Below, one piece after another: positions 1 through 64,000 of a stretch of DNA of 64,000 nucleotides. Location of the stretch: the NCBI RefSeq assembly GCF_028728065.1, contig NZ_CP117812.1, positions 1 through 64,000 on the forward strand, written 5' to 3'. Both the position numbers and the translations under genes were made by a program. The notes beneath the pieces are model-generated. The model saw only the letters and a list, made by a program, of their open reading frames with translations, did not search any database and was not told the DNA's origin. The number at the start of each line of letters is the position of its first letter. Within the stretch, counting starts at the first letter, position 1. The stretch is from Lentisphaera profundi. GTDB taxonomy: Bacteria > Verrucomicrobiota > Lentisphaeria > Lentisphaerales > Lentisphaeraceae.

Positions 1-33
1 AAAGTCGATGTCCTTTGGGAGATCGACTTTTTT
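1..33 (+). terminator. Rho-independent terminator of an upstream gene
   Basis: A 9-bp stem (AAAGTCGAT pairing with ATCGACTTT) encloses a loop that can itself pair weakly, and is followed by a run of T. It most likely ends a + strand gene lying before the window, so transcription of the fucose module probably starts afresh between about 60 and 190. No convincing -35/-10 pair stood out there. Confidence 0.65.
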
Positions 34-197
34 AATGCGGTGGTTAACATTTTACGTCTTTCGAATCGGACTTGAAATACCTTATGGACTATCGCTATCC
101 GGATAATTAATGTATAGATTTCGATCTTTTTTATTTGGAAGTTTGAATGAGAAATAAGCTTATCTTAAGTAAAATTTGATAACTAGGATAATAAATT

Positions 198-1460
198 ATG
201 TCTCAAACCATTACAAAAATCACCACTCATGATACTCGTTTCCCACTCGGTCCTGGAGCAGGCAGTGATGCAGTACACATCGATGCAGTCTATTCCTATG
301 CGGTATGCCAACTGCATACAGAAGGTAAAACTAAAGGTATAGGGCTTGCTTTCACCGTGGGAGCCGGTAATGAACTGGTTTGCCAAGCAATTGAGTTTTT
401 GGCCAAAGAATTAGTAGGTCGTGACCTCGATGAGCTGATGGCGGAATTCGGAGAAGTTCAGCGAAAAATGTCTAATCACACTCAGTATCGTTGGGTGGGG
501 CCCCATAAGGGAGTGGTACAACTGGCATTGGCAGCGATTACTAATGCCTGTTTTGATCTCTGGGCGAAAGAGCGCGGCGTACCGCTTTGGAAGCTCTTAT
601 TAGATCTCAATACAGAAGATACCATTGCTTTACTCGACTTTTCTTATATAGAAGATGCGCTCACAAAAGATGAAGCTCGAGCCATTCTCAATAGTCACGC
701 AATAGACCGTCATAAACGTGAAAGTATTTTGACGGAGAATTATCAAGGCTATGATACCTCAATTGGTTGGTTCAATTATAGTGATCAAAAAGTTCGCGAT
801 AACATAAAAAAGAGTATGGATGCGGGTTTCACGTCAATGAAGCTCAAAGTTGGCTCACCTGATCACGAGCGTGATTTGCGTCGTGCCTTTATGGTCCGAG
901 AATGTGCGGGTGATAACGCCACGGTGATGCTCGATTGTAATCAGCAGTGGCAGATGCAAGAGTCCATTGAGTTTATGATGAAAGCCAAGGGCATGAATCC
1001 TTACTGGATTGAAGAGCCGACACATCCAGATGACATTTTGGGTCATCAAACTTTAGCGCGTGCGATCTCACCGATCAAAATTGCCTGTGGTGAACACGTA
1101 CCAAATCGAATTATCTTCAAAAATTATCTTCAATCAAACGCCATGCATTTCAATCAGGTAGATGCAGTGCGAGTTGGCGGTATTTCAGAATTTTTAGTCA
1201 TTTCGCTTATGAGCCGTAAGTTTAATATCCCCGTTGTTCCACATGTGGGCGACATGGGGCAGATTCATCAGCATTTGGTTTTATTCAATCATATTGCAAT
1301 GGGCCATGAAGCGCTCTTCCTCGAGCATATTCCACACTTGCAACAGCATTTCGTTAATCCGTGTCAGATTGTTGATGGCCGTTATATCACTCCTCAAGAT
1401 ATCGGCGCTAGTAGCGATCTAAAATGTCTTCAAAATCAAACTATTTGCGAAGTGAACTAA
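198..1460 (+). CDS. L-fuconate dehydratase-like enolase-superfamily enzyme
   Basis: This 420-residue protein is a mandelate-racemase-type member of the enolase superfamily. Seen directly: the KLK motif (K215, K217), metal ligands at D246 (MLDCNQQW), E272 (WIEEPT) and E299 (CGEHV), and a catalytic histidine at H349 (VPHVGD). The spacing of these residues matches the L-fuconate dehydratase (FucD) subgroup almost residue for residue. FucD dehydrates L-fuconate to 2-keto-3-deoxy-L-fuconate in the non-phosphorylative fucose pathway, in the cytoplasm. The ATG follows an AGGA box at 186-189. It is one base from the symporter gene and upstream of a mutarotase and two sulfatases, which fits breakdown of sulfated fucose polymers. 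The exact acid sugar (fuconate, or a galactonate/arabinonate analogue) is inferred. Fucose dehydrogenase and lactonase genes are not in the window. Confidence 0.88.
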   Translation: MSQTITKITTHDTRFPLGPGAGSDAVHIDAVYSYAVCQLHTEGKTKGIGLAFTVGAGNELVCQAIEFLAKELVGRDLDELMAEFGEVQRKMSNHTQYRWVGPHKGVVQLALAAITNACFDLWAKERGVPLWKLLLDLNTEDTIALLDFSYIEDALTKDEARAILNSHAIDRHKRESILTENYQGYDTSIGWFNYSDQKVRDNIKKSMDAGFTSMKLKVGSPDHERDLRRAFMVRECAGDNATVMLDCNQQWQMQESIEFMMKAKGMNPYWIEEPTHPDDILGHQTLARAISPIKIACGEHVPNRIIFKNYLQSNAMHFNQVDAVRVGGISEFLVISLMSRKFNIPVVPHVGDMGQIHQHLVLFNHIAMGHEALFLEHIPHLQQHFVNPCQIVDGRYITPQDIGASSDLKCLQNQTICEVN

Positions 1461-1461
1461 A

Positions 1462-3135
1462 ATGGATAAAGCAATCGAAATCAACCCCAATTCCGAAGCT
1501 GTAAATAGCATTGGTGGCATTGATATAAGCATCATCATTCTCTATGTTATTGGGATTATTGCCGTTGGTTGTTGGGCAGGTATGCGCAATAAGAATAAAG
1601 AGGAATCTGCGAAGGATTATTTCCTTGCGGGGGGAACGCTCAAATGGCCCGCAATTGGTCTTGCGCTCTTCGCAACCAATATCTCAACAGTGCATTTAGT
1701 ATCCTTGGCGGAGGCAGGTTTCACTTCTGGCTTACTCAATGGTAACTATGAATGGATGGCCGTATTTACCTTGATTATTCTAGGTGTCTTTTTTGCCCCT
1801 TTTTATATTCGTTCGAAAGTAACGACTTTACCTGATTTTCTTGAAAAGCGTTACTCGCGTTCTAGCCGTGACTGGTTAGCCGTGATGTCAGTGGTATCTG
1901 CCGTGACGATTCATATTTCTTTTGCTTTGTTTACGGGAGCCCTCGTACTCAAAGGAATGTTTGGCTTTCCGATGTTATACAGTGTGATCGGGGTCTCGAT
2001 TCTCACAGGTATTTATACGGTTGTGGGTGGTTTGAAAGCGGTGGTAGTCACCGAATCAATTCAAACAATTGTACTGCTTCTCGGTGCTTGTGCAGTGACT
2101 TATTTCTGCTGGGATAAAGTCGGCGGTTGGGATGAAATGGTAGCCAACATTAAACCTGAGCAATTGAGCATGTTAAAGACTGAGGGTGATAGCCCTTGGT
2201 ATGCCTTCTTCTTGGGCTTTCCCGTCTTAGGGATTTGGTATTGGTGTGCGGATCAAACGATTGTACAACGTGTTCTGGGTGCGAAGGATGAGAACCATGC
2301 ACGAGTGGGTGCCATTTTTGCTGGATTCATTAAAATTTTACCAGTGTTTATTTTTATTCTTCCCGGCCTGATGTTTTACGCGATGATTCAACAAGGCACG
2401 ATTGCGGAGTCCGCAATGCCGACCAAGATGGTCGATGGCAAATCTGTCATCGATGCAGGGCAAACTTATGCGGTAATGATTCGCGAGCTTCTTCCTGTAG
2501 GATTAAAAGGCGTCGTTGCCGCCGCTTTATTATCAGCACTTATGAGTACGGTTTCAGGAGCTTTAAACTCTATTTCAACACTTGTGAGTTATGATATTTA
2601 TAAACGCTTTAATCCGGAAGTCAGTGATCGTAGTTTAGTGACAGTAGGGCGTATCGCTTGTGTTTTAGCCACTCTTATATCTATCGTGATTTCACTACAG
2701 TTGGATAGATTTGGTAGTATTATTGAAGGTCTTAATACACTGATTGGTTACATCGCTGCTCCTATTACTGCAGTGTTTGTGACGGGAGTCTTCTGGGGAA
2801 AAGCTTCCGCTAAATCAGCTACAACTACACTGGCCTTTGGCTTTGTGGTTTCATTATTCTTGATGATCTTCAGCTTCACGGGAACAACGATTCCAGTTTG
2901 GAGTGATATACCCTTCCTAATGCAGGCCTTTTATCTATGGGTGTTCTATACAATTATTATCATTGTGATGTCGACCATTCAGCCGCATGTTCACACCGAA
3001 GAGAGTAAAAAACTTTACTGGAAAACGCCCTTTGAAGCCCTTCAAGGAGAAGCCTGGAAAGGCATTGGCAATTATAAATTCCTCAGTGGCCTCTTATGTA
3101 CTATTATGGCTATTTTGTATTATAACTTTCGATAA
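1462..3135 (+). CDS. sodium:solute symporter (SSS family), probable sugar transporter
   Basis: This 557-residue, very hydrophobic protein has the look of an SGLT-type sodium/solute symporter with roughly 13-14 membrane segments. Seen: an N-terminal ...AKDYFLAGGTLKWPAIGLALFATNIS-type region typical of SSS proteins (shown here only in outline), the GGLKAVVVTESIQ stretch, and a central segment with YWCADQTIVQRVLGAKD, a hallmark of sugar-type SSS members. The length is typical. The gene starts 1 nt after the stop of the FucD-like gene and is followed 18 nt later by a mutarotase-like gene, so it probably imports the monosaccharide (L-fucose or a related sugar) released outside the cytoplasm. The substrate is an inference from context only. 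Confidence 0.88.
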   Translation: MDKAIEINPNSEAVNSIGGIDISIIILYVIGIIAVGCWAGMRNKNKEESAKDYFLAGGTLKWPAIGLALFATNISTVHLVSLAEAGFTSGLLNGNYEWMAVFTLIILGVFFAPFYIRSKVTTLPDFLEKRYSRSSRDWLAVMSVVSAVTIHISFALFTGALVLKGMFGFPMLYSVIGVSILTGIYTVVGGLKAVVVTESIQTIVLLLGACAVTYFCWDKVGGWDEMVANIKPEQLSMLKTEGDSPWYAFFLGFPVLGIWYWCADQTIVQRVLGAKDENHARVGAIFAGFIKILPVFIFILPGLMFYAMIQQGTIAESAMPTKMVDGKSVIDAGQTYAVMIRELLPVGLKGVVAAALLSALMSTVSGALNSISTLVSYDIYKRFNPEVSDRSLVTVGRIACVLATLISIVISLQLDRFGSIIEGLNTLIGYIAAPITAVFVTGVFWGKASAKSATTTLAFGFVVSLFLMIFSFTGTTIPVWSDIPFLMQAFYLWVFYTIIIIVMSTIQPHVHTEESKKLYWKTPFEALQGEAWKGIGNYKFLSGLLCTIMAILYYNFR

Positions 3136-3153
3136 AGGTAAACTGGATTTATT

Positions 3154-3642
3154 ATGAAAAAAATGATTACTTCAGCCTTTGCACTAGCCGCCTTAGCGTC
3201 TTGTAGCTCACAAAAACCTTCTGCTTCAGAAAACACCGAGCCGACTAAGGTGGCGGCTATCTATGGTGCCACTAACCCCAAAGTGAGTGAAGATACTCAA
3301 TGCATCCGCTACTTTGGCTCAGTGGTAGAACTCAAAGGGGAGAAAGAAAAGCTCTATCGAGAACTTCATGCGGATGTTTGGGCTGAAGTCATTGCGGCGA
3401 TCGCAAAAGCCAATATTCGTAATTATCACATTTATCTGACTGAACTCCAGGGCAAAAAGTATCTCTTTAGTTACTTCGAGTATCATGGTAAAGATATGGA
3501 TAAAGACTTTGAAAGTATGGCAGAGGATAAAACGACTAGAGAAAAATGGTGGCCGATTACTGATGACTGCCAGCAACGTATCCCGGGAACAGCAGAAGAC
3601 TCCCAATGGATGAACCTTGAATCATTAATGCACATAAAATAA
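3154..3642 (+). CDS. lipoprotein with L-rhamnose/fucose mutarotase-like domain
   Basis: A 162-residue protein with a short hydrophobic signal and a lipobox (ALASC, Cys at about residue 17), followed by a Ser-rich linker and a domain of about 105 residues resembling the RhaM/DUF718 mutarotase family: CIRYFGSVVELK at its start, a YREL-H pair, a NYHIYL segment and a KWWPITDDCQ segment near the end. Family members interconvert the alpha and beta forms of 6-deoxy-sugars such as L-rhamnose or L-fucose, and are normally cytoplasmic. The lipobox is therefore odd: this copy should be membrane-anchored outside the cytoplasm, next to the secreted sulfatases. It lies between the symporter and a sulfatase in the same transcript. 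Confidence 0.8.
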   Translation: MKKMITSAFALAALASCSSQKPSASENTEPTKVAAIYGATNPKVSEDTQCIRYFGSVVELKGEKEKLYRELHADVWAEVIAAIAKANIRNYHIYLTELQGKKYLFSYFEYHGKDMDKDFESMAEDKTTREKWWPITDDCQQRIPGTAEDSQWMNLESLMHIK

Positions 3643-3661
3643 TTTTTATAAGGATAGAACT

Positions 3662-5167
3662 ATGAAAAATAAATTTTCAAAATTCACTTTAACGTCACTC
3701 TTGACTCTAAGTAGCAGCGTACTTTTTGCGGAAAGTAAACCCAATGTCATTGTCATCTTAGCGGATGATATGGGGAAAGACTCAGTTTCAGCATTTAATC
3801 CTAATTTGGGTTTTAAAACTCCACGTATAGATTCATTAGTCGGGCAGGGGATGAGCTTTAGCGATGCCCATTCGGGCTCAGCGGTTTGTACTCCCACACG
3901 CTATGGATTACTGACGGGACGTTATTCCTGGCGTTCGCGTCTCAAGAGCTATATCGTCCCTATATGGGATGGAGCGCTTATTGAAAAAGGTCGCATGACG
4001 ATTGGCTCCATGCTTCAAAAAGAAGGTTATCATACATCCTGTATTGGCAAGTGGCATTTGGGAATGGATTGGACTTTCAAAGCCTCCGCAATGATTCCTC
4101 TTGGCAACAGAAAAGCTTTAAAAAAGCTTGCGGTTCAAGGCATTGACTGGACTCAGCCGATCAAAAATGGACCCAATGATCGCGGTTTTGATTATCATTT
4201 TGGGGATGACACAATCAACTGGCCACCCTTTGCCTTCATTGAGAATGACCGAATTATTGGAACACCAGATCCTAAGACTTTTAAAACAAACGATGAAAAT
4301 TGGGCCGAGAATAAAGTTCTTCCGACCATTACCGCCAAAGCAGTCGACTATATCACGACACAAGCCAAAAGTGATAAGCCTTTCTTCCTTTACTTTCCCA
4401 TGACTTCTCCGCATAGCCCAATTGCTCCTGCAGAAGGCTTCCTCGGTAAGAGTGGCATTTCACCCTATGTTGATTTTGTGATCGAAACTGACCATAGGAT
4501 CGGTCAAATTATTGATGCAGTTGATCAGGCGGGTATCGCCGAAAATACGATTATTATTCTTACTGCGGATAATGGAACTTCGATCACATTCCCAAGCAAA
4601 GATGGTAGCTTGAAGAAAGGAGTGAACTTCAACAATTCTTACCGCGGTGCTAAATCAGATATCTGGGAAGGTGGACATAATGTGCCTTTCATCGTGCGCT
4701 GGCCTAAGGAAATCAAAGCTGGTTCAAGTAACCAAACTCCGATCTGCTTAACCGATATCATGGCAACTATTGCAGATATTAACGCTATCGAAGTGCCTGT
4801 AAATGCGGCAGAAGATAGTGTCAGTATACTTCCGGCACTGCAAGGCAAAACACTTGATCGAGGTGCAATCATTAATCACTCAATTTCAGGAAAATTTGCC
4901 ATCCGAAAAGGAAAGTGGAAACTCGCTTTTTGTTCCGGCTCAGGCGGTTGGTCTTTAAAGGATAATGAAGCCACAAAGCAAGGTCTTCCAGACGTGCAGC
5001 TCTATAACCTTGAACAAGATCCCAAAGAAACGACAAACCTAATAAATCAAAACCCCGAGCTCGTCAAAGAACTCACCAAGCAGCTTCACAGCATGATTTC
5101 TAAAGGACGTACGACTCCTGGTGCAGATCAATCAAACGTTGGTGAAACGTGGCTGCCTGAACTTTAA
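3662..5167 (+). CDS. secreted formylglycine-dependent sulfatase (S1 family)
   Basis: This 501-residue protein has an N-terminal signal peptide (cleavage probably after VLFA, about residue 21) and the alkaline-phosphatase-like sulfatase fold. Seen: PNVIVILADDMG at the start of the mature protein (metal-binding Asp pair) and the CxPxR core as C76-TPTR, where the Cys is oxidised to formylglycine by an anaerobic or FGE-type maturase. It is followed by LLTGRYSWRSR, a GKWHLG motif, and TADNGT in the second half. Sulfatases of this kind remove sulfate esters from polysaccharides in the periplasm or outside. With FucD, symporter and mutarotase upstream, a sulfated fucan is the likely target, though the exact linkage cannot be read from sequence. 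The RBS is AAGGA 7-8 nt upstream of the ATG. Confidence 0.93.
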   Translation: MKNKFSKFTLTSLLTLSSSVLFAESKPNVIVILADDMGKDSVSAFNPNLGFKTPRIDSLVGQGMSFSDAHSGSAVCTPTRYGLLTGRYSWRSRLKSYIVPIWDGALIEKGRMTIGSMLQKEGYHTSCIGKWHLGMDWTFKASAMIPLGNRKALKKLAVQGIDWTQPIKNGPNDRGFDYHFGDDTINWPPFAFIENDRIIGTPDPKTFKTNDENWAENKVLPTITAKAVDYITTQAKSDKPFFLYFPMTSPHSPIAPAEGFLGKSGISPYVDFVIETDHRIGQIIDAVDQAGIAENTIIILTADNGTSITFPSKDGSLKKGVNFNNSYRGAKSDIWEGGHNVPFIVRWPKEIKAGSSNQTPICLTDIMATIADINAIEVPVNAAEDSVSILPALQGKTLDRGAIINHSISGKFAIRKGKWKLAFCSGSGGWSLKDNEATKQGLPDVQLYNLEQDPKETTNLINQNPELVKELTKQLHSMISKGRTTPGADQSNVGETWLPEL

Positions 5168-5232
5168 GAGAATCTACGGTGAGATTGTTTAATATTAAGC
5201 GCAGACACGAAGTGACTAGCGTTGGGATTCTT

Positions 5233-5280
5233 AAGGGTGCTTCGCATCCTTGAGTAGTGTGAGGGACGAGTCCCTCACAC
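5233..5280. repeat. double intergenic hairpin, repeat-like element
   Basis: Two adjacent inverted repeats lie in the 181-bp gap between the sulfatase genes. The first (5233-5251) has 8-bp arms with one G-T wobble around TTC. The second (5257-5280) is a perfect 10-bp stem, GTGTGAGGGA with TCCCTCACAC, around CGAG. Neither is followed by a clean T-run, so simple termination is doubtful. The GC-rich, modular look resembles dispersed REP-type palindromes, or an RNA-processing site that sets relative expression of the two sulfatases. Confidence 0.5.
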
Positions 5281-5348
5281 TCCCACGAAGGACTTGCCAG
5301 CCCTTCACCCGGCAATATATTATATAATCTACCTAAATGAGAAGTGCC

Positions 5349-7154
5349 ATGAAAAAAATAGTTTTATTAAGCCTTTTATTCATGCCCTGTTTAATTCAGG
5401 CCAAGCAGCCTAATGTCATTATAATTATTACTGACGATCACGGGTATGGTGATATTGCCGCACACGGTAATCCAGTCATTAAAACGCCGGGATTAGACAA
5501 ACTGCACTCTGAATCTTTACGTTTCACCAATTTTCATGTGGACCCAACTTGTGCTCCGACTCGTGGAGCCCTGATGTCGGGGAAATATTCACACCGTGCT
5601 AGAGTCTGGCACACTATCCTCGGAGGGAATAGCATGCGTGCTGGCCAGACTATTATGCCGGAGCTGTTTAAGAACTCTGGATATAATACAGTCATGTTTG
5701 GCAAGTGGCATCTTGGTGCTAATTATCCATATCGGCCTATAGATCGTGGTTTTGATGAATGGCTTGGTTCCGGCAATGGCGGAACGGGAACAACTGATGA
5801 TTACTTCACAAATGATCGTGTAAATGATCACTACCTACATAATGGTGAGTGGGAATATCACGAAGGTTTTGCGCCGGACGTTTTTTTTGGTGCCGCGCGG
5901 AAATTTATTAAAACTAAGGGTAAAGAAAAGCCTTTTTTCATGTACCTCGCCACTTATGTTCCGCATGGACCTTATACACTTCCAGATCAAGATCTTACTA
6001 CTGCCTATCAACAAGAACTGACTGAAAAATTCGGTGAAATCCAGGCTAAGAAAATTGCCTACTACTACGCCAGTATTGGAGTTGTTGACAAGAATGTAGG
6101 CCTCTTACGTCAAACGTTAAAAGAAGAAGGACTCGATAAAGACACCATTTTAATCTTCATGAGCGATAACGGAGCTACCAGTGGACGAGTAGTCTTCAAT
6201 GCGGGCATGAAAGGAGGCAAGGGATCTGTTTCTGATGGCGGCCACCGTGTTCCCTTTTTCATTCACTGGCCAGCGGGAAATATCCAGCATGGTAGCGATG
6301 TCCCTGCACTCAACGCCCATTTTGATGTCTTGCCTACTTTAGTTGATTTACTTGATCTAGAAGTGCCCAATAAATTGGATATTGATGGACGAAGCTTCAA
6401 AAAACAGCTTTTTACTCCGCAGCTCGAGCTTCCCGCAAGGACCCTTTTTGTAGAAACTCAACGCACAGTTTTACCTGAGAAGTGGTCAAAAACGGTCGCC
6501 ATGACAAAGCGCTGGAGATTAATAGATAATAAAAATCTCTATGATATCAAAGCCGACCCAGGTCAAGAAAAAAACCTTTTTGCTGAATACCCTGAAGTCG
6601 TACAGCAACTTCGGGAGGATTTTGAAAATTACTGGGAACACGTCAGTCCAAATGATCGGGAAGCCACGGTTACGACCATTGGTCATCCAAATGACAAAGA
6701 AACCTTCCTCAGCTCTGAAGACTGGTATGTGAAAGGTGCGGCATGGAATCATGGCACGGCCTCCAGAGGCAGTAAAGTATACGGCCCATGGTTTGTGAAA
6801 GCTCATACAAAAGGGCGCTATCAGTTTGAATTGCGCCGCTGGCCGGAAGAAGTCGATACACCCATCTCCGGAGTACCGATTCTAGATAAATCTGTCGATG
6901 CTTGGGATGAAAAAGGCGCCAAACCTACACTCATTTATTCAGGGGAGAAAAATCCTTTTAAAGCGCTCCCGGTTAAATTTATGAAACTAACAATGGGGAG
7001 TTTAAGCAAAATCATTGCTATTGATGATAAAACAACTCACAGTCTTTTTGAGTTTGAACTAGAGAATCAGCAGTATGAACTTAAAGCCGAGATGCTCGAT
7101 GGCAATAAAAAAGTCATTGCTGGAGCTTATTACGTCTACTGCCGTAAATTATAA
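5349..7154 (+). CDS. secreted formylglycine-dependent sulfatase with C-terminal beta domain
   Basis: A second S1 sulfatase, about 601 residues from the ATG at 5349. An ATG at 5337 is also in frame, but the 5349 start puts the Lys-Lys of the signal peptide directly at the N terminus and has GAGAAG upstream. Seen: signal peptide ending near IQA, PNVIIIITDDHG, the formylglycine core C-APTR (Cys 68 from this start), GKWHLG, and MSDNGA. After about residue 430 there is an additional roughly 150-residue domain rich in aromatic and beta-strand-like segments (YGPWFVKAHTKGRYQFELRR), as found in many planctomycete and Lentisphaera arylsulfatases. It is only distantly similar to the preceding sulfatase, so it probably attacks a different sulfate position or glycan. 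Its separation by a 181-bp hairpin-bearing gap suggests separate regulation. Confidence 0.92.
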   Translation: MKKIVLLSLLFMPCLIQAKQPNVIIIITDDHGYGDIAAHGNPVIKTPGLDKLHSESLRFTNFHVDPTCAPTRGALMSGKYSHRARVWHTILGGNSMRAGQTIMPELFKNSGYNTVMFGKWHLGANYPYRPIDRGFDEWLGSGNGGTGTTDDYFTNDRVNDHYLHNGEWEYHEGFAPDVFFGAARKFIKTKGKEKPFFMYLATYVPHGPYTLPDQDLTTAYQQELTEKFGEIQAKKIAYYYASIGVVDKNVGLLRQTLKEEGLDKDTILIFMSDNGATSGRVVFNAGMKGGKGSVSDGGHRVPFFIHWPAGNIQHGSDVPALNAHFDVLPTLVDLLDLEVPNKLDIDGRSFKKQLFTPQLELPARTLFVETQRTVLPEKWSKTVAMTKRWRLIDNKNLYDIKADPGQEKNLFAEYPEVVQQLREDFENYWEHVSPNDREATVTTIGHPNDKETFLSSEDWYVKGAAWNHGTASRGSKVYGPWFVKAHTKGRYQFELRRWPEEVDTPISGVPILDKSVDAWDEKGAKPTLIYSGEKNPFKALPVKFMKLTMGSLSKIIAIDDKTTHSLFEFELENQQYELKAEMLDGNKKVIAGAYYVYCRKL

Positions 7155-7201
7155 ATCGGTTCTTCGTGAACAAAGCTGATGAAATTTTATTTTCTGGGAG
7201 C

Positions 7202-7218
7202 GCAGGCGGCTCGCCTGC
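7202..7218. repeat. short perfect hairpin after the second sulfatase
   Basis: GCAGGCG, three bases, CGCCTGC form a perfect 7-bp stem 48 nt after the sulfatase stop codon. No T-run follows within 5 nt, so it is either a weak terminator or one of the short GC-rich palindromes scattered in such genomes. Confidence 0.4.
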
Positions 7219-7292
7219 TTTGAGAAGATCAAATAATTACTTTATGTTCCAATAAGTGTGATTGTAAAGTATAAACAACTTAGAGAGTTAAA

Positions 7293-8336
7293 ATGTCCCT
7301 GAATTTCCAGCCACAAATGCCAAAGAAGAAATTCCAGATCATTATTATTGGTGCGGGAGGAATTGTGCGTGACTCGCATTTACCCGCCTATAAAAAAGCG
7401 GGCTTTGAAGTCGCTGGGATCTTTGATCTCAATCAAGAAGCCGCTCAAAAGCTAGCTAATGAATTTGCTATAACACAGGCCTTCACAAGTCTAGAAGCTG
7501 CAATTGAAGCCTCCGATGAAAATACCGTTTGGGATATGGCCTTGCCGGCATCAGTCATTATGAAAGTCCTGGAACAGCTTCCAGATAGTTCCCATCTTTT
7601 GATTCAAAAACCCATGGGTGAAAATATTGAAGAGGCGCAAGTTATTCTCGATTGCGTGAAGCGCAAAAAGATTCAGGGGGGCATCAATTTTCAGTTGCGT
7701 TATGCTCCTCTAGCCATTGGGGCTCGTGATCTCTTAGAACAAGGTGCACTCGGAGATTTACTCGATATGGAAATCAAAGTCACCTGCCATACTCCCTGGG
7801 GACTCTGGGACTTCTTGAAAGGCTTACCGCGTATGGAAATTCTTTATCATAGTATTCATTATGTGGATTTAGTTCGTTCCTTCATGGGTGAACCTAAACG
7901 AATTTTGGCTCACACAGTAGGACATCCTGATACCGAGGGAATTGCCTCGACCCGTACTTGTATCATTATGGAATATGCTAAAAATAAACGAGCCATTATT
8001 AACACCAATCACGATCATAAATTCGGTCCTGAACTGATGGAGAGTTATGTCAAATGGGAAGGGACTCAGGGGGCAATCAAAGCTCAAATCGGAGTTAATA
8101 TGGATTACCCCAAGGGACGTCCAGATTATTTCCGTTACTGCTTACTCTCAGAAAATGATACACCCACTTGGAAAGAAGAAGAACTTCCCGGCACTTGGTT
8201 TCCCGATGCTTTTATCGGTCCCATGGCGGACCTCATGCGTCTTAAGAATGGCGAGATAAACTCGATGCCCACATCATTCGAAGATGCGTTTCAAACAATG
8301 AACTGCGTCGAAAAAGCTTATGGTTCCACCGAATAG
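7293..8336 (+). CDS. Gfo/Idh/MocA family NAD(P)-dependent oxidoreductase
   Basis: A 347-residue cytoplasmic protein. The N-terminal Rossmann fold begins at about residue 13 with IIIIGAGGIVRDSHLPAY, followed by an acidic strand end (GIFDLN). The middle has LIQKPMGENIEEA, the family's EKP-type motif with Gln in place of Glu, where the Lys is the usual catalytic/cofactor-contacting residue. The C-terminal dimer domain carries YHSIHYVDLVRSFMG, with the His residues expected near the active site. These enzymes oxidise or reduce sugars, often opening routes from unusual sugars or splitting glycosides by a redox mechanism. It follows the sulfatases after 138 nt, in the same direction, so a role in processing the released sugar is likely. 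The substrate cannot be assigned. Confidence 0.88.
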   Translation: MSLNFQPQMPKKKFQIIIIGAGGIVRDSHLPAYKKAGFEVAGIFDLNQEAAQKLANEFAITQAFTSLEAAIEASDENTVWDMALPASVIMKVLEQLPDSSHLLIQKPMGENIEEAQVILDCVKRKKIQGGINFQLRYAPLAIGARDLLEQGALGDLLDMEIKVTCHTPWGLWDFLKGLPRMEILYHSIHYVDLVRSFMGEPKRILAHTVGHPDTEGIASTRTCIIMEYAKNKRAIINTNHDHKFGPELMESYVKWEGTQGAIKAQIGVNMDYPKGRPDYFRYCLLSENDTPTWKEEELPGTWFPDAFIGPMADLMRLKNGEINSMPTSFEDAFQTMNCVEKAYGSTE

Positions 8337-8386
8337 ATAATATCGAATTTTCATCAATTTGTGGTGTGTTTTAGAGTGCTTAATCT

Positions 8387-10429
8387 TTATTTAAGCGGAT
8401 AAGTTTCGACTTGATGGAAGTTGGCGATGAGAAAGGACCTTTCTAGCTTCCAGTTATTTTTAGTTATTTTCAAGTTAATGCGGCCAGGATTGGGGCGAGT
8501 TAAACTGATTTTATAATCATTCCATAAAAAGCATTGATCACTGATTTTGGTGATTTTACTCTGGCGAGGTAAATCAAAATAGAGTGGACAATCATTATCA
8601 AAGGCTATTTGCTGCAGATATTTTTGGAATTGAGTAGGCGTCGTCCTTGGATTAAGAAAACTCAGTGAATGAAGGCGCTTTTTATTGAGTAGGGATAAAC
8701 AACCCAAAGAAGAATTTTTGCGATTATCGCAAATGAGTATGGAGCTTTTATTAATGGCTCGCTCATCGAGTTTTTTGATGATGAAGCTCGAGCTCTGAAA
8801 ATCACTGGCATTGACTAATAAGGACTCGTCATCTTTGAAAAGAACTAAGCACAATTGTTCTTGTCCTGAAGAACGAAAAATAATGATGGAATCTTCTTTG
8901 GGCTTTATTTGCAGTAGGATTAAGAAGCAAAAAATAAGCACCGCAATCAAGCGAACTTGCAGCCGGGACTTAATGCGGAGACGTAAAATCAAGAGGAAGA
9001 TGGCGGTGTAGAGCAGGCAATGAAGGCCTGAGAGTGTTCCTAGTTTAAGGGAGAACTGAGCACTCAAACTTGCTAAGCCCGCAAAGAATCCGGTAAACAC
9101 TTTGAGTAGGGGGATTAAGGGAGTGAAGACTGAGCTCAGCAAAGCACAAGAAATGAGTGGAGCGGCAAGAAAAATACAGATTAAGTTGATGGCTAAAGAA
9201 AAGGGGTTGGTATTGGCGGAGAGGTAAATATTCATTGCAAGAGAACTGAGATAGGCGACGACAGTAATACCAAAGGCCTTAATGAATTTGTTTTTTAAAT
9301 GATGGCGGTGATAAGAAAAAGGCAGCCCCCACTGAATTTTTTCGTCGAGAATTTCGCAAAAACGATCCAGTTTATCCATGCTTAATAAGAGTGCAAAAAT
9401 CACCAGAAAAGAAAATTGGAAACCCACTAATAAGAGTTCATTTGGATTGATGAGAAGAATCACAAAAGCGGCACAATAAAGACTATTAAGACTGACGCTA
9501 CTTTTTTTGAGGCAAATGCCGATGGACCAAACAGAAATCATGATCCAGGCACGCAATGCGGATGCGGGGATCCCAGTCATGATTAAGTAGGGGATAAGCA
9601 AAAGTGGCAGTAGAGAAAAGCGCCACCAAACGGGGATACAGAATAGGCGCATGAGTAATAAAATAATGAGCGAAACGATACCTACATGCAAACCTGAGAC
9701 CGCGAAAATATGCATCAGGCCAGATTTCCTAAGGGTGTCTTTTTGGATGCTTGTAAGCTCTTGCTTCAAGCCAAAAAGCATGGCGGCAAGTATTTGGTAT
9801 TCACGCTCAGAATTCAGTTGAGTGCTGAGACGGAGTAAAAATTGGTCACGAGATTTTAAAATTGATTTATTAAAGCAAGCCCGGGGATTTATCTGAATAT
9901 CTTCCGGTGAGTTGGGAATGAATTTCCAATAAAAACCCTGTTGATGTAAATGATTAATATAGCCTGATTCATGATCCAGTGAACTCACCAGAGGAATTAA
10001 AGATCCTGTAGTGATGAGCTGATCATTGTAGTTGAATAAAGTGTCTTTTGGTTTGATAAAGAGAGCTTTAAAATTACTGAGATGAAGTCCCCCATGACTT
10101 TCAAATGAATTGATATTTATTTGAATTTCTCTACGGGAAGTATGACCATTAACGATTTGTTTATCAATAATAGAAGCTTCGAGCTTTCCGCCCATGGAGT
10201 GAAAATGATCAGGTGGACTTTGTTGAAAGAAAAAGCCCCAAGCAAGACCTAAGAAAAGAGGGAATAGTAGGCGATAGGATTTTTTATAAATGAAAAGTGT
10301 ACAAAGAATGCTTAGAAAAATTAACTTATAGATCAGCGCACAATTTTGAAAGGAAAGAAAAATCATAAGCCCAGCAATAAATGACCAAAAAGCTCGTTCC
10401 AATGGATAAGCGTGGCAGTCAATAGACAT
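8387..10429 (-). CDS. ComEC/Rec2-like DNA-uptake channel lacking the nuclease domain
   Basis: About 680 residues, reading from the ATG at 10429. GAGGAGAGG, which contains the first in-frame ATG at 10447, is a good ribosome-binding site 5-8 nt upstream of this inner start. N-terminal membrane segments are followed by a soluble OB-like domain (DUF4131 type, about residues 60-200) and then the polytopic Competence domain with the family landmark SGLMHIFAVSGLHVGI. In transforming bacteria this protein carries single-stranded DNA across the inner membrane. Many ComECs end in a metallo-beta-lactamase-like domain with an HxHxDH motif. Here the last 170 residues contain none, so the protein is channel-only or has a degenerate tail. 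It is convergent with the Gfo/Idh gene and divergent from the next gene. No other competence genes are nearby. Confidence 0.87.
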   Translation of the reverse strand: MSIDCHAYPLERAFWSFIAGLMIFLSFQNCALIYKLIFLSILCTLFIYKKSYRLLFPLFLGLAWGFFFQQSPPDHFHSMGGKLEASIIDKQIVNGHTSRREIQININSFESHGGLHLSNFKALFIKPKDTLFNYNDQLITTGSLIPLVSSLDHESGYINHLHQQGFYWKFIPNSPEDIQINPRACFNKSILKSRDQFLLRLSTQLNSEREYQILAAMLFGLKQELTSIQKDTLRKSGLMHIFAVSGLHVGIVSLIILLLMRLFCIPVWWRFSLLPLLLIPYLIMTGIPASALRAWIMISVWSIGICLKKSSVSLNSLYCAAFVILLINPNELLLVGFQFSFLVIFALLLSMDKLDRFCEILDEKIQWGLPFSYHRHHLKNKFIKAFGITVVAYLSSLAMNIYLSANTNPFSLAINLICIFLAAPLISCALLSSVFTPLIPLLKVFTGFFAGLASLSAQFSLKLGTLSGLHCLLYTAIFLLILRLRIKSRLQVRLIAVLIFCFLILLQIKPKEDSIIIFRSSGQEQLCLVLFKDDESLLVNASDFQSSSFIIKKLDERAINKSSILICDNRKNSSLGCLSLLNKKRLHSLSFLNPRTTPTQFQKYLQQIAFDNDCPLYFDLPRQSKITKISDQCFLWNDYKISLTRPNPGRINLKITKNNWKLERSFLIANFHQVETYPLK

Positions 10430-10514
10430 TTTTGTACCTCTCCTCATTAATCGGTACAGTAATTTTGTTGTAGCCGATATATACTTGTTATCTTAATTTA
10501 ACACAGGGAAGTTT

Positions 10515-11921
10515 ATGAGAAAAATATTTTGCGTATTAATATGTTCTATTTTCGTACAAAGTATTTCTGCAGGGGAGATAAAATTTCGTTCGCCTTTAGA
10601 GGGCCAAATCTATCACTACAGTGTGCAACTTGCTTATTATAAGGCAAATACGAATCCTAAAGCAAAAGATTTGCAGGAGCTCTTAAACTTTGTTCACTTT
10701 ATGCGTCCTGATCTAAGAGTATCGAAAGACATAAAAACGGCCTTGGTTTTTGGTAAACCCTTATCAATCAAGGGACGTGATACGAGCGAACTACTAGGAT
10801 CTAAGCTTAAAATGCGGGCTTTGGAGCTGAAGGAAGACAGGGATCAACGTGAGTTGCTTTATATTTATGCTCAAATGTGCAAGCAATATGGGAAGCTGGA
10901 CGAATCGCTTCATTTATTGATGGATGATGCACGTGCATCCAGTTTTAACTTAGATAGCAAGCATTTATTTAAGACAGCAGGCTCACCAGAGGTTTATGAT
11001 GTCGAGAAAGAAGCAGAGCAATTAGCTTTAGATGCCGAACGTCAGCGTAAGGAAGATGAGGCACATAGGCTTGTAAGTGGTAGTAATGATCCTGAAGAAA
11101 CAATGGAGAAAGACGATTTTAAATCACTTCTACAAAATCATAAAATGACCATCGCGTACTCAGAAGTATCTGCGATAAGTGCGATAAATGAAATGATTCA
11201 TGGCATGTATTGGTTGGGAGTATCTTTTCAGTATGAAGGAGTAAGGCTCTCTCATTTAGGTTCAATGAAAGCTACCAATGGCGCCGTTTTTTACAAGAGT
11301 GTGCTGCCGCGTCCGGAAAAAGAAACTCATATCTTAGCTAATAAATCGGTACGAGATATCTTAGAGCACATGACTGAACAACTTAATTTACAGTATGTGA
11401 TCGAAGGTAATACGGTGAAAATTTCTGATGCACCTCCCCCCTTATTTCCTGAATGGGGCACTGGTGGAATTCCAGCGTATGTACTTTTTCAAAAATTGCG
11501 TGGCTATAGTCGTACCCAATTAGAAAAGTATAAAGGCAAAGAATTTAAAATTAATGGCTATATTCAGAATATGGGTACTGCGGGAAATCGCAATTATATG
11601 ATGACACTTGATTCGGATCAGATTATTATGCAAATCCCTCTTTATAATGTCGACCTCGGCAATTGGAGTGATTTAAACGAGAAGCTCAAAGGCTGGAAAA
11701 CTGAGAGTAAAAAAGCAAAAAAAGAATCAGTGACCAAAAACAGAAAAAACAAATCAAAGGGTGAATTTGAGCGTATTACTTATGGTTCAAATAATGTGTA
11801 TGTGACGGCCTATGTGACTGCTGAGGGAGTTAAAGGAGGAAAACTTTATCTTACTGAGGCAAAAAAAGTTTCTGTCAAGGGCTTGGGTCGCCGTATTACT
11901 TTGGACGAAGATAACGACTAA
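10515..11921 (+). CDS. exported protein of unknown function with secretin-like STN stretch
   Basis: A 468-residue protein that I do not recognise as a named family. Seen: a Sec signal peptide (MRKIFCVLICSIFVQSISAG), a helical region to about residue 200 with several charged repeats, then a stretch at about 250-305 (SVRDILEHMTEQLNLQYVIEG, followed by NTVKIS) that resembles the short STN domain found before secretins and TonB receptors. After that comes an OB-fold-like beta region (GKEFKINGYIQ ... YVTAYVTAEGVKGGKLYLTEA) interrupted by a very Lys-rich loop at about 395-420. No beta-barrel or secretin core follows. It sits 3 nt before the helicase gene, so it is probably cotranscribed, although a functional link between an exported protein and DNA repair is not obvious. 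Confidence 0.6.
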   Translation: MRKIFCVLICSIFVQSISAGEIKFRSPLEGQIYHYSVQLAYYKANTNPKAKDLQELLNFVHFMRPDLRVSKDIKTALVFGKPLSIKGRDTSELLGSKLKMRALELKEDRDQRELLYIYAQMCKQYGKLDESLHLLMDDARASSFNLDSKHLFKTAGSPEVYDVEKEAEQLALDAERQRKEDEAHRLVSGSNDPEETMEKDDFKSLLQNHKMTIAYSEVSAISAINEMIHGMYWLGVSFQYEGVRLSHLGSMKATNGAVFYKSVLPRPEKETHILANKSVRDILEHMTEQLNLQYVIEGNTVKISDAPPPLFPEWGTGGIPAYVLFQKLRGYSRTQLEKYKGKEFKINGYIQNMGTAGNRNYMMTLDSDQIIMQIPLYNVDLGNWSDLNEKLKGWKTESKKAKKESVTKNRKNKSKGEFERITYGSNNVYVTAYVTAEGVKGGKLYLTEAKKVSVKGLGRRITLDEDND

Positions 11922-11924
11922 TTC

Positions 11925-13316
11925 ATGAATCAGGAAAAAGCGATTGCCCTCAGTTTTGACTCAGGGACAATCATTGTCGATCATTTACAGGGTGAGCCCT
12001 TAGAGCTTTTAAAAAGTTTACTCAGCTATGATGAGCGTGTTCGTACTTACCGAGCACTGGCGATGAATTATGCAAAAATTGTGATGGCACTGCATCGGGC
12101 CAAAATTCCATTTGTGGATGCCGCAAAAGCTTATGAGAAACAAAGTTTCTCAATGAAAAGTGGCATGATCCCGAGAGAGCATCAGAACGCGGCATTTGAA
12201 GCGTGGAGAAAAGTCAATAGTCGTGGAATGGTAGTTTTGCCAACGGGAGCCGGAAAATCATTCCTCGCTTATATGGGGATACAGTACTGTCAGCGCCCAA
12301 GTCTAATTATGGTTCCTACCATTGATTTAATGCATCAATGGAACCGTGGTTTAAGCGAAACGTTTGGAATTGAAGTGGGTATGCTTGGAGGAGGAGAGAA
12401 AAATATACAGCCGATCACCGTCAGCACTTACGACTCGGCTTTATTAATGATGGAATGGCTAGGAGACCGCTTCGGGCTCTTAGTATTTGATGAATGTCAT
12501 CATTTACCTGGAGATCGCATGCGCCAAGCCGCCTTGATGTCCTTAGCTCCTTTTCGTTTAGGTTTAACTGCAACACCTGAGCGCAGTCACACCGGTTTGA
12601 GTGAATACGGAGGCTTGACGGGTCCTTTATGTTTTCGGATGGAGATAGGTGAATTAAAGGGAGATATCCTCTCCCCTTACGAGACCTGCCGAATTGAACT
12701 CGACTTAGATGAAGATGAAGAATTTCTTTATCATGAAGAAAGACAAATTTATTTAGACTTCCTTAAGCTCTGTGGGATTAGCTTTAAGAATGGTGATGGT
12801 TGGGCACGTTTTATTATGGCCTGTGCCCGCAGTGATGAAGGTAGGAGAGCCTTAAAAGCTTTCTATGCGCAGAAGAAAATAGCCAACTGTGGTCGCGCTA
12901 AGTTTCGTCAACTTTGGCAGATATTTAGAGATCACAGCGGAGAGCGAATTATCATTTTTACAGCAGATAATGATACTGCCTATGCCATTGGACGCCGCTT
13001 TTTATTACCCGTTTTAACTCATCACACTAAATCTGCCGAGCGTAAAAAAATGCTTGATCGTTTCCGCTCGGGGCAGCATCCGATTTTAGCCACATCAAAA
13101 GTTTTGAATGAAGGTGTAGATGTACCAGAAGCAAGTGTGGGGATTGTGGTTTCAGGCAGTGGAAGTACGAGGGAACACGTTCAACGTTTGGGGCGTATTT
13201 TGCGGAAGTCGGAAGGAAAGCAAGCGGTATTGTACGAATTAATTAGTCGAAACACGAGTGAATTCAACGTCTCAGAAAGAAGGAGGCAGCATAGTGCTTA
13301 CGAAGGATCTCGTTAA
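11925..13316 (+). CDS. XPB/Rad25-like superfamily 2 DNA helicase
   Basis: This 463-residue SF2 helicase has the compact architecture of XPB proteins: an N-terminal damage-recognition-like region (1-80), motif I VLPTGAGKSFLAY (about residue 105), motif II as DECHH, motif III LGLTATPER, and a C-terminal half with IIIFTADNDTAYAIG, TSKVLNEGVDVPEA and the motif VI region HVQRLGRILRKSEGK. The last 23 nt overlap a Bax1/DUF790-type nuclease gene. In archaea XPB and Bax1 form a helicase-nuclease pair that opens and cuts DNA at lesions. That pairing here, with translational overlap, strongly supports the same role. The ATG lies 3 nt after the preceding stop codon. Confidence 0.88.
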   Translation: MNQEKAIALSFDSGTIIVDHLQGEPLELLKSLLSYDERVRTYRALAMNYAKIVMALHRAKIPFVDAAKAYEKQSFSMKSGMIPREHQNAAFEAWRKVNSRGMVVLPTGAGKSFLAYMGIQYCQRPSLIMVPTIDLMHQWNRGLSETFGIEVGMLGGGEKNIQPITVSTYDSALLMMEWLGDRFGLLVFDECHHLPGDRMRQAALMSLAPFRLGLTATPERSHTGLSEYGGLTGPLCFRMEIGELKGDILSPYETCRIELDLDEDEEFLYHEERQIYLDFLKLCGISFKNGDGWARFIMACARSDEGRRALKAFYAQKKIANCGRAKFRQLWQIFRDHSGERIIIFTADNDTAYAIGRRFLLPVLTHHTKSAERKKMLDRFRSGQHPILATSKVLNEGVDVPEASVGIVVSGSGSTREHVQRLGRILRKSEGKQAVLYELISRNTSEFNVSERRRQHSAYEGSR

Positions 13317-14511
13317 ATTTGCACGGCGCAAAGACCGCATTTATCCCCATGCAATCGAGACGGATAAAGAAGACTTATTAAGCCTGGCGAATGATTTACT
13401 CGGCATATATGCTCATGGAGAGGGGAAAAATCGGCAGGAGCTTGAAGAAGAGGCATCGATTATTGTTAATGGCTATAGTAAACCACTGATTGCACGAGGC
13501 CTGAACCGTTTATGCTTGGATCGTTGCGAGTTTACTCAATGCTTAGAATTAAACTTTACGGAAGGACGAGAAGAAATTTTTGACTTGAGTGCAAAGTTTA
13601 TGCGCGAAGCGGAAAAATATGATTTCGAGTCTTTTCGCGATAAAATTGAGCAAGAAATTCCCAAAGAATTGCAATCACTCGTTCATGAAGATTTATACGG
13701 TGATCTTCCTCATAGTGATTTACTCTTGAAATTCAAAGTCATGCGAGCGGAGGATCTTCTTCATCGTTACAATTTGGCACAAGTTCAGTATCACATGTTA
13801 TTTGCCGCTGAGATGAGCCTAACTTTGAAAAAAGTGGAAGCTGCAGAGCTGCGAAAAATATTTAAATACCTCAAGTTTTTCCGCTTGTTGGCGCGTATAG
13901 AGAATAAAACTAAAGGCTCCTTAACAATTATTATTGATGGACCCATAAGTCTATTTGAGAATACGCGAAAGTACGGTTTACAGCTCGCTAATTTTATCCC
14001 TGCATTTGTTGATTGTAGTCATTGGCAATTTGAGGCTAAAGTTAATTTACCTCGTTTTAAAAATAAAGTTTTACGCTTAAATCAAAAGGCAGGCCTTAAG
14101 AGCCATTATAAAAACTTTAGTGCTTATGTCCCAGAAGAAATTCGTTTGTTTCACAAGGCATTTGCGGAGAAGGCAAAAGAGTGGAAAATAGTGGGTGACA
14201 CACCCTTTTTGGAAATGGGTGAAGAGGGCAAGCAAGAAATTATTTTCCCCGACTTAAGTTTTGGGAAAGAAGAAGAAAGAATCCACATGGAATTGTTTCA
14301 TCGTTGGCATGCGGGGGCTTTGCGCAGGCGTTTAGAGCAGTTGAATTATAAGCCTGATTGTCGCTTAGTGATTGGAATTGATCGTAGTTTATTGCGATCG
14401 GCGTCATTTAAAGAAGAAGTGGAAGCTCATGAGTATTTTGCAGAGCACGGCTTTTTATTTAATGATTTCCCTTCAGTAACACGAGTCAATTCTTTGTTAA
14501 AAGCCTTTTAG
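13294..14511 (+). CDS. Bax1/DUF790 family nuclease, partner of the XPB helicase
   Basis: About 405 residues, using the GTG at 13294. That start has an ideal AGGAGG at 13281-13286 with a 7-nt spacer and gives an N terminus VLTKDLVKFARRKDRIYPHAI-like, which is how DUF790 proteins begin. An in-frame GTG at 13258 is less likely. Seen: the conserved opening, a GLNRLCLDRCEF segment (about residues 70-85), and a C-terminal PD-(D/E)XK-like region (FLEMGEEGKQEIIFPDLSF, then CRLVIGID), which is a candidate metal-dependent endonuclease core. Archaeal Bax1 is a structure-specific nuclease that binds XPB. The 23-nt overlap with the helicase gene implies coupled translation. Assignment rests on recognising the family pattern by eye. 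Confidence 0.8.
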   Translation: MLTKDLVKFARRKDRIYPHAIETDKEDLLSLANDLLGIYAHGEGKNRQELEEEASIIVNGYSKPLIARGLNRLCLDRCEFTQCLELNFTEGREEIFDLSAKFMREAEKYDFESFRDKIEQEIPKELQSLVHEDLYGDLPHSDLLLKFKVMRAEDLLHRYNLAQVQYHMLFAAEMSLTLKKVEAAELRKIFKYLKFFRLLARIENKTKGSLTIIIDGPISLFENTRKYGLQLANFIPAFVDCSHWQFEAKVNLPRFKNKVLRLNQKAGLKSHYKNFSAYVPEEIRLFHKAFAEKAKEWKIVGDTPFLEMGEEGKQEIIFPDLSFGKEEERIHMELFHRWHAGALRRRLEQLNYKPDCRLVIGIDRSLLRSASFKEEVEAHEYFAEHGFLFNDFPSVTRVNSLLKAF

Positions 14512-14541
14512 CCATCCACATTAGGGAAACTTCGGAGATTT

Positions 14542-15159
14542 ATGAAACGCACTTTTTTATTATTGTTCTTACTTATGCAATTTTGGAGCTCTTGCCAACA
14601 GCATGAGCCTAGTTCTAAGGTAGATCAAGAAGTTTTGAATAACTGTATGATTTGTCATGATAACAAAGAAATGCAGCGCGGACCTATTTTAGATGGTCTA
14701 CAAGCAGAGTACATGCTTCAACAAGTGAAGAAATTTCGCATAGGTCAGCGAGGCACTCATAAGTTTGATTATCAGGGAGCCTTAATGGCGAGCGCTATCC
14801 AATCACTTGAAGAGGATAAAATTGCATCGGCGATTAGTGAAATTTCACAACGAAAACCTCGCCCCTATATTCGTACCGTAAAAGGTGATGTACACCGAGG
14901 AGAGATTTTATATAAAGAGACTTGCCACAGTTGTCATGGAGAAAATGCTGAGGGGATAAAAGATTTAAAAACCGCTAATCTAGCCATTTTAGAAGATTGG
15001 TACTTACTGATGCAATTGAGGAATTTTAAATCGAGTCGTCGTGGCTATCATGCAGATGATATACAGGGACAGATCATGAGAACAATTGTAGCGCCATTGA
15101 ATGATAAGGACTTTAAAAGTCTGGTTAAATATATTTCTCAGATAAATCTAAAAAAGTAA
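14542..15159 (+). CDS. diheme cytochrome c lipoprotein (c4-like)
   Basis: A 205-residue exported protein with a signal sequence and lipobox (WSSC, Cys18) and two heme c sites, CMICH (residues 35-39) and CHSCH (128-132), each starting one of two similar cytochrome domains. The domains repeat the pattern GP-LxxLQxxYMLQQVKKFRxGxRGTH ... MAS and LEDWYLLMQLRNFKSSRRGYH ... MRT, with a distal Met in each. This is the layout of cytochrome c4/c553 duplicated cytochromes that shuttle electrons to a terminal oxidase or from an oxidising enzyme. It is probably tethered to a membrane facing the periplasm. It starts 30 nt after the Bax1-like gene and ends 2 nt from the convergent asparagine synthase gene. 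Confidence 0.87.
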   Translation: MKRTFLLLFLLMQFWSSCQQHEPSSKVDQEVLNNCMICHDNKEMQRGPILDGLQAEYMLQQVKKFRIGQRGTHKFDYQGALMASAIQSLEEDKIASAISEISQRKPRPYIRTVKGDVHRGEILYKETCHSCHGENAEGIKDLKTANLAILEDWYLLMQLRNFKSSRRGYHADDIQGQIMRTIVAPLNDKDFKSLVKYISQINLKK

Positions 15160-15161
15160 AC

Positions 15162-17087
15162 CTAAGATAAATCTTGCTGCCATTGGATGAACATCAGCGC
15201 TGCCCAAAGTTTATGCTGGTGGTTAGCACTGCCATTTAGGTGTTGTTTAAAAGTTTGCTGTAATTCCTGTTGATAGAAAAAGTCCAGGTTATTAGCACTA
15301 TGAATGAGATCTTGTGCCCATTCTTTTAGCTCACCTCGTAGCCATTCCGCAATCGGGATGGCAAAGCCTTGCTTAGGAGTATCCAAGTTGTAATCTGGTA
15401 AGTGTCGTCCCAAAAGAGATTTTAAAATGCGTTTCTTCATGTTCTTTTCGGGTCCAATAAGGCTATCCATACCGATGCTCCATGAATGTTCGACTAAGCG
15501 ATGATCAAGTAGTGGCGAACGTAGCTCTAGGCTGGCCGACATGGAGGCACGGTCAGCTTTTTGTAAAATGTCATCACTGAGGTACATCATTAAATCAGAA
15601 AACATAAATTGACGAATAGGATCTAAGAAATCAGGCCATTCATCTTGGTCTGAAAAGAGGTGAATACCATCTTGACCATAACGGAGAATATCACTGGGAT
15701 GATCCCATAATGAATGCAATTCACGATACACTTTACGAGAATCATTCCTTTTAAGTGCTTTGGCAAATTTGTAGGCTTTGTCCGCCACGAGATGAGGAGC
15801 TTTCTTCCCTTTGGTTTTATAGACTAAGTTGGCTAAATAATTTAAGTGACCAGGTCTGAGTGAATTAATACCTGCACAGATACCTTTATTAATAAAATCA
15901 GGGTATTTTTGACGCATGGCGAGAATCTTTTCACCCCATAAATAACGTTCATAACCACAGAAAATTTCATCGCCACCATCTCCGCCAATGGCAACAGTAA
16001 CTTGCTTACGAGCCAGTTGCGAAATGAGTGTAGTCGGTATGATAGATGAGTCAGCAAAGGGTTCATCACAGATTTGTGGAAGTCTGGGAATGAGATCAAG
16101 TGCATCCTTTGGTGTCACCATGAAGGTCGTATGGTCGGCCCCAATCGCCTTTGCGGTAAGTTCAGCTTGGGCAGTTTCATTGTACTGGCTTTCTTCAAAG
16201 CCAATAGAGAATGTTTTGAGCGCTTGTGGATGAGTTTTTGCGGCCATCGCACAAATGAGTGAGGAATCAATTCCGCCGGATAAAAAGGCTCCTACAGGAA
16301 CATCGGCATTGAGTCGTAGGCGGATGCTATCTTGCAAGAGGCCTTCTGTCTTTTCTACATTTTCCGCAAAGCTTAGACCGGAAGTCTTATTGCAGACAAT
16401 TTTGTGTGGATCCCACCAAGCTTTAATATTCTTAACGGTGAAGCTCTTGAGAGAAAAAGAAAGGATGTGTCCAGGGCGTAATTTGTAACAATTTTTAAAA
16501 ATTGAATAGGGGGCAGGAACGTAGCCATATTGCATGTACATGTGCAGCGCATCATGGGCGACTTCTGCTTTAAAGGCGGGTGCTTTACGCAAGCTCTTGA
16601 GTTCGGAGGCAAAAAGAAAATGGTGGTGAGAAAAAGCATAAAATAAAGGTTTCTTGCCCAAGTGATCTCGGAATAGCTTAAGTTCGTGTTTCACACGGTC
16701 CCAAACGGCAGCGACAAACATTCCATTGAAGTGAGTTAGAGATTCTTCAACACCCCAGTAAGTGATGGCAGCTAAAATTGTTTCAGTATCAGAATTTCCT
16801 TGATAGGGATAGGGATGTTTTATCTTTGAGCGAATTTCTTCTGAGTTATATATTTCGCCATTGAAGGAAATGACGTAGCGACCACAGGCACTATGCATGG
16901 GTTGGGCGCCCGCAGGGCTGAGCTCAATAATAGAGAGACGAGTATGGCCCAGCGCAATGTGGTCATCATTCCAAGTGCCATGGGCATCGGGGCCACGGTG
17001 ATCTAGCTGAGTGACCATGTCACTCAGAGCATCCTTATCTTCAATGCTCACGCCCCCTTTACTGAGGAATCCTGCTATCCCACACAT
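15162..17087 (-). CDS. asnB: asparagine synthase (glutamine-hydrolysing)
   Basis: A 641-residue class B asparagine synthetase. The N terminus MCGIAGF gives Cys2 as the glutaminase nucleophile, and SFNGEIYN and RHP/RGPD-like elements of the Ntn glutaminase domain follow (to about residue 215). The synthetase domain has the ATP PP-loop FLSGGIDSSLICAMA (about 265), GGDGGDEIFCGYERY (about 370) and the C-terminal SPLLDHRLVEHS region. It uses glutamine and ATP to amidate aspartate. Homologues of this length also sit in cell-surface polysaccharide and antibiotic loci and modify other acids, so the housekeeping role is likely but not certain. It stands alone, with 150 nt upstream and a convergent cytochrome gene downstream. 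Confidence 0.93.
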   Translation of the reverse strand: MCGIAGFLSKGGVSIEDKDALSDMVTQLDHRGPDAHGTWNDDHIALGHTRLSIIELSPAGAQPMHSACGRYVISFNGEIYNSEEIRSKIKHPYPYQGNSDTETILAAITYWGVEESLTHFNGMFVAAVWDRVKHELKLFRDHLGKKPLFYAFSHHHFLFASELKSLRKAPAFKAEVAHDALHMYMQYGYVPAPYSIFKNCYKLRPGHILSFSLKSFTVKNIKAWWDPHKIVCNKTSGLSFAENVEKTEGLLQDSIRLRLNADVPVGAFLSGGIDSSLICAMAAKTHPQALKTFSIGFEESQYNETAQAELTAKAIGADHTTFMVTPKDALDLIPRLPQICDEPFADSSIIPTTLISQLARKQVTVAIGGDGGDEIFCGYERYLWGEKILAMRQKYPDFINKGICAGINSLRPGHLNYLANLVYKTKGKKAPHLVADKAYKFAKALKRNDSRKVYRELHSLWDHPSDILRYGQDGIHLFSDQDEWPDFLDPIRQFMFSDLMMYLSDDILQKADRASMSASLELRSPLLDHRLVEHSWSIGMDSLIGPEKNMKKRILKSLLGRHLPDYNLDTPKQGFAIPIAEWLRGELKEWAQDLIHSANNLDFFYQQELQQTFKQHLNGSANHQHKLWAALMFIQWQQDLS

Positions 17088-17236
17088 CTTAATACCCTCT
17101 TGTTTTACAAAAATTTACTCTGTGTCCAAAATTTTACACGAAAAGCTCATAGTGAAGTAGAGCTAATTAGCTTGAATGAGTAGAAAAAGTTAAATTTTCT
17201 TTAAAAAATCACAAGAATGTATTCTGAATAGCGGAC

Positions 17237-18172
17237 TTACTCGTTCTTATTTGGAACTACAATCACTTGGCGTAGGATTTGTCCTTGACGAAAGCTACCC
17301 TTTATGATTTTTGCGTAGCTAAATTTATCATTCACCTTGGTGATTTGAATTCTGCCGATGAGTTGGCTATCGGAATGTCCGAGGATATCCCCCGTTTCTG
17401 GGTCAATAAGAGGCGAGCCTTCAAAATATGCAGAGTATAAGTTGCCGACTTGTATAGCGCGATCTTCTCCACCTGAAAGGATCAGTGTATCTCCCTCTGT
17501 ACGGATCACACGAGGGTGCCATTTTTCATCTGCAATAGTCTTATTGATTTCAAGTAGGGCTTCTTTCATGAGTTCTTTACAGGCTTTGCCTAGTGGGGTG
17601 CGATAAAAAGAGCCACTTCCAAAGCTCATATCTTTATATTGGCCACCTACATCAATTGAGGTCGCATGAGCCTTGCCTTCTACTTGCTTTGAGGCAATAA
17701 TTTCACCACTTTCGACTTCAATTATGTAGAGCGTGACAGTGACGACAGCCACATGAGTACTACTTGAGAAGCCCCAGCTACTAAAAAAGGCAGAAGCGCC
17801 TGTTTTTGCGACGTGCGCAAAATCAGTGACGGAACCTTTGAGTAGGTACTGAACGTTTTTGAGACGGCCGCGAGCTACCTTTCCTTCGGGGCGAAAAAGC
17901 TTATCTTGTTGAATATCGAGTTCGCCAATAACGGCATCAATATTTTCACGGGTTAAAACTTTATAGCGCTTGGATTGCACGAGCTCATCAATCAGTGAGT
18001 CACGAATACCCTCGCCCACATTCCAGCGATAGCGAAAATGACTTTTATCGGCAAATTCCAAAACGGCAATAGTGGGGATCTTTTTATCTATCACACCAAC
18101 AGGTAAGCGCTTAGAGTTCAGTTGACATGAACTCATTAAAATTAGTAGACAAATCATCGATAACAGTTTCAT
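17237..18172 (-). CDS. CsgG-family lipoprotein
   Basis: A 311-residue lipoprotein (lipobox LMSSC, Cys at about residue 16) with the CsgG fold. Seen: TIAVLEFADKS, then GIRDSLIDELVQSKRYKVLTRE, then YLLKGSVTDF, and a VTLYIIEVESGEIIASKQVEG strand pair. CsgG of E. coli makes a nonameric outer-membrane pore for curli subunits. Many distant relatives in other phyla are stand-alone and of unknown cargo. This one has an additional C-terminal beta domain of about 90 residues (from about 220) and no curli subunit genes nearby. It starts 13 nt after the lipoate-ligase-like gene, in an apparent operon with that gene and the superoxide-reductase-like gene. Confidence 0.8.
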   Translation of the reverse strand: MKLLSMICLLILMSSCQLNSKRLPVGVIDKKIPTIAVLEFADKSHFRYRWNVGEGIRDSLIDELVQSKRYKVLTRENIDAVIGELDIQQDKLFRPEGKVARGRLKNVQYLLKGSVTDFAHVAKTGASAFFSSWGFSSSTHVAVVTVTLYIIEVESGEIIASKQVEGKAHATSIDVGGQYKDMSFGSGSFYRTPLGKACKELMKEALLEINKTIADEKWHPRVIRTEGDTLILSGGEDRAIQVGNLYSAYFEGSPLIDPETGDILGHSDSQLIGRIQITKVNDKFSYAKIIKGSFRQGQILRQVIVVPNKNE

Positions 18173-18185
18173 GCTTGGCTCCCCA

Positions 18186-18851
18186 TTAATTACTGGATTT
18201 AGGCCCTAGGTACCATTTTTCTTCGTAGAGAAAGGTTTCTAAATCACTAATAAAATCTTCGATCTTAAAATTAACATGGTTTTCGAGGGGTGACAAGAAG
18301 TCTTCGTGTTTGCGATCTTCGCGATAAGCGGGCTGCTTCGATGGTGGCGTTAAATACTTTAGTATTTTTTTCATGGAATCATTTTTCAGTAAAATAACAC
18401 AGGAATAAACACTCCAATCTCGCGGCATATAAAGCGAGGCACCGAGGAATTTTTTGCCCTGATAAGAAAGGTCGTAGTTTTCGCGAATTTCAGTCGCTAA
18501 GCCATAGGTCTCGTATAAAAAAGCCTGAATGGCTTTTGAACTATGGCGTAGATAGAGATCGATATTGAGCTCTTTTTCTCGTTTATAACGAATTGCCACA
18601 CAAGCACAGCCTTCGTCGAGCAAGACACAGCCACCGCCGCCCATGCGCTTAAAAACGGGAATAGCATCATTTTTAGTCGCTTCTAAGTGAACTTCTTTAT
18701 GAGCTTTTTGAGAACGTCCAAGGACGACTACAGGGTGCTTAGGTTGCCAGACCCTGATCGGTCTAGAGCCTTCTACAAGCACACTTTCACCCAAGGGTTC
18801 CTCAGACAAGAAGTCTGAGTTTTCAGAAAGTAGTGGGCGAAAGCTATCCAT
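18186..18851 (-). CDS. lipoate-protein ligase A-like protein (BPL/LplA/LipB family)
   Basis: A 221-residue cytoplasmic protein of the biotin/lipoate ligase superfamily. Seen: KRMGGGGCVLLDEG, equivalent to the RRxSGGGxV substrate-binding loop, and NYDLSYQGKKFLGAS, holding the invariant Lys that contacts lipoyl-AMP. Full LplA has an extra C-terminal domain of about 90 residues. This protein is single-domain, like octanoyltransferase LipM or the LplA large part, so it could be a ligase that needs a separate accessory domain, or an amidotransferase. Its start codon shares one base with the stop codon of the superoxide-reductase-like gene, so the two are translationally coupled. Confidence 0.78.
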   Translation of the reverse strand: MDSFRPLLSENSDFLSEEPLGESVLVEGSRPIRVWQPKHPVVVLGRSQKAHKEVHLEATKNDAIPVFKRMGGGGCVLLDEGCACVAIRYKREKELNIDLYLRHSSKAIQAFLYETYGLATEIRENYDLSYQGKKFLGASLYMPRDWSVYSCVILLKNDSMKKILKYLTPPSKQPAYREDRKHEDFLSPLENHVNFKIEDFISDLETFLYEEKWYLGPKSSN

Positions 18852-19390
18852 TAAGCATCGGCATTGGCGTAGTTAACAAAAACCCCATGTGGTTTACAGC
18901 AGGCTCTGACGCGGACCCAGCCCGTAATGGGTTCTGGGATTTGGATATAAGCAGAGAAATCAGTACCTTCATCGCCATAAAACTCATCGTATTTTGCGGG
19001 CTCAGGGAAAGCGACCGTATGAACATTATTGAGACGGTCAGTGATTTCGACCCAAGTCCAGTAATGCGCGGTCTTATGCGGATGTTTGAGCTCAGGATTG
19101 CCAAAGCTAATAATGAATTCTTTTTTGTTTTGAGCAATTTTAATGACGGGGCGATGCTTATCCATAGCACTCTCACTACGTTCTTGTCCGTCGTAATCTT
19201 GACCATTAAATTTGTAATAATTGAAACCTTTTTCAGGTCGAGTTAAAAAACTTGAGTTACTTTTGTAGCTGAAGGGATCTTCGTCTTTATATAAATCTTC
19301 GGGGGGTTCTTCATTAGATTCACAGGAAGCGAGCAAAGCAGTGCCCGAAGCGACTAAAGCTGATTTGAGGAAGTTTCTACGGTTGTTCAT
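18851..19390 (-). CDS. Tat-exported superoxide reductase-like lipoprotein
   Basis: About 179 residues from the ATG at 19390, preceded by GGAG. An in-frame start at 19423 would add 11 unhelpful residues before the signal. Seen: NNRRNFLKSALVASG, a twin-arginine signal, ending in a lipobox (LLASC), then a domain carrying the five ligands of a superoxide reductase Fe(His)4Cys centre in order: His in DKHRPVI, His in ELKHPH, His in TAHYW, and Cys and His in ACCKPHGVF. No desulfoferrodoxin N-terminal rubredoxin-like Cys set is present, so it is neelaredoxin-like. Such enzymes reduce superoxide to peroxide. An exported, membrane-anchored, Tat-dependent version is unusual. A binding or electron-transfer role is possible if a ligand is misassigned. 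Confidence 0.75.
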   Translation of the reverse strand: MNNRRNFLKSALVASGTALLASCESNEEPPEDLYKDEDPFSYKSNSSFLTRPEKGFNYYKFNGQDYDGQERSESAMDKHRPVIKIAQNKKEFIISFGNPELKHPHKTAHYWTWVEITDRLNNVHTVAFPEPAKYDEFYGDEGTDFSAYIQIPEPITGWVRVRACCKPHGVFVNYANADA

Positions 19391-19463
19391 TTTTGACTCC
19401 ATTAAGTAGATGACACTCCGCAAAGTAAATCACTTACTCACTTACTCAACTGCTGTGCAAAAT

Positions 19464-20204
19464 TTACTCTTCTTCTTCGTCAAATTCATTATCGAGTAGG
19501 TAGGCTCGTAGTGCGGCGAAGCCAATGCCAATGACGGCGGCAAAGAAAACTGAAAAATAGTGAAAGAAAGCGACGTCTTTAATTTGTTTCTTGTAAAAAT
19601 GATCAAGACATAGAGCATGAAAATCATGAGTGATATCTCCTTTGCCTTGCATATAATCAGCCAAGAATTCACTGTTGTTTTGAAGCTGATAAGCAAAATC
19701 AATATTTTGTGCAAAAATGAAAAATGCACAAGAGAAATAAAGGCTGCGCTCAATACCATTCACGGTCTGACTACCAGAAAAGCCACGGTAGAGGAAAATA
19801 GCAGCAATCAGAAGCTCTGTACCATGGCCCATATAAATCCGCATGATATCGGCCCACTCATTACGACTAGTAAAAATAAATAAGATCAGAAAAACGATAT
19901 TACAGATGAGGGGGATGATATTTTGACGCAAATAATAGAGTCCATAGAGTAGGATGCCATAAGTCACATAAGTGATTTCTATTTTGCGTTGCATACCCAT
20001 GGTGACACCACCGCCATAGGTAAAATCAAAAGCAGGGATCGATGGATAACCATAGATCCAGCCAAAAAAGGCATGACCGAGTTCGTGAACTAAGGTTGTG
20101 AGGGGGGAAAAGATAAATCGTGTAAAAGGGGTAAAAAAAGCAATGAGTCCTAAAGTAAGTCCCACGACTAAACAAATAGTCATTTCTTTATTGGCCTGTT
20201 TCAA
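19464..20204 (-). CDS. M50-like membrane protein with HELGH motif
   Basis: A 246-residue polytopic membrane protein. Near the end of the first hydrophobic region it carries TLVHELGHAFFGWIYGYP, a zinc-metalloprotease HExxH motif placed as in site-2 protease (M50) relatives. About five further membrane segments follow, then an acidic tail (EFDEEEE). The second M50 motif (NxxPxxxxDG-type) is not seen, so proteolytic activity is uncertain. The M50B-like group of unknown function is the best fit. The start is a TTG at 20204 with GGAGAG about 7 nt upstream; an overlapping ATG runs straight into a stop. It lies 73 nt upstream of the superoxide-reductase-like gene and may head that operon. Confidence 0.68.
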   Translation of the reverse strand: MKQANKEMTICLVVGLTLGLIAFFTPFTRFIFSPLTTLVHELGHAFFGWIYGYPSIPAFDFTYGGGVTMGMQRKIEITYVTYGILLYGLYYLRQNIIPLICNIVFLILFIFTSRNEWADIMRIYMGHGTELLIAAIFLYRGFSGSQTVNGIERSLYFSCAFFIFAQNIDFAYQLQNNSEFLADYMQGKGDITHDFHALCLDHFYKKQIKDVAFFHYFSVFFAAVIGIGFAALRAYLLDNEFDEEEE

Positions 20205-20320
20205 TTCATCGCTCTCCGTAAAATCTATTATGCTTCTACAGTAATTAGAGATAGATAATTATGAAGTGTAAAATATAAATAAAGAGACTTATATTAGCCA
20301 ATAATTACTTGGGAGGACTT

Positions 20321-21085
20321 TTGAAAAAGGCCACGAAAATACGCATAGGGGTTTATGTAGGGCTCTATTTCTTGTTAGGGCTAGTGCTATTCTTATGCCA
20401 AAGAAGTTTCGTTTATTACCCCGTGAAAGAAGTCACACATCATTATCCACGAGAAATCCTGAAAAATGAGGGTGAGCAGATTTCAGTCCTTAAAATGAAT
20501 GAAGGCCAAAGTGAAGCAGTCATTTATTTTGGTGGCAATGGGGAGAGCGTGGTCTATGCCGCGTCGGACTTAGAGCAACTCTGCGTAGCTAAGAGCCTCT
20601 ATTTGATGGAATACCGTGGCTATGGGACAAGTACGGGCTCACCTTCACAAAAAGCCATCTTTAGCGATGCCCTGAAGCTCTATGATTCACTTAAAGTTAA
20701 GTATGATAAAATTCACCTCATTGGACGTAGCTTAGGTACGGGCGTGGCGATTTACTTGGCGAGCCAACGAGATGTGGATAAACTCGTTCTGATCACTCCT
20801 TACGATAGTATTCAAAGCCTAGCCCAAAAGCGCATACCCATTTATCCCATGTCGCTTATTCTCACAGAAAAGTATCCCTCCATTGATCGCGTGGGAGACT
20901 TAAAAAATCAAACGCTCATACTCTTAGCGGAAGATGATGAAATTATTCCCATGAGTCATTCACAAAAGCTTATTACGGCTTTCACGAATACTCTTCCACA
21001 AGTGGAAATGATAAAGAATGCGGGCCACAACGACCTATCCGATCGGCAAGATTATCGTGAAGAGCTAAAGAGTTTTTTAAAGTAG
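20321..21085 (+). CDS. membrane-anchored alpha/beta hydrolase (BEM46/ABHD13-like)
   Basis: About 254 residues from the TTG at 20321, with GGGAGG just upstream; the in-frame TTG at 20309 lies within and before that site. Seen: an N-terminal membrane anchor (VYVGLYFLLGLVLFLCQRSF), YFGGNGES (oxyanion region), YRGYGTS, the nucleophile elbow GRSLGTG, the acid in LLAEDDEIIP, and the catalytic His in NAGHNDLSD. The order and spacing match the BEM46/YfhR-type serine hydrolases. The natural substrate is unknown. Decayed copies of the 3' third of a related gene lie at 24.5 and 26.1 kb on the same strand, so the region once held more members of the family. Confidence 0.86.
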   Translation: MKKATKIRIGVYVGLYFLLGLVLFLCQRSFVYYPVKEVTHHYPREILKNEGEQISVLKMNEGQSEAVIYFGGNGESVVYAASDLEQLCVAKSLYLMEYRGYGTSTGSPSQKAIFSDALKLYDSLKVKYDKIHLIGRSLGTGVAIYLASQRDVDKLVLITPYDSIQSLAQKRIPIYPMSLILTEKYPSIDRVGDLKNQTLILLAEDDEIIPMSHSQKLITAFTNTLPQVEMIKNAGHNDLSDRQDYREELKSFLK

Positions 21086-21180
21086 TTCTTGTTGTGAATT
21101 TTGATGGCATCAAGATTATGAAGTGGCCGTTACAAAACTAAGATATCTTCAGACTAGCTTTGTTATACAGACGTAAATAT

Positions 21181-21813
21181 TTAATGAGTTAAACAAAATT
21201 TAGATAAGTCTTCAAATTCATCTTTTAGATTATCTATAAATGTCTGAGCATCGTCGACAACCTCTATATTTCGACCGATGATAACATCACAATTAAAGGG
21301 GACAAATAAGGCTTCTCCTTTTGGAAGTGATTTATCCAAACCATGCATTATAACAGGAGTGACTATAGTTTTGGGCACAAGAGTGGATACGTAATAAATC
21401 CCTTTTTTAAGTTCAGCCATTTGTCCAGGTTCACCTCTAGAACCCTCGGGATAGAGTATAAGAATATCTTCATTTTCTAGAGCTTTTTTACAATCAAAAA
21501 AAAGTTCATCTTTACTTTTTCTCGCTTTTCTTTCTAGTGGGATTATTCCCATTATATTTAGTGAAAACCATTTCAAAAATTTATTTTTCAAAAAGTAGTC
21601 CGCTGCTGCCACAGGTCTAACTTTATGGATTTGTGAGAGAGGGTATAAACTCATTAGAACAATGGTATCTAAATGGCTATTATGATTAGCTGCAATGATA
21701 GCAGGACCACCTTTTGGTAGTTGATGTCTATTACGAATATTCAAGCCAAGCATGATAAGAGTCAGGGGTTTGACGACAAGGGCAAAGAAAAGAATTTTGA
21801 GATATTTATTCAT
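21181..21813 (-). CDS. 1-acyl-sn-glycerol-3-phosphate acyltransferase-like (PlsC family)
   Basis: A 210-residue membrane-bound acyltransferase. Seen: the HX4D catalytic motif in ANHNSHLDT (about residue 43), GIIPLER (motif II), PEGSRGEPGQ (motif III) and a VTPVIMHG strand (motif IV). It would acylate lysophosphatidate to phosphatidate at the inner membrane. Its start codon overlaps the CdsA stop by one base, at the end of a four-gene overlapping unit, so the operon can make phosphatidate, activate it as CDP-diacylglycerol and transfer it to an alcohol. Confidence 0.88.
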   Translation of the reverse strand: MNKYLKILFFALVVKPLTLIMLGLNIRNRHQLPKGGPAIIAANHNSHLDTIVLMSLYPLSQIHKVRPVAAADYFLKNKFLKWFSLNIMGIIPLERKARKSKDELFFDCKKALENEDILILYPEGSRGEPGQMAELKKGIYYVSTLVPKTIVTPVIMHGLDKSLPKGEALFVPFNCDVIIGRNIEVVDDAQTFIDNLKDEFEDLSKFCLTH

Positions 21814-22745
21814 TAATAGTAGAGGTAGTAAATAAAGTGAAAAAAGAGGGGTGCAGTATAAATCAAACTATCCATACGATCTAAAATACCACCATGCCCA
21901 GGGATTAAATTCCCAGTATCTTTAATATGGAGATCTCGTTTCACGGAGGATACAACTAAGTCACCAAAGAAACCGCTGAGACTGATAATTAGACCCGCAA
22001 TAAGTCCTTGGCGTGAACTAAGTGGAGTTAAGTATGGAGCCAAGAAATAGCCTACTAGAACTATGGTAGAGACACCCCCTAAAAAACCTTCCCAAGTTTT
22101 ATTAGGACTAACTTTGGGAACAATTTTGTTTTTTCCAAAGCTCTTACCCCAAATGTACTGGCTTACATCATTAAACTGAGTCATGAAAAGTAAGAAAAGT
22201 ACTAATCCAGCAGGGCCAGCTTGCGTATTTTTGGGTTCTAGGACGATGAAATAAGCCAAGTGACTAATACAAAAAACAGTTAACATTACGGCGAAATTCA
22301 TTAAACCAGCAGAACGAATAAAGCCCTCAGTCTTTCCGATCAAAACCATGCGTATGGGGATGAATAAAAAGATGTAAACAGGTATGAAAATAATAGCCAT
22401 ATCATACCAATTGATAGAAATAAAATAGTACTGAATGGGGATGGCGAGATATAGCCAGAAAATGACTCTTCTATCAGCTTGTCGTACAGGAGTAATAGAT
22501 AAAAATTCTTTTAAGGCAAGAAACGACAAGAAAGCAAAAAAATATATGGTAGTGGTTTTACCTATATAAAGCGAGGCGAAAATTAATGCAATCATCCACC
22601 ACCAGCTTTGTGTTCTCAGTTTAAGTTCAGTTAAATCATTGGATGGTTTTTTGATTTTCAAAAGAATACGAGACAAACTTGCTATGATGAGTAATGCCAT
22701 TATCAATATCATGGCCTTGATTGAATGTGGATATTGACTAATCAT
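21813..22745 (-). CDS. cdsA: phosphatidate cytidylyltransferase (CdsA family)
   Basis: A 310-residue polytopic membrane enzyme (about 8 segments) that makes CDP-diacylglycerol from phosphatidate and CTP. Seen: SPNKTWEGFLGG near residue 205 and the family signature KRDLHIKDTGNLIPGHGG followed by ILDRMDS near the C terminus, complete with the catalytic Asp residues. It overlaps the upstream CDP-alcohol phosphatidyltransferase gene by 4 nt. In this arrangement it is probably a second, pathway-specific CdsA rather than the housekeeping copy, which is usually next to uppS and dxr. That is an inference from context. Confidence 0.9.
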   Translation of the reverse strand: MISQYPHSIKAMILIMALLIIASLSRILLKIKKPSNDLTELKLRTQSWWWMIALIFASLYIGKTTTIYFFAFLSFLALKEFLSITPVRQADRRVIFWLYLAIPIQYYFISINWYDMAIIFIPVYIFLFIPIRMVLIGKTEGFIRSAGLMNFAVMLTVFCISHLAYFIVLEPKNTQAGPAGLVLFLLFMTQFNDVSQYIWGKSFGKNKIVPKVSPNKTWEGFLGGVSTIVLVGYFLAPYLTPLSSRQGLIAGLIISLSGFFGDLVVSSVKRDLHIKDTGNLIPGHGGILDRMDSLIYTAPLFFHFIYYLYY

Positions 22746-23383
22746 TTGACCTTTCCCTCGAGGAATTTATAGGCCATTATAGTTCTTCTATATACGGTGA
22801 TTATACTTCCTATTATAAGAATAAGAAGACTAATATAAAGGGTATTGCCCACTTCAGTAAAGCTACTCTCGAAGCAGCTTAATAAACAAGCAAAACTAAC
22901 AAGAGCCATCCTATGAGGTTTTGCCATGGGGCCCGTAAAACTTGTAGGTGCGCCAGTGGATATCGCAAGTACTCTTACATAGGCAGTCATGACGGCAATT
23001 AAAGCAGCACACCATCCCATCATTGGGAAATTCACGGTATAACCCAATGCAATTAAAATGATGGAATCGGCAATTCTATCAGGGATATCATTAAAGAGTT
23101 CTCCAGCGGGGGTTCCTTTTCCACCTTCAACTGCAACCATACCATCTAAAAGGTTACATAAGAGTCTGCCTTGAATAAAGACAACAGAGATAATTAACCA
23201 AAAAGACCTAAATTCATTATTTTGTGTCTGGAGAAGGCTATATGATGCGATAGCCGCAGCCACAATACTAAGGATTGATATTTGGTTGGGGGTAATATTT
23301 TTACTACTGATCCACTTGGCAAAAGTCACAGCTAAGTTATTACTTCTAGTTTTCAATGGACGTCTGTTGATTGTGCTAGACAT
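22742..23383 (-). CDS. CDP-alcohol phosphatidyltransferase family protein
   Basis: A 213-residue membrane protein with about six segments. The class motif D-x2-DG-x2-AR-x8-G-x3-D-x3-D appears as NLLDGMVAVEGGKGTPAG, then ELFNDIPDRIAD: the first Asp is Asn and the Arg is Val, with an insertion, while the last Asp residues are kept. This modified motif looks like that of a subgroup found next to CdsA and PlsC homologues. The protein would transfer a phosphatidyl group to an alcohol, but whether the product is phosphatidylglycerol-phosphate, -inositol or something else is not readable. It overlaps the preceding gene by 8 nt and CdsA by 4 nt. Confidence 0.83.
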   Translation of the reverse strand: MSSTINRRPLKTRSNNLAVTFAKWISSKNITPNQISILSIVAAAIASYSLLQTQNNEFRSFWLIISVVFIQGRLLCNLLDGMVAVEGGKGTPAGELFNDIPDRIADSIILIALGYTVNFPMMGWCAALIAVMTAYVRVLAISTGAPTSFTGPMAKPHRMALVSFACLLSCFESSFTEVGNTLYISLLILIIGSIITVYRRTIMAYKFLEGKVK

Positions 23384-23756
23384 TTTCTCTCTCCTCAGAA
23401 ATGATGTTTTTTATACCGGTGATTATACAAAAGATAAAGCCAACTACAACAGCGGGTAGTATTGTTTTGATGACTTGGCTTGTGTTAATAGTGGAATGAA
23501 CAACAAAACCAGAAGTAAAACACAAGGTTGAAATGATAAAAGAAGGGTAGATAATTTTCATCCAAGTAGTTTTAAATAGTCTTGCAAATTTTTTCACCAG
23601 TTTGATCATTACTAAGGTGAGAATAGAACTTATTAAGCCTTGAAATAGTGCTGATGTTAAAACATTATCCGCGCTAGAATTAACTAGGTACGTCCATGTG
23701 AACCAAAGTATAAAAGCAGCTAAGGCCGATATTTTATTGTAAGATGAGTTATGCAT
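23376..23756 (-). CDS. small polytopic membrane protein, first gene of lipid operon
   Basis: A 126-residue hydrophobic protein with about four membrane segments (about residues 8-28, 34-52, 68-88, 95-115) and a positively charged loop KLVKKFARLFKTTW. I do not recognise a family. The 8-nt overlap with the CDP-alcohol phosphatidyltransferase gene places it as the leading gene of the phospholipid unit, so a role in lipid synthesis or transport is possible by association only. Confidence 0.65.
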   Translation of the reverse strand: MHNSSYNKISALAAFILWFTWTYLVNSSADNVLTSALFQGLISSILTLVMIKLVKKFARLFKTTWMKIIYPSFIISTLCFTSGFVVHSTINTSQVIKTILPAVVVGFIFCIITGIKNIISEERENV

Positions 23757-23818
23757 TATGTGGTAAGCTCCCTGTTTAAAGATGATTAACTATAGAGCCA
23801 AAACAAAAGCACATAAAA

Positions 23819-23932
23819 TCAATAGTTTATCGTACTATCATTGATATAATCAATAAAGGTTCTGCGCCAATTAGCACAGGGGAGGGTGGTTTTTTCTTTA
23901 CAGTGTAAGCAAGAAAACTCTTGAACGTCCAT
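23819..23932 (-). CDS. possible 37-residue Cys-containing ORF (doubtful)
   Basis: An ATG-to-TGA frame begins 11 nt after the stop of the upstream small membrane-anchored protein. Its predicted peptide has a CLHC pair and a third Cys (LPCANW), a zinc-ribbon-like start, followed by RRTFIDYIND. No good ribosome-binding site is seen. It could be a tiny real gene, the broken N terminus of a larger protein, or chance. It occupies most of the gap before the lipid operon. Confidence 0.2.
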   Translation of the reverse strand: MDVQEFSCLHCKEKTTLPCANWRRTFIDYINDSTINY

Positions 23933-23942
23933 TATTCGGCTC

Positions 23943-24350
23943 TCATGAGGCATCTTTTACGCCATTGTACTCAATTTTAAATTTTATGGTATCAGAGTAT
24001 TCTTCCTCATCGTTTGATACCTCTATAAACATATCACCATGTAGCATATGTGGGAATTCCCCTCCTCTAAAATGACAGTCTCCAATTTGTATATGTTTAT
24101 CATTAATGACCTTCCAGATCTTGTCATTGAGGTGCTTGTTTTTGGTATGGACTTTTTGATTATCATCAAAAATCAGCTCAAATACTTTGGGATCACCTGA
24201 GTAGGGATTGCTCGTCAACTTATACTTATATTTCAGTAAACTGCTTTCAGAAAATTCTGCTGTATTGAGTGCCGATTTCACGATAAAGATAGTGACTATG
24301 CATGCGACGATCACTCCAAGCATACGATATAAATTCTTATAAGAATCCAT
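23943..24350 (-). CDS. small membrane-anchored protein of unknown function
   Basis: A 135-residue protein with a single N-terminal membrane segment (MLGVIVACIVTIFIV) and a soluble extracytoplasmic domain rich in charged residues. A Cys in GDCHFRGGEFPH and alternating strand-like segments suggest a small beta domain. No family recognised. The GGAGGG upstream of the ATG is a good ribosome-binding site. It is 187 nt from the lipid operon, in the same direction, so a link is possible but not shown. Confidence 0.55.
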   Translation of the reverse strand: MDSYKNLYRMLGVIVACIVTIFIVKSALNTAEFSESSLLKYKYKLTSNPYSGDPKVFELIFDDNQKVHTKNKHLNDKIWKVINDKHIQIGDCHFRGGEFPHMLHGDMFIEVSNDEEEYSDTIKFKIEYNGVKDAS

Positions 24351-24532
24351 TTTCCCTCCAGGGTGTTTAATTTAAGTCTTAATCAAAAATATCAACGATT
24401 AAAATAAGCGTTTAAGGAAGAAAAACATGCTGTGAGTAGCGGTCTCTGCGCTGATAGGATCATTTTAGTCTTACATTGTGGGGATTTATAAAACTAATAA
24501 GAATGAATGGGAGCAGTATAGGAGTATGAATG

Positions 24533-24622
24533 GATCTTGTATCCCAAGATAATACAGTGGTAAATCGGCTCAAAAGATGATTTGATGCAATGCTAGGCTA
24601 CTTTCTGAAAGTCGAGTTTATT
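24533..24622 (+). pseudogene. relic A: decayed fragment of an alpha/beta hydrolase gene
   Basis: Within the 329-bp gap 24351-24679, one frame reads LVSQDNTVVNRLKR, then TGA (24578-24580), then FDAMLGYFLKVEFI. This aligns with LLAEDDEIIPMSHSQKL and ITAFTNTLPQVEMI of the intact hydrolase at 20.3-21.1 kb. A further AAAAATGCGG at about 24637 may be the remains of the KNAGHND end. The 14-nt string with the in-frame TGA (AGATGATTTGATGC) recurs in relic B. The rest of the gap (24351-24532) holds nothing I can name. Confidence 0.55.
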
Positions 24623-24679
24623 TTGATTGTATGATGTAAAAATGCGGTAATGTTATTAGATGAACCTGGGAGGTGAGAC

Positions 24680-25996
24680 GTGTTATTTAGTAAGCTTAAA
24701 AAGCTATTGACTCTAAGCAATTTAAAAAAGCTTATTTATGGTGTTTTAGGCACTTTATTAATGGGGCTAATTACTGTCTCTATCGAGCTGTACTTAGGGC
24801 ATGATGATATTGAGCCCATTGATGTTAGTGACCTTGTGGTAGTCGATGCCCCTGTTGAGTTAGAAGCTAACGGTTTCTTAGCTATTAGCCGTATTCGAAA
24901 TAAATTTAATTCTGATGCTGAACAGGAACAATTAAATGCAGTCTTGAACGGAGAAGCTTATGATGTAGAAGAATGGCAAGACTTGTTACAGGAGTACGAG
25001 CAAGAAATTACATTATATGAACGGGCTATAGAGTCGGAGGACTTTTTGTCGACTCAGCTAAATAGCATGGCGGATTTGATTCCTCATTTAGGTTTTTTAA
25101 GACATTGGGGCTTGGTAAAATTGGCCAAGATAAAAACGTCCCAAATGAGTGATGAACAAAAAATGAAGGCCTACATAGGATTTAATAACTTTGCCCGATT
25201 AATTTGTCGTAGATCACAGTCGTTTATTGAATTATTAGTGGGCGGGGCCTTACAATCTTTAGTAGCGGAACAAATGTCATTATTGATTGAGCAGAGTACT
25301 GACCCTAAAGTACTAAAGTTAATTCTCGATCAGAAATATGAATACGCCGAGATTCAGTCAAATCTTATCAGAGTTCATAAAAAAGAGTTTTTTCTTATTT
25401 ATAGTATGGCTGAAGCAGTCCCAGGCGGGGATCTCACTATATTTGAGGATTTAATAGAAGAGGGCAGCCTGTATACGCATCCTTTGATTTTTAACTATGT
25501 TTTTCATAAAAATCGAACAATCGAGATCTTTGCTGAAATTTATCGTGAGATGATTAAAGACGTCAGTACAGGTATCTCAGCAGTCGATTATTTAAATAAA
25601 TGGAACAGCTATATCGATAGCTACTCTGAGAGTGTGAATCTAAGTGAAAAAAGAAATGCGCTGGGAAAAATTCTACCCGTTATGTACCTGCCGGCAATCG
25701 GGACACTCTATCAAAAACATGTCTTATGCCAATCACGCTTTCAGCTGCTGCGAGTTAAAGCAGCGATGCATAGTTATTTCTTACAGAATGGCGCTTATCC
25801 TGCGACAATAAATGACTTAGTTCCAAACTACTTAGAAGCTGTACCACATAATCAGCTATCTAATCAAGAAATGGCTTATACAAGAGAACTTGGTTCCGTG
25901 TCTTGTGACCCCGACATTCAAATACCCATGTTCAATCGAGAGAACGTGACCTATTTTTACTTAAATCGTAAATCTCGTAAGACAGAGGAATATTGA
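24680..25996 (+). CDS. membrane-anchored protein with pseudopilin-like C-terminal segment, unknown function
   Basis: A 438-residue protein starting at GTG 24680 behind GGAGGTGA. It has one N-terminal membrane segment (about residues 15-35) and a largely helical body. The C-terminal 90 residues read CQSRFQLLRVKAAMHSYFLQ, then NGAYPATINDLVPNYLEAVP. That layout (a helix followed by G-x-YP-x-x-L-x-x-LVP-x-YL-x-x-P) is common at the end of planctomycete and verrucomicrobial membrane proteins and resembles type II pseudopilin tails. Function unknown. It sits between two relics of an alpha/beta hydrolase, suggesting it arrived by, or survived, local rearrangement. Confidence 0.6.
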   Translation: MLFSKLKKLLTLSNLKKLIYGVLGTLLMGLITVSIELYLGHDDIEPIDVSDLVVVDAPVELEANGFLAISRIRNKFNSDAEQEQLNAVLNGEAYDVEEWQDLLQEYEQEITLYERAIESEDFLSTQLNSMADLIPHLGFLRHWGLVKLAKIKTSQMSDEQKMKAYIGFNNFARLICRRSQSFIELLVGGALQSLVAEQMSLLIEQSTDPKVLKLILDQKYEYAEIQSNLIRVHKKEFFLIYSMAEAVPGGDLTIFEDLIEEGSLYTHPLIFNYVFHKNRTIEIFAEIYREMIKDVSTGISAVDYLNKWNSYIDSYSESVNLSEKRNALGKILPVMYLPAIGTLYQKHVLCQSRFQLLRVKAAMHSYFLQNGAYPATINDLVPNYLEAVPHNQLSNQEMAYTRELGSVSCDPDIQIPMFNRENVTYFYLNRKSRKTEEY

Positions 25997-26065
25997 TAAG
26001 TAAGCGCAATTCACCGTACTCAGATTCAGCTTAGACTCAAAATTTGTAGAATGAACAACGTGAAG

Positions 26066-26224
26066 CAATCAGATCTAATGTCAATGAAGATTTGTCAGAG
26101 ATGATTTGATGCGGCCTGCGCAAAAGTTTTACCCTCCGTAAAAATCATCAAGAATTCAAGGCATAATGATTTGTCCGATCGGCAAGCATACAAAAAGGAA
26201 ATGAGTGATTTTTTAATGCGCTGA
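26066..26224 (+). pseudogene. relic B: decayed 3' end of an alpha/beta hydrolase gene
   Basis: In the 312-bp gap before the SNF2 gene, one frame reads SDLMSMKICQR, TGA (26102-26104), then FDAACAKVLPSVKIIKNSR and HNDLSDRQAYKKEMSDFLMR to a stop at 26222. The intact hydrolase at 20.3-21.1 kb ends LPQVEMIKNAGHNDLSDRQ and DYREELKSFLK, so homology is clear, including the catalytic HND. No 5' two-thirds remains, the Gly before His is Arg, and the frame has the same internal TGA as relic A. The remaining gap (25997-26065 and 26225-26308) shows no further gene. Confidence 0.75.
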
Positions 26225-26308
26225 AAGTGGTTTATAATCATTCAGTTTTCTAGATTTTTTTTTTAATGTTATTACTGTTGTTGATAATGAAAATATGAGA
26301 GAAGCGTG

Positions 26309-29300
26309 ATGACTTTAGCAAAGAAATTCAAATGGAACTTTGGGGCTGCAATTCGCACTCGCGGCAAGGCGATATTTAATAATCATAAAATCATGGTGAT
26401 TAATAAGAGTCCTGACGATCTATACCTAGAAGCGAAATTGAAGGGATCATCTGAGTATACAGTCTATTTTGCTTTGCTTAATGAGCAGTTATATGGTGCT
26501 TGTACTTGCCCTTATTATGAAGAATGTAAGCACATGTGGGCGGTACTATTATTAGCTGATGTAGAAGGGCGATTTAGGGGTGCTCTCGAAGATCAAGTTT
26601 CAGATTTTCTTGAAGATCATGATGATTTGGATGCGGATTCTTTTGTGCAAACAAATAGCTTTTCGAGTGTTAAGGATAAGGAAGACTGGCAAAAAAAGCA
26701 GGATGATTTGAAAGAACGTTTGTTTTGTGAAGAGCGTTTTAGGTGGTATGGCTTAGCAAATAAGCCATCTTTACTGCGTGCCTTGGATGAGATTGAAGCA
26801 CAGTTCCCCGAGGGCTTACTAGTTCGTGATAGCAAGGCTTTTTGGGACTTATATTCACTGGAAGAGCATGGCTTTGAATATGGTTTTGAAAAATACTACA
26901 GTCCTGAGTTGGATAAACTTTTAAGTTCAATAAGTGATCAGGATGATTTAAGTAGCCACCTCTTACAAGCTTTTACGCAGAAGGAAGAAGTACTTTACCG
27001 TATTGACCCAGAAAGGTGTAGCACCTATGAAGTAGCTTTTCAGGTCACGGCGCGAAAAATGAAAAAAAATGGTGAATGGGGCGTGCAAAAAAATGACTCC
27101 AAGGCCGTTGCTATAGCTGCTAATCCTTTGGACATGCGAATACTGGATTTCATGGATTACGGTTCCAATGGAATTGATCACTATGCTTATTATCATAATG
27201 ACACCGTAGTGTCGGGGTCAAAAATGACGAGCATAGCAGATTTATTGATTGAAACTGGGCGTTGTTATGTGGACGACAAACTACTGGTGGGCGGTGAGCA
27301 AGAGGAATTAGAGTACCTGCTTCAGGTAACACAGGAAAATGAAAATGATTATACAGTGAAGCCCTTGATTTATCGTTCGGGTAAAAAATGGCTGTCAGTT
27401 AATTCTTTGTCAATGATATGTACGCGTGGCTTTATTCATAAAGCGGCTTGGTATGCACTGGACTTGTCTTCGTTTCAACATTTTTTAAGAGGCTTTGAAA
27501 ACTCTAAGGACCTTGTTTTTAATGCGCTACAATTTGGAAAGTTACAGGAGAAGATTTTTGCAGCAATTGAAGCTCCACGACTTCTTATGCCCGAAGAACT
27601 GCAAGTTAAACAAATAAGTGTACCATTGACGAAATCTATTCTTTTTGAAGAAAGCCAACATAAATTTAATCGAAAAGCTCAGTGCCGAGTCAATATCACT
27701 TTTAATTATGATGAGCTTAATTTTACCATCGAGGATAAACGTCGTGGTATGTTGACTGACGAAGGATTTGTTCGACGAGATGTAGCAGCGGAAGAGGCGG
27801 CAATAGTGGAGATCCAAAATTGTGATATTCGTCTTCACGAAGGTGAGCTGTTAATTCCCAATGATTCGATTTATAGTAACTTACAGCACCTCAGTTCCCA
27901 CAATTGGGAAGTCAAAGTCAAGGGCAACCCGATTCGTTCGCAAACGAATATGAAACTCAAGGTCAAGAGTGGTATTGATTGGTTAGAAGTTGATGGGGCG
28001 GTTAGTTTTGGTGATGAGGATATTTCACTTTATGACCTGATTGATCGCATTAAAGAAAATCAAAACACGATTATACTGAATGATGGTAGCCTTGGATATT
28101 TCCGCGAGGAGGACTTCTTGAAGCTTCAAGGCCTACTCAAGTTGGGAAAGAAAACCAAGGATGGCTATCAATTTCAAAATAGCCAAACTTTCATTCTCGA
28201 TGCCCTCTTGGCGGATCAGCCGGAAGTCAGTTTTGACGAGGCGTTTCAAAAAGCCCGCAAGAAACTAAATGGCTTTAAGGGCATAGGAAAAAAGAGTCCT
28301 CCCAAGAGCTTGCAGGGAGAACTACGACCTTATCAGAAGGAAGGTCTCGCTTGGTTGCACTTCACACGGGAGTTTGGCGTGGGGGCCTGTTTGGCGGACG
28401 ATATGGGACTCGGGAAAACGGTGCAGGTGATCTCACTTTTAGAGCATCGTCGTTTAGATAAAAAAGTGAAGAAGCCCACGCTTATTATTATGCCGACCTC
28501 ATTGATTTTTAACTGGCAACGAGAGTTCGAAAAATTTACGCCTGCAATGAACGTATATGTTCACGTAGGAGTAGAAAGAACTAAAGAACCGAAAGATTTT
28601 AAAAAACATGATGTGATTTTAACAACTTACGGTTTGATGCGCAATGATATTGAAATGCTCAAGGATTTTTCATTTGATTACGCCATACTCGATGAGGGAC
28701 AAGCGATAAAGAATGCTTCTACTGCGAGTGCAAAGGCAGCGCGTTTGATTCAGGCTGATCACCGTATCATTATGAGTGGTACGCCTATAGAAAACCATCT
28801 TGGTGAGCTTTGGAGTTTGTTTGAGTTTCTCAATCCCGGCATGTTGGGCACGGCCTCTGCCTTTAGAAACTTCAATGCTTCGGTACAGGATAAGACAACT
28901 TTAGAAGTCTTTAGCAAGGCACTTCGCCCCATGATCTTACGGCGTAAAAAAGAAGATGTGGCCAAAGATTTACCGGCTAAAACGGAGCAGACACTTTATT
29001 GTCAAATGGAGGACAAGCAGCTCAAGTATTATAATAAATTACGAGATGCCTATCGTCAGGAACTCTTGGGTGTTGGCGACGCGGAGTTCCGCAAGAGTAA
29101 ATTAAAGATTCTCGAAGCTCTGACACGCCTGCGTCAAGCGGCTTGTCACCCAGGCCTGATTGATACAAAACAAATGAACGACGGTAGCGCTAAGCTACAG
29201 ATGGTGATCCCTCAGATTGCCGAAGTCATTGACGAGGGGCACAAGGTGCTGGTCTTTTCACAATTCACTAAGTTTCTCGGCTTGGTAAAAAAAGAGTTCG

Positions 29301-29692
29301 ATAAGCTCAAAATCTCTTACGAATACCTCGATGGACGCACAAAAAATCGTGAAGCCAAAGTGGACAAATTCCAGAATGATCCTGACTGCAAGCTCTTTCT
29401 TATTAGTCTCAAGGCGGGAGGTACGGGACTGAATCTCACCGAAGCTGAGTATGTCTATCTACTTGACCCCTGGTGGAACCCAGCAACAGAAGCTCAAGCG
29501 ATTGATCGAGCCCACCGCATAGGACAAAAACGTAAGGTATTCGCCTACCGCGTTATAGCTAAAGATTCGATTGAGGAAAAAATTCTTGAACTTCAAGAAA
29601 GTAAAAAAGCCTTAGCAGACTCGATTCTCAGTGGCGATAATAAAAGCTTACGCAGCTTAACTAAGGAAGATTTAGAGACCCTCTTTTCCTAG
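26309..29692 (+). CDS. SWIM zinc-finger SNF2-family helicase
   Basis: About 1127 residues from the ATG at 26309; a GTG at 26306 is directly adjacent. An N-terminal SWIM zinc finger is visible as CTCPYYEECKH (CxCx5CxH, about residues 70-80). A long middle region of unknown fold follows, then the Swi2/Snf2 ATPase: DDMGLGKTVQVI (Walker A, about 700), ILDEGQAIKN (motif II as DEGQ), MSGTPIENHLGELWS, and the C-terminal helicase half with FSQFTKFL, YLDGRTKNR, LISLKAGGTGLNLTEA and DRAHRIGQ. Bacterial members (RapA/HepA and SWIM-SNF2 types) remodel protein-DNA complexes, including RNA polymerase recycling. The specific partner is unknown. It stands alone in its direction. Confidence 0.93.
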   Translation: MTLAKKFKWNFGAAIRTRGKAIFNNHKIMVINKSPDDLYLEAKLKGSSEYTVYFALLNEQLYGACTCPYYEECKHMWAVLLLADVEGRFRGALEDQVSDFLEDHDDLDADSFVQTNSFSSVKDKEDWQKKQDDLKERLFCEERFRWYGLANKPSLLRALDEIEAQFPEGLLVRDSKAFWDLYSLEEHGFEYGFEKYYSPELDKLLSSISDQDDLSSHLLQAFTQKEEVLYRIDPERCSTYEVAFQVTARKMKKNGEWGVQKNDSKAVAIAANPLDMRILDFMDYGSNGIDHYAYYHNDTVVSGSKMTSIADLLIETGRCYVDDKLLVGGEQEELEYLLQVTQENENDYTVKPLIYRSGKKWLSVNSLSMICTRGFIHKAAWYALDLSSFQHFLRGFENSKDLVFNALQFGKLQEKIFAAIEAPRLLMPEELQVKQISVPLTKSILFEESQHKFNRKAQCRVNITFNYDELNFTIEDKRRGMLTDEGFVRRDVAAEEAAIVEIQNCDIRLHEGELLIPNDSIYSNLQHLSSHNWEVKVKGNPIRSQTNMKLKVKSGIDWLEVDGAVSFGDEDISLYDLIDRIKENQNTIILNDGSLGYFREEDFLKLQGLLKLGKKTKDGYQFQNSQTFILDALLADQPEVSFDEAFQKARKKLNGFKGIGKKSPPKSLQGELRPYQKEGLAWLHFTREFGVGACLADDMGLGKTVQVISLLEHRRLDKKVKKPTLIIMPTSLIFNWQREFEKFTPAMNVYVHVGVERTKEPKDFKKHDVILTTYGLMRNDIEMLKDFSFDYAILDEGQAIKNASTASAKAARLIQADHRIIMSGTPIENHLGELWSLFEFLNPGMLGTASAFRNFNASVQDKTTLEVFSKALRPMILRRKKEDVAKDLPAKTEQTLYCQMEDKQLKYYNKLRDAYRQELLGVGDAEFRKSKLKILEALTRLRQAACHPGLIDTKQMNDGSAKLQMVIPQIAEVIDEGHKVLVFSQFTKFLGLVKKEFDKLKISYEYLDGRTKNREAKVDKFQNDPDCKLFLISLKAGGTGLNLTEAEYVYLLDPWWNPATEAQAIDRAHRIGQKRKVFAYRVIAKDSIEEKILELQESKKALADSILSGDNKSLRSLTKEDLETLFS

Positions 29693-29700
29693 AATATTTT

Positions 29701-30903
29701 TTAGTGAATGTGCAGTTCTGATAAAGAGGATTTGATACGGCGGTAGAGTAGGGCAAAGAGGGTAAGTGTTGGCAGGATGGTGAATGTCGCTCCAGCCATG
29801 ATCACGGCTAGGGGCTCGCCGAGGCCCGCCCCCATGAGTTGACTGAGTGCGAGGGGAAGGGTTTGTTTGTCGGGGCTCTGAAGGACAATGAGGGGCAATA
29901 GATGTTCATTCCAAGACATGATGAAATCGAGTAAGGCAAAGCTGAGTAAAGCCGAACTAATTAAGGGCAGGGCATGAATAAAGGTACGGATCTCACTGGC
30001 TCCTTCTAAGCGACAGATATCCAAAAGATCATTGGGGACCTGCTTCCAAATCTGAGTAAAAAAGAGCAGGCCAATGGCGTTTAAGGCTCCGGGTAAAATG
30101 ATTCCCCCATGAGAGTTGCTGAGCCCTATAAGGTTAATCCATTCGAAGAGGGGTAAAATGAGTGCTTGCTTGGGAATGAGAATGACTAAGATCGCGAGAG
30201 TGAAAAGGGCTTTTTTTCCAGGGAATTCAAACTTAGCAAAGACATAGCCCGCGGAGGCACTTAAAGCCACGGCTCCTAAACAATGTAATAAGGCAATAAT
30301 GAGTGAATTCATGAACACTTGGCTAAAATCAAAATATTGATATTGAGCAAGAAAATCATATTCTTTTTGTAAAGCAGCGACTTTGCCAGAATCAGCTTCT
30401 GCATCAATTTGTTTTTGGAGCTTAGCGAGATGGGGCTTATTGGATTTGAGTAAGATTTTGAAGTATTGGAAATCCAAGTTAGTCAGTATTGACCACAGCG
30501 AACTATCTTCTTTTAACACAGTCTTCTCGGGCTCTTGAAGTGGCGCAGGAGTATTTAACTTATCGAGTGTAGTTTGCGCCTGTTTGAGTTCAAGTTTTTG
30601 TCCCGAACTCAGTTCTTCAGCAGGGGTTTTCGCGAGCACTTTAATTGTTGCCTTAAGTTTGCGCTTTTCGCGAAAGCTATTGGCGCGATTGACGACTTTT
30701 TGATCGTTTTGAATCAGCACTTGACGTTGCTGTTTAAATTCTTGACTCTGAGGGAGTAGTTGATTGGATTGATAAATTTCTGGGTTGGTCTTAAAGCTCG
30801 AAAAAAACATCCAAATAAAAGGGTAGATAAAGACCAGTGAGATACCCGTCAATACCATAGCAGAAGACCAGCTTTTTAAGCGTTTATGGCGTTTCCAGCT
30901 CAT
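29701..30903 (-). CDS. ABC sugar transporter permease (MalG-like) with large periplasmic insert
   Basis: About 400 residues from the ATG at 30903, which overlaps the upstream permease stop as ATGA; an earlier in-frame start at 30942 would lie deep in that gene. The C-terminal 230 residues are a normal MalG-type permease with the EAA loop EGASEIRTFIHALPLI. Between the first membrane segment and the second there is an insert of about 110-130 residues, strongly charged and coiled-coil-like (KQQRQVLIQNDQKVVNRANS, KLQKQIDAEADSGKVAALQK). Typical MalG-like permeases are about 280 residues. The insert faces the periplasm and could contact the binding protein or the cell wall. The gene is third in a three-gene importer unit that lacks its own ATPase. 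Confidence 0.88.
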   Translation of the reverse strand: MSWKRHKRLKSWSSAMVLTGISLVFIYPFIWMFFSSFKTNPEIYQSNQLLPQSQEFKQQRQVLIQNDQKVVNRANSFREKRKLKATIKVLAKTPAEELSSGQKLELKQAQTTLDKLNTPAPLQEPEKTVLKEDSSLWSILTNLDFQYFKILLKSNKPHLAKLQKQIDAEADSGKVAALQKEYDFLAQYQYFDFSQVFMNSLIIALLHCLGAVALSASAGYVFAKFEFPGKKALFTLAILVILIPKQALILPLFEWINLIGLSNSHGGIILPGALNAIGLLFFTQIWKQVPNDLLDICRLEGASEIRTFIHALPLISSALLSFALLDFIMSWNEHLLPLIVLQSPDKQTLPLALSQLMGAGLGEPLAVIMAGATFTILPTLTLFALLYRRIKSSLSELHIH

Positions 30904-31844
30904 TGTACCACATCCTTTTTTTGCCGCCAAAAGAGCAACCAAATGAGGGAGGCGAGACCAGGCACAATCGACATACTGATGGCGGCGGCACGATTGAATT
31001 GCTGGAAAGTGAAACCCGTTTGATAGACATAAGAAATGAGTAGGAGCCCGGCATCATCGGTGCCACCAGATCCACCGAGCAAGCGGTAAGCACCTGCGAA
31101 CATCGCAATGGAATCAACCATTAAATAAATGATGGCAAAAAGAATGACGTGGGAGCAAGCGGGGATGCGTAAATGGATGAGCCGTTTGAAGAAGCTAGCA
31201 CCTTCAAGTTCAATCGCTTCTTCAAGGTTTTTGGGGATTGCTTGTAGGGAACAAAGAAAGAAGAGGGTGATAAAACCAGTCCAGCGCCACACTGACTGAA
31301 AGATAAGCGCAAACATAATGAAGCGTGGATCTTTTTGCCAATTAATGAAGTCGGGGAGGCTTTCTGCCCAAGGGGAATTCACTGATTTGAGAAGTGAGAG
31401 TAAAGGCGCGGCAATAAATTGATTGAGGATGCCATTTTCTCCGTGAAAAAAGAGCAGGAACAAAATGGATAGTACGATCGGGGGCGTAATTCCTGGAACA
31501 ATCAGAATGAAACTAAAAATGGGGCGCAAAGTTTTTTGGCAAGCAAGTAATAAATGCGCCAGAAAAAAAGAAAAGGGGATGATGATACAAATGGAGCCCA
31601 GAGTATAAACGGTGGTGTTTTTCAGAGCTTTGTGATAAGTGGGATCTTTAATTAAATCATAATAATGACTTAAGCCAATAAAGCTTTCGGTGCTATTTTG
31701 ATTGGCAATGGTATTGGGATCGGACGTGAAGCTCATCATCAGACCCTGGAAGAGAGGGATCAACCAAAACAGGACCAGGAATATGAAAAAAGGAAATAGC
31801 AGTACGCCTGTACTGCTATTATAAGGTGAGTGAGCTTTGTGCAA
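30900..31844 (-). CDS. ABC sugar transporter permease (MalF-like)
   Basis: A 314-residue inner-membrane permease with six core segments. The EAA loop reads EGASFFKRLIHLRIPA, the site that docks the ATPase. It pairs with the MalG-like permease encoded immediately after it (4-nt overlap) and follows the binding-protein gene by 14 nt. No ATPase gene is in the operon. Carbohydrate importers of this CUT1 type often share one MsmK/UgpC-like ATPase encoded elsewhere. Substrate unknown. Confidence 0.9.
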   Translation of the reverse strand: MHKAHSPYNSSTGVLLFPFFIFLVLFWLIPLFQGLMMSFTSDPNTIANQNSTESFIGLSHYYDLIKDPTYHKALKNTTVYTLGSICIIIPFSFFLAHLLLACQKTLRPIFSFILIVPGITPPIVLSILFLLFFHGENGILNQFIAAPLLSLLKSVNSPWAESLPDFINWQKDPRFIMFALIFQSVWRWTGFITLFFLCSLQAIPKNLEEAIELEGASFFKRLIHLRIPACSHVILFAIIYLMVDSIAMFAGAYRLLGGSGGTDDAGLLLISYVYQTGFTFQQFNRAAAISMSIVPGLASLIWLLFWRQKKDVVQ

Positions 31845-31858
31845 TGTCTCGCTAGAAC

Positions 31859-33157
31859 TTATTTATCTTGAGGGCCTTTATCATCGGGGCCTTCTCCGCC
31901 ACCCATAGAACCGCCATTATCGAGCATTTTTTTAAGCTCTTTTAAGGCTTCGGCAGGTTTTTGGTAGCCCATCATGATAGAGGCAAAATATTTTTCGCGC
32001 ATGAGGAAAACAGCCATGCCACGCTTAGCATTCATATTGATCATTGGCAGTTCCTCAGAGACACTAAGAATAGTGGCACCCAATGATTCGTTCGCAAAGT
32101 ACTGATTGGTGGCGAGCAGACGCGCATCTGACCATGCTGGCTTGTAAGCAGGGAAACTATTGCGATTGACAAATCGAGCCACGTTGGCTTCTTTGTCAGT
32201 CATGACCCATTCCATGAAACCCCAAGATTTATCAACGTTTTTACTGCCTTTATAGATCATTAAACCCTGACCCGCAAAAGTAGCAGATTTAAAAGATTTC
32301 TTTGTTTTTTTATCAGTCCATTTAGGGAGAGTCGCAATTCCCCATTTCCCTTCGAGTGAGGGGCAAAAGGATTGAATCATATCAAGGCCATACCAATCGG
32401 CACCAATGATCGCAAGCACTTCGTTGTTTTCTACATCGCCAGAGAAAAAGACAGGGTCAAAAATTGTGCCACGGTCAGGCATGCCGGCGATTTTAGCATC
32501 TTGGAGGCTCTTGAGGTATTCGAGGGTATCCACGGCAAGATCAAAATCGGGGAAGGCTTTTCCTTCTTCATCAAAGAGACGGCCACCGCGCTGACGTAAT
32601 AAAACTTCGAAGTAAGAGGGATCAAGTGGCATCAGTTTTTGTCCTTCGGCAGCTAAATCGCTACCGAGAGTTTTTAAATCATCCCAAGTTTGGATATCAT
32701 CAGCGGAAATACCAAATTCTTCAAAAAGATCTTTGCGGTAAAAAATGAGATAAGCACTAATTGATTGTGGAAGGCCATAGAGGGCGTCATCTTGTTTAAA
32801 AAGTGCGAGGCGTTGAGGGTGAAAATCTTTAGCGATATCGGCTTTTTTAACTCTATCCGCGATATCAAGGAAAGGTGCAGGACCACGTAAGAACATGCTA
32901 TAGACGATTTCATCTAATTGCACGATGTCAGGAGTGCCAATACCCGTTTTCATCGCAACACTGAGTTTATCAGGCATTTCCATGAAACCAAAAGCGGCCA
33001 CTTCTGCCTTGAAATCGGGGTCGATTTTTTGGTAGCGCTTCACCATTTCTTCGTAGTATTGTTTATCTTGAACTGAGCTAATCCATATCTTAACGGGTTC
33101 AGCAGCGACGCTGGCAAAGCTGAAAAGCAAAATACTAAGGGCCAGAAGTTGTTTCAT
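31859..33157 (-). CDS. extracellular solute-binding protein of a CUT1-type sugar ABC importer
   Basis: About 432 residues from the ATG at 33157, preceded by TTGGAGA; the TTG at 33169 belongs to the ribosome-binding region. A Sec signal (ending FASVAAEP) precedes a family 1 solute-binding fold: VKIWISSVQDKQYYEEMVKRYQ-like opening, a DIVQLDE segment, LYGLPQSISAYLIFYRKDLF, and the hinge and lobe regions expected for carbohydrate binding. The last 20 residues are a Gly/Asp-rich tail (GGSMGGGEGPDDKGPQDK) that is not part of the fold. It is the first gene of the importer unit, downstream of a strong promoter with an overlapping palindrome. Confidence 0.9.
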   Translation of the reverse strand: MKQLLALSILLFSFASVAAEPVKIWISSVQDKQYYEEMVKRYQKIDPDFKAEVAAFGFMEMPDKLSVAMKTGIGTPDIVQLDEIVYSMFLRGPAPFLDIADRVKKADIAKDFHPQRLALFKQDDALYGLPQSISAYLIFYRKDLFEEFGISADDIQTWDDLKTLGSDLAAEGQKLMPLDPSYFEVLLRQRGGRLFDEEGKAFPDFDLAVDTLEYLKSLQDAKIAGMPDRGTIFDPVFFSGDVENNEVLAIIGADWYGLDMIQSFCPSLEGKWGIATLPKWTDKKTKKSFKSATFAGQGLMIYKGSKNVDKSWGFMEWVMTDKEANVARFVNRNSFPAYKPAWSDARLLATNQYFANESLGATILSVSEELPMINMNAKRGMAVFLMREKYFASIMMGYQKPAEALKELKKMLDNGGSMGGGEGPDDKGPQDK

Positions 33158-33187
33158 GGTGTTCTCCAAAAATAATTAAGTAAATTT

Positions 33188-33225
33188 CACTGCCTAATAG
33201 TATGGGATTAAGCAGTGTTTATCAA
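33188..33225 (-). promoter_or_regulatory. sigma70-type promoter with overlapping operator palindrome
   Basis: On the minus strand TTGATA (33225-33220) and TACTAT (33202-33197) are separated by exactly 17 nt, a near-consensus promoter about 40 nt before the binding-protein ATG. An inverted repeat with 11-bp arms, one mismatch per arm pair (33188-33198 and 33207-33217, CACTGC...GCAGTG) and an 8-bp spacer covers the -10 element and the spacer. This is the geometry of a repressor operator, so the importer is probably induced by its sugar. The regulator is not in the window. Confidence 0.65.
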
Positions 33226-33404
33226 GTACAAAAATCAGCTTGTGTGAGCAAAGTCTGAGAGAAGTGAACTTCTTAATTTTCAGGAAGGGTAATATTAATA
33301 CTTTTTTTGAGTTAATTTACTATTGTTAGATGAATATATGGTAGCTTAAAGCTTAGGATCCATATACTTAAATTATTTTGGTGTAGAGAATTGGCCGTTC
33401 ATTA

Positions 33405-36400
33405 CTAAAAGCTATATATAAATCGAGCGTTGAGTCCATACTCGTCTCCGTTGTCACTGTAAGTGTAACTAGAGCCGAAGTTGAGTTCTGTGTTGTCTGT
33501 CACTTGCGCAGAAATACTAAAACCTGATACCAAGTGATTAGCGCCACGGTTTTGTCCCGAAAAGCTTTGTTTTCCCGAGTTTGAGTTTTTCAAACTGGCT
33601 TGAATGCTGTGATCATCATTATTATCAGTAATCCAGTCGTATTCGTAACGAAAATAAACGAGTGGGGAGATCGCGTAAGTATCACCAAGATCGGCAAATT
33701 GTATATTGAATCCAATAGTATTGACTAGTGAGTGTGCATCCGCAGAGTCAAGACTAAGATCTAATGATGAGTTACCGCTTTCATCAAATTCTTCTTGATA
33801 GTAATAAACGTAATAGAGTCCCAGTTCTGGAGATAGGGTAAAAAGTTGATTCGTATATATGGCTGTTTGCGCACTTGATCCTATGAAAAAACTATGACTA
33901 TCGTAATCCGCTTCAGATGTTCCAGAGATCGTTCCGAGAGTAGAATCGCGTTCTGACTCATTCATGCCATAGGCATAACCAAGTGTGGAATTAAAGATCC
34001 AATCATTGTGCGTGTACTGGCCATAAACACCAAGATATAAAGCATCTGTGTCTAAGTTAAGATCTGAAATGCCATGTTCATCCATTTTGTAATGGGAGTA
34101 ACCAGAGAAGACACCAAGTTTACTATTATGATCAACTACAAGATCTTGCCCAAAGAGAAAACTAGTTATGGAATAATCGATGCTGCCCAGTTCTCCATCT
34201 TCATCAATAGAACCATTTGCGTAGTTTAAATCAAGCCAAAATTCTTTTTGATAGTCGCCCTTAACAGGAGGGAGATCATCTAGTGAAGCCATGGAGACAG
34301 GTGCACGGAAAGTATTACCACGGGTACTCGAATTGACGGTCTCTAAAGCTAATAAAGAAGCCTCTAGGCCTACAGTCATATAAGATGAGTAGCCCTCGGG
34401 ATGAATTGTGTCGAAATGAGAAGCAACTTGTTGATTAGTTAATGAGTTGAGTGCGTTATTAATTTGAGTATTTCCATTATTAGCAGCAGTAGTAACTAAT
34501 GTGGCTCCTGAAGATTTATTTGGAGAGCCAGTGGCGGGGGCTAGAGTACTCGTCCCTGTAGAGCTACTCACAGATGACCCTCCAGCGTTGGTAACAACAG
34601 TTGTAGTTGTTTGAGTCGCTCCACCATTACTTGTGGGAGTTACATTAGTAGTAGTTGTAATTGTATGACCAGGTAGGCTCGGATGTGGAGTTTTGGAACT
34701 AATAGTGGCAGGGCGATGTCTATCAACGACAGATGGATGAGTGGCTAGGGAGAGGCTGCCTAGCTTCTGGGCATTGAGCGTGAGGTCAGGCTTTCCGTTG
34801 GTGTTGTTGTCACTGATGGTGAAGTCAATGAGAGCGGGGATGTCGGCTCCCTCGGCCAGATGCGTGGTTGCAGCATCGATAAGAGTGCCGCTGACCCCGC
34901 TACTTTGAGCTTCGATCAGGGTGAAACTCTGGCCGTCGAGTTCGTCTGCGGTGAGGGTTTTGGTGAGGCCGACATTTATTTTTCCCATTTTCGTTAGAAC
35001 GACATTCCCAGCTCCATATTGAATCGTATCATTGGTCGCTGAGCCACCGCTTACGTCTAATTGAACGTTGAGTGTGCCCCCATCTGCGCTGGGCGCTAGA
35101 TTAGTTGGATCAGGTTCAAAGTAGATGTTATTGTCAGTCGAGAACGTGAATACGCTGTTATCCTTATTTCCAAAGTCCATGATCCCATCTTCACTAATAA
35201 TGATGTCTCCAGAGCCAGTTACGGCGCCGTTGGCGCCATAATAACCTTCAATTAACATTACGCCGTCATTGTCAAAATTTGAGCTGCTGCGTTGGACTAA
35301 GGTGCCGCTTTGAGTGACTATTAGTTTGCCACCATAATCGATATTAAAATCAACGATAGAGGAGATGCCAGCTACCGTACCATTTAAAAGAAAGGAAGCA
35401 TTATCGTGGATATTGACCTGAGCATTATCAGAGGCAAAAAATTGTTCGTTCACTTCGAAATCTGTATTCGCCAGATCTAAAGTGGAGCCACTTTTCATGA
35501 TTAGAAATTCCACCTTGGATGCTGTAATGCCTTCTTGGGTGAATTGGGTGGAGCCTCCCAGGCTATTCATGTCCAGTAAAGATGCGCCTCGGATGCCTGA
35601 GCCAGAACTTGCACCGGAAAGGTGAATAGTCCCTTTGGTTTTAATGACATCATTTGCCTGAAGTTGTGAACCCTCACCAAAAACGAGCTCGCTATCTTCT
35701 AGATTGATGACCTGATTGATTTGGAACACGGTATTTCGACCTAGTTGAATTTTGCTGTCTTGAAACTTCACATGTTCAACTTCAAATAGGGTCTTACTGC
35801 CTAAGAGTTGCAGTGTAGCATTATTTTTGAATTCAAAATTTTCATTAGATTTGAAATAGGCATTTGAGTCTTTTAGAATCAAGCTGCCACCATCGATGGA
35901 TCCTTCGACTGTCGTATCTATGTTTAAGCGCTGTGATGGAGTGGTCGTATAAACATCACCACTAGCAAACAGTTCGAGGCTGGCGCCATTGGCGATATTG
36001 AGGGTGAATTTACTTGGAGAGATATTACCATCCCACGCGGTAATTTTATTACTACCTCCTGTCACATTGACAGTCATCGGAGCACTAGCTAGAGCTGCCA
36101 TATCAACGAAACTTAGATCCATGTTTGAATCATTTAAGGTCAGGCGATTATTATTACCTAAAAAAAGTATTTTGACCGAAAACGAGTCCAAATCGACTTT
36201 GTTTAATGTGAGCTGGCTCGTTTGCATGGTTCGAACGAAACCGCCATTTAAGTTTGAAGTGAGACTTAAATTCGTTCCTAAGAGATGCACGGACATACGA
36301 TCAGGTGCCGTGGGGTCGTTAAATGTGATATCTTTCCATATAGAATAAAAGGGGTCGCTGATCCTGATATTGCCTTCGAAGTATAAGTTTACTTCCGTTC

Positions 36401-36557
36401 TAGGTGTAAAATATAGCGAATCATATTTTGGGTCGTAAGTGCCAATATCACCAAATTCGCCGTTGATGAAGCCACCGCCATTTTTGTCATATATATCAGC
36501 TTTCACAAAAGAAATGAGTCCTATGAAAAGGAGGAGGATTTTACTTATGGTGTTCAT
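33405..36557 (-). CDS. autotransporter (type Va) with polymorphic-repeat-like passenger
   Basis: A 1050-residue secreted protein. Seen: signal peptide (ending ISFVKA), a long beta-helix-like passenger (about residues 22-620) of short N/D/G/S-rich strands, a Thr/Ser-rich low-complexity linker (about 630-740) and a C-terminal translocator barrel of about 290 residues (DYSITSFLFGQDLVVDH, then GVYGQYTHNDWIFNSTLGYAYG) that ends in the outer-membrane signature RFIYSF with a final Phe. The barrel should thread the passenger to the surface, where it may adhere or bind glycans. No protease or lipase motif is seen in the passenger. It is transcribed alone, with a 327-bp gap upstream. Confidence 0.85.
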   Translation of the reverse strand: MNTISKILLLFIGLISFVKADIYDKNGGGFINGEFGDIGTYDPKYDSLYFTPRTEVNLYFEGNIRISDPFYSIWKDITFNDPTAPDRMSVHLLGTNLSLTSNLNGGFVRTMQTSQLTLNKVDLDSFSVKILFLGNNNRLTLNDSNMDLSFVDMAALASAPMTVNVTGGSNKITAWDGNISPSKFTLNIANGASLELFASGDVYTTTPSQRLNIDTTVEGSIDGGSLILKDSNAYFKSNENFEFKNNATLQLLGSKTLFEVEHVKFQDSKIQLGRNTVFQINQVINLEDSELVFGEGSQLQANDVIKTKGTIHLSGASSGSGIRGASLLDMNSLGGSTQFTQEGITASKVEFLIMKSGSTLDLANTDFEVNEQFFASDNAQVNIHDNASFLLNGTVAGISSIVDFNIDYGGKLIVTQSGTLVQRSSSNFDNDGVMLIEGYYGANGAVTGSGDIIISEDGIMDFGNKDNSVFTFSTDNNIYFEPDPTNLAPSADGGTLNVQLDVSGGSATNDTIQYGAGNVVLTKMGKINVGLTKTLTADELDGQSFTLIEAQSSGVSGTLIDAATTHLAEGADIPALIDFTISDNNTNGKPDLTLNAQKLGSLSLATHPSVVDRHRPATISSKTPHPSLPGHTITTTTNVTPTSNGGATQTTTTVVTNAGGSSVSSSTGTSTLAPATGSPNKSSGATLVTTAANNGNTQINNALNSLTNQQVASHFDTIHPEGYSSYMTVGLEASLLALETVNSSTRGNTFRAPVSMASLDDLPPVKGDYQKEFWLDLNYANGSIDEDGELGSIDYSITSFLFGQDLVVDHNSKLGVFSGYSHYKMDEHGISDLNLDTDALYLGVYGQYTHNDWIFNSTLGYAYGMNESERDSTLGTISGTSEADYDSHSFFIGSSAQTAIYTNQLFTLSPELGLYYVYYYQEEFDESGNSSLDLSLDSADAHSLVNTIGFNIQFADLGDTYAISPLVYFRYEYDWITDNNDDHSIQASLKNSNSGKQSFSGQNRGANHLVSGFSISAQVTDNTELNFGSSYTYSDNGDEYGLNARFIYSF

Positions 36558-36884
36558 ATTTGAGTTCTATTTTTAAATTATATTATATTGCTCCTTCATA
36601 AAAATAAAGTATTTTTTTGAGGGTATTTAAAGTTAAGGCAATTTTATTGTATGAGAAAAGAACTTTTATCCCTTTGGTCATGAAGAAAAACAAATGTTTA
36701 TTCCGATAATGAACAAGTATTTAAAGCTCTATAAATCGAGCTCTTATCTTACTGTATATGTCCAACCATTATCATTTCTATCTAAGTAAGAACTAGACTT
36801 AGGAGGTGTTTTCTGCTTAAGATTCCTCAAGTATAAACGGAGAGGAAAATCAGTAGAGAGGCTTTTCTTTGAAAGAAACGAGAT
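36558..36884. other. 327-bp gap upstream of the autotransporter
   Basis: AT-rich, with no supported gene. It should hold the autotransporter promoter on the minus strand, but I could not single out one hexamer pair. The frame of the upstream permease stays open for about 50 codons after its stop codon, which I treat as chance. Confidence 0.4.
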
Positions 36885-38111
36885 TTATTCTGCTGGAGCA
36901 CCGATGAAGAAAACGAAGGCGCAAACAATTGCGAGTCCCGCAAAGAGAATCATCCTTTTTGGTTCTTTATTTCGTTTCGCCAAAGAACAAGCTAAGCAAC
37001 TTTGAAGTAAGTAAAATAAGGCAAAAGCCTTTGATGCATAAACAATGATTAAATTAACGTTGGTTTCCCAGGCTAAATTGATCGTAACGAGAAGGATGAG
37101 TAAATAGGCGTAGCGAACAGGGACACGATGATTGGTGATTTCCCCGATTAATCCACCTGCGCCGGCATTGTCTGCAACTGCAGCACTAAATTGACTGCCG
37201 ATGGCAGCCACGACTAATAGAGTCGGTAAAACTAGTGCCACAGGTGTTGTCATTTCAATAATGGCGGTAACGTCGGCGCCCATATCCTTGTGGAAGAGTA
37301 CGGTGGCAAGAGAGATAAATAATAAGTAGATAATACTGGCCGTAATTTGTGCGTACTTCATGGTTTTGATGCGTTCTTCGGCTTTGTGTTGATCACCGAG
37401 GTAACGCGAAGTCTCGAAACCTTGGACAACAATGAGTAGGCCAAGTAAAACGCGTATATCGTTACCATTTATATCTGATGAGATATCGGGCAGTGCCCAA
37501 GTTCCTTGGGAAGCTAAATTGATGTTGTAGACCACTAAAGCAAATAGCAAGGAGCCAATCATCCCTAAATTGAGCGCAACCGCATATTTTTCCATTTTTT
37601 CGAGCATGCCTAAGCCACGCCAAATACCGATTATACCTATCGAGAGCAGCAATGCGGTTGTAATCCAATTGGCCATATGTGGATGTGAGATGCCAAGAGA
37701 TTTCAATAAAAAAGCAGCAAGCAATTGTAAGTAATAGGTGACAGAAATAAAATAGGCCCCAGCCAAAATTATTCGTGAGACAAAAGCGAGTTGTTGTGGG
37801 TGACCCGATTCATTTTCGATGGGCTCAAAATGTGTGATATTGTAGCGCATGACACTTCCTACACCATAGGCAATGACTAATAAAATAGCCATACAAAAAA
37901 CGGCTTTAACGCCAACTACGCCACCAAGTAGCGGTGCACTGACCAAGAAACCACTGCCCATAATAGAGGCGAGGGGAGTCACCATGGCTTGCCAAGAAGA
38001 AGATTTTTTCAGTTTTGGAGAAAAGGCAAGGTAAGAGCTTAGTAATACAGCAATGACAATAATCAGTATGTTAAGTATCATGAGACAGGAAGTCCATTTT
38101 AGGAAAATCAT
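36885..38111 (-). CDS. APC-superfamily-like membrane transporter of unknown substrate
   Basis: A 408-residue protein with about 11-12 membrane segments. Seen near the first core helix: TPLASIMGSGFLVSAPLLGG, reminiscent of the unwound, substrate-binding helix 1 of amino-acid/polyamine (APC) transporters, and GFETSRYLGDQ in helix 6, again a typical position for substrate contact. The substrate cannot be named. The start is uncertain: the ATG at 38111 has no good ribosome-binding site, and the ATG at 38081 is an alternative that would shorten the N terminus by 10 residues. It lies directly downstream, on the minus strand, of the terminator copy that ends the adhesin operon, so it should have its own promoter within or next to that repeat. 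Confidence 0.68.
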   Translation of the reverse strand: MIFLKWTSCLMILNILIIVIAVLLSSYLAFSPKLKKSSSWQAMVTPLASIMGSGFLVSAPLLGGVVGVKAVFCMAILLVIAYGVGSVMRYNITHFEPIENESGHPQQLAFVSRIILAGAYFISVTYYLQLLAAFLLKSLGISHPHMANWITTALLLSIGIIGIWRGLGMLEKMEKYAVALNLGMIGSLLFALVVYNINLASQGTWALPDISSDINGNDIRVLLGLLIVVQGFETSRYLGDQHKAEERIKTMKYAQITASIIYLLFISLATVLFHKDMGADVTAIIEMTTPVALVLPTLLVVAAIGSQFSAAVADNAGAGGLIGEITNHRVPVRYAYLLILLVTINLAWETNVNLIIVYASKAFALFYLLQSCLACSLAKRNKEPKRMILFAGLAIVCAFVFFIGAPAE

Positions 38112-38142
38112 TTAAAAGAGGAATGTAATTTCGCCCAGGCAT

Positions 38143-38173
38143 AAAAAAAGCCCAAAACCGAAGTTTTGGGCTT
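38143..38173 (-). terminator. Rho-independent terminator captured from tRNA-Gly, ends adhesin operon
   Basis: On the minus strand an 11-bp stem (AAGCCCAAAAC with GTTTTGGGCTT, loop TTCG) is followed by T residues. It lies 35 nt after the adhesin stop, so a duplicated tRNA terminator now ends a 22-kb protein operon. Confidence 0.85.
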
Positions 38174-38194
38174 AAGAGCGAGTGATGAGACTCG
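38143..38194. repeat. direct repeat copy 1 (attR-like): tRNA-Gly 3' fragment plus terminator
   Basis: Identical over all 52 bases to 60761-60812. Positions 38177-38194 correspond to the last 18 nt of the tRNA (discriminator base, 3' acceptor strand and part of the T arm). The rest is the tRNA's terminator hairpin. No other part of a tRNA follows, so this copy cannot be functional as a tRNA. It begins 14 nt beyond the adhesin stop codon. Confidence 0.85.
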
Positions 38195-38207
38195 TTAATA
38201 CCCAGTA

Positions 38208-41200
38208 TTAAATCATTTGATCATCAAGAGGTTCGTCATCTAGCGGATCATCAATGATGTTATGATCGTCTAGATGATGGTCATCTTGACTGTGATGATC
38301 TGCATCTACGATATCTACATCGTGAATCGCTAGAGACGGATCATCGTGATCTTGAGTCTCAAAGAGATCGTGAACTTGATCTTGATCGAGGTTTTCTACT
38401 GCTTGTTTAGTGACTTCATCCTGATCTGAATGATCGGAAATATGAAGATCGATATTGTCAGTGAAGCTATCAACATCGGCGATATCATGACTTGAGGCGT
38501 TCTGATAATTGGTATCTACATGAGCCATGAAGCTATCTACATCATGATGTAGAATCTCTTGACTTGAATGATCAACATCATTTACAAGTGCCATAAAGGA
38601 TTGTAGAGGATCATCAAACATATCAGGAGCATCAGCTTGTACGGCACCGTGTACAGGAGGAGCAGGTGGCGGGGGAAGCGCAGTAGCGACATCTGTATGG
38701 CCATGAACATCCAGTGTGATATCGTGATGTTCACCAGTCGTGGTAGCAACGGAAAAGACATCATGCTCTAAATCACCATCATTAAGATGATCGGCTTTGG
38801 CTTGGTCAAGAGTATATTTCCAGGAACCATCTGTTTGCAGATCCAATGCTCCAAAAGTGCCATCGAAATGCCCGGCCGTGAAGTCTACATCATGGCCATC
38901 GCTAGGGTGGGCATCGATAAAACCACTGACTTCATGATCCTGATCTTCGGTCAGTGAAGCGTGACCTTGGATGACCGTGAGCGTTCCTGTTGATTCAATA
39001 GAATCGTTTTTCCCATCGCTTACTGTGTACTTAAAATCTACGTCACCATGAAAATCTGTTGCGGGGGTGAAAACAAGCTTAGCAATATCGCCGGCGGTAA
39101 TATCTTGTCCGGCGCTGACAGCGTTGCCGTCTAAGGTTAAGGTCCCTTGTTTGGTGTCAGGTAGCCCAGTAATAGAAACATGATCTAATACATCACCTGC
39201 ATCGCCATCACTAAAACCAAAATCACTTACACTAAAGGTATGAGCGCTGTCTTCTTGGGTATCGATCGACTGTACTGTTGCGGTTGGTATGAAGTTATGT
39301 CCGCCAATGTCTGCACCGGTAAAGTGAAAGGTCTCGGTGGCACTCGCGCTGCTCGCTTCCCCATACGTGCCTTCACTTTGTTCAACACGGATTTGAATAT
39401 CAAGATTGTTCATCACTCCACTCTTACCGTATATCGCTGCCTGATCCATCTCTGCCACGGGCACATGATAGGTCACGAAGCCGGGATCTGGATCTACCTT
39501 CCCATGGCTCAGGTCATCTGACACCGGATAAGTGGCCATTCCACCGGGACGAGTGACTAGAACACCATCGGCAACGCGAACATAGAGCATCGTGGTTTCG
39601 TCTGTATCGACTTGCTTAAAGTCGATTAAGTCACCGACATGATGGATGTTTCCACCGGCACTTAAATCAATTGGGGCGGCGGAGCTTGCCCCAACCCAGC
39701 TTGAGTCTACGCTGACGATATCTTCTATCACGGCATCTAAGGTAATGTGGCCAAGACGGACGACTTCTTCGGTGCTGTTGTCAGGGCCTGTGGTTATTAC
39801 GTGCAATTTATAGTCAGCTGTTACACCGTCTGTATCATGGGTATTTACCTGCAGATGAGAAAGGGTACTTGGGTCAATGGTCCAACTGCCATCTATATTA
39901 TGCACGGGTGCCGTACCGCTGGTACCTGCGGCTAAGCGCAGGCTGAAAGAGGCTGGCAGGTCGGTGATGGTAACGCCAGTGATCGGGTCCTGGCTGTCTG
40001 TGGCATGCGCGCTAAGCGGCATATCAAGCCATTGTTGGTGTTCACCGGCGTCAATATTTTGAACATCCACTCGGGCCACGTCGGTTACGGAGGCAATGTC
40101 AATATGGCGAGACATGGCCGCCGATTCCGCGGTATCTGTGCCGTCAGTACTGATGGCTTTTACATTGAGGTCGATACTGCCATGAAAATTCTTGGGAAAA
40201 CTCGCGGTTAATGATGTGGCGTCGCCACTATCAACCAACCACGAACCATCGGCTTGCTTGGTGCCGTGATTCAGCGTGGTTCCGGCCGGTAGACCTTCGA
40301 TATGCAGTTGTAAATGCTCGCTGCTATCCGGGTCGGAAACAGAAAAATGCAGATCAAGAGACCCGTCTTCAGTGAGGCCTAATGCCTTGGGTGCCCCACC
40401 GGCTTGGCCGGCAAGGTGATCGAACAATACCGCCTCTGTTCCCAGGCCCATTACGCTGCTAAACGTAGAGACACCACGTATAACGTCGAAGAGGGTGCCC
40501 TGGCTAGACGGGTCAAAACCAATAATTCTTAACCCTGCACTGGGCTGGACACCGGCTTTAAAACTGAACTCAATGGTGTCGCCCGTATGCAGGCCCGAGA
40601 GGGGAAGAAAGTGTGCAAGTCCACCTACAGGAATTTGCAGGAGTTCACCGTGATGCTCAATGTCGAAGTGCTTCATCATCCCCATAGAGAATGGAGCGGG
40701 GTGGCCGTTTACTTTAATGCCAGCCAGATCATCAAGAGTGGCGCCGCCTGTAAATTGCAGAAAAGATAATCCTGTTTTCGAACTCGGGTCATATTTTGAG
40801 AGCAAGTCTGCCTGATTAGCGTCCAGGGTAATAGTTTGGTCCAGACTCGGTGGCCCGGCTGCAGCGGCAAGGCTGCTGGAGCCGTTCACGTCAAAGGCAT
40901 CGATGTTGGGGGCGTCTGCCACGGGGTTAACATTTAAGGTGATGGCGTGAGCTGTGCTGTCGGCGGTGTGGCTGCCATCGCTAGCCGTTGCCGTTGCGTG
41001 GAGTTGGATATCGCCGGAAAAATCCTTCGGCGGGGTAATTTTAAGCCCGCTGATATCACCCGCTTGAACCGTCCATTGTCCATGGCCGTCGTCATGACCT
41101 GTTGAAAAACTAGCGCCTGTGGGAACACCTGTGATGACGTATTGAGTAATAGCATCGCCTGCTGCTGCCGTGGCACCAAGTGTGAGTGCTATGGCGGTGT

Positions 41201-44200
41201 CCTCGTCACCCGTGGTATCCGTGCCCGTCATGGTCGGGGCATCGACGGTATTGGCGACCTGGATGGTTCCAGTCGCTTCGGCTGAGTCGGATGTCCCATC
41301 ATTGACAGTATATTTGAAGTTTACATCACCGTTGAAATCAGCAACCGGTGTGAAAAGCAATTTCCCTATGTCGCCCGAAGAGATGTCCTGGCCATCTGTA
41401 ACGGCGTTGCCGTCAAGAGTAAGGACTCCCTCGCTGATGTCGGGTAGATCAGTGATGGTGACGTGATCCAAGGTATCGCTAGTATCTACGTCAGTAAAAC
41501 CAAAATTTGCCGCAGTGAATTGATAATCTTGATCTTCCGTACCATGTAGTGAGGCAATAGTAACGGTTGGTGCATCATTTGTTCCAGCTACGTTAAATGT
41601 GGCCGTTTGGGCGATTGTGCCGCCCTGACCATCACTTATGTTATAAGTAATGGTTAGGGCTTGGGTTTCACCAGCTGCTAGGTGATCGAATACAGCGTTT
41701 GTTGGATCAATTGACAAGATATGTCCATCTGCGCTTAGGCTAAGCCCTGCGGGCAAGCTACTTGTTGCTGCAGCGCCATCGACACTATATTGGATGCCAT
41801 TGACCGATAGAGTATCGGCATCAATATCACTTGCACCTTGAAGTAAATCTAAAGATGAACTGGCATCGCCTTCATCAACACTGCTAGCCAGCGCGTTGGT
41901 GACAACGGGTGCATCATTGATATTTGTTACGGTTAAGTTTCCTGTTGATTCTGGTGAATCTGCATTTCCATCATTGACGGTATACTTGAAGTTTACATCG
42001 CCATTAAAATCTGCTTTTGGTGTAAAAGTTAAATGCTGAATGTCTGTTGCACTGATATCTTGATTTGCGCTAAGGGCGACACCATTGAGCATCAGCACGC
42101 CTTCTGTTGGGTCAGGTAGATCGGTAATGGTGACATGGTCCAAGGTATCGCTAGTATCTACGTCAGTGAAACCAAAATTTGCCGCAGTGAATTGATAATC
42201 TTGATCTTCAGTACCGCTGAGAGGCGAGGCGGTCACTGTTGGTGCATCGTTGGTCCCCGCAATATTCACCTGTATTTCGTGTAGAGTTCCATCTGTCGAT
42301 TCAACTGTAAAGATGTCTTTATGTGAATCACCATCAGCCATAGAATTGAGATTAGATTTTGGTGTAAAGGTCCACTGTCCCCCTGATTGCATGCTTAAAT
42401 CGCCAAAGGCACCATGGTAGGTATTTGCACTAAAAGATTGCTGCGAAGCATCGTTATCTTGAATGGTTAAGGTGCCAGGCACAGCACTGTCTTCATCAGT
42501 ATTTTCTAGATCATCACCAGAGATAATGGCATTGGGAATAGGTCGTGTTGGATCGAGCTTAATACCATTAAATTCTGTGTGAATTTCGTGCGTACCATCC
42601 GGCCCTTCTGTTGTGGCGGTCACACCAATGTTCATATTGTGGACGACTCCAGCAGGCAGTTGGGCAGTAATTTTTGATAAGTCCCAACCTTGCAGGTCAA
42701 TTTGATCTCCAATACCTGTTATGGTATGGGTGTGGCTGCCATCCGAGACCACAGTATCTTTAATGAAACCTTGAATTGCGATGCCGGTTACTTTGTCGTC
42801 GGGATCACTAGGTGATACTTGAGGGGTGATATGTAATAAGGAACCAGGAGGAGGAACAGACATATTGGTATCGACGATTTGGCTTTCATGATGAACGCCA
42901 TTTTCGGCTAAAGTATGTGCGCCCGTAGTATCCTGAATATGTCCTGCAATAGAACGAACGTCAAAGATCAAGCCGGTATGAACGCTTGCCATTGAAGCAA
43001 GAGGCCCTTGTGCCACTTGTTGCGAAGACATAGAATGAGTGCTCATGGCAGCATTAAAAATATTCCCATCATAATGTTCACCACTATTCCAAGTTGGTGA
43101 GGCAATGCCTCCATTAGCTTTTTGTCCCAGGACCATATAAAGGTCTGCAGGTAAAGTACCGCCTTTATGATAGCCATGAGCGGTACTGACAAGTTGGCCA
43201 TTGTCGAAGACTTTTAAATCGCCCGATGTTGAATCCCACGTTAATGTGACGCGATGGCTATTACCATCACCTAAGTTAATACCCGTTGCGATATCGCCAG
43301 CTCCGCCGATTTTCATATTGCCGGGATTCCATAGAGAAAGCATATTGGTACTTGTCCCATGGCCCATGTTGACGACAACAGGACCTGTAGAAGCGCCTGT
43401 ATCAGCAACAGCCTTACCTAATACAGTCATTTCAAAAGTGAATTCAGTGAGAGCACTTGGAGCTGCGATACTATCAACTTGAATGCGGCCAGTAGAGCCT
43501 GTGCTAACAATTTGTTGTTCGACAGAAGTCGTCAGCTGAATATTGGCAGGGTCCGTAACGGTGCTCACGGCCATGGTCATATGGTTATCCACATTGGCAG
43601 TACCATCATTAACTTTGTAGGAGATATCTGCATCGCCTTTGAAGTTAGTCGCGGGATGATAGGTCCAAGTGCCATCTCCATTATCAGTAATAGTTCCGTG
43701 TGCGGGGTCCACATGAACAGAATTGACATCGAGGGTGTCGTGGTCAATATCTGCAGAGCCACTTAACAAGTCGGCTTTAGTGAGAATTATGTCAGTGTCT
43801 TCAGTGGTCGTCGCGCTTGTGGCGACAATAGTTGGTAGATCATTGACATTGGCTAAAGTTAGAGTTCCCGTAGCTTCTGCGGAATCCGCATTTCCATCAT
43901 TGACGGTGTATTTGAAGTTTATATCACCATTGAAGTCTGATTTTGGAACAAAAGTTAAATGCTGAATATCTGCAGCGCTGATATCTTGATTTGCGCTGAT
44001 TGCCACACCGTTGAGCATCAATTGCCCTTCAGTCGCGAGATCAGGTAGATCCGTAATGGTAACATGGTCCAAGGTATCGGTCGTATCTGTATCGGCGAAG
44101 CCGAAGTTTGCTGCGGTAAACTGGTAGTCCTGATCTTCAGTTCCATGTAGTGTAGCGACTGTTACTGTTGGTGCATCGTTCGATCCCGCCACATCCATCA

Positions 44201-47200
44201 CAATATGATGAACCGTGCCATCTTTAGCATGGATAATGAGGTTGTCTTGAACATTTTGTCCAACAGCTAGAGCTTGGACAGCATTGCTTTGTGCGGTGGT
44301 TTGGTCGAGTTGATAGGTCCAGGATCCATCAGTGTTCATATGGAGTGAGCCATATGTGCCCTGAACATCTTCGTCTCTAAATGAGGATTGATTATCATCG
44401 GGATCAGTAATGGTGAGGCTTCCTGTGGCACTTGTACTTGCGTCTTCGGTTGTTGAACCTGTAGCGACACCAGCGATTGTGGGAACGTCATTTGTCCCTT
44501 GTATCGTAAGCGTCGTCGTCTGATGGACGAGACCACCATGTGAGTCTTTGACATCATAAGTGAGGGTGATTGTTTGACTATCACCTGCAGCAAGATGATT
44601 GAAACTTGCATCCGTAGGATCAAGAACAAGCGTATGGCCATCAGCAGCGAGGGTGACACCTGCAGGTAGCGACGTGTTTGCTGTGGCTGAACCCATTTGG
44701 TATTGAATATTGTCAATGCTTAATGTTTCCCCAGTATCAGGATCGGTAGCGCCATGGAGCAAATCAACGTTATGGGTAGAGCCATCCTCCTTGCTGGTAT
44801 CCGTAAGCGCAGCCGCGACTTCTGGTGGTGCATTGACAAAAAGACTTACACCTTGAGTGACTGACTTGCTCTCACCGGATTCAGAGGCAGTTGCTGTAAC
44901 GTTGAAGTTGAGATCACCATGGAAATTGGCATTATGGAGGTCAACCTTTAAACCTTGAAGGTCAGATTGATGGAGAACCCACATTTTTGCCAGGCCATCC
45001 CATGTTCCGTTACTGAGTGTGGATCCTACGGGAAGACCCGAAATTTTAACCAGCAAATCCTCATTGGTGTTTTCATCAGTCAATTGAGCATTGAGATTCA
45101 AGGGGATTTCGTTCCCTTGCTGAGCTGTCAGAGCATTTGCGCTAAGCGTGGGTGCATCCACGGAGCCGTGAATGGTGATGGTGACAGGGTGAGTAACGGA
45201 CTGACCATCTGGCGTTGTGGCCGTGACTTGAACCACTTCCTGCAGCGTCTGATTTGGACCTAAATGGTTAACGTCCGCATTGCTGTTATCCATATGATAG
45301 TGGTACTGACCATGTTCATCAATTGAGAACGTTCCATACTTCACTGCATGTTGAGCTTGCGCGGTGAACGTTGGGGTATCGCCATCATCCACATCTGAGG
45401 CCGTCAAATGACCATTGATATCAGTTTGAGACGTATCTTCTTTCATGTCGACATCCAAACCTGCAGGTGTATTGTCATCCACCGCCGGGCCATGAACGTC
45501 GTAGACCCGTTCCGCAGAACTATGCCCTTGGGCATCTTCGGTATGGAGATGATGTTCGCCATCCGCCAAGCCGGGTGCGGCCAATGACCAATGACCGTTG
45601 CTATCAACAGTGGCCGTGCCAAGAATTGAGTTTCCTTCTTTGACCGTAATCGTTTCCCCAGCAGTTCCCTGGCCTGAAAGCAGAGCGTTGCCTTTGCTTA
45701 AATGATCATATTTACTGTAATAGAGGTAGTCGACTTCACTTGGACCGCCATCACAAACACGATTAATTACACCAATGGTACCATCAGAGAAAACAACAAC
45801 GCCACCTTCCCAGGAGTTGCCATGACCAGATGCACCGCCTGAACCGGTATTAGTTGTATCGGGAACTCCATGGGATTGCCACCAACCGTGACTATCGACA
45901 CGACTAAAACCCCCTGAACCACTATGAGCGGTGGAAGTTGTGGGCTCCTGCCCAGAACTTAGCTCATTATGATCACTACCAGGTTTATAGAGACCAACAA
46001 TGTGAACGCCTGCACCAGGACCGGTTTGGCTAGCACCCCAATTTGCATGAGGATCAATCGTTGAACCATCAACCTTATCAATCACCTGCAAATCTTGGAT
46101 ACTCATTCCCCCTGTGCCAGTCGCGGAGGAACTTGCGGTGCTGGAAATAACAGGTTGATCTTCTGTGCCGTGAATCGTCACGGTAACCGTATGTTTGGTT
46201 CCGTCGCTAGCCGTGAAAACATGGCTCTCGGTTTGGGAGGCGCCTTGGTCCAAATTTTGAACTTTGCTGTTGTCCAGCGTAAACTGCCAGTTTCCATTGC
46301 TCATCGACCAAGAACCATAAGTACCCGGAGTTGCTGCTACGTCGGCAAAGCCTGGAGTGTCCGTTTTGTCTAGGTCACTGATAGTAAGTTGTTCTGATAC
46401 ACTTGCAGTTCCATCTTCAGTTACACTACCAGTGCTTGTTCCAGTGACTACGGCGGCATCGTCTGTGCCGTTGATTGTTACATTGATTTGATGTGTCGTT
46501 CCATCGGCTGATTGAACGGTTATACTTTCGGTCAGCCTTTCACCTGAACCAAGTTCCTGCACGGTGGTATTGGAGTTATCGAGATCGTAAGTCCAGGCAC
46601 CAGAATCGGTCATGTGTAAGGTGCCGAGAGTTCCAGTATAATCAGTATCCGAGAAATGATTTTCACCAGTGTCGGTGTCGCTAATGGTCAGAGTACCAGA
46701 AGTCTGCAGAGCAGATTCTTCTGTGACTTGACCCGTTGCGGAACCCGCAATCTGGGCGACGTCATTAGTACCATTGACGGTAAGGGTGATCTGATGAGTA
46801 GTTCCGTCAGCTGATTTCACTGTAATGGTATCAGTTGCAGAGCTTCCTTGAGCAAGGGCTTGCACGGTGGTATTGGAATTATCTAAATCGTAAGTCCAGG
46901 CACCAGAGTCAGTCATATGCAAGGTGCCGAGGGTACCTGTATAATCAGTATTGGAGAAATGATTTTCGCCAGTATCGGTATCGGAAATTGTCAGGGTGCC
47001 TGACGTTTGTAGGCTTGTTTCTTCCGTGACTTGACCTGAATGAGTACCTGTGATTTGGGCGGCATCATTAGTACCGTTGACGGTAACGGTGATCTGATGA
47101 CTTGTACCATCAGCTGATTTCACGGTGATGGTATCAGTTGCAGAGCTTCCTTGAGCGAGAGCTTGCACGGTGGTGTTAGAGTTATCGAGATCATAAGTCC

Positions 47201-50200
47201 AAGCACCAGAGTCAGTCATATGCAGAGTGCCGAGAGTACCCGTGTAATCAGTATCCGAGAAATGATTTTCACCAGTGTCGGTGTCGCTAATGGTCAGAGT
47301 ACCAGAAGTCTGCAGAGCAGATTCTTCTGTGACTTGACCCGTTGCGGAACCCGCAATCTGGGCGACATCATTGGTGCCATTGACAGTTACTGTGATTTGA
47401 TGAGTAGTTCCGTCAGCTGATTTTACGGTGATAGTATCCGTAGCAGAGCTTCCTTGAGCGAGAGCTTGCACGGTGGTATTGGAGTTATCGAGATCATAAG
47501 TCCAGGCACCAGAATCAGTCATATGCAGAGTACCCAAAGTCCCTGTGTAATCCGTATCCGAGAAATGATTTTCGCCTGTGTCAGTATCAGAAATAGTAAG
47601 TGTGCCAGAAGTCTGCAGGGCAGATTCTTCAGTGACTTGTCCCGTTGCGGAACCCGCAATCTGGGCGACGTCATTAGTGCCATTGACGGTAACGGTGATC
47701 TGATGAGTAGTTCCGTCAGCTGATTTCACGGTGATGGTATCAGTTGCAGAGCTTCCTTGAGCGAGGGCTTGCACTGTGGTATTGGAATTATCGAGATCGT
47801 AAGTCCAGGCACCAGAATCGGTCATGTGCAGAGTGCCGAGAGTTCCAGTGTAATCCGTGTCGGAGAAATGATTTTCGCCTGTGTCAGTGTCGCTAATGGT
47901 CAGAGTACCCGAAGTCTGTAGGGCAGATTCTTCAGTGACTTGTCCCGTTGCGGAACCCGCAATCTGGGCGGCATCATTCGTACCGTTGACAGTTACTGTG
48001 ATCTGATGAGTAGTTCCGTCAGCTGATTTCACAGTGATAGTATCCGTAGACCTTGCACCCTGAGCGAGGGCTTGCACGGTGGTATTGGAGTTGTCGAGAT
48101 CGTAAGTCCACGCCCCTGAGTCCGTCATGTGCAGTGTGCCGAGAGTGCCAGCGTAATCAGTATCAGAGAAATGTGCTTCCCCCGTGTCCGTGTCGCTAAT
48201 TGTCAGAGTGCCTGACGTTTGTAGGCTTGTTTCTTCTGTAACTTGACCTGAATGAGTACCTGTGATTTGGGCGGCATCATTAGTACCGTTGACGGTAACG
48301 GTGATCTGATGACTTGTACCATCAGCTGATTTCACGGTGATGGTATCAGTTGCAGAGCTTCCTTGAGCGAGAGCTTGCACGGTGGTGTTAGAGTTATCGA
48401 GATCATAAGTCCAAGCACCAGAGTCCGTCATGTGCAGCGTGCCGAGAGTACCGGCGTAATCAGTATCAGAGAAATGCGCTTCGCCCGTGTCCGTGTCGGA
48501 AATTGTCAGAGTGCCTGACGTTTGTAGGCTTGTTTCTTCCGTGACTTGGCCTGAATTAGTACCCGCAATCTGAGCGACATCATTCGTACCGTTGACCGTG
48601 AGGGTAATTTGATGGGTGCTGCCATCGGCAGATTTCACGGTGATAGTATCCGTTGCAGAGCTTCCTTGAGCGAGGGCTTGCACGGTGGTATTGGAGTTAT
48701 CGAGATCGTAAGTCCACGCCCCTGAGTCCGTCATGTGCAGCGTGCCGAGAGTGCCAGCATAATCAGTATTAGAGAAATGTGCTTCACCAGTATCGGTATC
48801 GGAAATTGTCAGGGTGCCTGACGTTTGTAGGCTTGTTTCTTCCGTGACTTGACCTGAATGAGTACCTGTGATTTGGGCGGCATCATTAGTGCCGTTGACC
48901 GTGAGGGTAATTTGATGGGTGCTGCCATCAGCAGATTTCACGGTGATAGTATCCGTTGCAGAGCTTCCTTGAGCGAGGGCTTGCACGGTGGTATTGGAGT
49001 TATCGAGATCGTAAGTCCACGCCCCTGAGTCCGTCATGTGCAGCGTGCCGAGAGTGCCAGCATAATCAGTATCCGAGAAATGTGCTTCACCAGTATCGGT
49101 ATCGGAAATAGTAAGTGTACCAGAAGTCTGCAGAGCAGATTCTTCAGTTACTTGGCCTGAATTAGTACCCGCAATCTGGGCGACATCATTAGTACCGTTG
49201 ACCGTAATAGTTATTTGATGAGTAGTTCCGTCAGCTGATTTCACAGTGATAGTATCGGTAGCCCTTGCACCTTGAGCGAGGGCTTGCACGCTTGTATTGG
49301 AGTTATCGAGATCGTAAGTCCACGCCCCTGAGTCCGTCATGTGCAGAGTGCCGAGAGTGCCGGCGTAATCAGTATCAGAGAAATGTGCTTCCCCCGTGTC
49401 TGTATCAGAAATAGTAAGTGTACCAGAAGTCTGCAGAGCAGATTCTTCAGTTACTTGACCCGTTGCGGAACCCGCAATCTGGGCGGCATCATTCGTACCG
49501 TTGACAGTTACTGTGATCTGATGAGTAGTTCCGTCAGCTGATTTCACAGTGATGGTATCAGTTGCAGAGCTTCCTTGAGCGAGGGCTTGCACGCTTGTAT
49601 TGGAATTATCGAGATCGTAAGTCCAGGCACCAGAATCGGTCATGTGTAAGGTGCCGAGAGTTCCAGTATAATCAGTATCCGAGAAATGATTTTCACCAGT
49701 GTCGGTGTCGCTAATGGTCAGAGTACCAGAAGTCTGCAGAGCAGATTCTTCTGTGACTTGACCCGTTGCGGAACCCGCAATCTGGGCGACGTCATTAGTA
49801 CCATTGACGGTAAGGGTGATCTGATGAGTAGTTCCGTCAGCTGATTTCACTGTAATGGTATCAGTTGCAGAGCTTCCTTGAGCAAGGGCTTGCACGGTGG
49901 TATTGGAATTATCTAAATCGTAAGTCCAGGCACCAGAGTCAGTCATATGCAAGGTGCCGAGGGTACCTGTATAATCAGTATTGGAGAAATGATTTTCGCC
50001 AGTATCGGTATCGGAAATTGTCAGGGTGCCTGACGTTTGTAGGCTTGTTTCTTCCGTGACTTGACCTGAATGAGTACCTGTGATTTGGGCGGCATCATTA
50101 GTACCGTTGACGGTAACGGTGATCTGATGACTTGTACCATCAGCTGATTTCACGGTGATGGTATCAGTTGCAGAGCTTCCTTGAGCGAGAGCTTGCACGG

Positions 50201-53200
50201 TGGTGTTAGAGTTATCGAGATCATAAGTCCAAGCACCAGAGTCAGTCATATGCAGAGTGCCGAGAGTACCCGTGTAATCAGTATCCGAGAAATGATTTTC
50301 ACCAGTGTCGGTGTCGCTAATGGTCAGAGTACCAGAAGTCTGCAGAGCAGATTCTTCTGTGACTTGACCCGTTGCGGAACCCGCAATCTGGGCGACATCA
50401 TTGGTGCCATTGACAGTTACTGTGATTTGATGAGTAGTTCCGTCAGCTGATTTTACGGTGATAGTATCCGTAGCAGAGCTTCCTTGAGCGAGAGCTTGCA
50501 CGGTGGTATTGGAGTTATCGAGATCATAAGTCCAGGCACCAGAATCAGTCATATGCAGAGTACCCAAAGTCCCTGTGTAATCCGTATCCGAGAAATGATT
50601 TTCGCCTGTGTCAGTATCAGAAATAGTAAGTGTGCCAGAAGTCTGCAGGGCAGATTCTTCAGTGACTTGTCCCGTTGCGGAACCCGCAATCTGGGCGACG
50701 TCATTAGTGCCATTGACGGTAACGGTGATCTGATGAGTAGTTCCGTCAGCTGATTTCACGGTGATGGTATCCGTTGCAGAGCTTCCTTGAGCGAGGGCTT
50801 GCACTGTGGTATTGGAATTATCGAGATCGTAAGTCCAGGCACCAGAATCGGTCATGTGCAGAGTGCCGAGAGTTCCAGTGTAATCCGTGTCGGAGAAATG
50901 ATTTTCGCCTGTGTCAGTGTCGCTAATGGTCAGAGTACCCGAAGTCTGTAGGGCAGATTCTTCAGTGACTTGTCCCGTTGCGGAACCCGCAATCTGGGCG
51001 GCATCATTCGTACCGTTGACAGTTACTGTGATCTGATGAGTAGTTCCGTCAGCTGATTTCACAGTGATAGTATCCGTAGACCTTGCACCCTGAGCGAGGG
51101 CTTGCACGGTGGTATTGGAGTTGTCGAGATCGTAAGTCCACGCCCCTGAGTCCGTCATGTGCAGTGTGCCGAGAGTGCCAGCGTAATCAGTATCAGAGAA
51201 ATGTGCTTCCCCCGTGTCCGTGTCGCTAATTGTCAGAGTGCCTGACGTTTGTAGGCTTGTTTCTTCTGTAACTTGACCTGAATGAGTACCTGTGATTTGT
51301 GCGGCATCATTAGTACCGTTGACGGTGACAGAAATTTGATGAGTTGTACCATCGGCAGATTTCACGGTGATAGTATCCGTTGCAGAGCTTCCTTGAGCGA
51401 GGGCTTGCACGGTGGTATTGGAGTTATCGAGATCGTAAGTCCACGCCCCTGAGTCCGTCATGTGCAGCGTGCCGAGAGTACCGGCGTAATCAGTATCAGA
51501 GAAATGCGCTTCGCCCGTGTCCGTGTCGGAAATTGTCAGAGTGCCTGACGTTTGTAGGCTTGTTTCTTCCGTGACTTGGCCTGAATTAGTACCCGCAATC
51601 TGAGCGACATCATTCGTACCGTTGACCGTGAGGGTAATTTGATGGGTGCTGCCATCGGCAGATTTCACGGTGATAGTATCCGTTGCAGAGCTTCCTTGAG
51701 CGAGGGCTTGCACGGTGGTATTGGAGTTATCGAGATCGTAAGTCCACGCCCCTGAGTCCGTCATGTGCAGCGTGCCGAGAGTACCGGCGTAATCAGTATC
51801 AGAGAAATGCGCTTCGCCCGTGTCCGTGTCGGAAATTGTCAGAGTGCCTGACGTTTGTAGGCTTGTTTCTTCCGTGACTTGGCCTGAATTAGTACCCGCA
51901 ATCTGAGCGACATCATTCGTACCGTTGACCGTGAGGGTAATTTGATGGGTGCTGCCATCGGCAGATTTCACGGTGATAGTATCCGTTGCAGAGCTTCCTT
52001 GAGCGAGGGCTTGCACGGTGGTATTGGAGTTATCGAGATCGTAAGTCCACGCCCCTGAGTCCGTCATGTGCAGCGTGCCGAGAGTGCCAGCATAATCAGT
52101 ATTAGAGAAATGTGCTTCACCAGTATCGGTATCGGAAATTGTCAGGGTGCCTGACGTTTGTAGGCTTGTTTCTTCCGTGACTTGACCTGAATGAGTACCT
52201 GTGATTTGGGCGGCATCATTAGTGCCGTTGACCGTGAGGGTAATTTGATGGGTGCTGCCATCAGCAGATTTCACGGTGATAGTATCCGTTGCAGAGCTTC
52301 CTTGAGCGAGGGCTTGCACGGTGGTATTGGAGTTATCGAGATCGTAAGTCCACGCCCCTGAGTCCGTCATGTGCAGCGTGCCGAGAGTGCCAGCATAATC
52401 AGTATCCGAGAAATGTGCTTCACCAGTATCGGTATCGGAAATAGTAAGTGTACCAGAAGTCTGCAGAGCAGATTCTTCAGTTACTTGACCCGTTGCGGAA
52501 CCCGCAATTTGGGCGACATCATTGGTGCCATTGACAGTTACTGTGATTTGATGAGTAGTTCCGTCAGCTGATTTCACAGTGATGGTATCAGTTGCAGAGC
52601 TTCCTTGAGCGAGGGCTTGCACGGTGGTATTAGAGTTGTCGAGATCGTAAGTCCACGCCCCTGAGTCCGTCATGTGCAGTGTGCCGAGAGTTCCAGTGTA
52701 ATCAGTATCCGAGAAATGATTTTCGCCCGTGTCCGTGTCGGAAATTGTCAGAGTGCCTGACGTTTGTAGGCTTGTTTCTTCCGTGACTTGGCCTGAATTA
52801 GTACCCGCAATCTGGGCGACATCATTAGTACCGTTGACCGTAATAGTTATTTGATGAGTAGTTCCGTCAGCTGATTTCACAGTGATAGTATCGGTAGCCC
52901 TTGCACCTTGAGCGAGGGCTTGCACGCTTGTATTGGAGTTATCGAGATCGTAAGTCCACGCCCCTGAGTCCGTCATGTGCAGAGTGCCGAGAGTGCCGGC
53001 GTAATCAGTATCAGAGAAATGTGCTTCCCCCGTGTCTGTATCAGAAATAGTAAGTGTACCAGAAGTCTGCAGAGCAGATTCTTCAGTTACTTGACCCGTT
53101 GCGGAACCCGCAATCTGGGCGGCATCATTCGTACCGTTGACAGTTACTGTGATCTGATGAGTAGTTCCGTCAGCTGATTTCACAGTGATGGTATCAGTTG

Positions 53201-54362
53201 CAGAGCTTCCTTGAGCGAGGGCTTGCACGCTTGTATTGGAATTATCGAGATCGTAAGTCCACGCACCTGAGTCCGTCATGTGTAGCGTGCCGAGAGTACC
53301 AGCGTAATCAGTATCAGAGAAATGTGCTTCCCCCGTGTCCGTGTCGGAAATTGTCAGAGTGCCTGACGTTTGTAGGCTTGTTTCTTCCGTGACTTGGCCC
53401 ATATCTGTGCCAGATATACTGGCAGCGTCATTTTTCCCAGTGATATCAATACTCACTGGTATCGACTTGCCATCAGTGGAGAGGATATTAAAATGTTCTT
53501 GTACTTGTTGTCCTTGAGTGAGTGCCTGGACATTGTGCGCTGAGTTATCTAGAGTGTAAGTCCAATGACCATTTTTAGCAATTGCGAGAGTACCATATGT
53601 GCCATGTAGCGAGCTAGCTTTGTAAGTAGGTGGGATGGATGATGGAGACAAATTACTAGTATGGATCTGTAGATTCCCTTGTACTACTTGATTATTATCT
53701 TCTTCTGTTTGGCCATGAGTTGAACCAGATAGGCTAGAAATGGCAGGGCCTAAATTTTGTGATGAATGTGAGCCTGTATTAGCGTAAGGGTGATAGGGCT
53801 GAAATACCGGAGTTGTAGCATTACCACTAGGAGCGAGGATTTGATAAGTCTGAGTTGGGATATGAATGAGAGGGGCTTGACCAGGAGATGAGCTATTGGC
53901 TTGATCGGAAGAAATTAATACCTCTCCACCAAATTCATCAGCGATACTATCGATAGTAGAAGGGATGGAGAAATTTATCACATTATCAATATCTACTTTT
54001 GGAGGAAGAATTAGTAAGAAATCACTGAGATCTTCAATAGATAAATAGACCGAACCATCGGGCTGAATTACGGCCCCATCTAGCTCAGTATCTTGGGGTA
54101 AATTTGTGATATGAACTTCACGAATCGAAGGGTCGTCTGGAAGAGAAAAATGGATAACAAAGTCTTTTTCGCCTTGATCAGCTATCTGGATTTTCAGTTC
54201 ATAGTTTTTATCATCAGGGGCTTTTTCATCAGCTTCAACCTGCTCCAATTTTTCATCGAGGGGACGATAATCAGCATGTTTTTCTGCTTCAGCTAATTTT
54301 TCATCAAGAGGACGATAATCATCTTTATTGGAAGCATGATTTTGCGGGGTATCTTCAGCCAT
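38208..54362 (-). CDS. giant VCBS-repeat adhesin, probable type I secretion cargo (5384 residues)
   Basis: One uninterrupted 16.2-kb frame with an AAGGAG ribosome site. In order: an N-terminal region of about 310 residues with the motif DYRPLDEKL twice and no signal peptide; 23 near-identical VCBS repeats of about 101 residues (about 315-2637; TISDTDTGEAHFSDTDYAGT, TDSGAWTYDLDNSNTTVQAL); a divergent VCBS unit; a Gly/Ser/Trp-rich region (about 2740-2970); further cadherin-like and tandem-95 type units (EDQDYQFTAANFGF, three close copies); a laminin-G/concanavalin-like domain (about 3610-3800); more bacterial Ig-like units; and an Asp/His-rich C terminus (about 5250-5384). RTX GGxGxD repeats are absent. 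The export operon lies immediately upstream (10-nt gap). It should be exported to the surface for adhesion or biofilm. The charged, His-rich tail probably replaces the usual RTX secretion signal. Confidence 0.93.
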   Translation of the reverse strand: MAEDTPQNHASNKDDYRPLDEKLAEAEKHADYRPLDEKLEQVEADEKAPDDKNYELKIQIADQGEKDFVIHFSLPDDPSIREVHITNLPQDTELDGAVIQPDGSVYLSIEDLSDFLLILPPKVDIDNVINFSIPSTIDSIADEFGGEVLISSDQANSSSPGQAPLIHIPTQTYQILAPSGNATTPVFQPYHPYANTGSHSSQNLGPAISSLSGSTHGQTEEDNNQVVQGNLQIHTSNLSPSSIPPTYKASSLHGTYGTLAIAKNGHWTYTLDNSAHNVQALTQGQQVQEHFNILSTDGKSIPVSIDITGKNDAASISGTDMGQVTEETSLQTSGTLTISDTDTGEAHFSDTDYAGTLGTLHMTDSGAWTYDLDNSNTSVQALAQGSSATDTITVKSADGTTHQITVTVNGTNDAAQIAGSATGQVTEESALQTSGTLTISDTDTGEAHFSDTDYAGTLGTLHMTDSGAWTYDLDNSNTSVQALAQGARATDTITVKSADGTTHQITITVNGTNDVAQIAGTNSGQVTEETSLQTSGTLTISDTDTGENHFSDTDYTGTLGTLHMTDSGAWTYDLDNSNTTVQALAQGSSATDTITVKSADGTTHQITVTVNGTNDVAQIAGSATGQVTEESALQTSGTLTISDTDTGEAHFSDTDYAGTLGTLHMTDSGAWTYDLDNSNTTVQALAQGSSATDTITVKSADGSTHQITLTVNGTNDAAQITGTHSGQVTEETSLQTSGTLTISDTDTGEAHFSNTDYAGTLGTLHMTDSGAWTYDLDNSNTTVQALAQGSSATDTITVKSADGSTHQITLTVNGTNDVAQIAGTNSGQVTEETSLQTSGTLTISDTDTGEAHFSDTDYAGTLGTLHMTDSGAWTYDLDNSNTTVQALAQGSSATDTITVKSADGSTHQITLTVNGTNDVAQIAGTNSGQVTEETSLQTSGTLTISDTDTGEAHFSDTDYAGTLGTLHMTDSGAWTYDLDNSNTTVQALAQGSSATDTITVKSADGTTHQISVTVNGTNDAAQITGTHSGQVTEETSLQTSGTLTISDTDTGEAHFSDTDYAGTLGTLHMTDSGAWTYDLDNSNTTVQALAQGARSTDTITVKSADGTTHQITVTVNGTNDAAQIAGSATGQVTEESALQTSGTLTISDTDTGENHFSDTDYTGTLGTLHMTDSGAWTYDLDNSNTTVQALAQGSSATDTITVKSADGTTHQITVTVNGTNDVAQIAGSATGQVTEESALQTSGTLTISDTDTGENHFSDTDYTGTLGTLHMTDSGAWTYDLDNSNTTVQALAQGSSATDTITVKSADGTTHQITVTVNGTNDVAQIAGSATGQVTEESALQTSGTLTISDTDTGENHFSDTDYTGTLGTLHMTDSGAWTYDLDNSNTTVQALAQGSSATDTITVKSADGTSHQITVTVNGTNDAAQITGTHSGQVTEETSLQTSGTLTISDTDTGENHFSNTDYTGTLGTLHMTDSGAWTYDLDNSNTTVQALAQGSSATDTITVKSADGTTHQITLTVNGTNDVAQIAGSATGQVTEESALQTSGTLTISDTDTGENHFSDTDYTGTLGTLHMTDSGAWTYDLDNSNTSVQALAQGSSATDTITVKSADGTTHQITVTVNGTNDAAQIAGSATGQVTEESALQTSGTLTISDTDTGEAHFSDTDYAGTLGTLHMTDSGAWTYDLDNSNTSVQALAQGARATDTITVKSADGTTHQITITVNGTNDVAQIAGTNSGQVTEESALQTSGTLTISDTDTGEAHFSDTDYAGTLGTLHMTDSGAWTYDLDNSNTTVQALAQGSSATDTITVKSADGSTHQITLTVNGTNDAAQITGTHSGQVTEETSLQTSGTLTISDTDTGEAHFSNTDYAGTLGTLHMTDSGAWTYDLDNSNTTVQALAQGSSATDTITVKSADGSTHQITLTVNGTNDVAQIAGTNSGQVTEETSLQTSGTLTISDTDTGEAHFSDTDYAGTLGTLHMTDSGAWTYDLDNSNTTVQALAQGSSATDTITVKSADGTSHQITVTVNGTNDAAQITGTHSGQVTEETSLQTSGTLTISDTDTGEAHFSDTDYAGTLGTLHMTDSGAWTYDLDNSNTTVQALAQGARSTDTITVKSADGTTHQITVTVNGTNDAAQIAGSATGQVTEESALQTSGTLTISDTDTGENHFSDTDYTGTLGTLHMTDSGAWTYDLDNSNTTVQALAQGSSATDTITVKSADGTTHQITVTVNGTNDVAQIAGSATGQVTEESALQTSGTLTISDTDTGENHFSDTDYTGTLGTLHMTDSGAWTYDLDNSNTTVQALAQGSSATDTITVKSADGTTHQITVTVNGTNDVAQIAGSATGQVTEESALQTSGTLTISDTDTGENHFSDTDYTGTLGTLHMTDSGAWTYDLDNSNTTVQALAQGSSATDTITVKSADGTSHQITVTVNGTNDAAQITGTHSGQVTEETSLQTSGTLTISDTDTGENHFSNTDYTGTLGTLHMTDSGAWTYDLDNSNTTVQALAQGSSATDTITVKSADGTTHQITLTVNGTNDVAQIAGSATGQVTEESALQTSGTLTISDTDTGENHFSDTDYTGTLGTLHMTDSGAWTYDLDNSNTTVQELGSGERLTESITVQSADGTTHQINVTINGTDDAAVVTGTSTGSVTEDGTASVSEQLTISDLDKTDTPGFADVAATPGTYGSWSMSNGNWQFTLDNSKVQNLDQGASQTESHVFTASDGTKHTVTVTIHGTEDQPVISSTASSSATGTGGMSIQDLQVIDKVDGSTIDPHANWGASQTGPGAGVHIVGLYKPGSDHNELSSGQEPTTSTAHSGSGGFSRVDSHGWWQSHGVPDTTNTGSGGASGHGNSWEGGVVVFSDGTIGVINRVCDGGPSEVDYLYYSKYDHLSKGNALLSGQGTAGETITVKEGNSILGTATVDSNGHWSLAAPGLADGEHHLHTEDAQGHSSAERVYDVHGPAVDDNTPAGLDVDMKEDTSQTDINGHLTASDVDDGDTPTFTAQAQHAVKYGTFSIDEHGQYHYHMDNSNADVNHLGPNQTLQEVVQVTATTPDGQSVTHPVTITIHGSVDAPTLSANALTAQQGNEIPLNLNAQLTDENTNEDLLVKISGLPVGSTLSNGTWDGLAKMWVLHQSDLQGLKVDLHNANFHGDLNFNVTATASESGESKSVTQGVSLFVNAPPEVAAALTDTSKEDGSTHNVDLLHGATDPDTGETLSIDNIQYQMGSATANTSLPAGVTLAADGHTLVLDPTDASFNHLAAGDSQTITLTYDVKDSHGGLVHQTTTLTIQGTNDVPTIAGVATGSTTEDASTSATGSLTITDPDDNQSSFRDEDVQGTYGSLHMNTDGSWTYQLDQTTAQSNAVQALAVGQNVQDNLIIHAKDGTVHHIVMDVAGSNDAPTVTVATLHGTEDQDYQFTAANFGFADTDTTDTLDHVTITDLPDLATEGQLMLNGVAISANQDISAADIQHLTFVPKSDFNGDINFKYTVNDGNADSAEATGTLTLANVNDLPTIVATSATTTEDTDIILTKADLLSGSADIDHDTLDVNSVHVDPAHGTITDNGDGTWTYHPATNFKGDADISYKVNDGTANVDNHMTMAVSTVTDPANIQLTTSVEQQIVSTGSTGRIQVDSIAAPSALTEFTFEMTVLGKAVADTGASTGPVVVNMGHGTSTNMLSLWNPGNMKIGGAGDIATGINLGDGNSHRVTLTWDSTSGDLKVFDNGQLVSTAHGYHKGGTLPADLYMVLGQKANGGIASPTWNSGEHYDGNIFNAAMSTHSMSSQQVAQGPLASMASVHTGLIFDVRSIAGHIQDTTGAHTLAENGVHHESQIVDTNMSVPPPGSLLHITPQVSPSDPDDKVTGIAIQGFIKDTVVSDGSHTHTITGIGDQIDLQGWDLSKITAQLPAGVVHNMNIGVTATTEGPDGTHEIHTEFNGIKLDPTRPIPNAIISGDDLENTDEDSAVPGTLTIQDNDASQQSFSANTYHGAFGDLSMQSGGQWTFTPKSNLNSMADGDSHKDIFTVESTDGTLHEIQVNIAGTNDAPTVTASPLSGTEDQDYQFTAANFGFTDVDTSDTLDHVTITDLPDPTEGVLMLNGVALSANQDISATDIQHLTFTPKADFNGDVNFKYTVNDGNADSPESTGNLTVTNINDAPVVTNALASSVDEGDASSSLDLLQGASDIDADTLSVNGIQYSVDGAAATSSLPAGLSLSADGHILSIDPTNAVFDHLAAGETQALTITYNISDGQGGTIAQTATFNVAGTNDAPTVTIASLHGTEDQDYQFTAANFGFTDVDTSDTLDHVTITDLPDISEGVLTLDGNAVTDGQDISSGDIGKLLFTPVADFNGDVNFKYTVNDGTSDSAEATGTIQVANTVDAPTMTGTDTTGDEDTAIALTLGATAAAGDAITQYVITGVPTGASFSTGHDDGHGQWTVQAGDISGLKITPPKDFSGDIQLHATATASDGSHTADSTAHAITLNVNPVADAPNIDAFDVNGSSSLAAAAGPPSLDQTITLDANQADLLSKYDPSSKTGLSFLQFTGGATLDDLAGIKVNGHPAPFSMGMMKHFDIEHHGELLQIPVGGLAHFLPLSGLHTGDTIEFSFKAGVQPSAGLRIIGFDPSSQGTLFDVIRGVSTFSSVMGLGTEAVLFDHLAGQAGGAPKALGLTEDGSLDLHFSVSDPDSSEHLQLHIEGLPAGTTLNHGTKQADGSWLVDSGDATSLTASFPKNFHGSIDLNVKAISTDGTDTAESAAMSRHIDIASVTDVARVDVQNIDAGEHQQWLDMPLSAHATDSQDPITGVTITDLPASFSLRLAAGTSGTAPVHNIDGSWTIDPSTLSHLQVNTHDTDGVTADYKLHVITTGPDNSTEEVVRLGHITLDAVIEDIVSVDSSWVGASSAAPIDLSAGGNIHHVGDLIDFKQVDTDETTMLYVRVADGVLVTRPGGMATYPVSDDLSHGKVDPDPGFVTYHVPVAEMDQAAIYGKSGVMNNLDIQIRVEQSEGTYGEASSASATETFHFTGADIGGHNFIPTATVQSIDTQEDSAHTFSVSDFGFSDGDAGDVLDHVSITGLPDTKQGTLTLDGNAVSAGQDITAGDIAKLVFTPATDFHGDVDFKYTVSDGKNDSIESTGTLTVIQGHASLTEDQDHEVSGFIDAHPSDGHDVDFTAGHFDGTFGALDLQTDGSWKYTLDQAKADHLNDGDLEHDVFSVATTTGEHHDITLDVHGHTDVATALPPPPAPPVHGAVQADAPDMFDDPLQSFMALVNDVDHSSQEILHHDVDSFMAHVDTNYQNASSHDIADVDSFTDNIDLHISDHSDQDEVTKQAVENLDQDQVHDLFETQDHDDPSLAIHDVDIVDADHHSQDDHHLDDHNIIDDPLDDEPLDDQMI
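46450..53420 (-). repeat. array of 23 near-identical 303-bp coding repeats
   Basis: Each 303-bp unit encodes one 101-residue VCBS domain, and the units fill about 6.97 kb without a frame break. Sequence classes alternate (start IAGSATGQ, IAGTNSGQ or ITGTHSGQ; GEAHFSDTDYA or GENHFSDTDYT). Blocks repeat at higher order: units 8-13 and 18-23 correspond with a 3030-bp shift, and neighbouring units 6 and 7 are identical over at least 195 bp. Such an array is prone to length change by recombination. Confidence 0.93.
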
Positions 54363-54372
54363 GATTTACTCC

Positions 54373-55716
54373 TTACCTTTCGTGTAAACCGCTCTCAAGA
54401 GTGGTATAAATTGGTTTTAATAAATATTGAAAGACTGTTTTATTGCCGGTAATAATATCGACTTCGGAAGTCATGCCGGGCAAGAGCTTGTGTTCTTTGA
54501 TGCTTCCAAGGTAAACTTGTTTGGGACTTACCCAACCTTTGTAGAAAAGACCTCCTCGTTCGTCGGAAAAAGTCGTCGGTGAAATACGCGTAATTGTCCC
54601 TTCAATAGAGCCATAGCGTGAGAAATCGTAAGTATCTAGTTTTACTTGAGTATTTTGGCCAGTTTTGACAAAGCCGATATCTTTTGGTGAGATTTTAATT
54701 TCAATACTGTAACCCGTGTTGATGGGGACAATTTCCGCGACGACGCCACCAGCAGGTATGACGGAGCCAATAGAGCTACGGGGGAGGCTTTTTATAATGC
54801 CAGCAATAGGTGATTTAAGTGTATTTTTATCAAGATTCGAACTGGATTCTTTGATTTGTTCCGTAAGTCCAGCGAGATCAACTAAGACTTGGCTACGCAA
54901 TTGAAGCGCCTCAGAAAAAAACGAGCGTTTTATTTTGTCGACATTAGCTTCTACGCCTTCTAGCTGCTCAGTTAGATTTTTGCGATTATTTTGAGCACTA
55001 ATTAAACGGTTACTCACTTCGGCTTCTTGTTTCCGCGCATTGAGAATCTCGAGTTTAGAGACGGAGTCAGCTTTTTCGAGATCTTCATACATTTTGAGGA
55101 TTTCTTTATCTGCAGCTGCCTGCCTCCTCAAAGCGGGTAATTTACGATCAATTCCCCTGATTTGTTCTTGGATTGCATCTGATTTTTCCATTTCAACCGC
55201 AATGGAGGAAAAGAGTGCTTTATTACGACCGAGAAGCTCTTCTCTTTCTTCTTCAATGAGGTGGTGATATTTTTTTTCTAATTGGGTAAAATCGGGTTTG
55301 CGTTCCTGTACAAATGCTTTGAGTAACTCAGATTTTATTTGTAGGCCAATTTGTTTAGTACTGAGGCGATTTAATTCAGTGGAGGCATGAACAGGGTCAA
55401 AGGCTAAGAGCAGTTGTCCCTTCTCAACAATGTCGCCTTCTTTACAGAACAGTTCTGTTATTTGCCCACCCTCTAAACTCTGAATAATTTGCAGGTCACC
55501 AACGGGAATGACTTGCCCATGTGTCTTGGTGACTTCATCAATTGAGGTACTTGCGGCCCAAAAAATACCGCTACAAATAAAAATGGTGGTGAGTATAATA
55601 ACTGTAGAGATGGCTTTTTTATTGGAGTCGAGATGATTGAGAGAAGATTCGTTAAAAACAGTTTGTGGTTGGTTTTTAGCGAGTTCAATAATTTCTTTGT
55701 ATTGATTTTTTTTCAT
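54373..55716 (-). CDS. HlyD-type periplasmic adaptor (membrane fusion protein) of a type I secretion system
   Basis: A 447-residue protein: cytoplasmic N terminus, one membrane segment (about residues 37-55), then a lipoyl half (QVIPVGDLQIIQSLEGGQI and FCKEGDIVEKGQLLLAFDP), a long coiled coil (about 115-290), the second lipoyl half (LKSPIAGIIKSLPRSSIGSV) and a beta-barrel/C-terminal region with GMTSEVDIITGNKTVFQYLL, close to the C-terminal signature of LapC/HlyD-like adaptors. It should bridge the ABC exporter in the inner membrane and the outer-membrane channel. It overlaps the upstream ABC gene by 4 nt and is followed 10 nt later by the adhesin gene. Confidence 0.93.
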   Translation of the reverse strand: MKKNQYKEIIELAKNQPQTVFNESSLNHLDSNKKAISTVIILTTIFICSGIFWAASTSIDEVTKTHGQVIPVGDLQIIQSLEGGQITELFCKEGDIVEKGQLLLAFDPVHASTELNRLSTKQIGLQIKSELLKAFVQERKPDFTQLEKKYHHLIEEEREELLGRNKALFSSIAVEMEKSDAIQEQIRGIDRKLPALRRQAAADKEILKMYEDLEKADSVSKLEILNARKQEAEVSNRLISAQNNRKNLTEQLEGVEANVDKIKRSFFSEALQLRSQVLVDLAGLTEQIKESSSNLDKNTLKSPIAGIIKSLPRSSIGSVIPAGGVVAEIVPINTGYSIEIKISPKDIGFVKTGQNTQVKLDTYDFSRYGSIEGTITRISPTTFSDERGGLFYKGWVSPKQVYLGSIKEHKLLPGMTSEVDIITGNKTVFQYLLKPIYTTLESGLHER

Positions 55717-57776
55717 GCGGAAACCTCAGGTTTTTTTTCAATAGGGCCAAAGTGAGCGACTGATCCTTTATCAAGGATAAGAGCGTTATCGGCGAGTTGC
55801 ATTAATTCGGCACAGAGGGTTGTGAAGAAGATTGTTTTATGTCCATGAATTTGTTCAAGTAAATAGATGAAGAGCGCTTTTTCTTTAGGATAATGAGCGC
55901 TCAGATTGATGTCTAGCAGTACAATGGGGGCATCTTTAATAAAGATATTCATCACTGAGAGGTGTCTCTTTAAATAGGGATCATCTAAGTCAGCCAATTC
56001 AGTTTCTAAAGTTTTACCGCAATCAAGAAGTTCTTTAGTGAACAAATGGGCCTCACATAAACTTTTGATTTTCTCTAATGAGCACTGAGGATTGAGTTCA
56101 TGAAGAAAATCTATAATAGAGATGTGAGACCGTGGAACCCACTCACCCGCATAAGATAATTCATCACGAAAATGATAAGCATTAATATTTTTTAAATTAC
56201 TAGTGCCGATCATAGCTTTGCCTGATTGGGCATCAATAGTTTTTGTGAGGATATTTATAAGAGTTGATTTTCCGCTATTATTAGGACCTGCAATGGCCGT
56301 GGTACTCTTAGCTTCTGACTCAAAACTAACCCCAGCGAGAGCAGGATCTTGGCTATTGTTGTAGCGGAAAACGACATTATCAAATTTAAAGCCCGCAGTT
56401 TCAGTAAAGATGTTTTCTCCGGAAGATTTTTCGTCTTCAATGGGAATATAACGATCAATTTGTGCGAGCGTATTTTTGAATTTAGGTAAGCGACCAAAAG
56501 ACATAGCGGAGGACTGTATAGGTGAGGTCACTCGACGAGCGAGCATCATCGCCGCAATGAGGTCGCCAGCAGTTAATTTTTGATCCATCACTAAATAAAT
56601 ACCCGTGGCCATTGTGGCGAGACTCGTAAATTGGCTCAATACATATGATGAGTTTTGCATGAGCTGAGACAGCTTGATTTGAGTGCGATTTGCCTTGACG
56701 CTAATTTTATTAAAGTCATGATAGCGTGCTAACCAAGAATTTTTGAGCGCGGCGGCCTCGAGTTGCTGAGCATGGCGAGCCAAATCTATTTCGAGATTAA
56801 GCTTTTCCTTCTGAGCATAAGAAGAACTCATCGAGGATTGGCTTATGAGTTTATTAAAGAAAGGAATAATTAGGGCATAAATGACAATCGAAATTAAAGG
56901 CACAAGAACTAACCATCCTCCTGTGATAAAAATAGTAATGAGTGAAATGCTTAAGAAAGGTATATCTAAGAGTGATAAGCCTGAATTACTAATGAAAAAA
57001 CTACGGATGGCATCGATTTCTTTAAAACGACCAATCAGGTTTTGGTAGGGTTGGTTAGCACTTTGTAGAAAAGGTAAATTAAGGATTTTTCGGCCATATG
57101 ATAAAGTGAGTTTATAGGTCCATGAGCGACAAATATTAGCAGCCAATCTCACACGAACAAAGCGGAAGCTAAACAGAAAAATCATTGCTAGAACAGCCCC
57201 AAAAGCTAAGTGGCTTAAAGTATTAATCGACTTTGAAGGAATGGCCATATCATAGACGTGTCTGGTGAAGAGCGGAATGACAAGAGCTAAGAAGCCTAAG
57301 ATAGATGAGATCCCCAAAGCTAATATGATTTTCGGCCAAAACAGTTGTAGGCTGGTCCAGGACCAAGAACGGATTTTAGCTGAGTGATCAGTCAAGTCAA
57401 GGACTTTAAAAACATTGACTTTATGCGGACGGTCAATAGCAGATAGTTGTTCTCCGTTGTGAACGAGTAGTTGATCCCCTTTATCTTCTAGAATAACAAG
57501 CATTTCTTGATTGATCTCTGCAATGGCAATATGATCAAGAGGAGTTTGCGAGAGTTTATTTTCTTCGAGTACGTAACCCAGGCTAAGAAGAATGAGATGA
57601 ATGGAGCTCGAATCAAGTTTTGGTTGTTGACTGATGATGCTCGCCAATTGATTGGAGGTTCCTTGCCAATTAACAGCGCTTAAAATGATGGGTAGGGTCT
57701 TTAAGCACGCATGATCCTGTTCAAGCGATTCAATAAGTTCAATGACATCTTGATAAATTTTTTCTGAGTTATGCAT
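55713..57776 (-). CDS. T1SS ABC exporter subunit, C39-like N terminus, ATPase motifs mostly degenerate
   Basis: A 687-residue protein with the layout of LapB/HlyB exporters: an N-terminal C39-peptidase-like domain (about 1-130) without a catalytic Cys at the expected position, a six-segment membrane domain (about 145-430) and a nucleotide-binding domain (about 455-687). The Walker A is intact (GPNNSGKST). The ABC signature is unrecognisable (DPYLKRHLSV in its place), the Walker B reads IVLLDINLS with Asn where the catalytic Glu should be, and the switch His is Thr (IFFTTLC). It may bind ATP but should hydrolyse it poorly. It overlaps its ABC partner by 8 nt and the adaptor gene by 4 nt. Confidence 0.88.
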   Translation of the reverse strand: MHNSEKIYQDVIELIESLEQDHACLKTLPIILSAVNWQGTSNQLASIISQQPKLDSSSIHLILLSLGYVLEENKLSQTPLDHIAIAEINQEMLVILEDKGDQLLVHNGEQLSAIDRPHKVNVFKVLDLTDHSAKIRSWSWTSLQLFWPKIILALGISSILGFLALVIPLFTRHVYDMAIPSKSINTLSHLAFGAVLAMIFLFSFRFVRVRLAANICRSWTYKLTLSYGRKILNLPFLQSANQPYQNLIGRFKEIDAIRSFFISNSGLSLLDIPFLSISLITIFITGGWLVLVPLISIVIYALIIPFFNKLISQSSMSSSYAQKEKLNLEIDLARHAQQLEAAALKNSWLARYHDFNKISVKANRTQIKLSQLMQNSSYVLSQFTSLATMATGIYLVMDQKLTAGDLIAAMMLARRVTSPIQSSAMSFGRLPKFKNTLAQIDRYIPIEDEKSSGENIFTETAGFKFDNVVFRYNNSQDPALAGVSFESEAKSTTAIAGPNNSGKSTLINILTKTIDAQSGKAMIGTSNLKNINAYHFRDELSYAGEWVPRSHISIIDFLHELNPQCSLEKIKSLCEAHLFTKELLDCGKTLETELADLDDPYLKRHLSVMNIFIKDAPIVLLDINLSAHYPKEKALFIYLLEQIHGHKTIFFTTLCAELMQLADNALILDKGSVAHFGPIEKKPEVSA

Positions 57777-59304
57777 TAGCGACCTCCATTGCTGCCATCA
57801 AAGCAGCTTTTTGTGCGGATCTCGCTTCTGCTTGCTTCTTTTCTTCAAGAAGAAACTCATTCTTAGTTAACATCAGAGGATCCTTTACTAAAATCATAAA
57901 ATCATCTAATGAGTGAATGAAACTGATGAAACGCCAACGAGAAGCGGGGTCAAAAGAGCTTAAAATATCTTCAATGAGAATAAATTTTTTATTAGAAATC
58001 AGAGCTCGAATAAGAGCGATTTGTATTTTGGTTGACTTGTCATAGAAATCGAATCTATCGTTATTAACAGGATCCTCGTAGCCCTTGGGGAGCTTGTTGA
58101 AATATTCATGGAGTCCGAGTTGTCCTGCATAATCCAAGGCCTCACTGGCGTAGATTTTTTTAAAGGCAGTTAAATTTTCAATTATGGTGCCTGAAAACAA
58201 AGGGCAATGGCCGTCGATTTTAATAAAGTCAGGTTCTGAAATTCTATGATTATTGTATTTTAAATCAAAATCGTCAAGATTATCGAGAAGGTAAACACCT
58301 TCAATGCAGGGAGTGCTGTGAATACTAATAGTTTGAATCTGAAAAAACTCTTTGAAATCTTGGTTTTCAAAATGACTCAGCTCTTCTTTTGCGAGGGCAT
58401 TTTCCTGTAAGCGTACACCGGTGTTGAGTAATGCACCTACGGGAGCAATACAACGCCCTGCCAAGATAGAACAAGCTGCTAGGGCTCCCGTAGTTAACTC
58501 TCCTTGAATAACTTTGTAAGCACCAAAGCTAATGACGGATATGGTGGAGAGCTGACTAAGGACTTGGATAATGGAGCTCAGGTGAGATTGAAGTGCTGCC
58601 TGGCGAGTCGTGTTAGAAATATGATCGCTTAGGATGTTGTTTAGTTGCGCTTCTTCAATAGCAACTAAATTATTTTTTTTCTTTGAATCAAGATGAAAGA
58701 AAAAGCCATACAGTCGTGCTTGGAGGTTTTGTTCATTGCTTTCTTTTGTAAGCGATATTCGTTTTGCGTAACGGGAAAGAGTAAGACTGCTGATGATCGC
58801 AATGATGAAGAGAACTCCAGGAACTAAAGCCACATCTCCAGCTAAAAACCAGAGGATATAAAGGTAGAAAAACACGAAGGGTAAGTCAAGTAAAGCGACA
58901 ATGCTTTGGCCGGAATAATTGTTTTTGAGGATATTTAATTTATCAAAAAAAGTACGAACTCGAATGGGGCTATACTCTTTCGATGAAGTCATTATTTTAT
59001 CGGCTAATAGAATGGGAGCATCAAGTGCATAGGCTTCGCTATAGATCTGCAGTACTAAGGCCCTTAGATAGCGGAATAAGCCATCGATTACAACAGCGAT
59101 AAAAGCTGCTGAGAAAAGTAATAAAGCGGTCGAAACGGAATTATTACCTAAAATTCTATCGTAGACATGAAGCATGACAATAGGAACAGTTAAGCCTAGG
59201 ATATTAATCATAAAAGACGCCGCTAAGACATCTAGATGGATGTTTAAAAAAGGAACTATAGTTTTTGTTTTGGGCATGATAAATTTCGTCCTACCATCCA
59301 CCAC
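57769..59304 (-). CDS. T1SS ABC exporter partner subunit with no Walker A
   Basis: A 511-residue membrane protein with a type I exporter transmembrane domain (about 20-320; PIVMLHVYDRILGNNS, LLDLPFVFFYLYILWFLAGD are family-like) and a shrunken nucleotide-binding domain. No Walker A is found. A Q-loop-like PLFSGTIIENL remains. The signature position reads YDKSTKIQIALIRAL, and the Walker B is FILIEDILSSFD, with Glu-Asp instead of Asp-Glu. It is therefore a non-catalytic partner, suggesting a heterodimeric transporter with the next gene. The start may be 59304, overlapping the channel gene by 14 nt, or the ATG at 59277 behind TAGGACG. Confidence 0.82.
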   Translation of the reverse strand: MVDGRTKFIMPKTKTIVPFLNIHLDVLAASFMINILGLTVPIVMLHVYDRILGNNSVSTALLLFSAAFIAVVIDGLFRYLRALVLQIYSEAYALDAPILLADKIMTSSKEYSPIRVRTFFDKLNILKNNYSGQSIVALLDLPFVFFYLYILWFLAGDVALVPGVLFIIAIISSLTLSRYAKRISLTKESNEQNLQARLYGFFFHLDSKKKNNLVAIEEAQLNNILSDHISNTTRQAALQSHLSSIIQVLSQLSTISVISFGAYKVIQGELTTGALAACSILAGRCIAPVGALLNTGVRLQENALAKEELSHFENQDFKEFFQIQTISIHSTPCIEGVYLLDNLDDFDLKYNNHRISEPDFIKIDGHCPLFSGTIIENLTAFKKIYASEALDYAGQLGLHEYFNKLPKGYEDPVNNDRFDFYDKSTKIQIALIRALISNKKFILIEDILSSFDPASRWRFISFIHSLDDFMILVKDPLMLTKNEFLLEEKKQAEARSAQKAALMAAMEVANA

Positions 59305-60670
59305 CTAGGCTTATAAAGACTTTCGAAGTTTGAGAGAGAACTTCACGGTAGTTATCCAAGTAACGTTGCTTTGAATTGATTAGCGTCCGCTCAACTTCAA
59401 ATACTTCAAGATGTGAAATAAGTCCAGTCTCAAAGCGTTTCATCGTTTGTTGGTAAGAGACTTCCAATTGATTAGTACGTTCTTTTTCGATGGCTAATTG
59501 CTGACGGCGGTATTTGATGTTCATTATTGCTTCTTCAACATCATTAACTGCGGAGAGTAGAGATTTTTTGTACTCTATTTGTTTTGATTCAACAAAAACT
59601 CCGCGGCGTTCAAGTTCAACTTTAGTAGCAGGATCAAGTGCAGGGAAAGAGATTTTAGGTAAAACTGAAAGAACCCAATTATCGGTGATGCTCGCTAAGC
59701 TTGCAGAGGACATTGTGTAGTCTAGACCTACAGAGACTTGGGGAAGGCGTGCCACTCTTGCGGACTCTTCGTTAAAGTAAGCTTCACGTAAACGTAAGTC
59801 AGCGGCAATAACGTCGGGTCGTCGCGAGATAAGTGAAAAGCTCAATTCTTTTGGAGGCTCTGGAATACTTATGCTTTGTGTCATTTTTTGATGTTCAAGC
59901 GTAATCGCATGAGGAGCTCTACCAAGTAGCAGATTGAGTTGCATAGCGAGGACTTCTCGTTGACGTTCAATATTGACTAAGTCTGATTTTAAACGGAGTA
60001 CTTCCGCTTTTTGGGATGATGCTTGTTCTTTATTTGCGAGACCAATTTTTTCTCTATTGACGTACATGCGCAAAATCTCTTCAGTATCTTTAATAGCCCA
60101 TTCATGAAGTGACTGTTGTTCATCAAGCATGCGAATATTGAAGTAGATATTCGCCATGTCATTGATGACTTTTAGGTAGGCGCCGCGGTAATCGGCTTCA
60201 GTAGCTTTGTATTCAGCTAAAGCACCGCGACTAGCGGCTTCTAAGCGGCCCCAAATATCGGCTTCCCAGCTCACATGAGCATTAAATTTTGAACGAGATT
60301 TGAAGTTGCCATCATCACTACTAGTAGATCCAGGCTGAGAGATGCTGGAACTAAGTTTTGGGATTTTGTCGAACTGAGCATCAGACACAGCTAAGCGAGC
60401 GAGATCGACTCTTTTAACTAATAATTTAAGATCTAAGTTTTGGTCTACTGCCTGTAAGATAAGGTCATTTAATGTGGGATCATCAAAAGCTTGCCACCAA
60501 TCTTTATTAATTTTGAATGGACTCTTTGAAGTAAAATCTGCTTTTGCATCATTTTCGACAGATTTAGAAATCTCATTTTTTTTATTAATTTGCTTCGTTT
60601 CTACATCTTTCATGTTTCCACAGGAAACCATAGCTAGAGTGGCACTGAGTGCCATAAAAGTGTTTTTCAT
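59291..60670 (-). CDS. TolC/NodT-type outer-membrane channel lipoprotein
   Basis: A 459-residue outer-membrane efflux protein. The signal sequence ends in a lipobox (LAMVSC, Cys at about residue 17), so it is lipidated, as in the NodT subgroup. Two tandem coiled-coil/strand repeats are visible (WWQAFDDPTLNDLILQAVDQ, LDLKLLVKRVDLARLAV; later SFSLISRRPDVIAADLRLRE, the PDV motif). It is the leading gene of the adhesin-export operon and would supply the channel through which the giant adhesin leaves the cell. Lipid-anchored channels are more usual for RND pumps, so this is a slightly unusual T1SS component. Confidence 0.9.
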   Translation of the reverse strand: MKNTFMALSATLAMVSCGNMKDVETKQINKKNEISKSVENDAKADFTSKSPFKINKDWWQAFDDPTLNDLILQAVDQNLDLKLLVKRVDLARLAVSDAQFDKIPKLSSSISQPGSTSSDDGNFKSRSKFNAHVSWEADIWGRLEAASRGALAEYKATEADYRGAYLKVINDMANIYFNIRMLDEQQSLHEWAIKDTEEILRMYVNREKIGLANKEQASSQKAEVLRLKSDLVNIERQREVLAMQLNLLLGRAPHAITLEHQKMTQSISIPEPPKELSFSLISRRPDVIAADLRLREAYFNEESARVARLPQVSVGLDYTMSSASLASITDNWVLSVLPKISFPALDPATKVELERRGVFVESKQIEYKKSLLSAVNDVEEAIMNIKYRRQQLAIEKERTNQLEVSYQQTMKRFETGLISHLEVFEVERTLINSKQRYLDNYREVLSQTSKVFISLGGGW

Positions 60671-60760
60671 ATTTAACTCCCAAAATATTATATGAGGATA
60701 ATATAATTGTGGAGGCTACCGTTGCACTACTTTTTTCAGTAGGTTTTACAAATTAGCAGA

Positions 60761-60791
60761 AAAAAAAGCCCAAAACCGAAGTTTTGGGCTT
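60761..60791 (-). terminator. Rho-independent terminator of tRNA-Gly
   Basis: The 11-bp stem and TTCG loop start 4 nt after the tRNA 3' end on the minus strand and are followed by a run of T. This is the original of the copy at 38143-38173. Confidence 0.9.
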
Positions 60792-60812
60792 AAGAGCGAG
60801 TGATGAGACTCG
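60761..60812. repeat. direct repeat copy 2 (attL-like), within intact tRNA-Gly and its terminator
   Basis: The 52-base partner of 38143-38194. It starts in the A-run of the terminator and ends inside the T arm of the tRNA. The tRNA sequence continues intact beyond 60812, so this is the reconstituted or original target copy. Confidence 0.85.
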
Positions 60813-60866
60813 AACTCACAACATTCACCTTGGCAAGGTGATGCTCTACCATTGAGCTACACTCGC
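60795..60866 (-). tRNA. tRNA-Gly, anticodon GCC
   Basis: A 72-nt cloverleaf on the minus strand. The acceptor stem GCGAGTG pairs with CACTCGC, the D arm contains AGCTCAATGGTAGAGC, the anticodon loop is CTTGCCAAG in a closed stem, and the T loop is GTTCGAGTC. The discriminator base is T, as is common for glycine tRNAs in many bacteria, and no CCA is encoded. It is the integration target of the neighbouring island: its last 18 nt are duplicated 22.6 kb away. Confidence 0.95.
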
Positions 60867-61015
60867 GTTGTTGAGGATGATAATACACACAGTTTTATTT
60901 TGATCAACTGGCTTTGAAGAAAAAAACTGTTTTTTTCTATTTGTGTTTTTAGGGTGAAGTTAATGAACTCAGCTCAAGAGAGAGCGAGCGGACTTTAGGT
61001 AGCCAAGAGCTTATT

Positions 61016-61456
61016 TTATTTATCTCTATGTTTATAAGTCATTTGTAGGTATTCTTGAGCCATTTCGGGAGTCAATAATTCGAGCATGAAGTGATTATCA
61101 ATCCAAAATTCCACCACGCGAAAAGATCCACGACGAAATTCTGCGGCATGCCAATTTTGCTCTTTTGCGATACTTAAAATTTCTTGAGTGGACAGATCAC
61201 AAGAAATAGCAGCGTGTACGGCAGTGTAGTGCGGAGTTTCTTGAATTTGAAAATGACAGGCTTCCGTGGCATTGCCTGGGCGCAGGCTGGTATCGGCGGG
61301 ATAGATTTCTAAAGCAGAGCCAAAGTCGTCACCAAACCACAGCATGTAAGCATTCGGTGTAGGAGAGAAATCCGTGATTTTACCCTTGAAGATTTTTTGA
61401 AGGACGAGAGCGGTTTCTTTTGGCTTGAGTGTGGGGATTGAAATATGATGGATCAT
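61016..61456 (-). CDS. VOC (glyoxalase-fold) superfamily-like protein
   Basis: About 146 residues from the ATG at 61456; the TTG at 61471 is less likely because it lies in the GAGG ribosome-binding stretch. The start MIHHISIPTLKPKETALVL and two similar beta-alpha-beta-beta-beta-like halves (the second from HYTAVHAAISCD to HFMLELLTPE) fit the vicinal-oxygen-chelate fold. A His early in the protein and Glu near the end (MLELL) are possible metal ligands. No specific enzyme can be named. It follows a strong terminator, so it is separately transcribed. Confidence 0.6.
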   Translation of the reverse strand: MIHHISIPTLKPKETALVLQKIFKGKITDFSPTPNAYMLWFGDDFGSALEIYPADTSLRPGNATEACHFQIQETPHYTAVHAAISCDLSTQEILSIAKEQNWHAAEFRRGSFRVVEFWIDNHFMLELLTPEMAQEYLQMTYKHRDK

Positions 61457-61555
61457 TAGTGGGGGCCTCAAGCTTATTTACTTTCTCTTAAGTATATGTG
61501 ATTAAGTTTGAACTTAAAATTTTCTTAGCAATTTAAATACGATCCTTGAGGCCAT

Positions 61556-61587
61556 AAAAAAGCGCCGTTTAAGTAAACGGCGCTTTT
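61556..61587. terminator. bidirectional Rho-independent terminator
   Basis: A perfect 11-bp stem (AGCGCCGTTTA with TAAACGGCGCT, loop AG) has an A-run on one side and TTTT on the other. On the minus strand it ends the FKBP gene 21 nt after its stop. Confidence 0.9.
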
Positions 61588-61607
61588 AGAGAAACTTGAG
61601 TGCTGAA

Positions 61608-62216
61608 TTATTTTACAGCAATAAGCTCGATATCGAATACAAGTGTTTCACAAGGACCGATTTTAGGTGGGCTACCAGCTGCGCCATAAGCGAGTTCGTA
61701 AGGAATGAAAAGTTCCCACTTGTCACCAGCTTTCATGAGCTGAAGAGCTTCCTGCCAGCCTTGAATAACGCCATTAACTGGGAAAGATACTGTTTCGCCA
61801 CGTTGGTATGAGCTATCGAAAACTTCGCCATTAGTGAGGCGACCTTCGTAGTGAGTTTCTACTGTACATGAAGCAGAAGGAGTTTGGCCATCACCACTAT
61901 TGACAACGCGGTACTGAAGACCACTCGCAGTTGTGATGATACCATCTTTCTTGCCGTTTTCAGCTAAGAATTCTTGGCCAGCAACTGCAAGGTGCTTGGA
62001 TTGCTCAGCAGTTTTAGCTTGCATACGCTCTTGAAGCTCACCGAAAATGGCTTGCTCGTCTTCTGCAGTGAATGGGCTATCTTTACCTTCAGAAGCTTCG
62101 AGAATACTAGCTCCGAGAGCAGTGAAATTAAGTTCTTCGGCAAGGCCTTGGCCTTTGAGGTTATCAAAAATTTGACGGCCAATAATGGCAGACAATTTAT
62201 CTTGGTCTGTACTCAT
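61608..62216 (-). CDS. FKBP-type peptidyl-prolyl cis-trans isomerase (FklB-like)
   Basis: A 202-residue protein with no signal peptide, so cytoplasmic. The N-terminal 90 residues are a helical dimerisation domain of the FklB/Mip kind (QEFLAENGKKDGIITTASGL bridges to the core). The C-terminal FKBP domain has VETHYEGRLTNGEVFDSSYQ, VIQGWQEALQLMKAGDKWEL, IPYELAYGAAGSPPKIGPC and TLVFDIELIAV, with the aromatic active-site lining preserved. It accelerates prolyl isomerisation during folding. It is a single-gene transcript closed by a terminator. Confidence 0.93.
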   Translation of the reverse strand: MSTDQDKLSAIIGRQIFDNLKGQGLAEELNFTALGASILEASEGKDSPFTAEDEQAIFGELQERMQAKTAEQSKHLAVAGQEFLAENGKKDGIITTASGLQYRVVNSGDGQTPSASCTVETHYEGRLTNGEVFDSSYQRGETVSFPVNGVIQGWQEALQLMKAGDKWELFIPYELAYGAAGSPPKIGPCETLVFDIELIAVK

Positions 62217-62667
62217 GTCTTTTCCTTGTTATATGTTTGACTGCGTGAGTATAAGCTTAGAGCTCAAGCTGTCAAGTTAAGCAAGGAAAGAGCTCGTGGA
62301 GAACGCAGTAAGCTGAGCTTAAATCACCTACAGTCCATTCAGGAAATAAGATTGAGTTTATCGATTAGCAAATAATAGGTCGACCCAAAGTTTGTGTGTG
62401 AACTGCAAATCCAAAGATTTAAAAATGAGTTCAAAGCCGATGGTTACACCATGTCCAGGACCGTCAGTCGCCTGTAACTTATCAGCACTCCCCAAATTTG
62501 TAAGGATTAATAGAGTTATTAACCATCAAGCGAAGATAGTGGTGACTAGAAGGCACCTCCGGGAGTGTTTTACCTTTAGCCAATGTCATGGTGTAGATGT
62601 TGTTAGAGGCTTCATAGTTCTGCCCATTAATTCCGTTTTGTGATGAGGACCTAAGCGTTAAATAAAT
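62217..62667. other. 451-bp region without a supported gene
   Basis: No gene can be supported. On the minus strand two short open frames read like protein (QNGINGQNYEASNNIYTM then a stop; and ADKLQATDGPGHGVTIGFEL in another frame), but neither has a credible start and neither matches a family I know. A degraded gene 3' end is possible. The promoter of the FKBP gene should be near 62220-62300. Confidence 0.35.
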
Positions 62668-64000
62668 TCAGACCTCAAGAGCGCTAGCAAGCCTTTGTAA
62701 GAATAAGCCAACATCGGTAACTATTCCCACGGCCTCTAAGCTGCCTCGATCAGCGAGTTTGCTGACCACTGCGGGATTAATATCGACACAAATAAGCTGG
62801 ACCTCAGAGGGAGTCATATTACCAACCCCAATAGAATGCAGCATGGTGGAGAGCATGAGAATCATTTTACAGTCTTTGATGGCCTCGGCATAGCGTTCTT
62901 GAGCGACAATGAGATCCATGATGGCATCGGGTAGGGGACCATCATCGCGAATTGATCCAGCAAGGATATAGTCAACTTTATTTTGCACACAAGCATGCAT
63001 GATTCCGGATTTAATGACCTTCTGCTTGACGGCTTCTTCAATGGAACCTGCGAGGCGGATCTGATTGATGGCGCGCAAGTGATGCTGATGGCCTCCCGCA
63101 ATAGCTTGGCCCTTTTGTAGATCCACACCTAAAGAGGTGCCAAAGAGGTTGTACTCAATATCATGGACCGCGAGCGCATTGCCGGTGAGCAAAGTATCAA
63201 TAAATCCAGCGCGGATCATTTGCTCGAGGTAAATCCCTGCACCAGTATGAACGACCACGGGGCCAGCAACGACTGCAATTTTAGCACCAGCGGTTTTCAG
63301 TTTTTTCATTTCATTGGCGAGTGCTTCGATTTGACCTTCGACACGGCGTTCGCTAGAAACGCCACTGCTCATGAAACTGAAGCTCTCGGTATTTTGATCT
63401 GGAGTAATGGGCTTATCTACTTTGAGGCCTTGGTCGCCAATTAAGATTTGATCGCCCTCTTTGATATCGCGTAAGACTTGGCAAGATATTTGTTGTTGAT
63501 CAGCACTCAGGATAATGACCCCATCCATGCGCCTATTTTGAAGTTCAAGCCATTGACTTCCACAGAGTACTTGAGTGGGATAAATACTCGTGCTATAAAA
63601 GTTTTCAGGTGCGACGCCGTCTTTTGGTGAGGGAGCAAACTGTGCTTGCAAGGAGGCGGTCATTAATTCTACGCCTTGGCCCAATAATTCTTTTAATACG
63701 GCATCCATGCGAACTTGATTAGGCGCGCAAATTTTTAGCTTAGCATGAGAGGCTTGATCCGTACGCAGTGCGGGGACAAGCTTAATCAATTCAAAACTGA
63801 GCCCCCCACGATCAAGGCAATTCAGAATCTCAGAAAGTTCACCCGAGTCGAGTAGGTGACCAGATAGTTTTAAATGCGCCGTACAAATCGTAGATTGCAG
63901 ATTAGCGGAGGGACTCGCGGCAACAATGTTTTGCTGCTCGAGTTTCATGGTCAAGCATTTGACCCCACCGCCAGCTTTCATGAATTCACTCACAGCACAG
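62668..64000 (-). CDS. arginine dihydrolase / LOR-SDH (AgrE/ArgZ-like) fusion, 5' part outside the window
   Basis: The frame is open to the edge of the window, so the gene is partial. The first visible residues, VSEFMKAGGGVKCLTM, are the end of a guanidine-modifying (amidinotransferase-type) domain including its catalytic Cys. The remaining 420 residues match the LOR/SDH or TIGR00300 type: a regulatory-like beta domain, then a Rossmann-like region (KIAVVAGPVVVHTGAG, GNALAVHDIEYNLFGTSLG, DYILAGSIRDDGPLPD). In cyanobacteria the fusion turns arginine into ornithine and ammonia, and the C-terminal half converts ornithine to proline. A GTG at 63993 is not the true start. Confidence 0.75.
   Translation of the reverse strand, partial: CAVSEFMKAGGGVKCLTMKLEQQNIVAASPSANLQSTICTAHLKLSGHLLDSGELSEILNCLDRGGLSFELIKLVPALRTDQASHAKLKICAPNQVRMDAVLKELLGQGVELMTASLQAQFAPSPKDGVAPENFYSTSIYPTQVLCGSQWLELQNRRMDGVIILSADQQQISCQVLRDIKEGDQILIGDQGLKVDKPITPDQNTESFSFMSSGVSSERRVEGQIEALANEMKKLKTAGAKIAVVAGPVVVHTGAGIYLEQMIRAGFIDTLLTGNALAVHDIEYNLFGTSLGVDLQKGQAIAGGHQHHLRAINQIRLAGSIEEAVKQKVIKSGIMHACVQNKVDYILAGSIRDDGPLPDAIMDLIVAQERYAEAIKDCKMILMLSTMLHSIGVGNMTPSEVQLICVDINPAVVSKLADRGSLEAVGIVTDVGLFLQRLASALEV

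Follow-up and report, generated by a model that had tools for sequence, protein, structure and literature searches.

Elements with a single tyrosine recombinase insert in the 3′ ends of tRNA genes and of housekeeping protein genes, and their repeats carry the gene end; in the CIMEs described in the same excerpt, the integration and transfer genes have been lost while attL and attR are kept (PMC5704250). In Dehalococcoides, 15 ssrA islands without an integration module are discussed, in the excerpt available, as possible cis-mobilizable elements (PMC3146451). Here we analyse a 64-kb window, the first 64,000 nucleotides of the Lentisphaera profundi contig NZ_CP117812.1, in which a five-gene secretion operon lies between two copies of a tRNA-Gly 3′ end. 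Two hallmarks of an island at a tRNA site are present, namely a 3′-end repeat with an intact tRNA and an empty site in a relative; an integrase within the element is not. Among the literature matches listed, judged by title and start of abstract, this cassette is not described.

A secretion operon between two tRNA-Gly 3′ ends

The features of the locus and its flanks are as follows.

36885-38111, minus strand: left flank, permease-like membrane protein (named by resemblance), 86% identical in G001
38143-38194, minus strand: repeat copy 2, orphan tRNA-Gly 3′ end plus terminator-like hairpin
38208-54362, minus strand: giant adhesin (putative function), 5,384 aa, long cadherin-like and bacterial Ig repeat arrays
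54373-55716, minus strand: HlyD-type periplasmic adaptor, 447 aa, TIGR01843 over cut-off
55713-57776, minus strand: ABC exporter subunit 2, 687 aa, ABC_membrane and ABC_tran over cut-off
57769-59304, minus strand: ABC exporter subunit 1, 511 aa, type I secretion permease/ATPase models below cut-offs
59291-60670, minus strand: outer-membrane channel (tolC; TolC/NodT family), 459 aa, OEP and TIGR01845 over cut-off
60671-60760, minus strand: 90-bp leader from repeat copy 1 to the tolC start
60761-60812, minus strand: repeat copy 1, attachment-site-like, comprising the last 19 nt of tRNA-Gly and then an intrinsic-terminator-like hairpin
60794-60866, minus strand: intact tRNA-Gly (GCC), the target gene (ARAGORN), with an empty orthologous site in G001
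61016-61471, minus strand: right flank, glyoxalase-like small protein (named by resemblance), 76% identical in G001

The initial annotation had reported a perfect 52-bp direct repeat around exactly five genes, and we recovered it in full, its right-hand end at 60812 included; the copies are exactly 52 bp long and lie 22,618 bp apart, start to start. Allowing up to 3 mismatches, a 47-bp part of the repeat occurs only twice in the window and in none of 100 dinucleotide shuffles. ARAGORN and the repeat alignment also bear out the description of one copy as the 3′ end and terminator of an intact tRNA-Gly and the other as an orphan, at which ARAGORN called no tRNA. Copy 1 begins within the T-loop of tRNA-Gly and runs through to the terminator, a hairpin with an 11-pair stem that is the same in both copies. 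The orphan starts 13 bp past the adhesin stop codon, in the position of a terminator for the adhesin operon, and its hairpin is the only terminator-like one found just downstream of the adhesin gene. Within the source genome (G000), a 21-nt core of the repeat (up to 1 mismatch) occurs only in its three tRNA-Gly genes and in the orphan. The terminator copies of this genome are identical to one another and differ from that of its congener G001 by three substitutions and one indel, so the islet must have acquired its copy within this species or had it generated on the spot.

Between the repeats, the open reading frames that reach 100 aa are the five genes, every one of them on the minus strand, together with two shorter frames (126 and 102 aa) nested in that of the adhesin. 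Channel, ABC exporter, HlyD adaptor and a very large repetitive surface protein together make up a giant-adhesin type I secretion operon; judging by the protein families, the most likely role of this cargo is to export a very long adhesin and present it on the cell surface. Neither ABC subunit reached the cut-offs of the type I secretion models, and subunit 1 had no Pfam ABC_tran match. Neither margin has room for a gene remnant: 13 bp separate the adhesin stop codon from the orphan, and 90 bp the tolC start from copy 1. Base composition gave a mixed picture: the four transport genes (GC 0.396) are like the background (20 stretches, mean 0.404, range 0.375–0.423), and only the adhesin is richer in GC (0.485, with third positions at 0.419, about that of other genes of the window), bringing the whole cassette to 0.459.

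An empty site in the same genus

The initial annotation had predicted relatives with an empty tRNA-Gly site, one repeat copy and joined flanks, and such a site is present in G001, where the permease gene, a single terminator, tRNA-Gly(GCC) and the glyoxalase-like gene are directly joined. This empty site is a single example from one species. The operon is absent from the G001 genome, in which the best adaptor match is 27% and the best channel match 34% identical, with the adhesin C-terminus unmatched. When the repeat was omitted, the left flank aligned with G001 over the permease gene (889 of 1204 columns), stopping 58 bp before the repeat at a spacer that is poorly conserved between the two genomes, and the right flank aligned from the first base past the repeat (478 of 662 columns). 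The flanking proteins themselves gave no Pfam match, nor, for the permease-like one, any NCBIfam match. Since G001 has the flanks joined without the operon, the repeat goes with the operon, both in its presence and in its absence. G002 has neither the permease nor the ArgZ-like neighbour, and the direction of change thus has no outgroup.

A second bracket in another genus

The same operon is found in G004, a member of another genus, within an 84-bp direct repeat of the 3′ end of sulP, a gene of the sulfate-permease family (PF00916). The repeat copies are 78/84 identical (93%) and extend inward from the sulP stop codon, and the margins are short, as in the source genome. The operon is spread over three contigs. 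Two of them, C55 and C48, adjoin each other, as the reading frame of ABC2 is interrupted there with a loss of about 5 residues (by eye, against the window protein). Both sulP copies carry a glutamine codon missing from the four orthologues compared. By eye, no clean empty sulP site was found in G000, G001, G002 or G005: another gene, common to all three, follows sulP in the first three, and the sequence past sulP in G005 is unlike that past the G004 orphan. The leaders of the two operons are no more alike than chance (178 of 500 shuffles score as high).

With tRNA-Gly and sulP 3′-end brackets around the same genes, the operon acts like a single unit of insertion, for which no fewer than two gene 3′ ends have served as targets. 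The empty site in G001 and this second duplication support the proposal that the adhesin system moved as one cassette. Relative to the target gene, the operon is oriented oppositely in the two genomes, and with two unrelated targets in opposite orientation a single integrase for both is unlikely.

Between the two genomes the channel is 79%, ABC1 66%, ABC2 63% (378 aa) and the adaptor 83% identical, and the adhesin C-terminal piece 49–53%; among proteins outside the cassette, SulP is 81% and the permease 61% identical. Reciprocal best hits outside the window have a median of 33% and highest values of 82, 64 and 60 (n=20, a small sample that surely includes paralogues), so that channel and adaptor are as high as the single best of the 20 pairs, SulP having been found separately. 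Taken by themselves, these identities would appear to lean neither for nor against recent transfer.

A close adaptor is missing from four of the six family genomes searched (the source genome being one of the six), and those four are 92–96% complete. Matches to the adaptor occur in 10 of 50,697 phage records and 2,080 of 72,556 plasmids, all below 60% identity. The idea that brackets are general to type I secretion loci found no support: no true one was seen at 10 other adaptor loci of the class, examined over 24–40 kb each, although several of these stretches are truncated where their contig stops and may hide a bracket; the G004 operon, with its broken contigs, was left out of this comparison. 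The sole bracket there (91 bp, 80%) is a sequence present four times at its locus, by eye the N-termini of pseudopilins. Control tiles (n=8, partly overlapping) yielded one bracket, the duplicated tRNA-Pro end with a recombinase that is described below for G004.

Integrases and helper elements

A search with the phage-integrase model (PF00589) gave no match inside the cassette, which holds only the five genes, in agreement with the earlier reading that no integrase lies within. The source genome has 9 such matches, none linked to a tRNA-Gly fragment; 8 stretches of 20 kb, among them one that lies where its contig begins, take in all of the matches, and a single stretch contains tRNA genes (Leu, Ser and Val, no tRNA-Gly). 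A related ICE or IME sharing the att site was not found. It had been suggested to search relatives for the cassette together with an integrase: G004 does carry the operon, and the assembled parts of that operon contain no integrase. Elsewhere in G004, an islet-like stretch has a tRNA-Pro end duplicated 24 kb away (72 bp, 89%), and some 0.1 kb separate the orphan piece from a gene of the phage-integrase family. In G002, the 15.7-kb contig C47 carries an orphan tRNA-Gly fragment, perhaps an insert of the same kind, beside two integron integrases and repeats, which may be integron cassette sites.

Origin of the brackets

We consider it likely that the five-gene operon is an integrase-free genomic islet, of the cis-mobilizable type, that recombined in the T-loop of tRNA-Gly(GCC). 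A circle in which the end of the adhesin gene met the start of tolC, and which bore its own version of the tRNA-Gly 3′ end and terminator, would have recombined within the T-loop of the tRNA gene; the copy on the islet would have kept tRNA-Gly whole, and the original 3′ end would have been displaced to the far side as the orphan, whose hairpin may now terminate the adhesin operon. The agent would be a tyrosine recombinase, later lost or supplied in trans. The geometry agrees with insertion by a tyrosine integrase followed by such loss or supply in trans, as in cis-mobilizable elements. Against this count the absence of an integrase from the cassette and of any recombinase match linked to a tRNA-Gly fragment, the two unrelated targets in opposite orientation, the terminator copies that are identical to one another but unlike that of G001, the mixed composition and the single empty site. 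A broader proposal, that the five genes have repeatedly inserted at unrelated gene 3′ ends (tRNA-Gly, sulP) across Lentisphaeraceae as a stand-alone passenger, with long duplications of host ends and a trans recombinase or an undescribed mechanism, is one we regard as rather improbable.

The alternative that deserves most weight, itself unlikely, is that the cassette is ancestral at tRNA-Gly and was lost from G001 between the repeats, with no recent gain in the source genome. Gain or loss would leave an identical empty site, and the G004 operon has diverged to the same order as SulP and the permease; yet that operon is at another locus, four of the six family genomes are without a close adaptor, and a perfect 52-bp repeat suggests no great age, though both hairpins may be under selection. 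Less probable still is RecA-dependent insertion-duplication, in which DNA, either circular or joined, that bore the operon and a short part of the host tRNA-Gly end recombined over 52 bp of identity without an integrase. This would suit the host-like character of the duplicated stretches (terminators of the source genome unlike that of G001, sulP copies with G004's own glutamine codon), the missing integrase and the unconserved leader. Both duplications, however, are gene 3′ ends with the intact gene facing the insert, which is the integrase pattern as excerpted from PMC5704250, and random homologous pieces are not expected to begin in a T-loop or finish at a stop codon.

The islet interpretation also has to be set against a dedicated mechanism that moves exactly this operon and, at the 3′ ends of genes, copies 50–84 bp of the host target. 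In its favour, the operon has identical limits in both cases while the targets differ, and the copies resemble the host in each, but the leader is not conserved, the cassette offers no candidate enzyme and no true bracket was seen at the 10 other adaptor loci, and we find it quite improbable. Least credible of all, to the point of being nearly dismissed, is a chance duplication of the tRNA end or terminator beside a pre-existing operon, with no mobility; the orphan hairpin is indeed well placed as the terminator of the adhesin gene, but the joined flanks in G001 contradict it and the second 3′-end bracket in G004 speaks against it.

Comparison with known systems

For an entire giant-adhesin secretion system, the locus offers an occupied site cleanly paired with an empty one, together with the further bracket at a different site in G004, which makes the movement of a single operon, and its agent, testable; the displaced tRNA end would at the same time supply the inserted operon with its terminator-like hairpin. 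With CIMEs (PMC5704250, as excerpted) the cassette shares flanking attL-like and attR-like repeats and the absence of integration and transfer genes; it differs in that, with no related ICE or IME found at the att site, descent from one would be hypothetical, and in being trimmed to one operon, in two genera. The Dehalococcoides ssrA islands, in the excerpt of PMC3146451, likewise have cargo operons between an RNA gene and its 3′-end repeats, with insertion in the T-loop. They occur in tandem, and a serine recombinase is encoded by other islands that share their site, whereas no integrase-bearing island was found at the cassette's tRNA-Gly site, and the cassette is single, targets tRNA-Gly and has a second type of target in the other genus. 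At the level of cargo, the excerpt of PMC7143636 describes Salmonella SPI-4 as one island that unites a giant adhesin and the type I secretion genes dedicated to it, and SPI-9 as an island-encoded type I system acting in adhesion; the host phylum is unrelated, and the likeness is by description, tRNA repeats going unmentioned in that excerpt. A VCBS-protein locus on a Vibrio fortis plasmid (NZ_AP025489.1) also brings together two ABC subunits, an HlyD adaptor, 33.5% identical to that of the cassette, and a giant VCBS-domain protein, but there the giant gene is on the opposite strand and the stretch viewed has no annotated tolC.

An adhesin secretion operon bracketed by a tRNA-Gly 3' end

The L. 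profundi genome comprises 5.46 Mb in two contigs, the window being the initial 64 kb of contig C2. Here, two identical 52-bp sequences in direct orientation enclose five same-strand genes, for a channel, two ABC subunits, an HlyD adaptor and a protein of 5,384 residues, built of cadherin-like repeats, that we take as the adhesin.

38143-38194, read on the minus strand: orphan copy of the repeat, 52 bp
60761-60812, read on the minus strand: tRNA-borne copy of the repeat, 52 bp

Read in this direction, each copy begins within the tRNA-Gly T-loop, continues to the tRNA 3' end and extends beyond it across a hairpin (11-pair stem and T-run); a whole tRNA is joined to the right copy only. The bracket leaves gene-free margins of 13 bp and 90 bp. 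The initial annotation, which described an exact repeat around five genes with one copy the 3' end and terminator of a tRNA-Gly and the other an orphan, is borne out on each of these points.

The channel and adaptor pass the family cut-offs of their profile matches; both ABC subunits have matches to type I secretion models, below cut-offs only. The ABC subunits (55713-59304) look like an unequal pair, ABC2 having a Pfam ABC_tran match and ABC1 none; an adjacent ABC gene pair plus adaptor plus VCBS giant protein is also seen on a Vibrio fortis plasmid. The N-terminal half of the adhesin (46008-54362) carries 24 Cadherin_4 stretches, by eye near-identical and block-wise repeated, which suggests recent internal expansion. 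In the left flank, just past the permease-like gene, a 1,050-aa autotransporter-domain protein (33405-36557) is likely a second surface protein close to the cassette.

An empty site in the same genus

In G001, a relative of the same genus, the orthologous permease, a terminator, tRNA-Gly(GCC) and a glyoxalase-like gene are directly consecutive; the left flank of the window can be aligned to this site as far as the orphan-repeat end, and the right flank from the point where the tRNA-borne repeat begins. With the repeats excluded, the left alignment spans the permease gene up to 38084 (889/1204 columns), stopping 58 bp before the repeat because the spacer is poorly conserved, and the right alignment starts at 60813, immediately past the repeat (478/662 columns). 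Searches of G001 for the adaptor, channel and adhesin C-terminus returned no close relative of any. The joined, empty tRNA-Gly site proposed as a check in the initial annotation is therefore found, and shows either precise insertion in L. profundi or precise excision in G001. In a further relative, G002, neither the permease nor the neighbouring ArgZ-like gene is present, so this genome gives no outgroup for the choice between insertion and excision.

A second bracket at an unrelated gene

A close adaptor was found in one of the 58 relatives searched, G004 (same family, another genus; 83% identity), and a close channel in one of five other family genomes, again G004 (79% identity). The operon is divided there between three contigs.

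G004 contig C55: channel, ABC1 and start of ABC2
G004 contig C48: remaining ABC2, adaptor and start of adhesin
G004 contig C158: end of adhesin

Compared by eye with the protein of the window, the ABC2 frame runs from C55 into C48 with some five residues absent. Contigs C48 and C158 share no overlap, and the central part of the adhesin is therefore absent from the assembly. Tail to tail with the adhesin, downstream, lies an intact sulP (sulfate permease family), and upstream of the channel an 84-bp piece in direct orientation corresponds to the sulP 3' end, from 84 bp before the end of the gene through the stop codon (78/84 identical). This piece, on C55, was also found as a separate match in the sulP search. 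The same five genes thus lie between duplicated 3' ends of an unrelated gene. The margins are 76 bp and 135 bp, and the cassette is in the opposite orientation relative to its target from that at the L. profundi tRNA-Gly. The G004 bracket is based on a fragmented assembly, and a single contig would make the case firmer. At the three residues that distinguish the sulP copies, all four orthologues used for comparison share the residue of the intact gene, and none shares that of the orphan.

Together, the empty site in G001 and the second bracket in G004 support the initial proposal that the whole system was inserted as one cassette. Ten further adaptor loci of this class, several of them cut by contig ends, showed no true bracket; as far as seen, the bracket belongs to this operon in L. 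profundi and G004, and not to type I secretion loci generally.

Mechanism and recombining agent

Elements with a single tyrosine recombinase, as described in PMC5704250, insert at the 3' ends of tRNA or housekeeping protein genes, one repeat carrying the gene end, and both cases fit this pattern. The T-loop is an insertion point described in PMC3146451, which the start of the L. profundi repeat fits. As initially annotated, no recombinase was found inside the L. profundi cassette, nor in the assembled parts of that of G004, where the PF00589 (phage-integrase family) search gave no match on C55, C48 or C158. None of the nine recombinase matches in L. profundi is linked to a tRNA-Gly fragment, and the 21-nt core occurs in that genome in its three tRNA-Gly genes and the orphan, and nowhere else. 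Given the pattern, the lack of a linked recombinase and the confinement of the core, the cassette is best described as a decayed or cis-mobilizable islet, whose recombining agent we infer. The main rival is that homologous recombination integrated a circle carrying a piece of the host gene, which draws some support from the duplicated piece being of the host's own type in both genomes.

A tRNA-end duplication with a recombinase gene beside it is seen elsewhere in G004.

G004 contig C59, 73228-97686 (L144, L145): 24-kb stretch with a phage-integrase-family gene, from orphan to intact tRNA-Pro(GGG) 5' end

The duplicated sequence measures 72 bp, of which 45 bp precede the tRNA and 27 nt are the start of tRNA-Pro; its two copies are 24 kb apart and 89% identical, and the integrase-family gene is ~0.1 kb from the orphan piece. 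Duplications of tRNA ends adjoining a recombinase therefore occur in Lentisphaeraceae.

Integron integrases were found in L. profundi and G002, in the latter near another tRNA-Gly orphan.

L. profundi contig C1 (L096), 9557-12059: tandem integron integrase pair with small ORFs and repeats
G002 contig C47 (L095), 7591-10092: tandem integron integrase pair with small ORFs and repeats
G002 contig C47 (L095), 10849-10883: orphan tRNA-Gly(GCC) 3' fragment, ~0.8 kb from the integrase pair

All four integrases exceed the TIGR02249 cut-off and are 85% and 90% identical between the genomes; the pairs probably mark a putative chromosomal integron with two integrase genes. Legends in a paper on integron integrases (PMC3108266) name Lentisphaera araneosa. 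The G002 orphan is followed by a stretch that is hairpin-like by eye, where the terminator scan made no call, and only one intact tRNA-Gly(GCC) gene was found in searches of G002.

Age, origin and comparison with known islets

Cassette proteins of L. profundi and G004 are 63-83% identical (49-53% for the adhesin C-terminal piece), compared to 81% for SulP and 61% for the permease; among 20 other protein pairs, a small sample that includes paralogues, only one reaches 82%. These values are compatible both with recent transfer between the two genera and with its absence. In GC content the transport genes match the genome, and the adhesin is higher. Beyond the family, the best-scoring adaptors are from Pseudomonas and Vibrio, at 31-35% identity. 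The cassette is of a known kind, that of islets without an integrase at the 3' ends of genes, and the variant here is that it is reduced to a single operon and occurs at two different targets.

Follow-up and report, generated by a model that had tools for sequence, protein, structure and literature searches.

The type I exporters closest to the system described here are the LssB/LapB-type proteins (NCBIfam TIGR03375) and HlyB, the known members of which are homodimers with a Walker A motif, an LSGGQ signature, a catalytic Glu, and a switch His in the nucleotide-binding domain (NBD). Two ABC subunits, RtxB and RtxE, are found in the atypical four-component type I system of MARTX, where both were reported to be necessary for secretion, with RtxD as the adaptor and TolC encoded elsewhere (PMC3034196). 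Exporters that combine a degenerate site with a canonical one have been well described (PMC7756269); such asymmetric exporters, which include TmrAB, TM287/288, BmrCD, TAP, and CFTR, are heterodimers or fused halves. ATP binding can be sufficient for the inward-to-outward switch of TM287/288, and the role of ATP hydrolysis in the cycle of such exporters has been described as open (PMC8277102). In the RTX adhesin systems (LapA/LapBCE), a giant repetitive surface protein is encoded beside the type I system.

A 64,000-nucleotide stretch of Lentisphaera profundi DNA (contig NZ_CP117812.1, positions 1 to 64,000; hereafter the window) was found to encode a type I secretion gene set, consisting of an ABC exporter, a HlyD adaptor, and an outer-membrane factor, with a large putative cargo (Table 1). 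The five operon genes occur on the minus strand in the order TolC/NodT, small ABC subunit, big ABC subunit (hereafter small and big), HlyD, and the 5384-aa VCBS protein, and they either overlap or are separated by short gaps. All five reading frames are open in the window, and the small gene shares 8-14 nt with each of its two neighbours. TIGR03375 (LssB) was the top NCBIfam family for both ABC subunits, with 245.2 bits for big and 201.1 bits for small, both under the curated cut-off of 693.1 bits. An earlier note on this DNA had proposed that a type I exporter made of two subunits lies next to a VCBS giant; both open reading frames were recovered where it had placed them, and the operon families and the conserved pairing bear the proposal out. 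Downstream of the VCBS protein, a 1050-aa protein with an autotransporter beta-domain (33405-36557) was observed, and the 408-aa ORF between it and the cargo (36885-38111) had no Pfam or NCBIfam match.

Table 1. Operon genes and motif segments of the two ABC subunits in the window.
Feature	Positions	Strand	Basis
TolC/NodT-type outer-membrane factor, 459 aa, first operon gene	59291-60670	-	Pfam OEP 3.3e-37, TIGR01845 3.5e-66
Small ABC subunit, 511 aa, GTG start: transmembrane domain and truncated NBD	57769-59304	-	TIGR03375 (LssB) 2.7e-59
Small, signature-equivalent FYDKSTKI, residues 420-427	58024-58047	-	Alignment
Small, Walker B/D-loop FILIEDILSSFDP, residues 441-453	57946-57984	-	Alignment
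Big ABC subunit, 687 aa, with N-terminal and transmembrane domains and a complete NBD fold	55713-57776	-	TIGR03375 1.2e-72
Big, Walker A GPNNSGKST, residues 497-505, intact	56262-56288	-	Alignment; Lys503 invariant in 89 rows
Big, Walker B IVLLDINLSAHYP, residues 618-630	55887-55925	-	Alignment and AlphaFold2 model
Big, switch segment IFFTTLCA, residues 649-656	55809-55832	-	Alignment
HlyD-type periplasmic adaptor, 447 aa	54373-55716	-	TIGR01843 5.4e-102
Putative cargo, 5384-aa VCBS protein	38208-54362	-	Family scans, repeat search

The motif states of both subunits were taken from an alignment to intact exporters, including the intact one of the same genome. The big subunit keeps its Walker A and lacks the ABC signature, as had been noted previously; the signature region reads DDPYLKRHL (598-606), with LSGGQ absent. 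Two further substitutions claimed for big, Asn for the catalytic Glu and Thr for the switch His, were each one position off. The aligned catalytic position in IVLLDINLSAHYP is Ile623, with N624 at the Pro position of DEP one residue past it, and the switch His position is Leu654 (T652-T653-L654). Asp622 of Walker B is present, the D-loop Asp is gone, and the Q-loop Gln position is occupied by Glu545. An AlphaFold2 model of big (46-row alignment) reached a pLDDT of 84.8 with a complete NBD, in which the Walker B strand (618-621) lies directly ahead of D622. The closest solved relative of big is HlyB (7sgr_B, VIA-align Z 26.4), with which it has in common the order of N-terminal domain, transmembrane domain, and NBD, and an N-terminal alpha/beta domain occupies the place of the C39-like domain of HlyB in the model.

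For small, the alignment agreed with the earlier description of a missing Walker A, a scrambled signature, and Glu-Asp in place of Asp-Glu. The segment expected to carry Walker A is missing, the signature reads Y421-D-K-S-T425 without LSGGQ or the fourth-position Gly, and FILIEDILSSFDP contains E445-D446 where Asp-Glu is expected, while its D-loop Asp452 is present. The switch His is also lost, the region reading FMILVKDP. In the AlphaFold2 model of small (46-row alignment; pLDDT 78.1, pTM 0.54), the transmembrane part is normal and the NBD lacks its P-loop half. Both models show an exporter (type I/IV) transmembrane fold followed by an NBD, truncated in small, and the closest solved structures identified with Foldseek and VIA-align included HlyB, PrtD, and PCAT1; heterodimers such as TmrAB also matched. 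Whole-chain string searches revealed no LSGGQ-like string in either window chain and no G-x4-GK[ST] anywhere in small. Hence, intact motifs are not hidden elsewhere in the chains, and the alignment likewise found none. The view that both subunits have lost canonical residues was thus correct in that both are degenerate, but it hid an asymmetry, as big keeps the Walker A Lys and the Walker B Asp and small keeps the D-loop Asp.

A search for other pairs, which the earlier note had recommended for loci next to VCBS adhesins, recovered them in many unrelated bacteria, either in tandem or fused and with motif losses of varying degree. In plasmid searches, the pair was found next to VCBS giants and HlyD in Vibrio, whereas in Azospirillum it took the form of a single fused protein next to Ig-like giants. 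Genome contigs were scanned with an alignment of big, using patterns from the transmembrane domain rather than the NBD, and the best 80 of 157 relatives were kept; these were ranked by similarity to the window big, so that more distant members with intact motifs are possible. Among these best 80 of 157, small was directly upstream of big or fused to it, with hlyD behind, at 77 loci, two of which (L092 and L117) begin inside the pair. The hosts of the pair included Shewanella, Vibrio, Colwellia, Desulfovibrionaceae, Rhodospira, Azospirillum, and Magnetospirillum. The remaining three loci were a MAG contig (L050) that ends inside big, L067, and L093. In L067 (7961-13057) of Vibrio aestivus CAIM 1861, all three genes (small, big, and hlyD) are frame-split, reflecting either decay or sequencing errors. 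In L093 of Vibrio lentus, big (9770-11779) and hlyD were present, and no small was detected in 21.7 kb by tblastn with a Vibrio small. Additionally, long frames with cargo-like ends flank the exporter pair on both sides in Vibrio breoganii (L115), perhaps representing two cargos.

Motif residues were counted in an alignment that included the window, MAG, and plasmid loci, and its rows are sequences, many of them from related species, rather than independent events. In big, the Gly, Gly, and Lys of Walker A and the Asp of Walker B were each found in 89 of 89 rows, and the switch His in 85 of 89. The catalytic position was more variable, with Glu in 50 of the 89 rows, Asn in 34, and Ile, Val, Asp, Thr, and Ser in one each; most of the Vibrio clade has Asn. 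In small, the D-loop Asp was present in all 87 rows and the fourth signature Gly in 83 of 87. A Walker A Lys was retained in only 17 of 87 small rows, all from Azospirillum, Rhodospira, and Magnetospirillum members, where both halves have an intact Walker A and the catalytic position is Glu. An LSGGQ-like string was absent from all 89 big and all 91 small chains. Since the Walker A Lys and Walker B Asp of big and the D-loop Asp of small are invariant in the sample, one nucleotide site looks retained. Given canonical dimer geometry, these residues of big and small would lie opposite one another within a single composite site. The motif pattern goes beyond chance, being conserved in homologues.

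A quick maximum-likelihood tree was constructed from the transmembrane domains of 67 rows, with SH-aLRT support and no bootstrap. One branch set all small chains apart and another all big chains, each with a support of 99. The two clades branch similarly, each including alphaproteobacteria with two Burkholderiales-type MAGs, Desulfovibrionaceae, Vibrio, and Shewanella with Colwellia. The Lentisphaeraceae grouped with Desulfovibrionaceae for small (96) and were unresolved for big; the tree program warned of long branches that meet, the window big among them. On this tree, two changes are required to explain Glu versus not-Glu in big, compared with a single one for the Walker A Lys of small, which indicates that the catalytic Glu of big has been lost at least twice. 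Taken together, these chains are best read as an old family of exporters made of small and big or of their fusion.

Extensive motif loss and the long branch of the window big would be expected if the operon were a pseudogene cluster in decay, a reading that is nevertheless highly improbable given the open frames of all five window genes, the retained Walker A of big, the conservation across the family, and the operon of a second Lentisphaeraceae genome. The MAG Lentisphaeraceae bacterium isolate S10.bin.24 has the identical five-gene order of TolC, small, big, HlyD, and VCBS cargo, spread over two contigs that each end within big, and the cargo that follows hlyD has an N-terminus homologous to that of the window cargo. 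Identity between the window and the MAG was 66% for small, 64-67% for big, 83% for HlyD, and 79% for TolC. In the MAG, the catalytic Glu is replaced by Val and the switch His by Leu, the signature reads Y-D-S-S-I, and the Walker A segment of small is likewise missing. In the ABC genes, 0.16-0.19 of second codon positions differ between the two genomes, compared with 0.60-0.63 of third positions, and dN was 0.26-0.29 with dS saturated, hence no dN/dS ratio. As second-position differences are far under third-position differences, both ABC genes are under purifying selection. Decay private to one genome, raised in the earlier note, was accordingly rejected, as the MAG carries the same losses under purifying selection and losses also occur in the wider family. 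The blocks of the big NBD around the signature were the least conserved between window and MAG (0.47 and 0.35 identity per 40 residues), a pattern compatible with relaxed constraint in this region. Among 60 relatives, an orthologue of small was found only in this MAG, and in 145 genomes drawn from the phylum the remaining matches at a strict cut-off were long single exporters. The absence of the pair from the other relatives searched suggests a possible lateral gain.

The putative cargo includes about 32 VCBS repeats followed by tandem-95 and cadherin-like repeats, as identified by family scans, and no RTX nonapeptide (GGxGxDxxx) was found in its 5384 aa. At its C-terminus, a Pro-rich linker leads into a tail of 155 aa (38211-38675) with 27% Asp+Glu and 10% His. 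For comparison, the ends were examined at 25 selected loci in which a minus-strand frame, a putative cargo by position, adjoins hlyD (Vibrio and one Ferrimonas). In 23 of the 25, a Pro-rich stretch lay 77 to 145 aa before the C-terminus and preceded a tail of 20-26% Asp+Glu and 7-13% His, and RTX matches numbered 0 or 1 in every frame within its available part. In the other two (L071 and L109), no stretch fitted the Pro-rich pattern, and the last 150 aa were similar in composition. Two Magnetospirillum frames have a linker as in the Vibrio-type frames, with the acidic tail absent. The Asp/Glu/His-rich tail is a candidate export signal.

The reading that is favored, with modest confidence, is an obligate heterodimeric type I exporter with one ATP-binding site, slow or no hydrolysis in Lentisphaeraceae, and export pulled by folding outside the cell. 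Small and big would form the inner-membrane exporter and act with HlyD and the TolC-like protein, presumably dedicated to the giant VCBS surface protein. In the retained composite site, Walker A and the Walker B Asp of big would face the signature Gly and D-loop Asp of small and bind ATP, and the second composite site would be dead or missing in most lineages. Members with Glu and His in big may hydrolyse ATP slowly at the retained site. As the big subunit of Lentisphaeraceae lacks both residues, ATP binding with very slow or no hydrolysis is inferred for this lineage, where binding would close the NBDs and gate the channel. Net export of the unfolded cargo would then be pulled mainly by its folding outside, by analogy to RTX proteins, although the window cargo itself has no RTX repeats. 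The non-standard ATP cycle proposed earlier is therefore a reasonable inference, both subunits being degenerate and the decay of one genome not being the cause. The proposed link between slow hydrolysis and a cargo of 5384 residues found no support, as related systems adjoin giants of other lengths.

The same invariant residues in big, together with the frequent His and Glu, the D-loop Asp and signature Gly of small, and the members with Walker A in both halves and Glu, are also consistent with a heterodimer that hydrolyses ATP at a useful rate through non-standard residues at the retained site, where the losses merely slow the cycle as in other deviant-site exporters. This is a possible but less probable explanation, considering that Glu, His, and the signature Gly are all missing from that site in Lentisphaeraceae, that Asn replaces Glu in most of the Vibrio clade, and that in BSEP the site with Met instead of Glu seems to be blocked for hydrolysis (PMC7756269). 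The role of the catalytic Glu could be taken by a residue elsewhere; the joint loss of Glu, His, and signature could also mean that the nucleotide no longer matters and that Walker A is kept for structure. Tentatively, the exporter of the Glu-less branches, and of this lineage most of all, might have become an ATP-gated protein channel that nucleotide binding opens or closes with little or no hydrolysis, where export of the giant protein is paid for by another force such as outside folding or the membrane potential.

The pair might instead serve as a channel only and draw its energy from a different ATPase, for example a SecA-like protein or the intact type I exporter encoded elsewhere in the genome. 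An additional LssB-type system, intact and with a HlyD and a TolC of its own, is indeed present in the same genome (C2:869013-873967; L145 7014-11967), and mixed complexes are conceivable given the three HlyB dimers of HlyB-HlyD (PMC11026475). SecA_DEAD proteins near type I parts have also been proposed as surrogate ATPases in PVC bacteria (PMC4452313). However, the operon contains no ATPase gene besides the ABC pair, and only one SecA over the cut-off was found in the genome, on the other contig, so that SecA_DEAD was rejected as a surrogate ATPase. When the LssB-type protein of the second system was used as a query in sixteen pair-bearing genomes, 12 yielded matches of 461 to 498 bits, Colwellia demingiae 309, and Azospirillum agricola 292. 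In the Lentisphaeraceae MAG (~86% complete; 177 bits) and Ferrimonas kyonanensis (180), only weaker exporters with signature motifs were present and no LssB-type system was detected. Hence, within the limits of draft genomes, the pair is not always accompanied by a detectable LssB-type partner. The involvement of another ATPase, an option of the earlier note, is thus improbable. One of the 12 higher-scoring matches, the best LssB-type match of Colwellia sp. 75C3 (L159), has LSRGQ in place of LSGGQ, its NBD being intact in other respects.

No report of the small and big family, or of a type I exporter without the signature in both halves, was found in open-licence papers. DVU1017 of Desulfovibrio vulgaris (PMC5646257) was considered as an experimental precedent and rejected, as one LapB-like transporter with RTX cargos is described there and no second subunit is named. 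The favored heterodimer would belong to a naturally occurring family that lacks the signature in both halves, has apparently lost the Glu at least twice, and has always kept Walker A in one half. A graded series from Azospirillum through Shewanella and Vibrio to Lentisphaeraceae could serve to test the role of ATP hydrolysis. The family also marks out certain type I systems next to giant surface proteins as a conserved class, one to which current family models assign scores far under their cut-off.

Compared with the LssB/LapB-type exporters and HlyB, the window pair forms two separate clades, lacks LSGGQ, has incomplete NBD motifs, and scores below the family cut-off. Like the asymmetric exporters, its family has putatively heterodimeric or fused halves and a degenerate site; in contrast to them, as they keep one canonical site (PMC7756269), LSGGQ is found in neither half of any sampled member. 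The likeness to MARTX RtxB/RtxE is in the two-subunit make-up, and in the present family the two subunits are conserved together; the gene order and cargo are different. As in the RTX adhesin systems, a giant repetitive protein lies beside the type I genes, but the cargo differs from LapA-like proteins in having no RTX nonapeptides and in ending with a Pro-rich linker and an acidic, His-rich tail.
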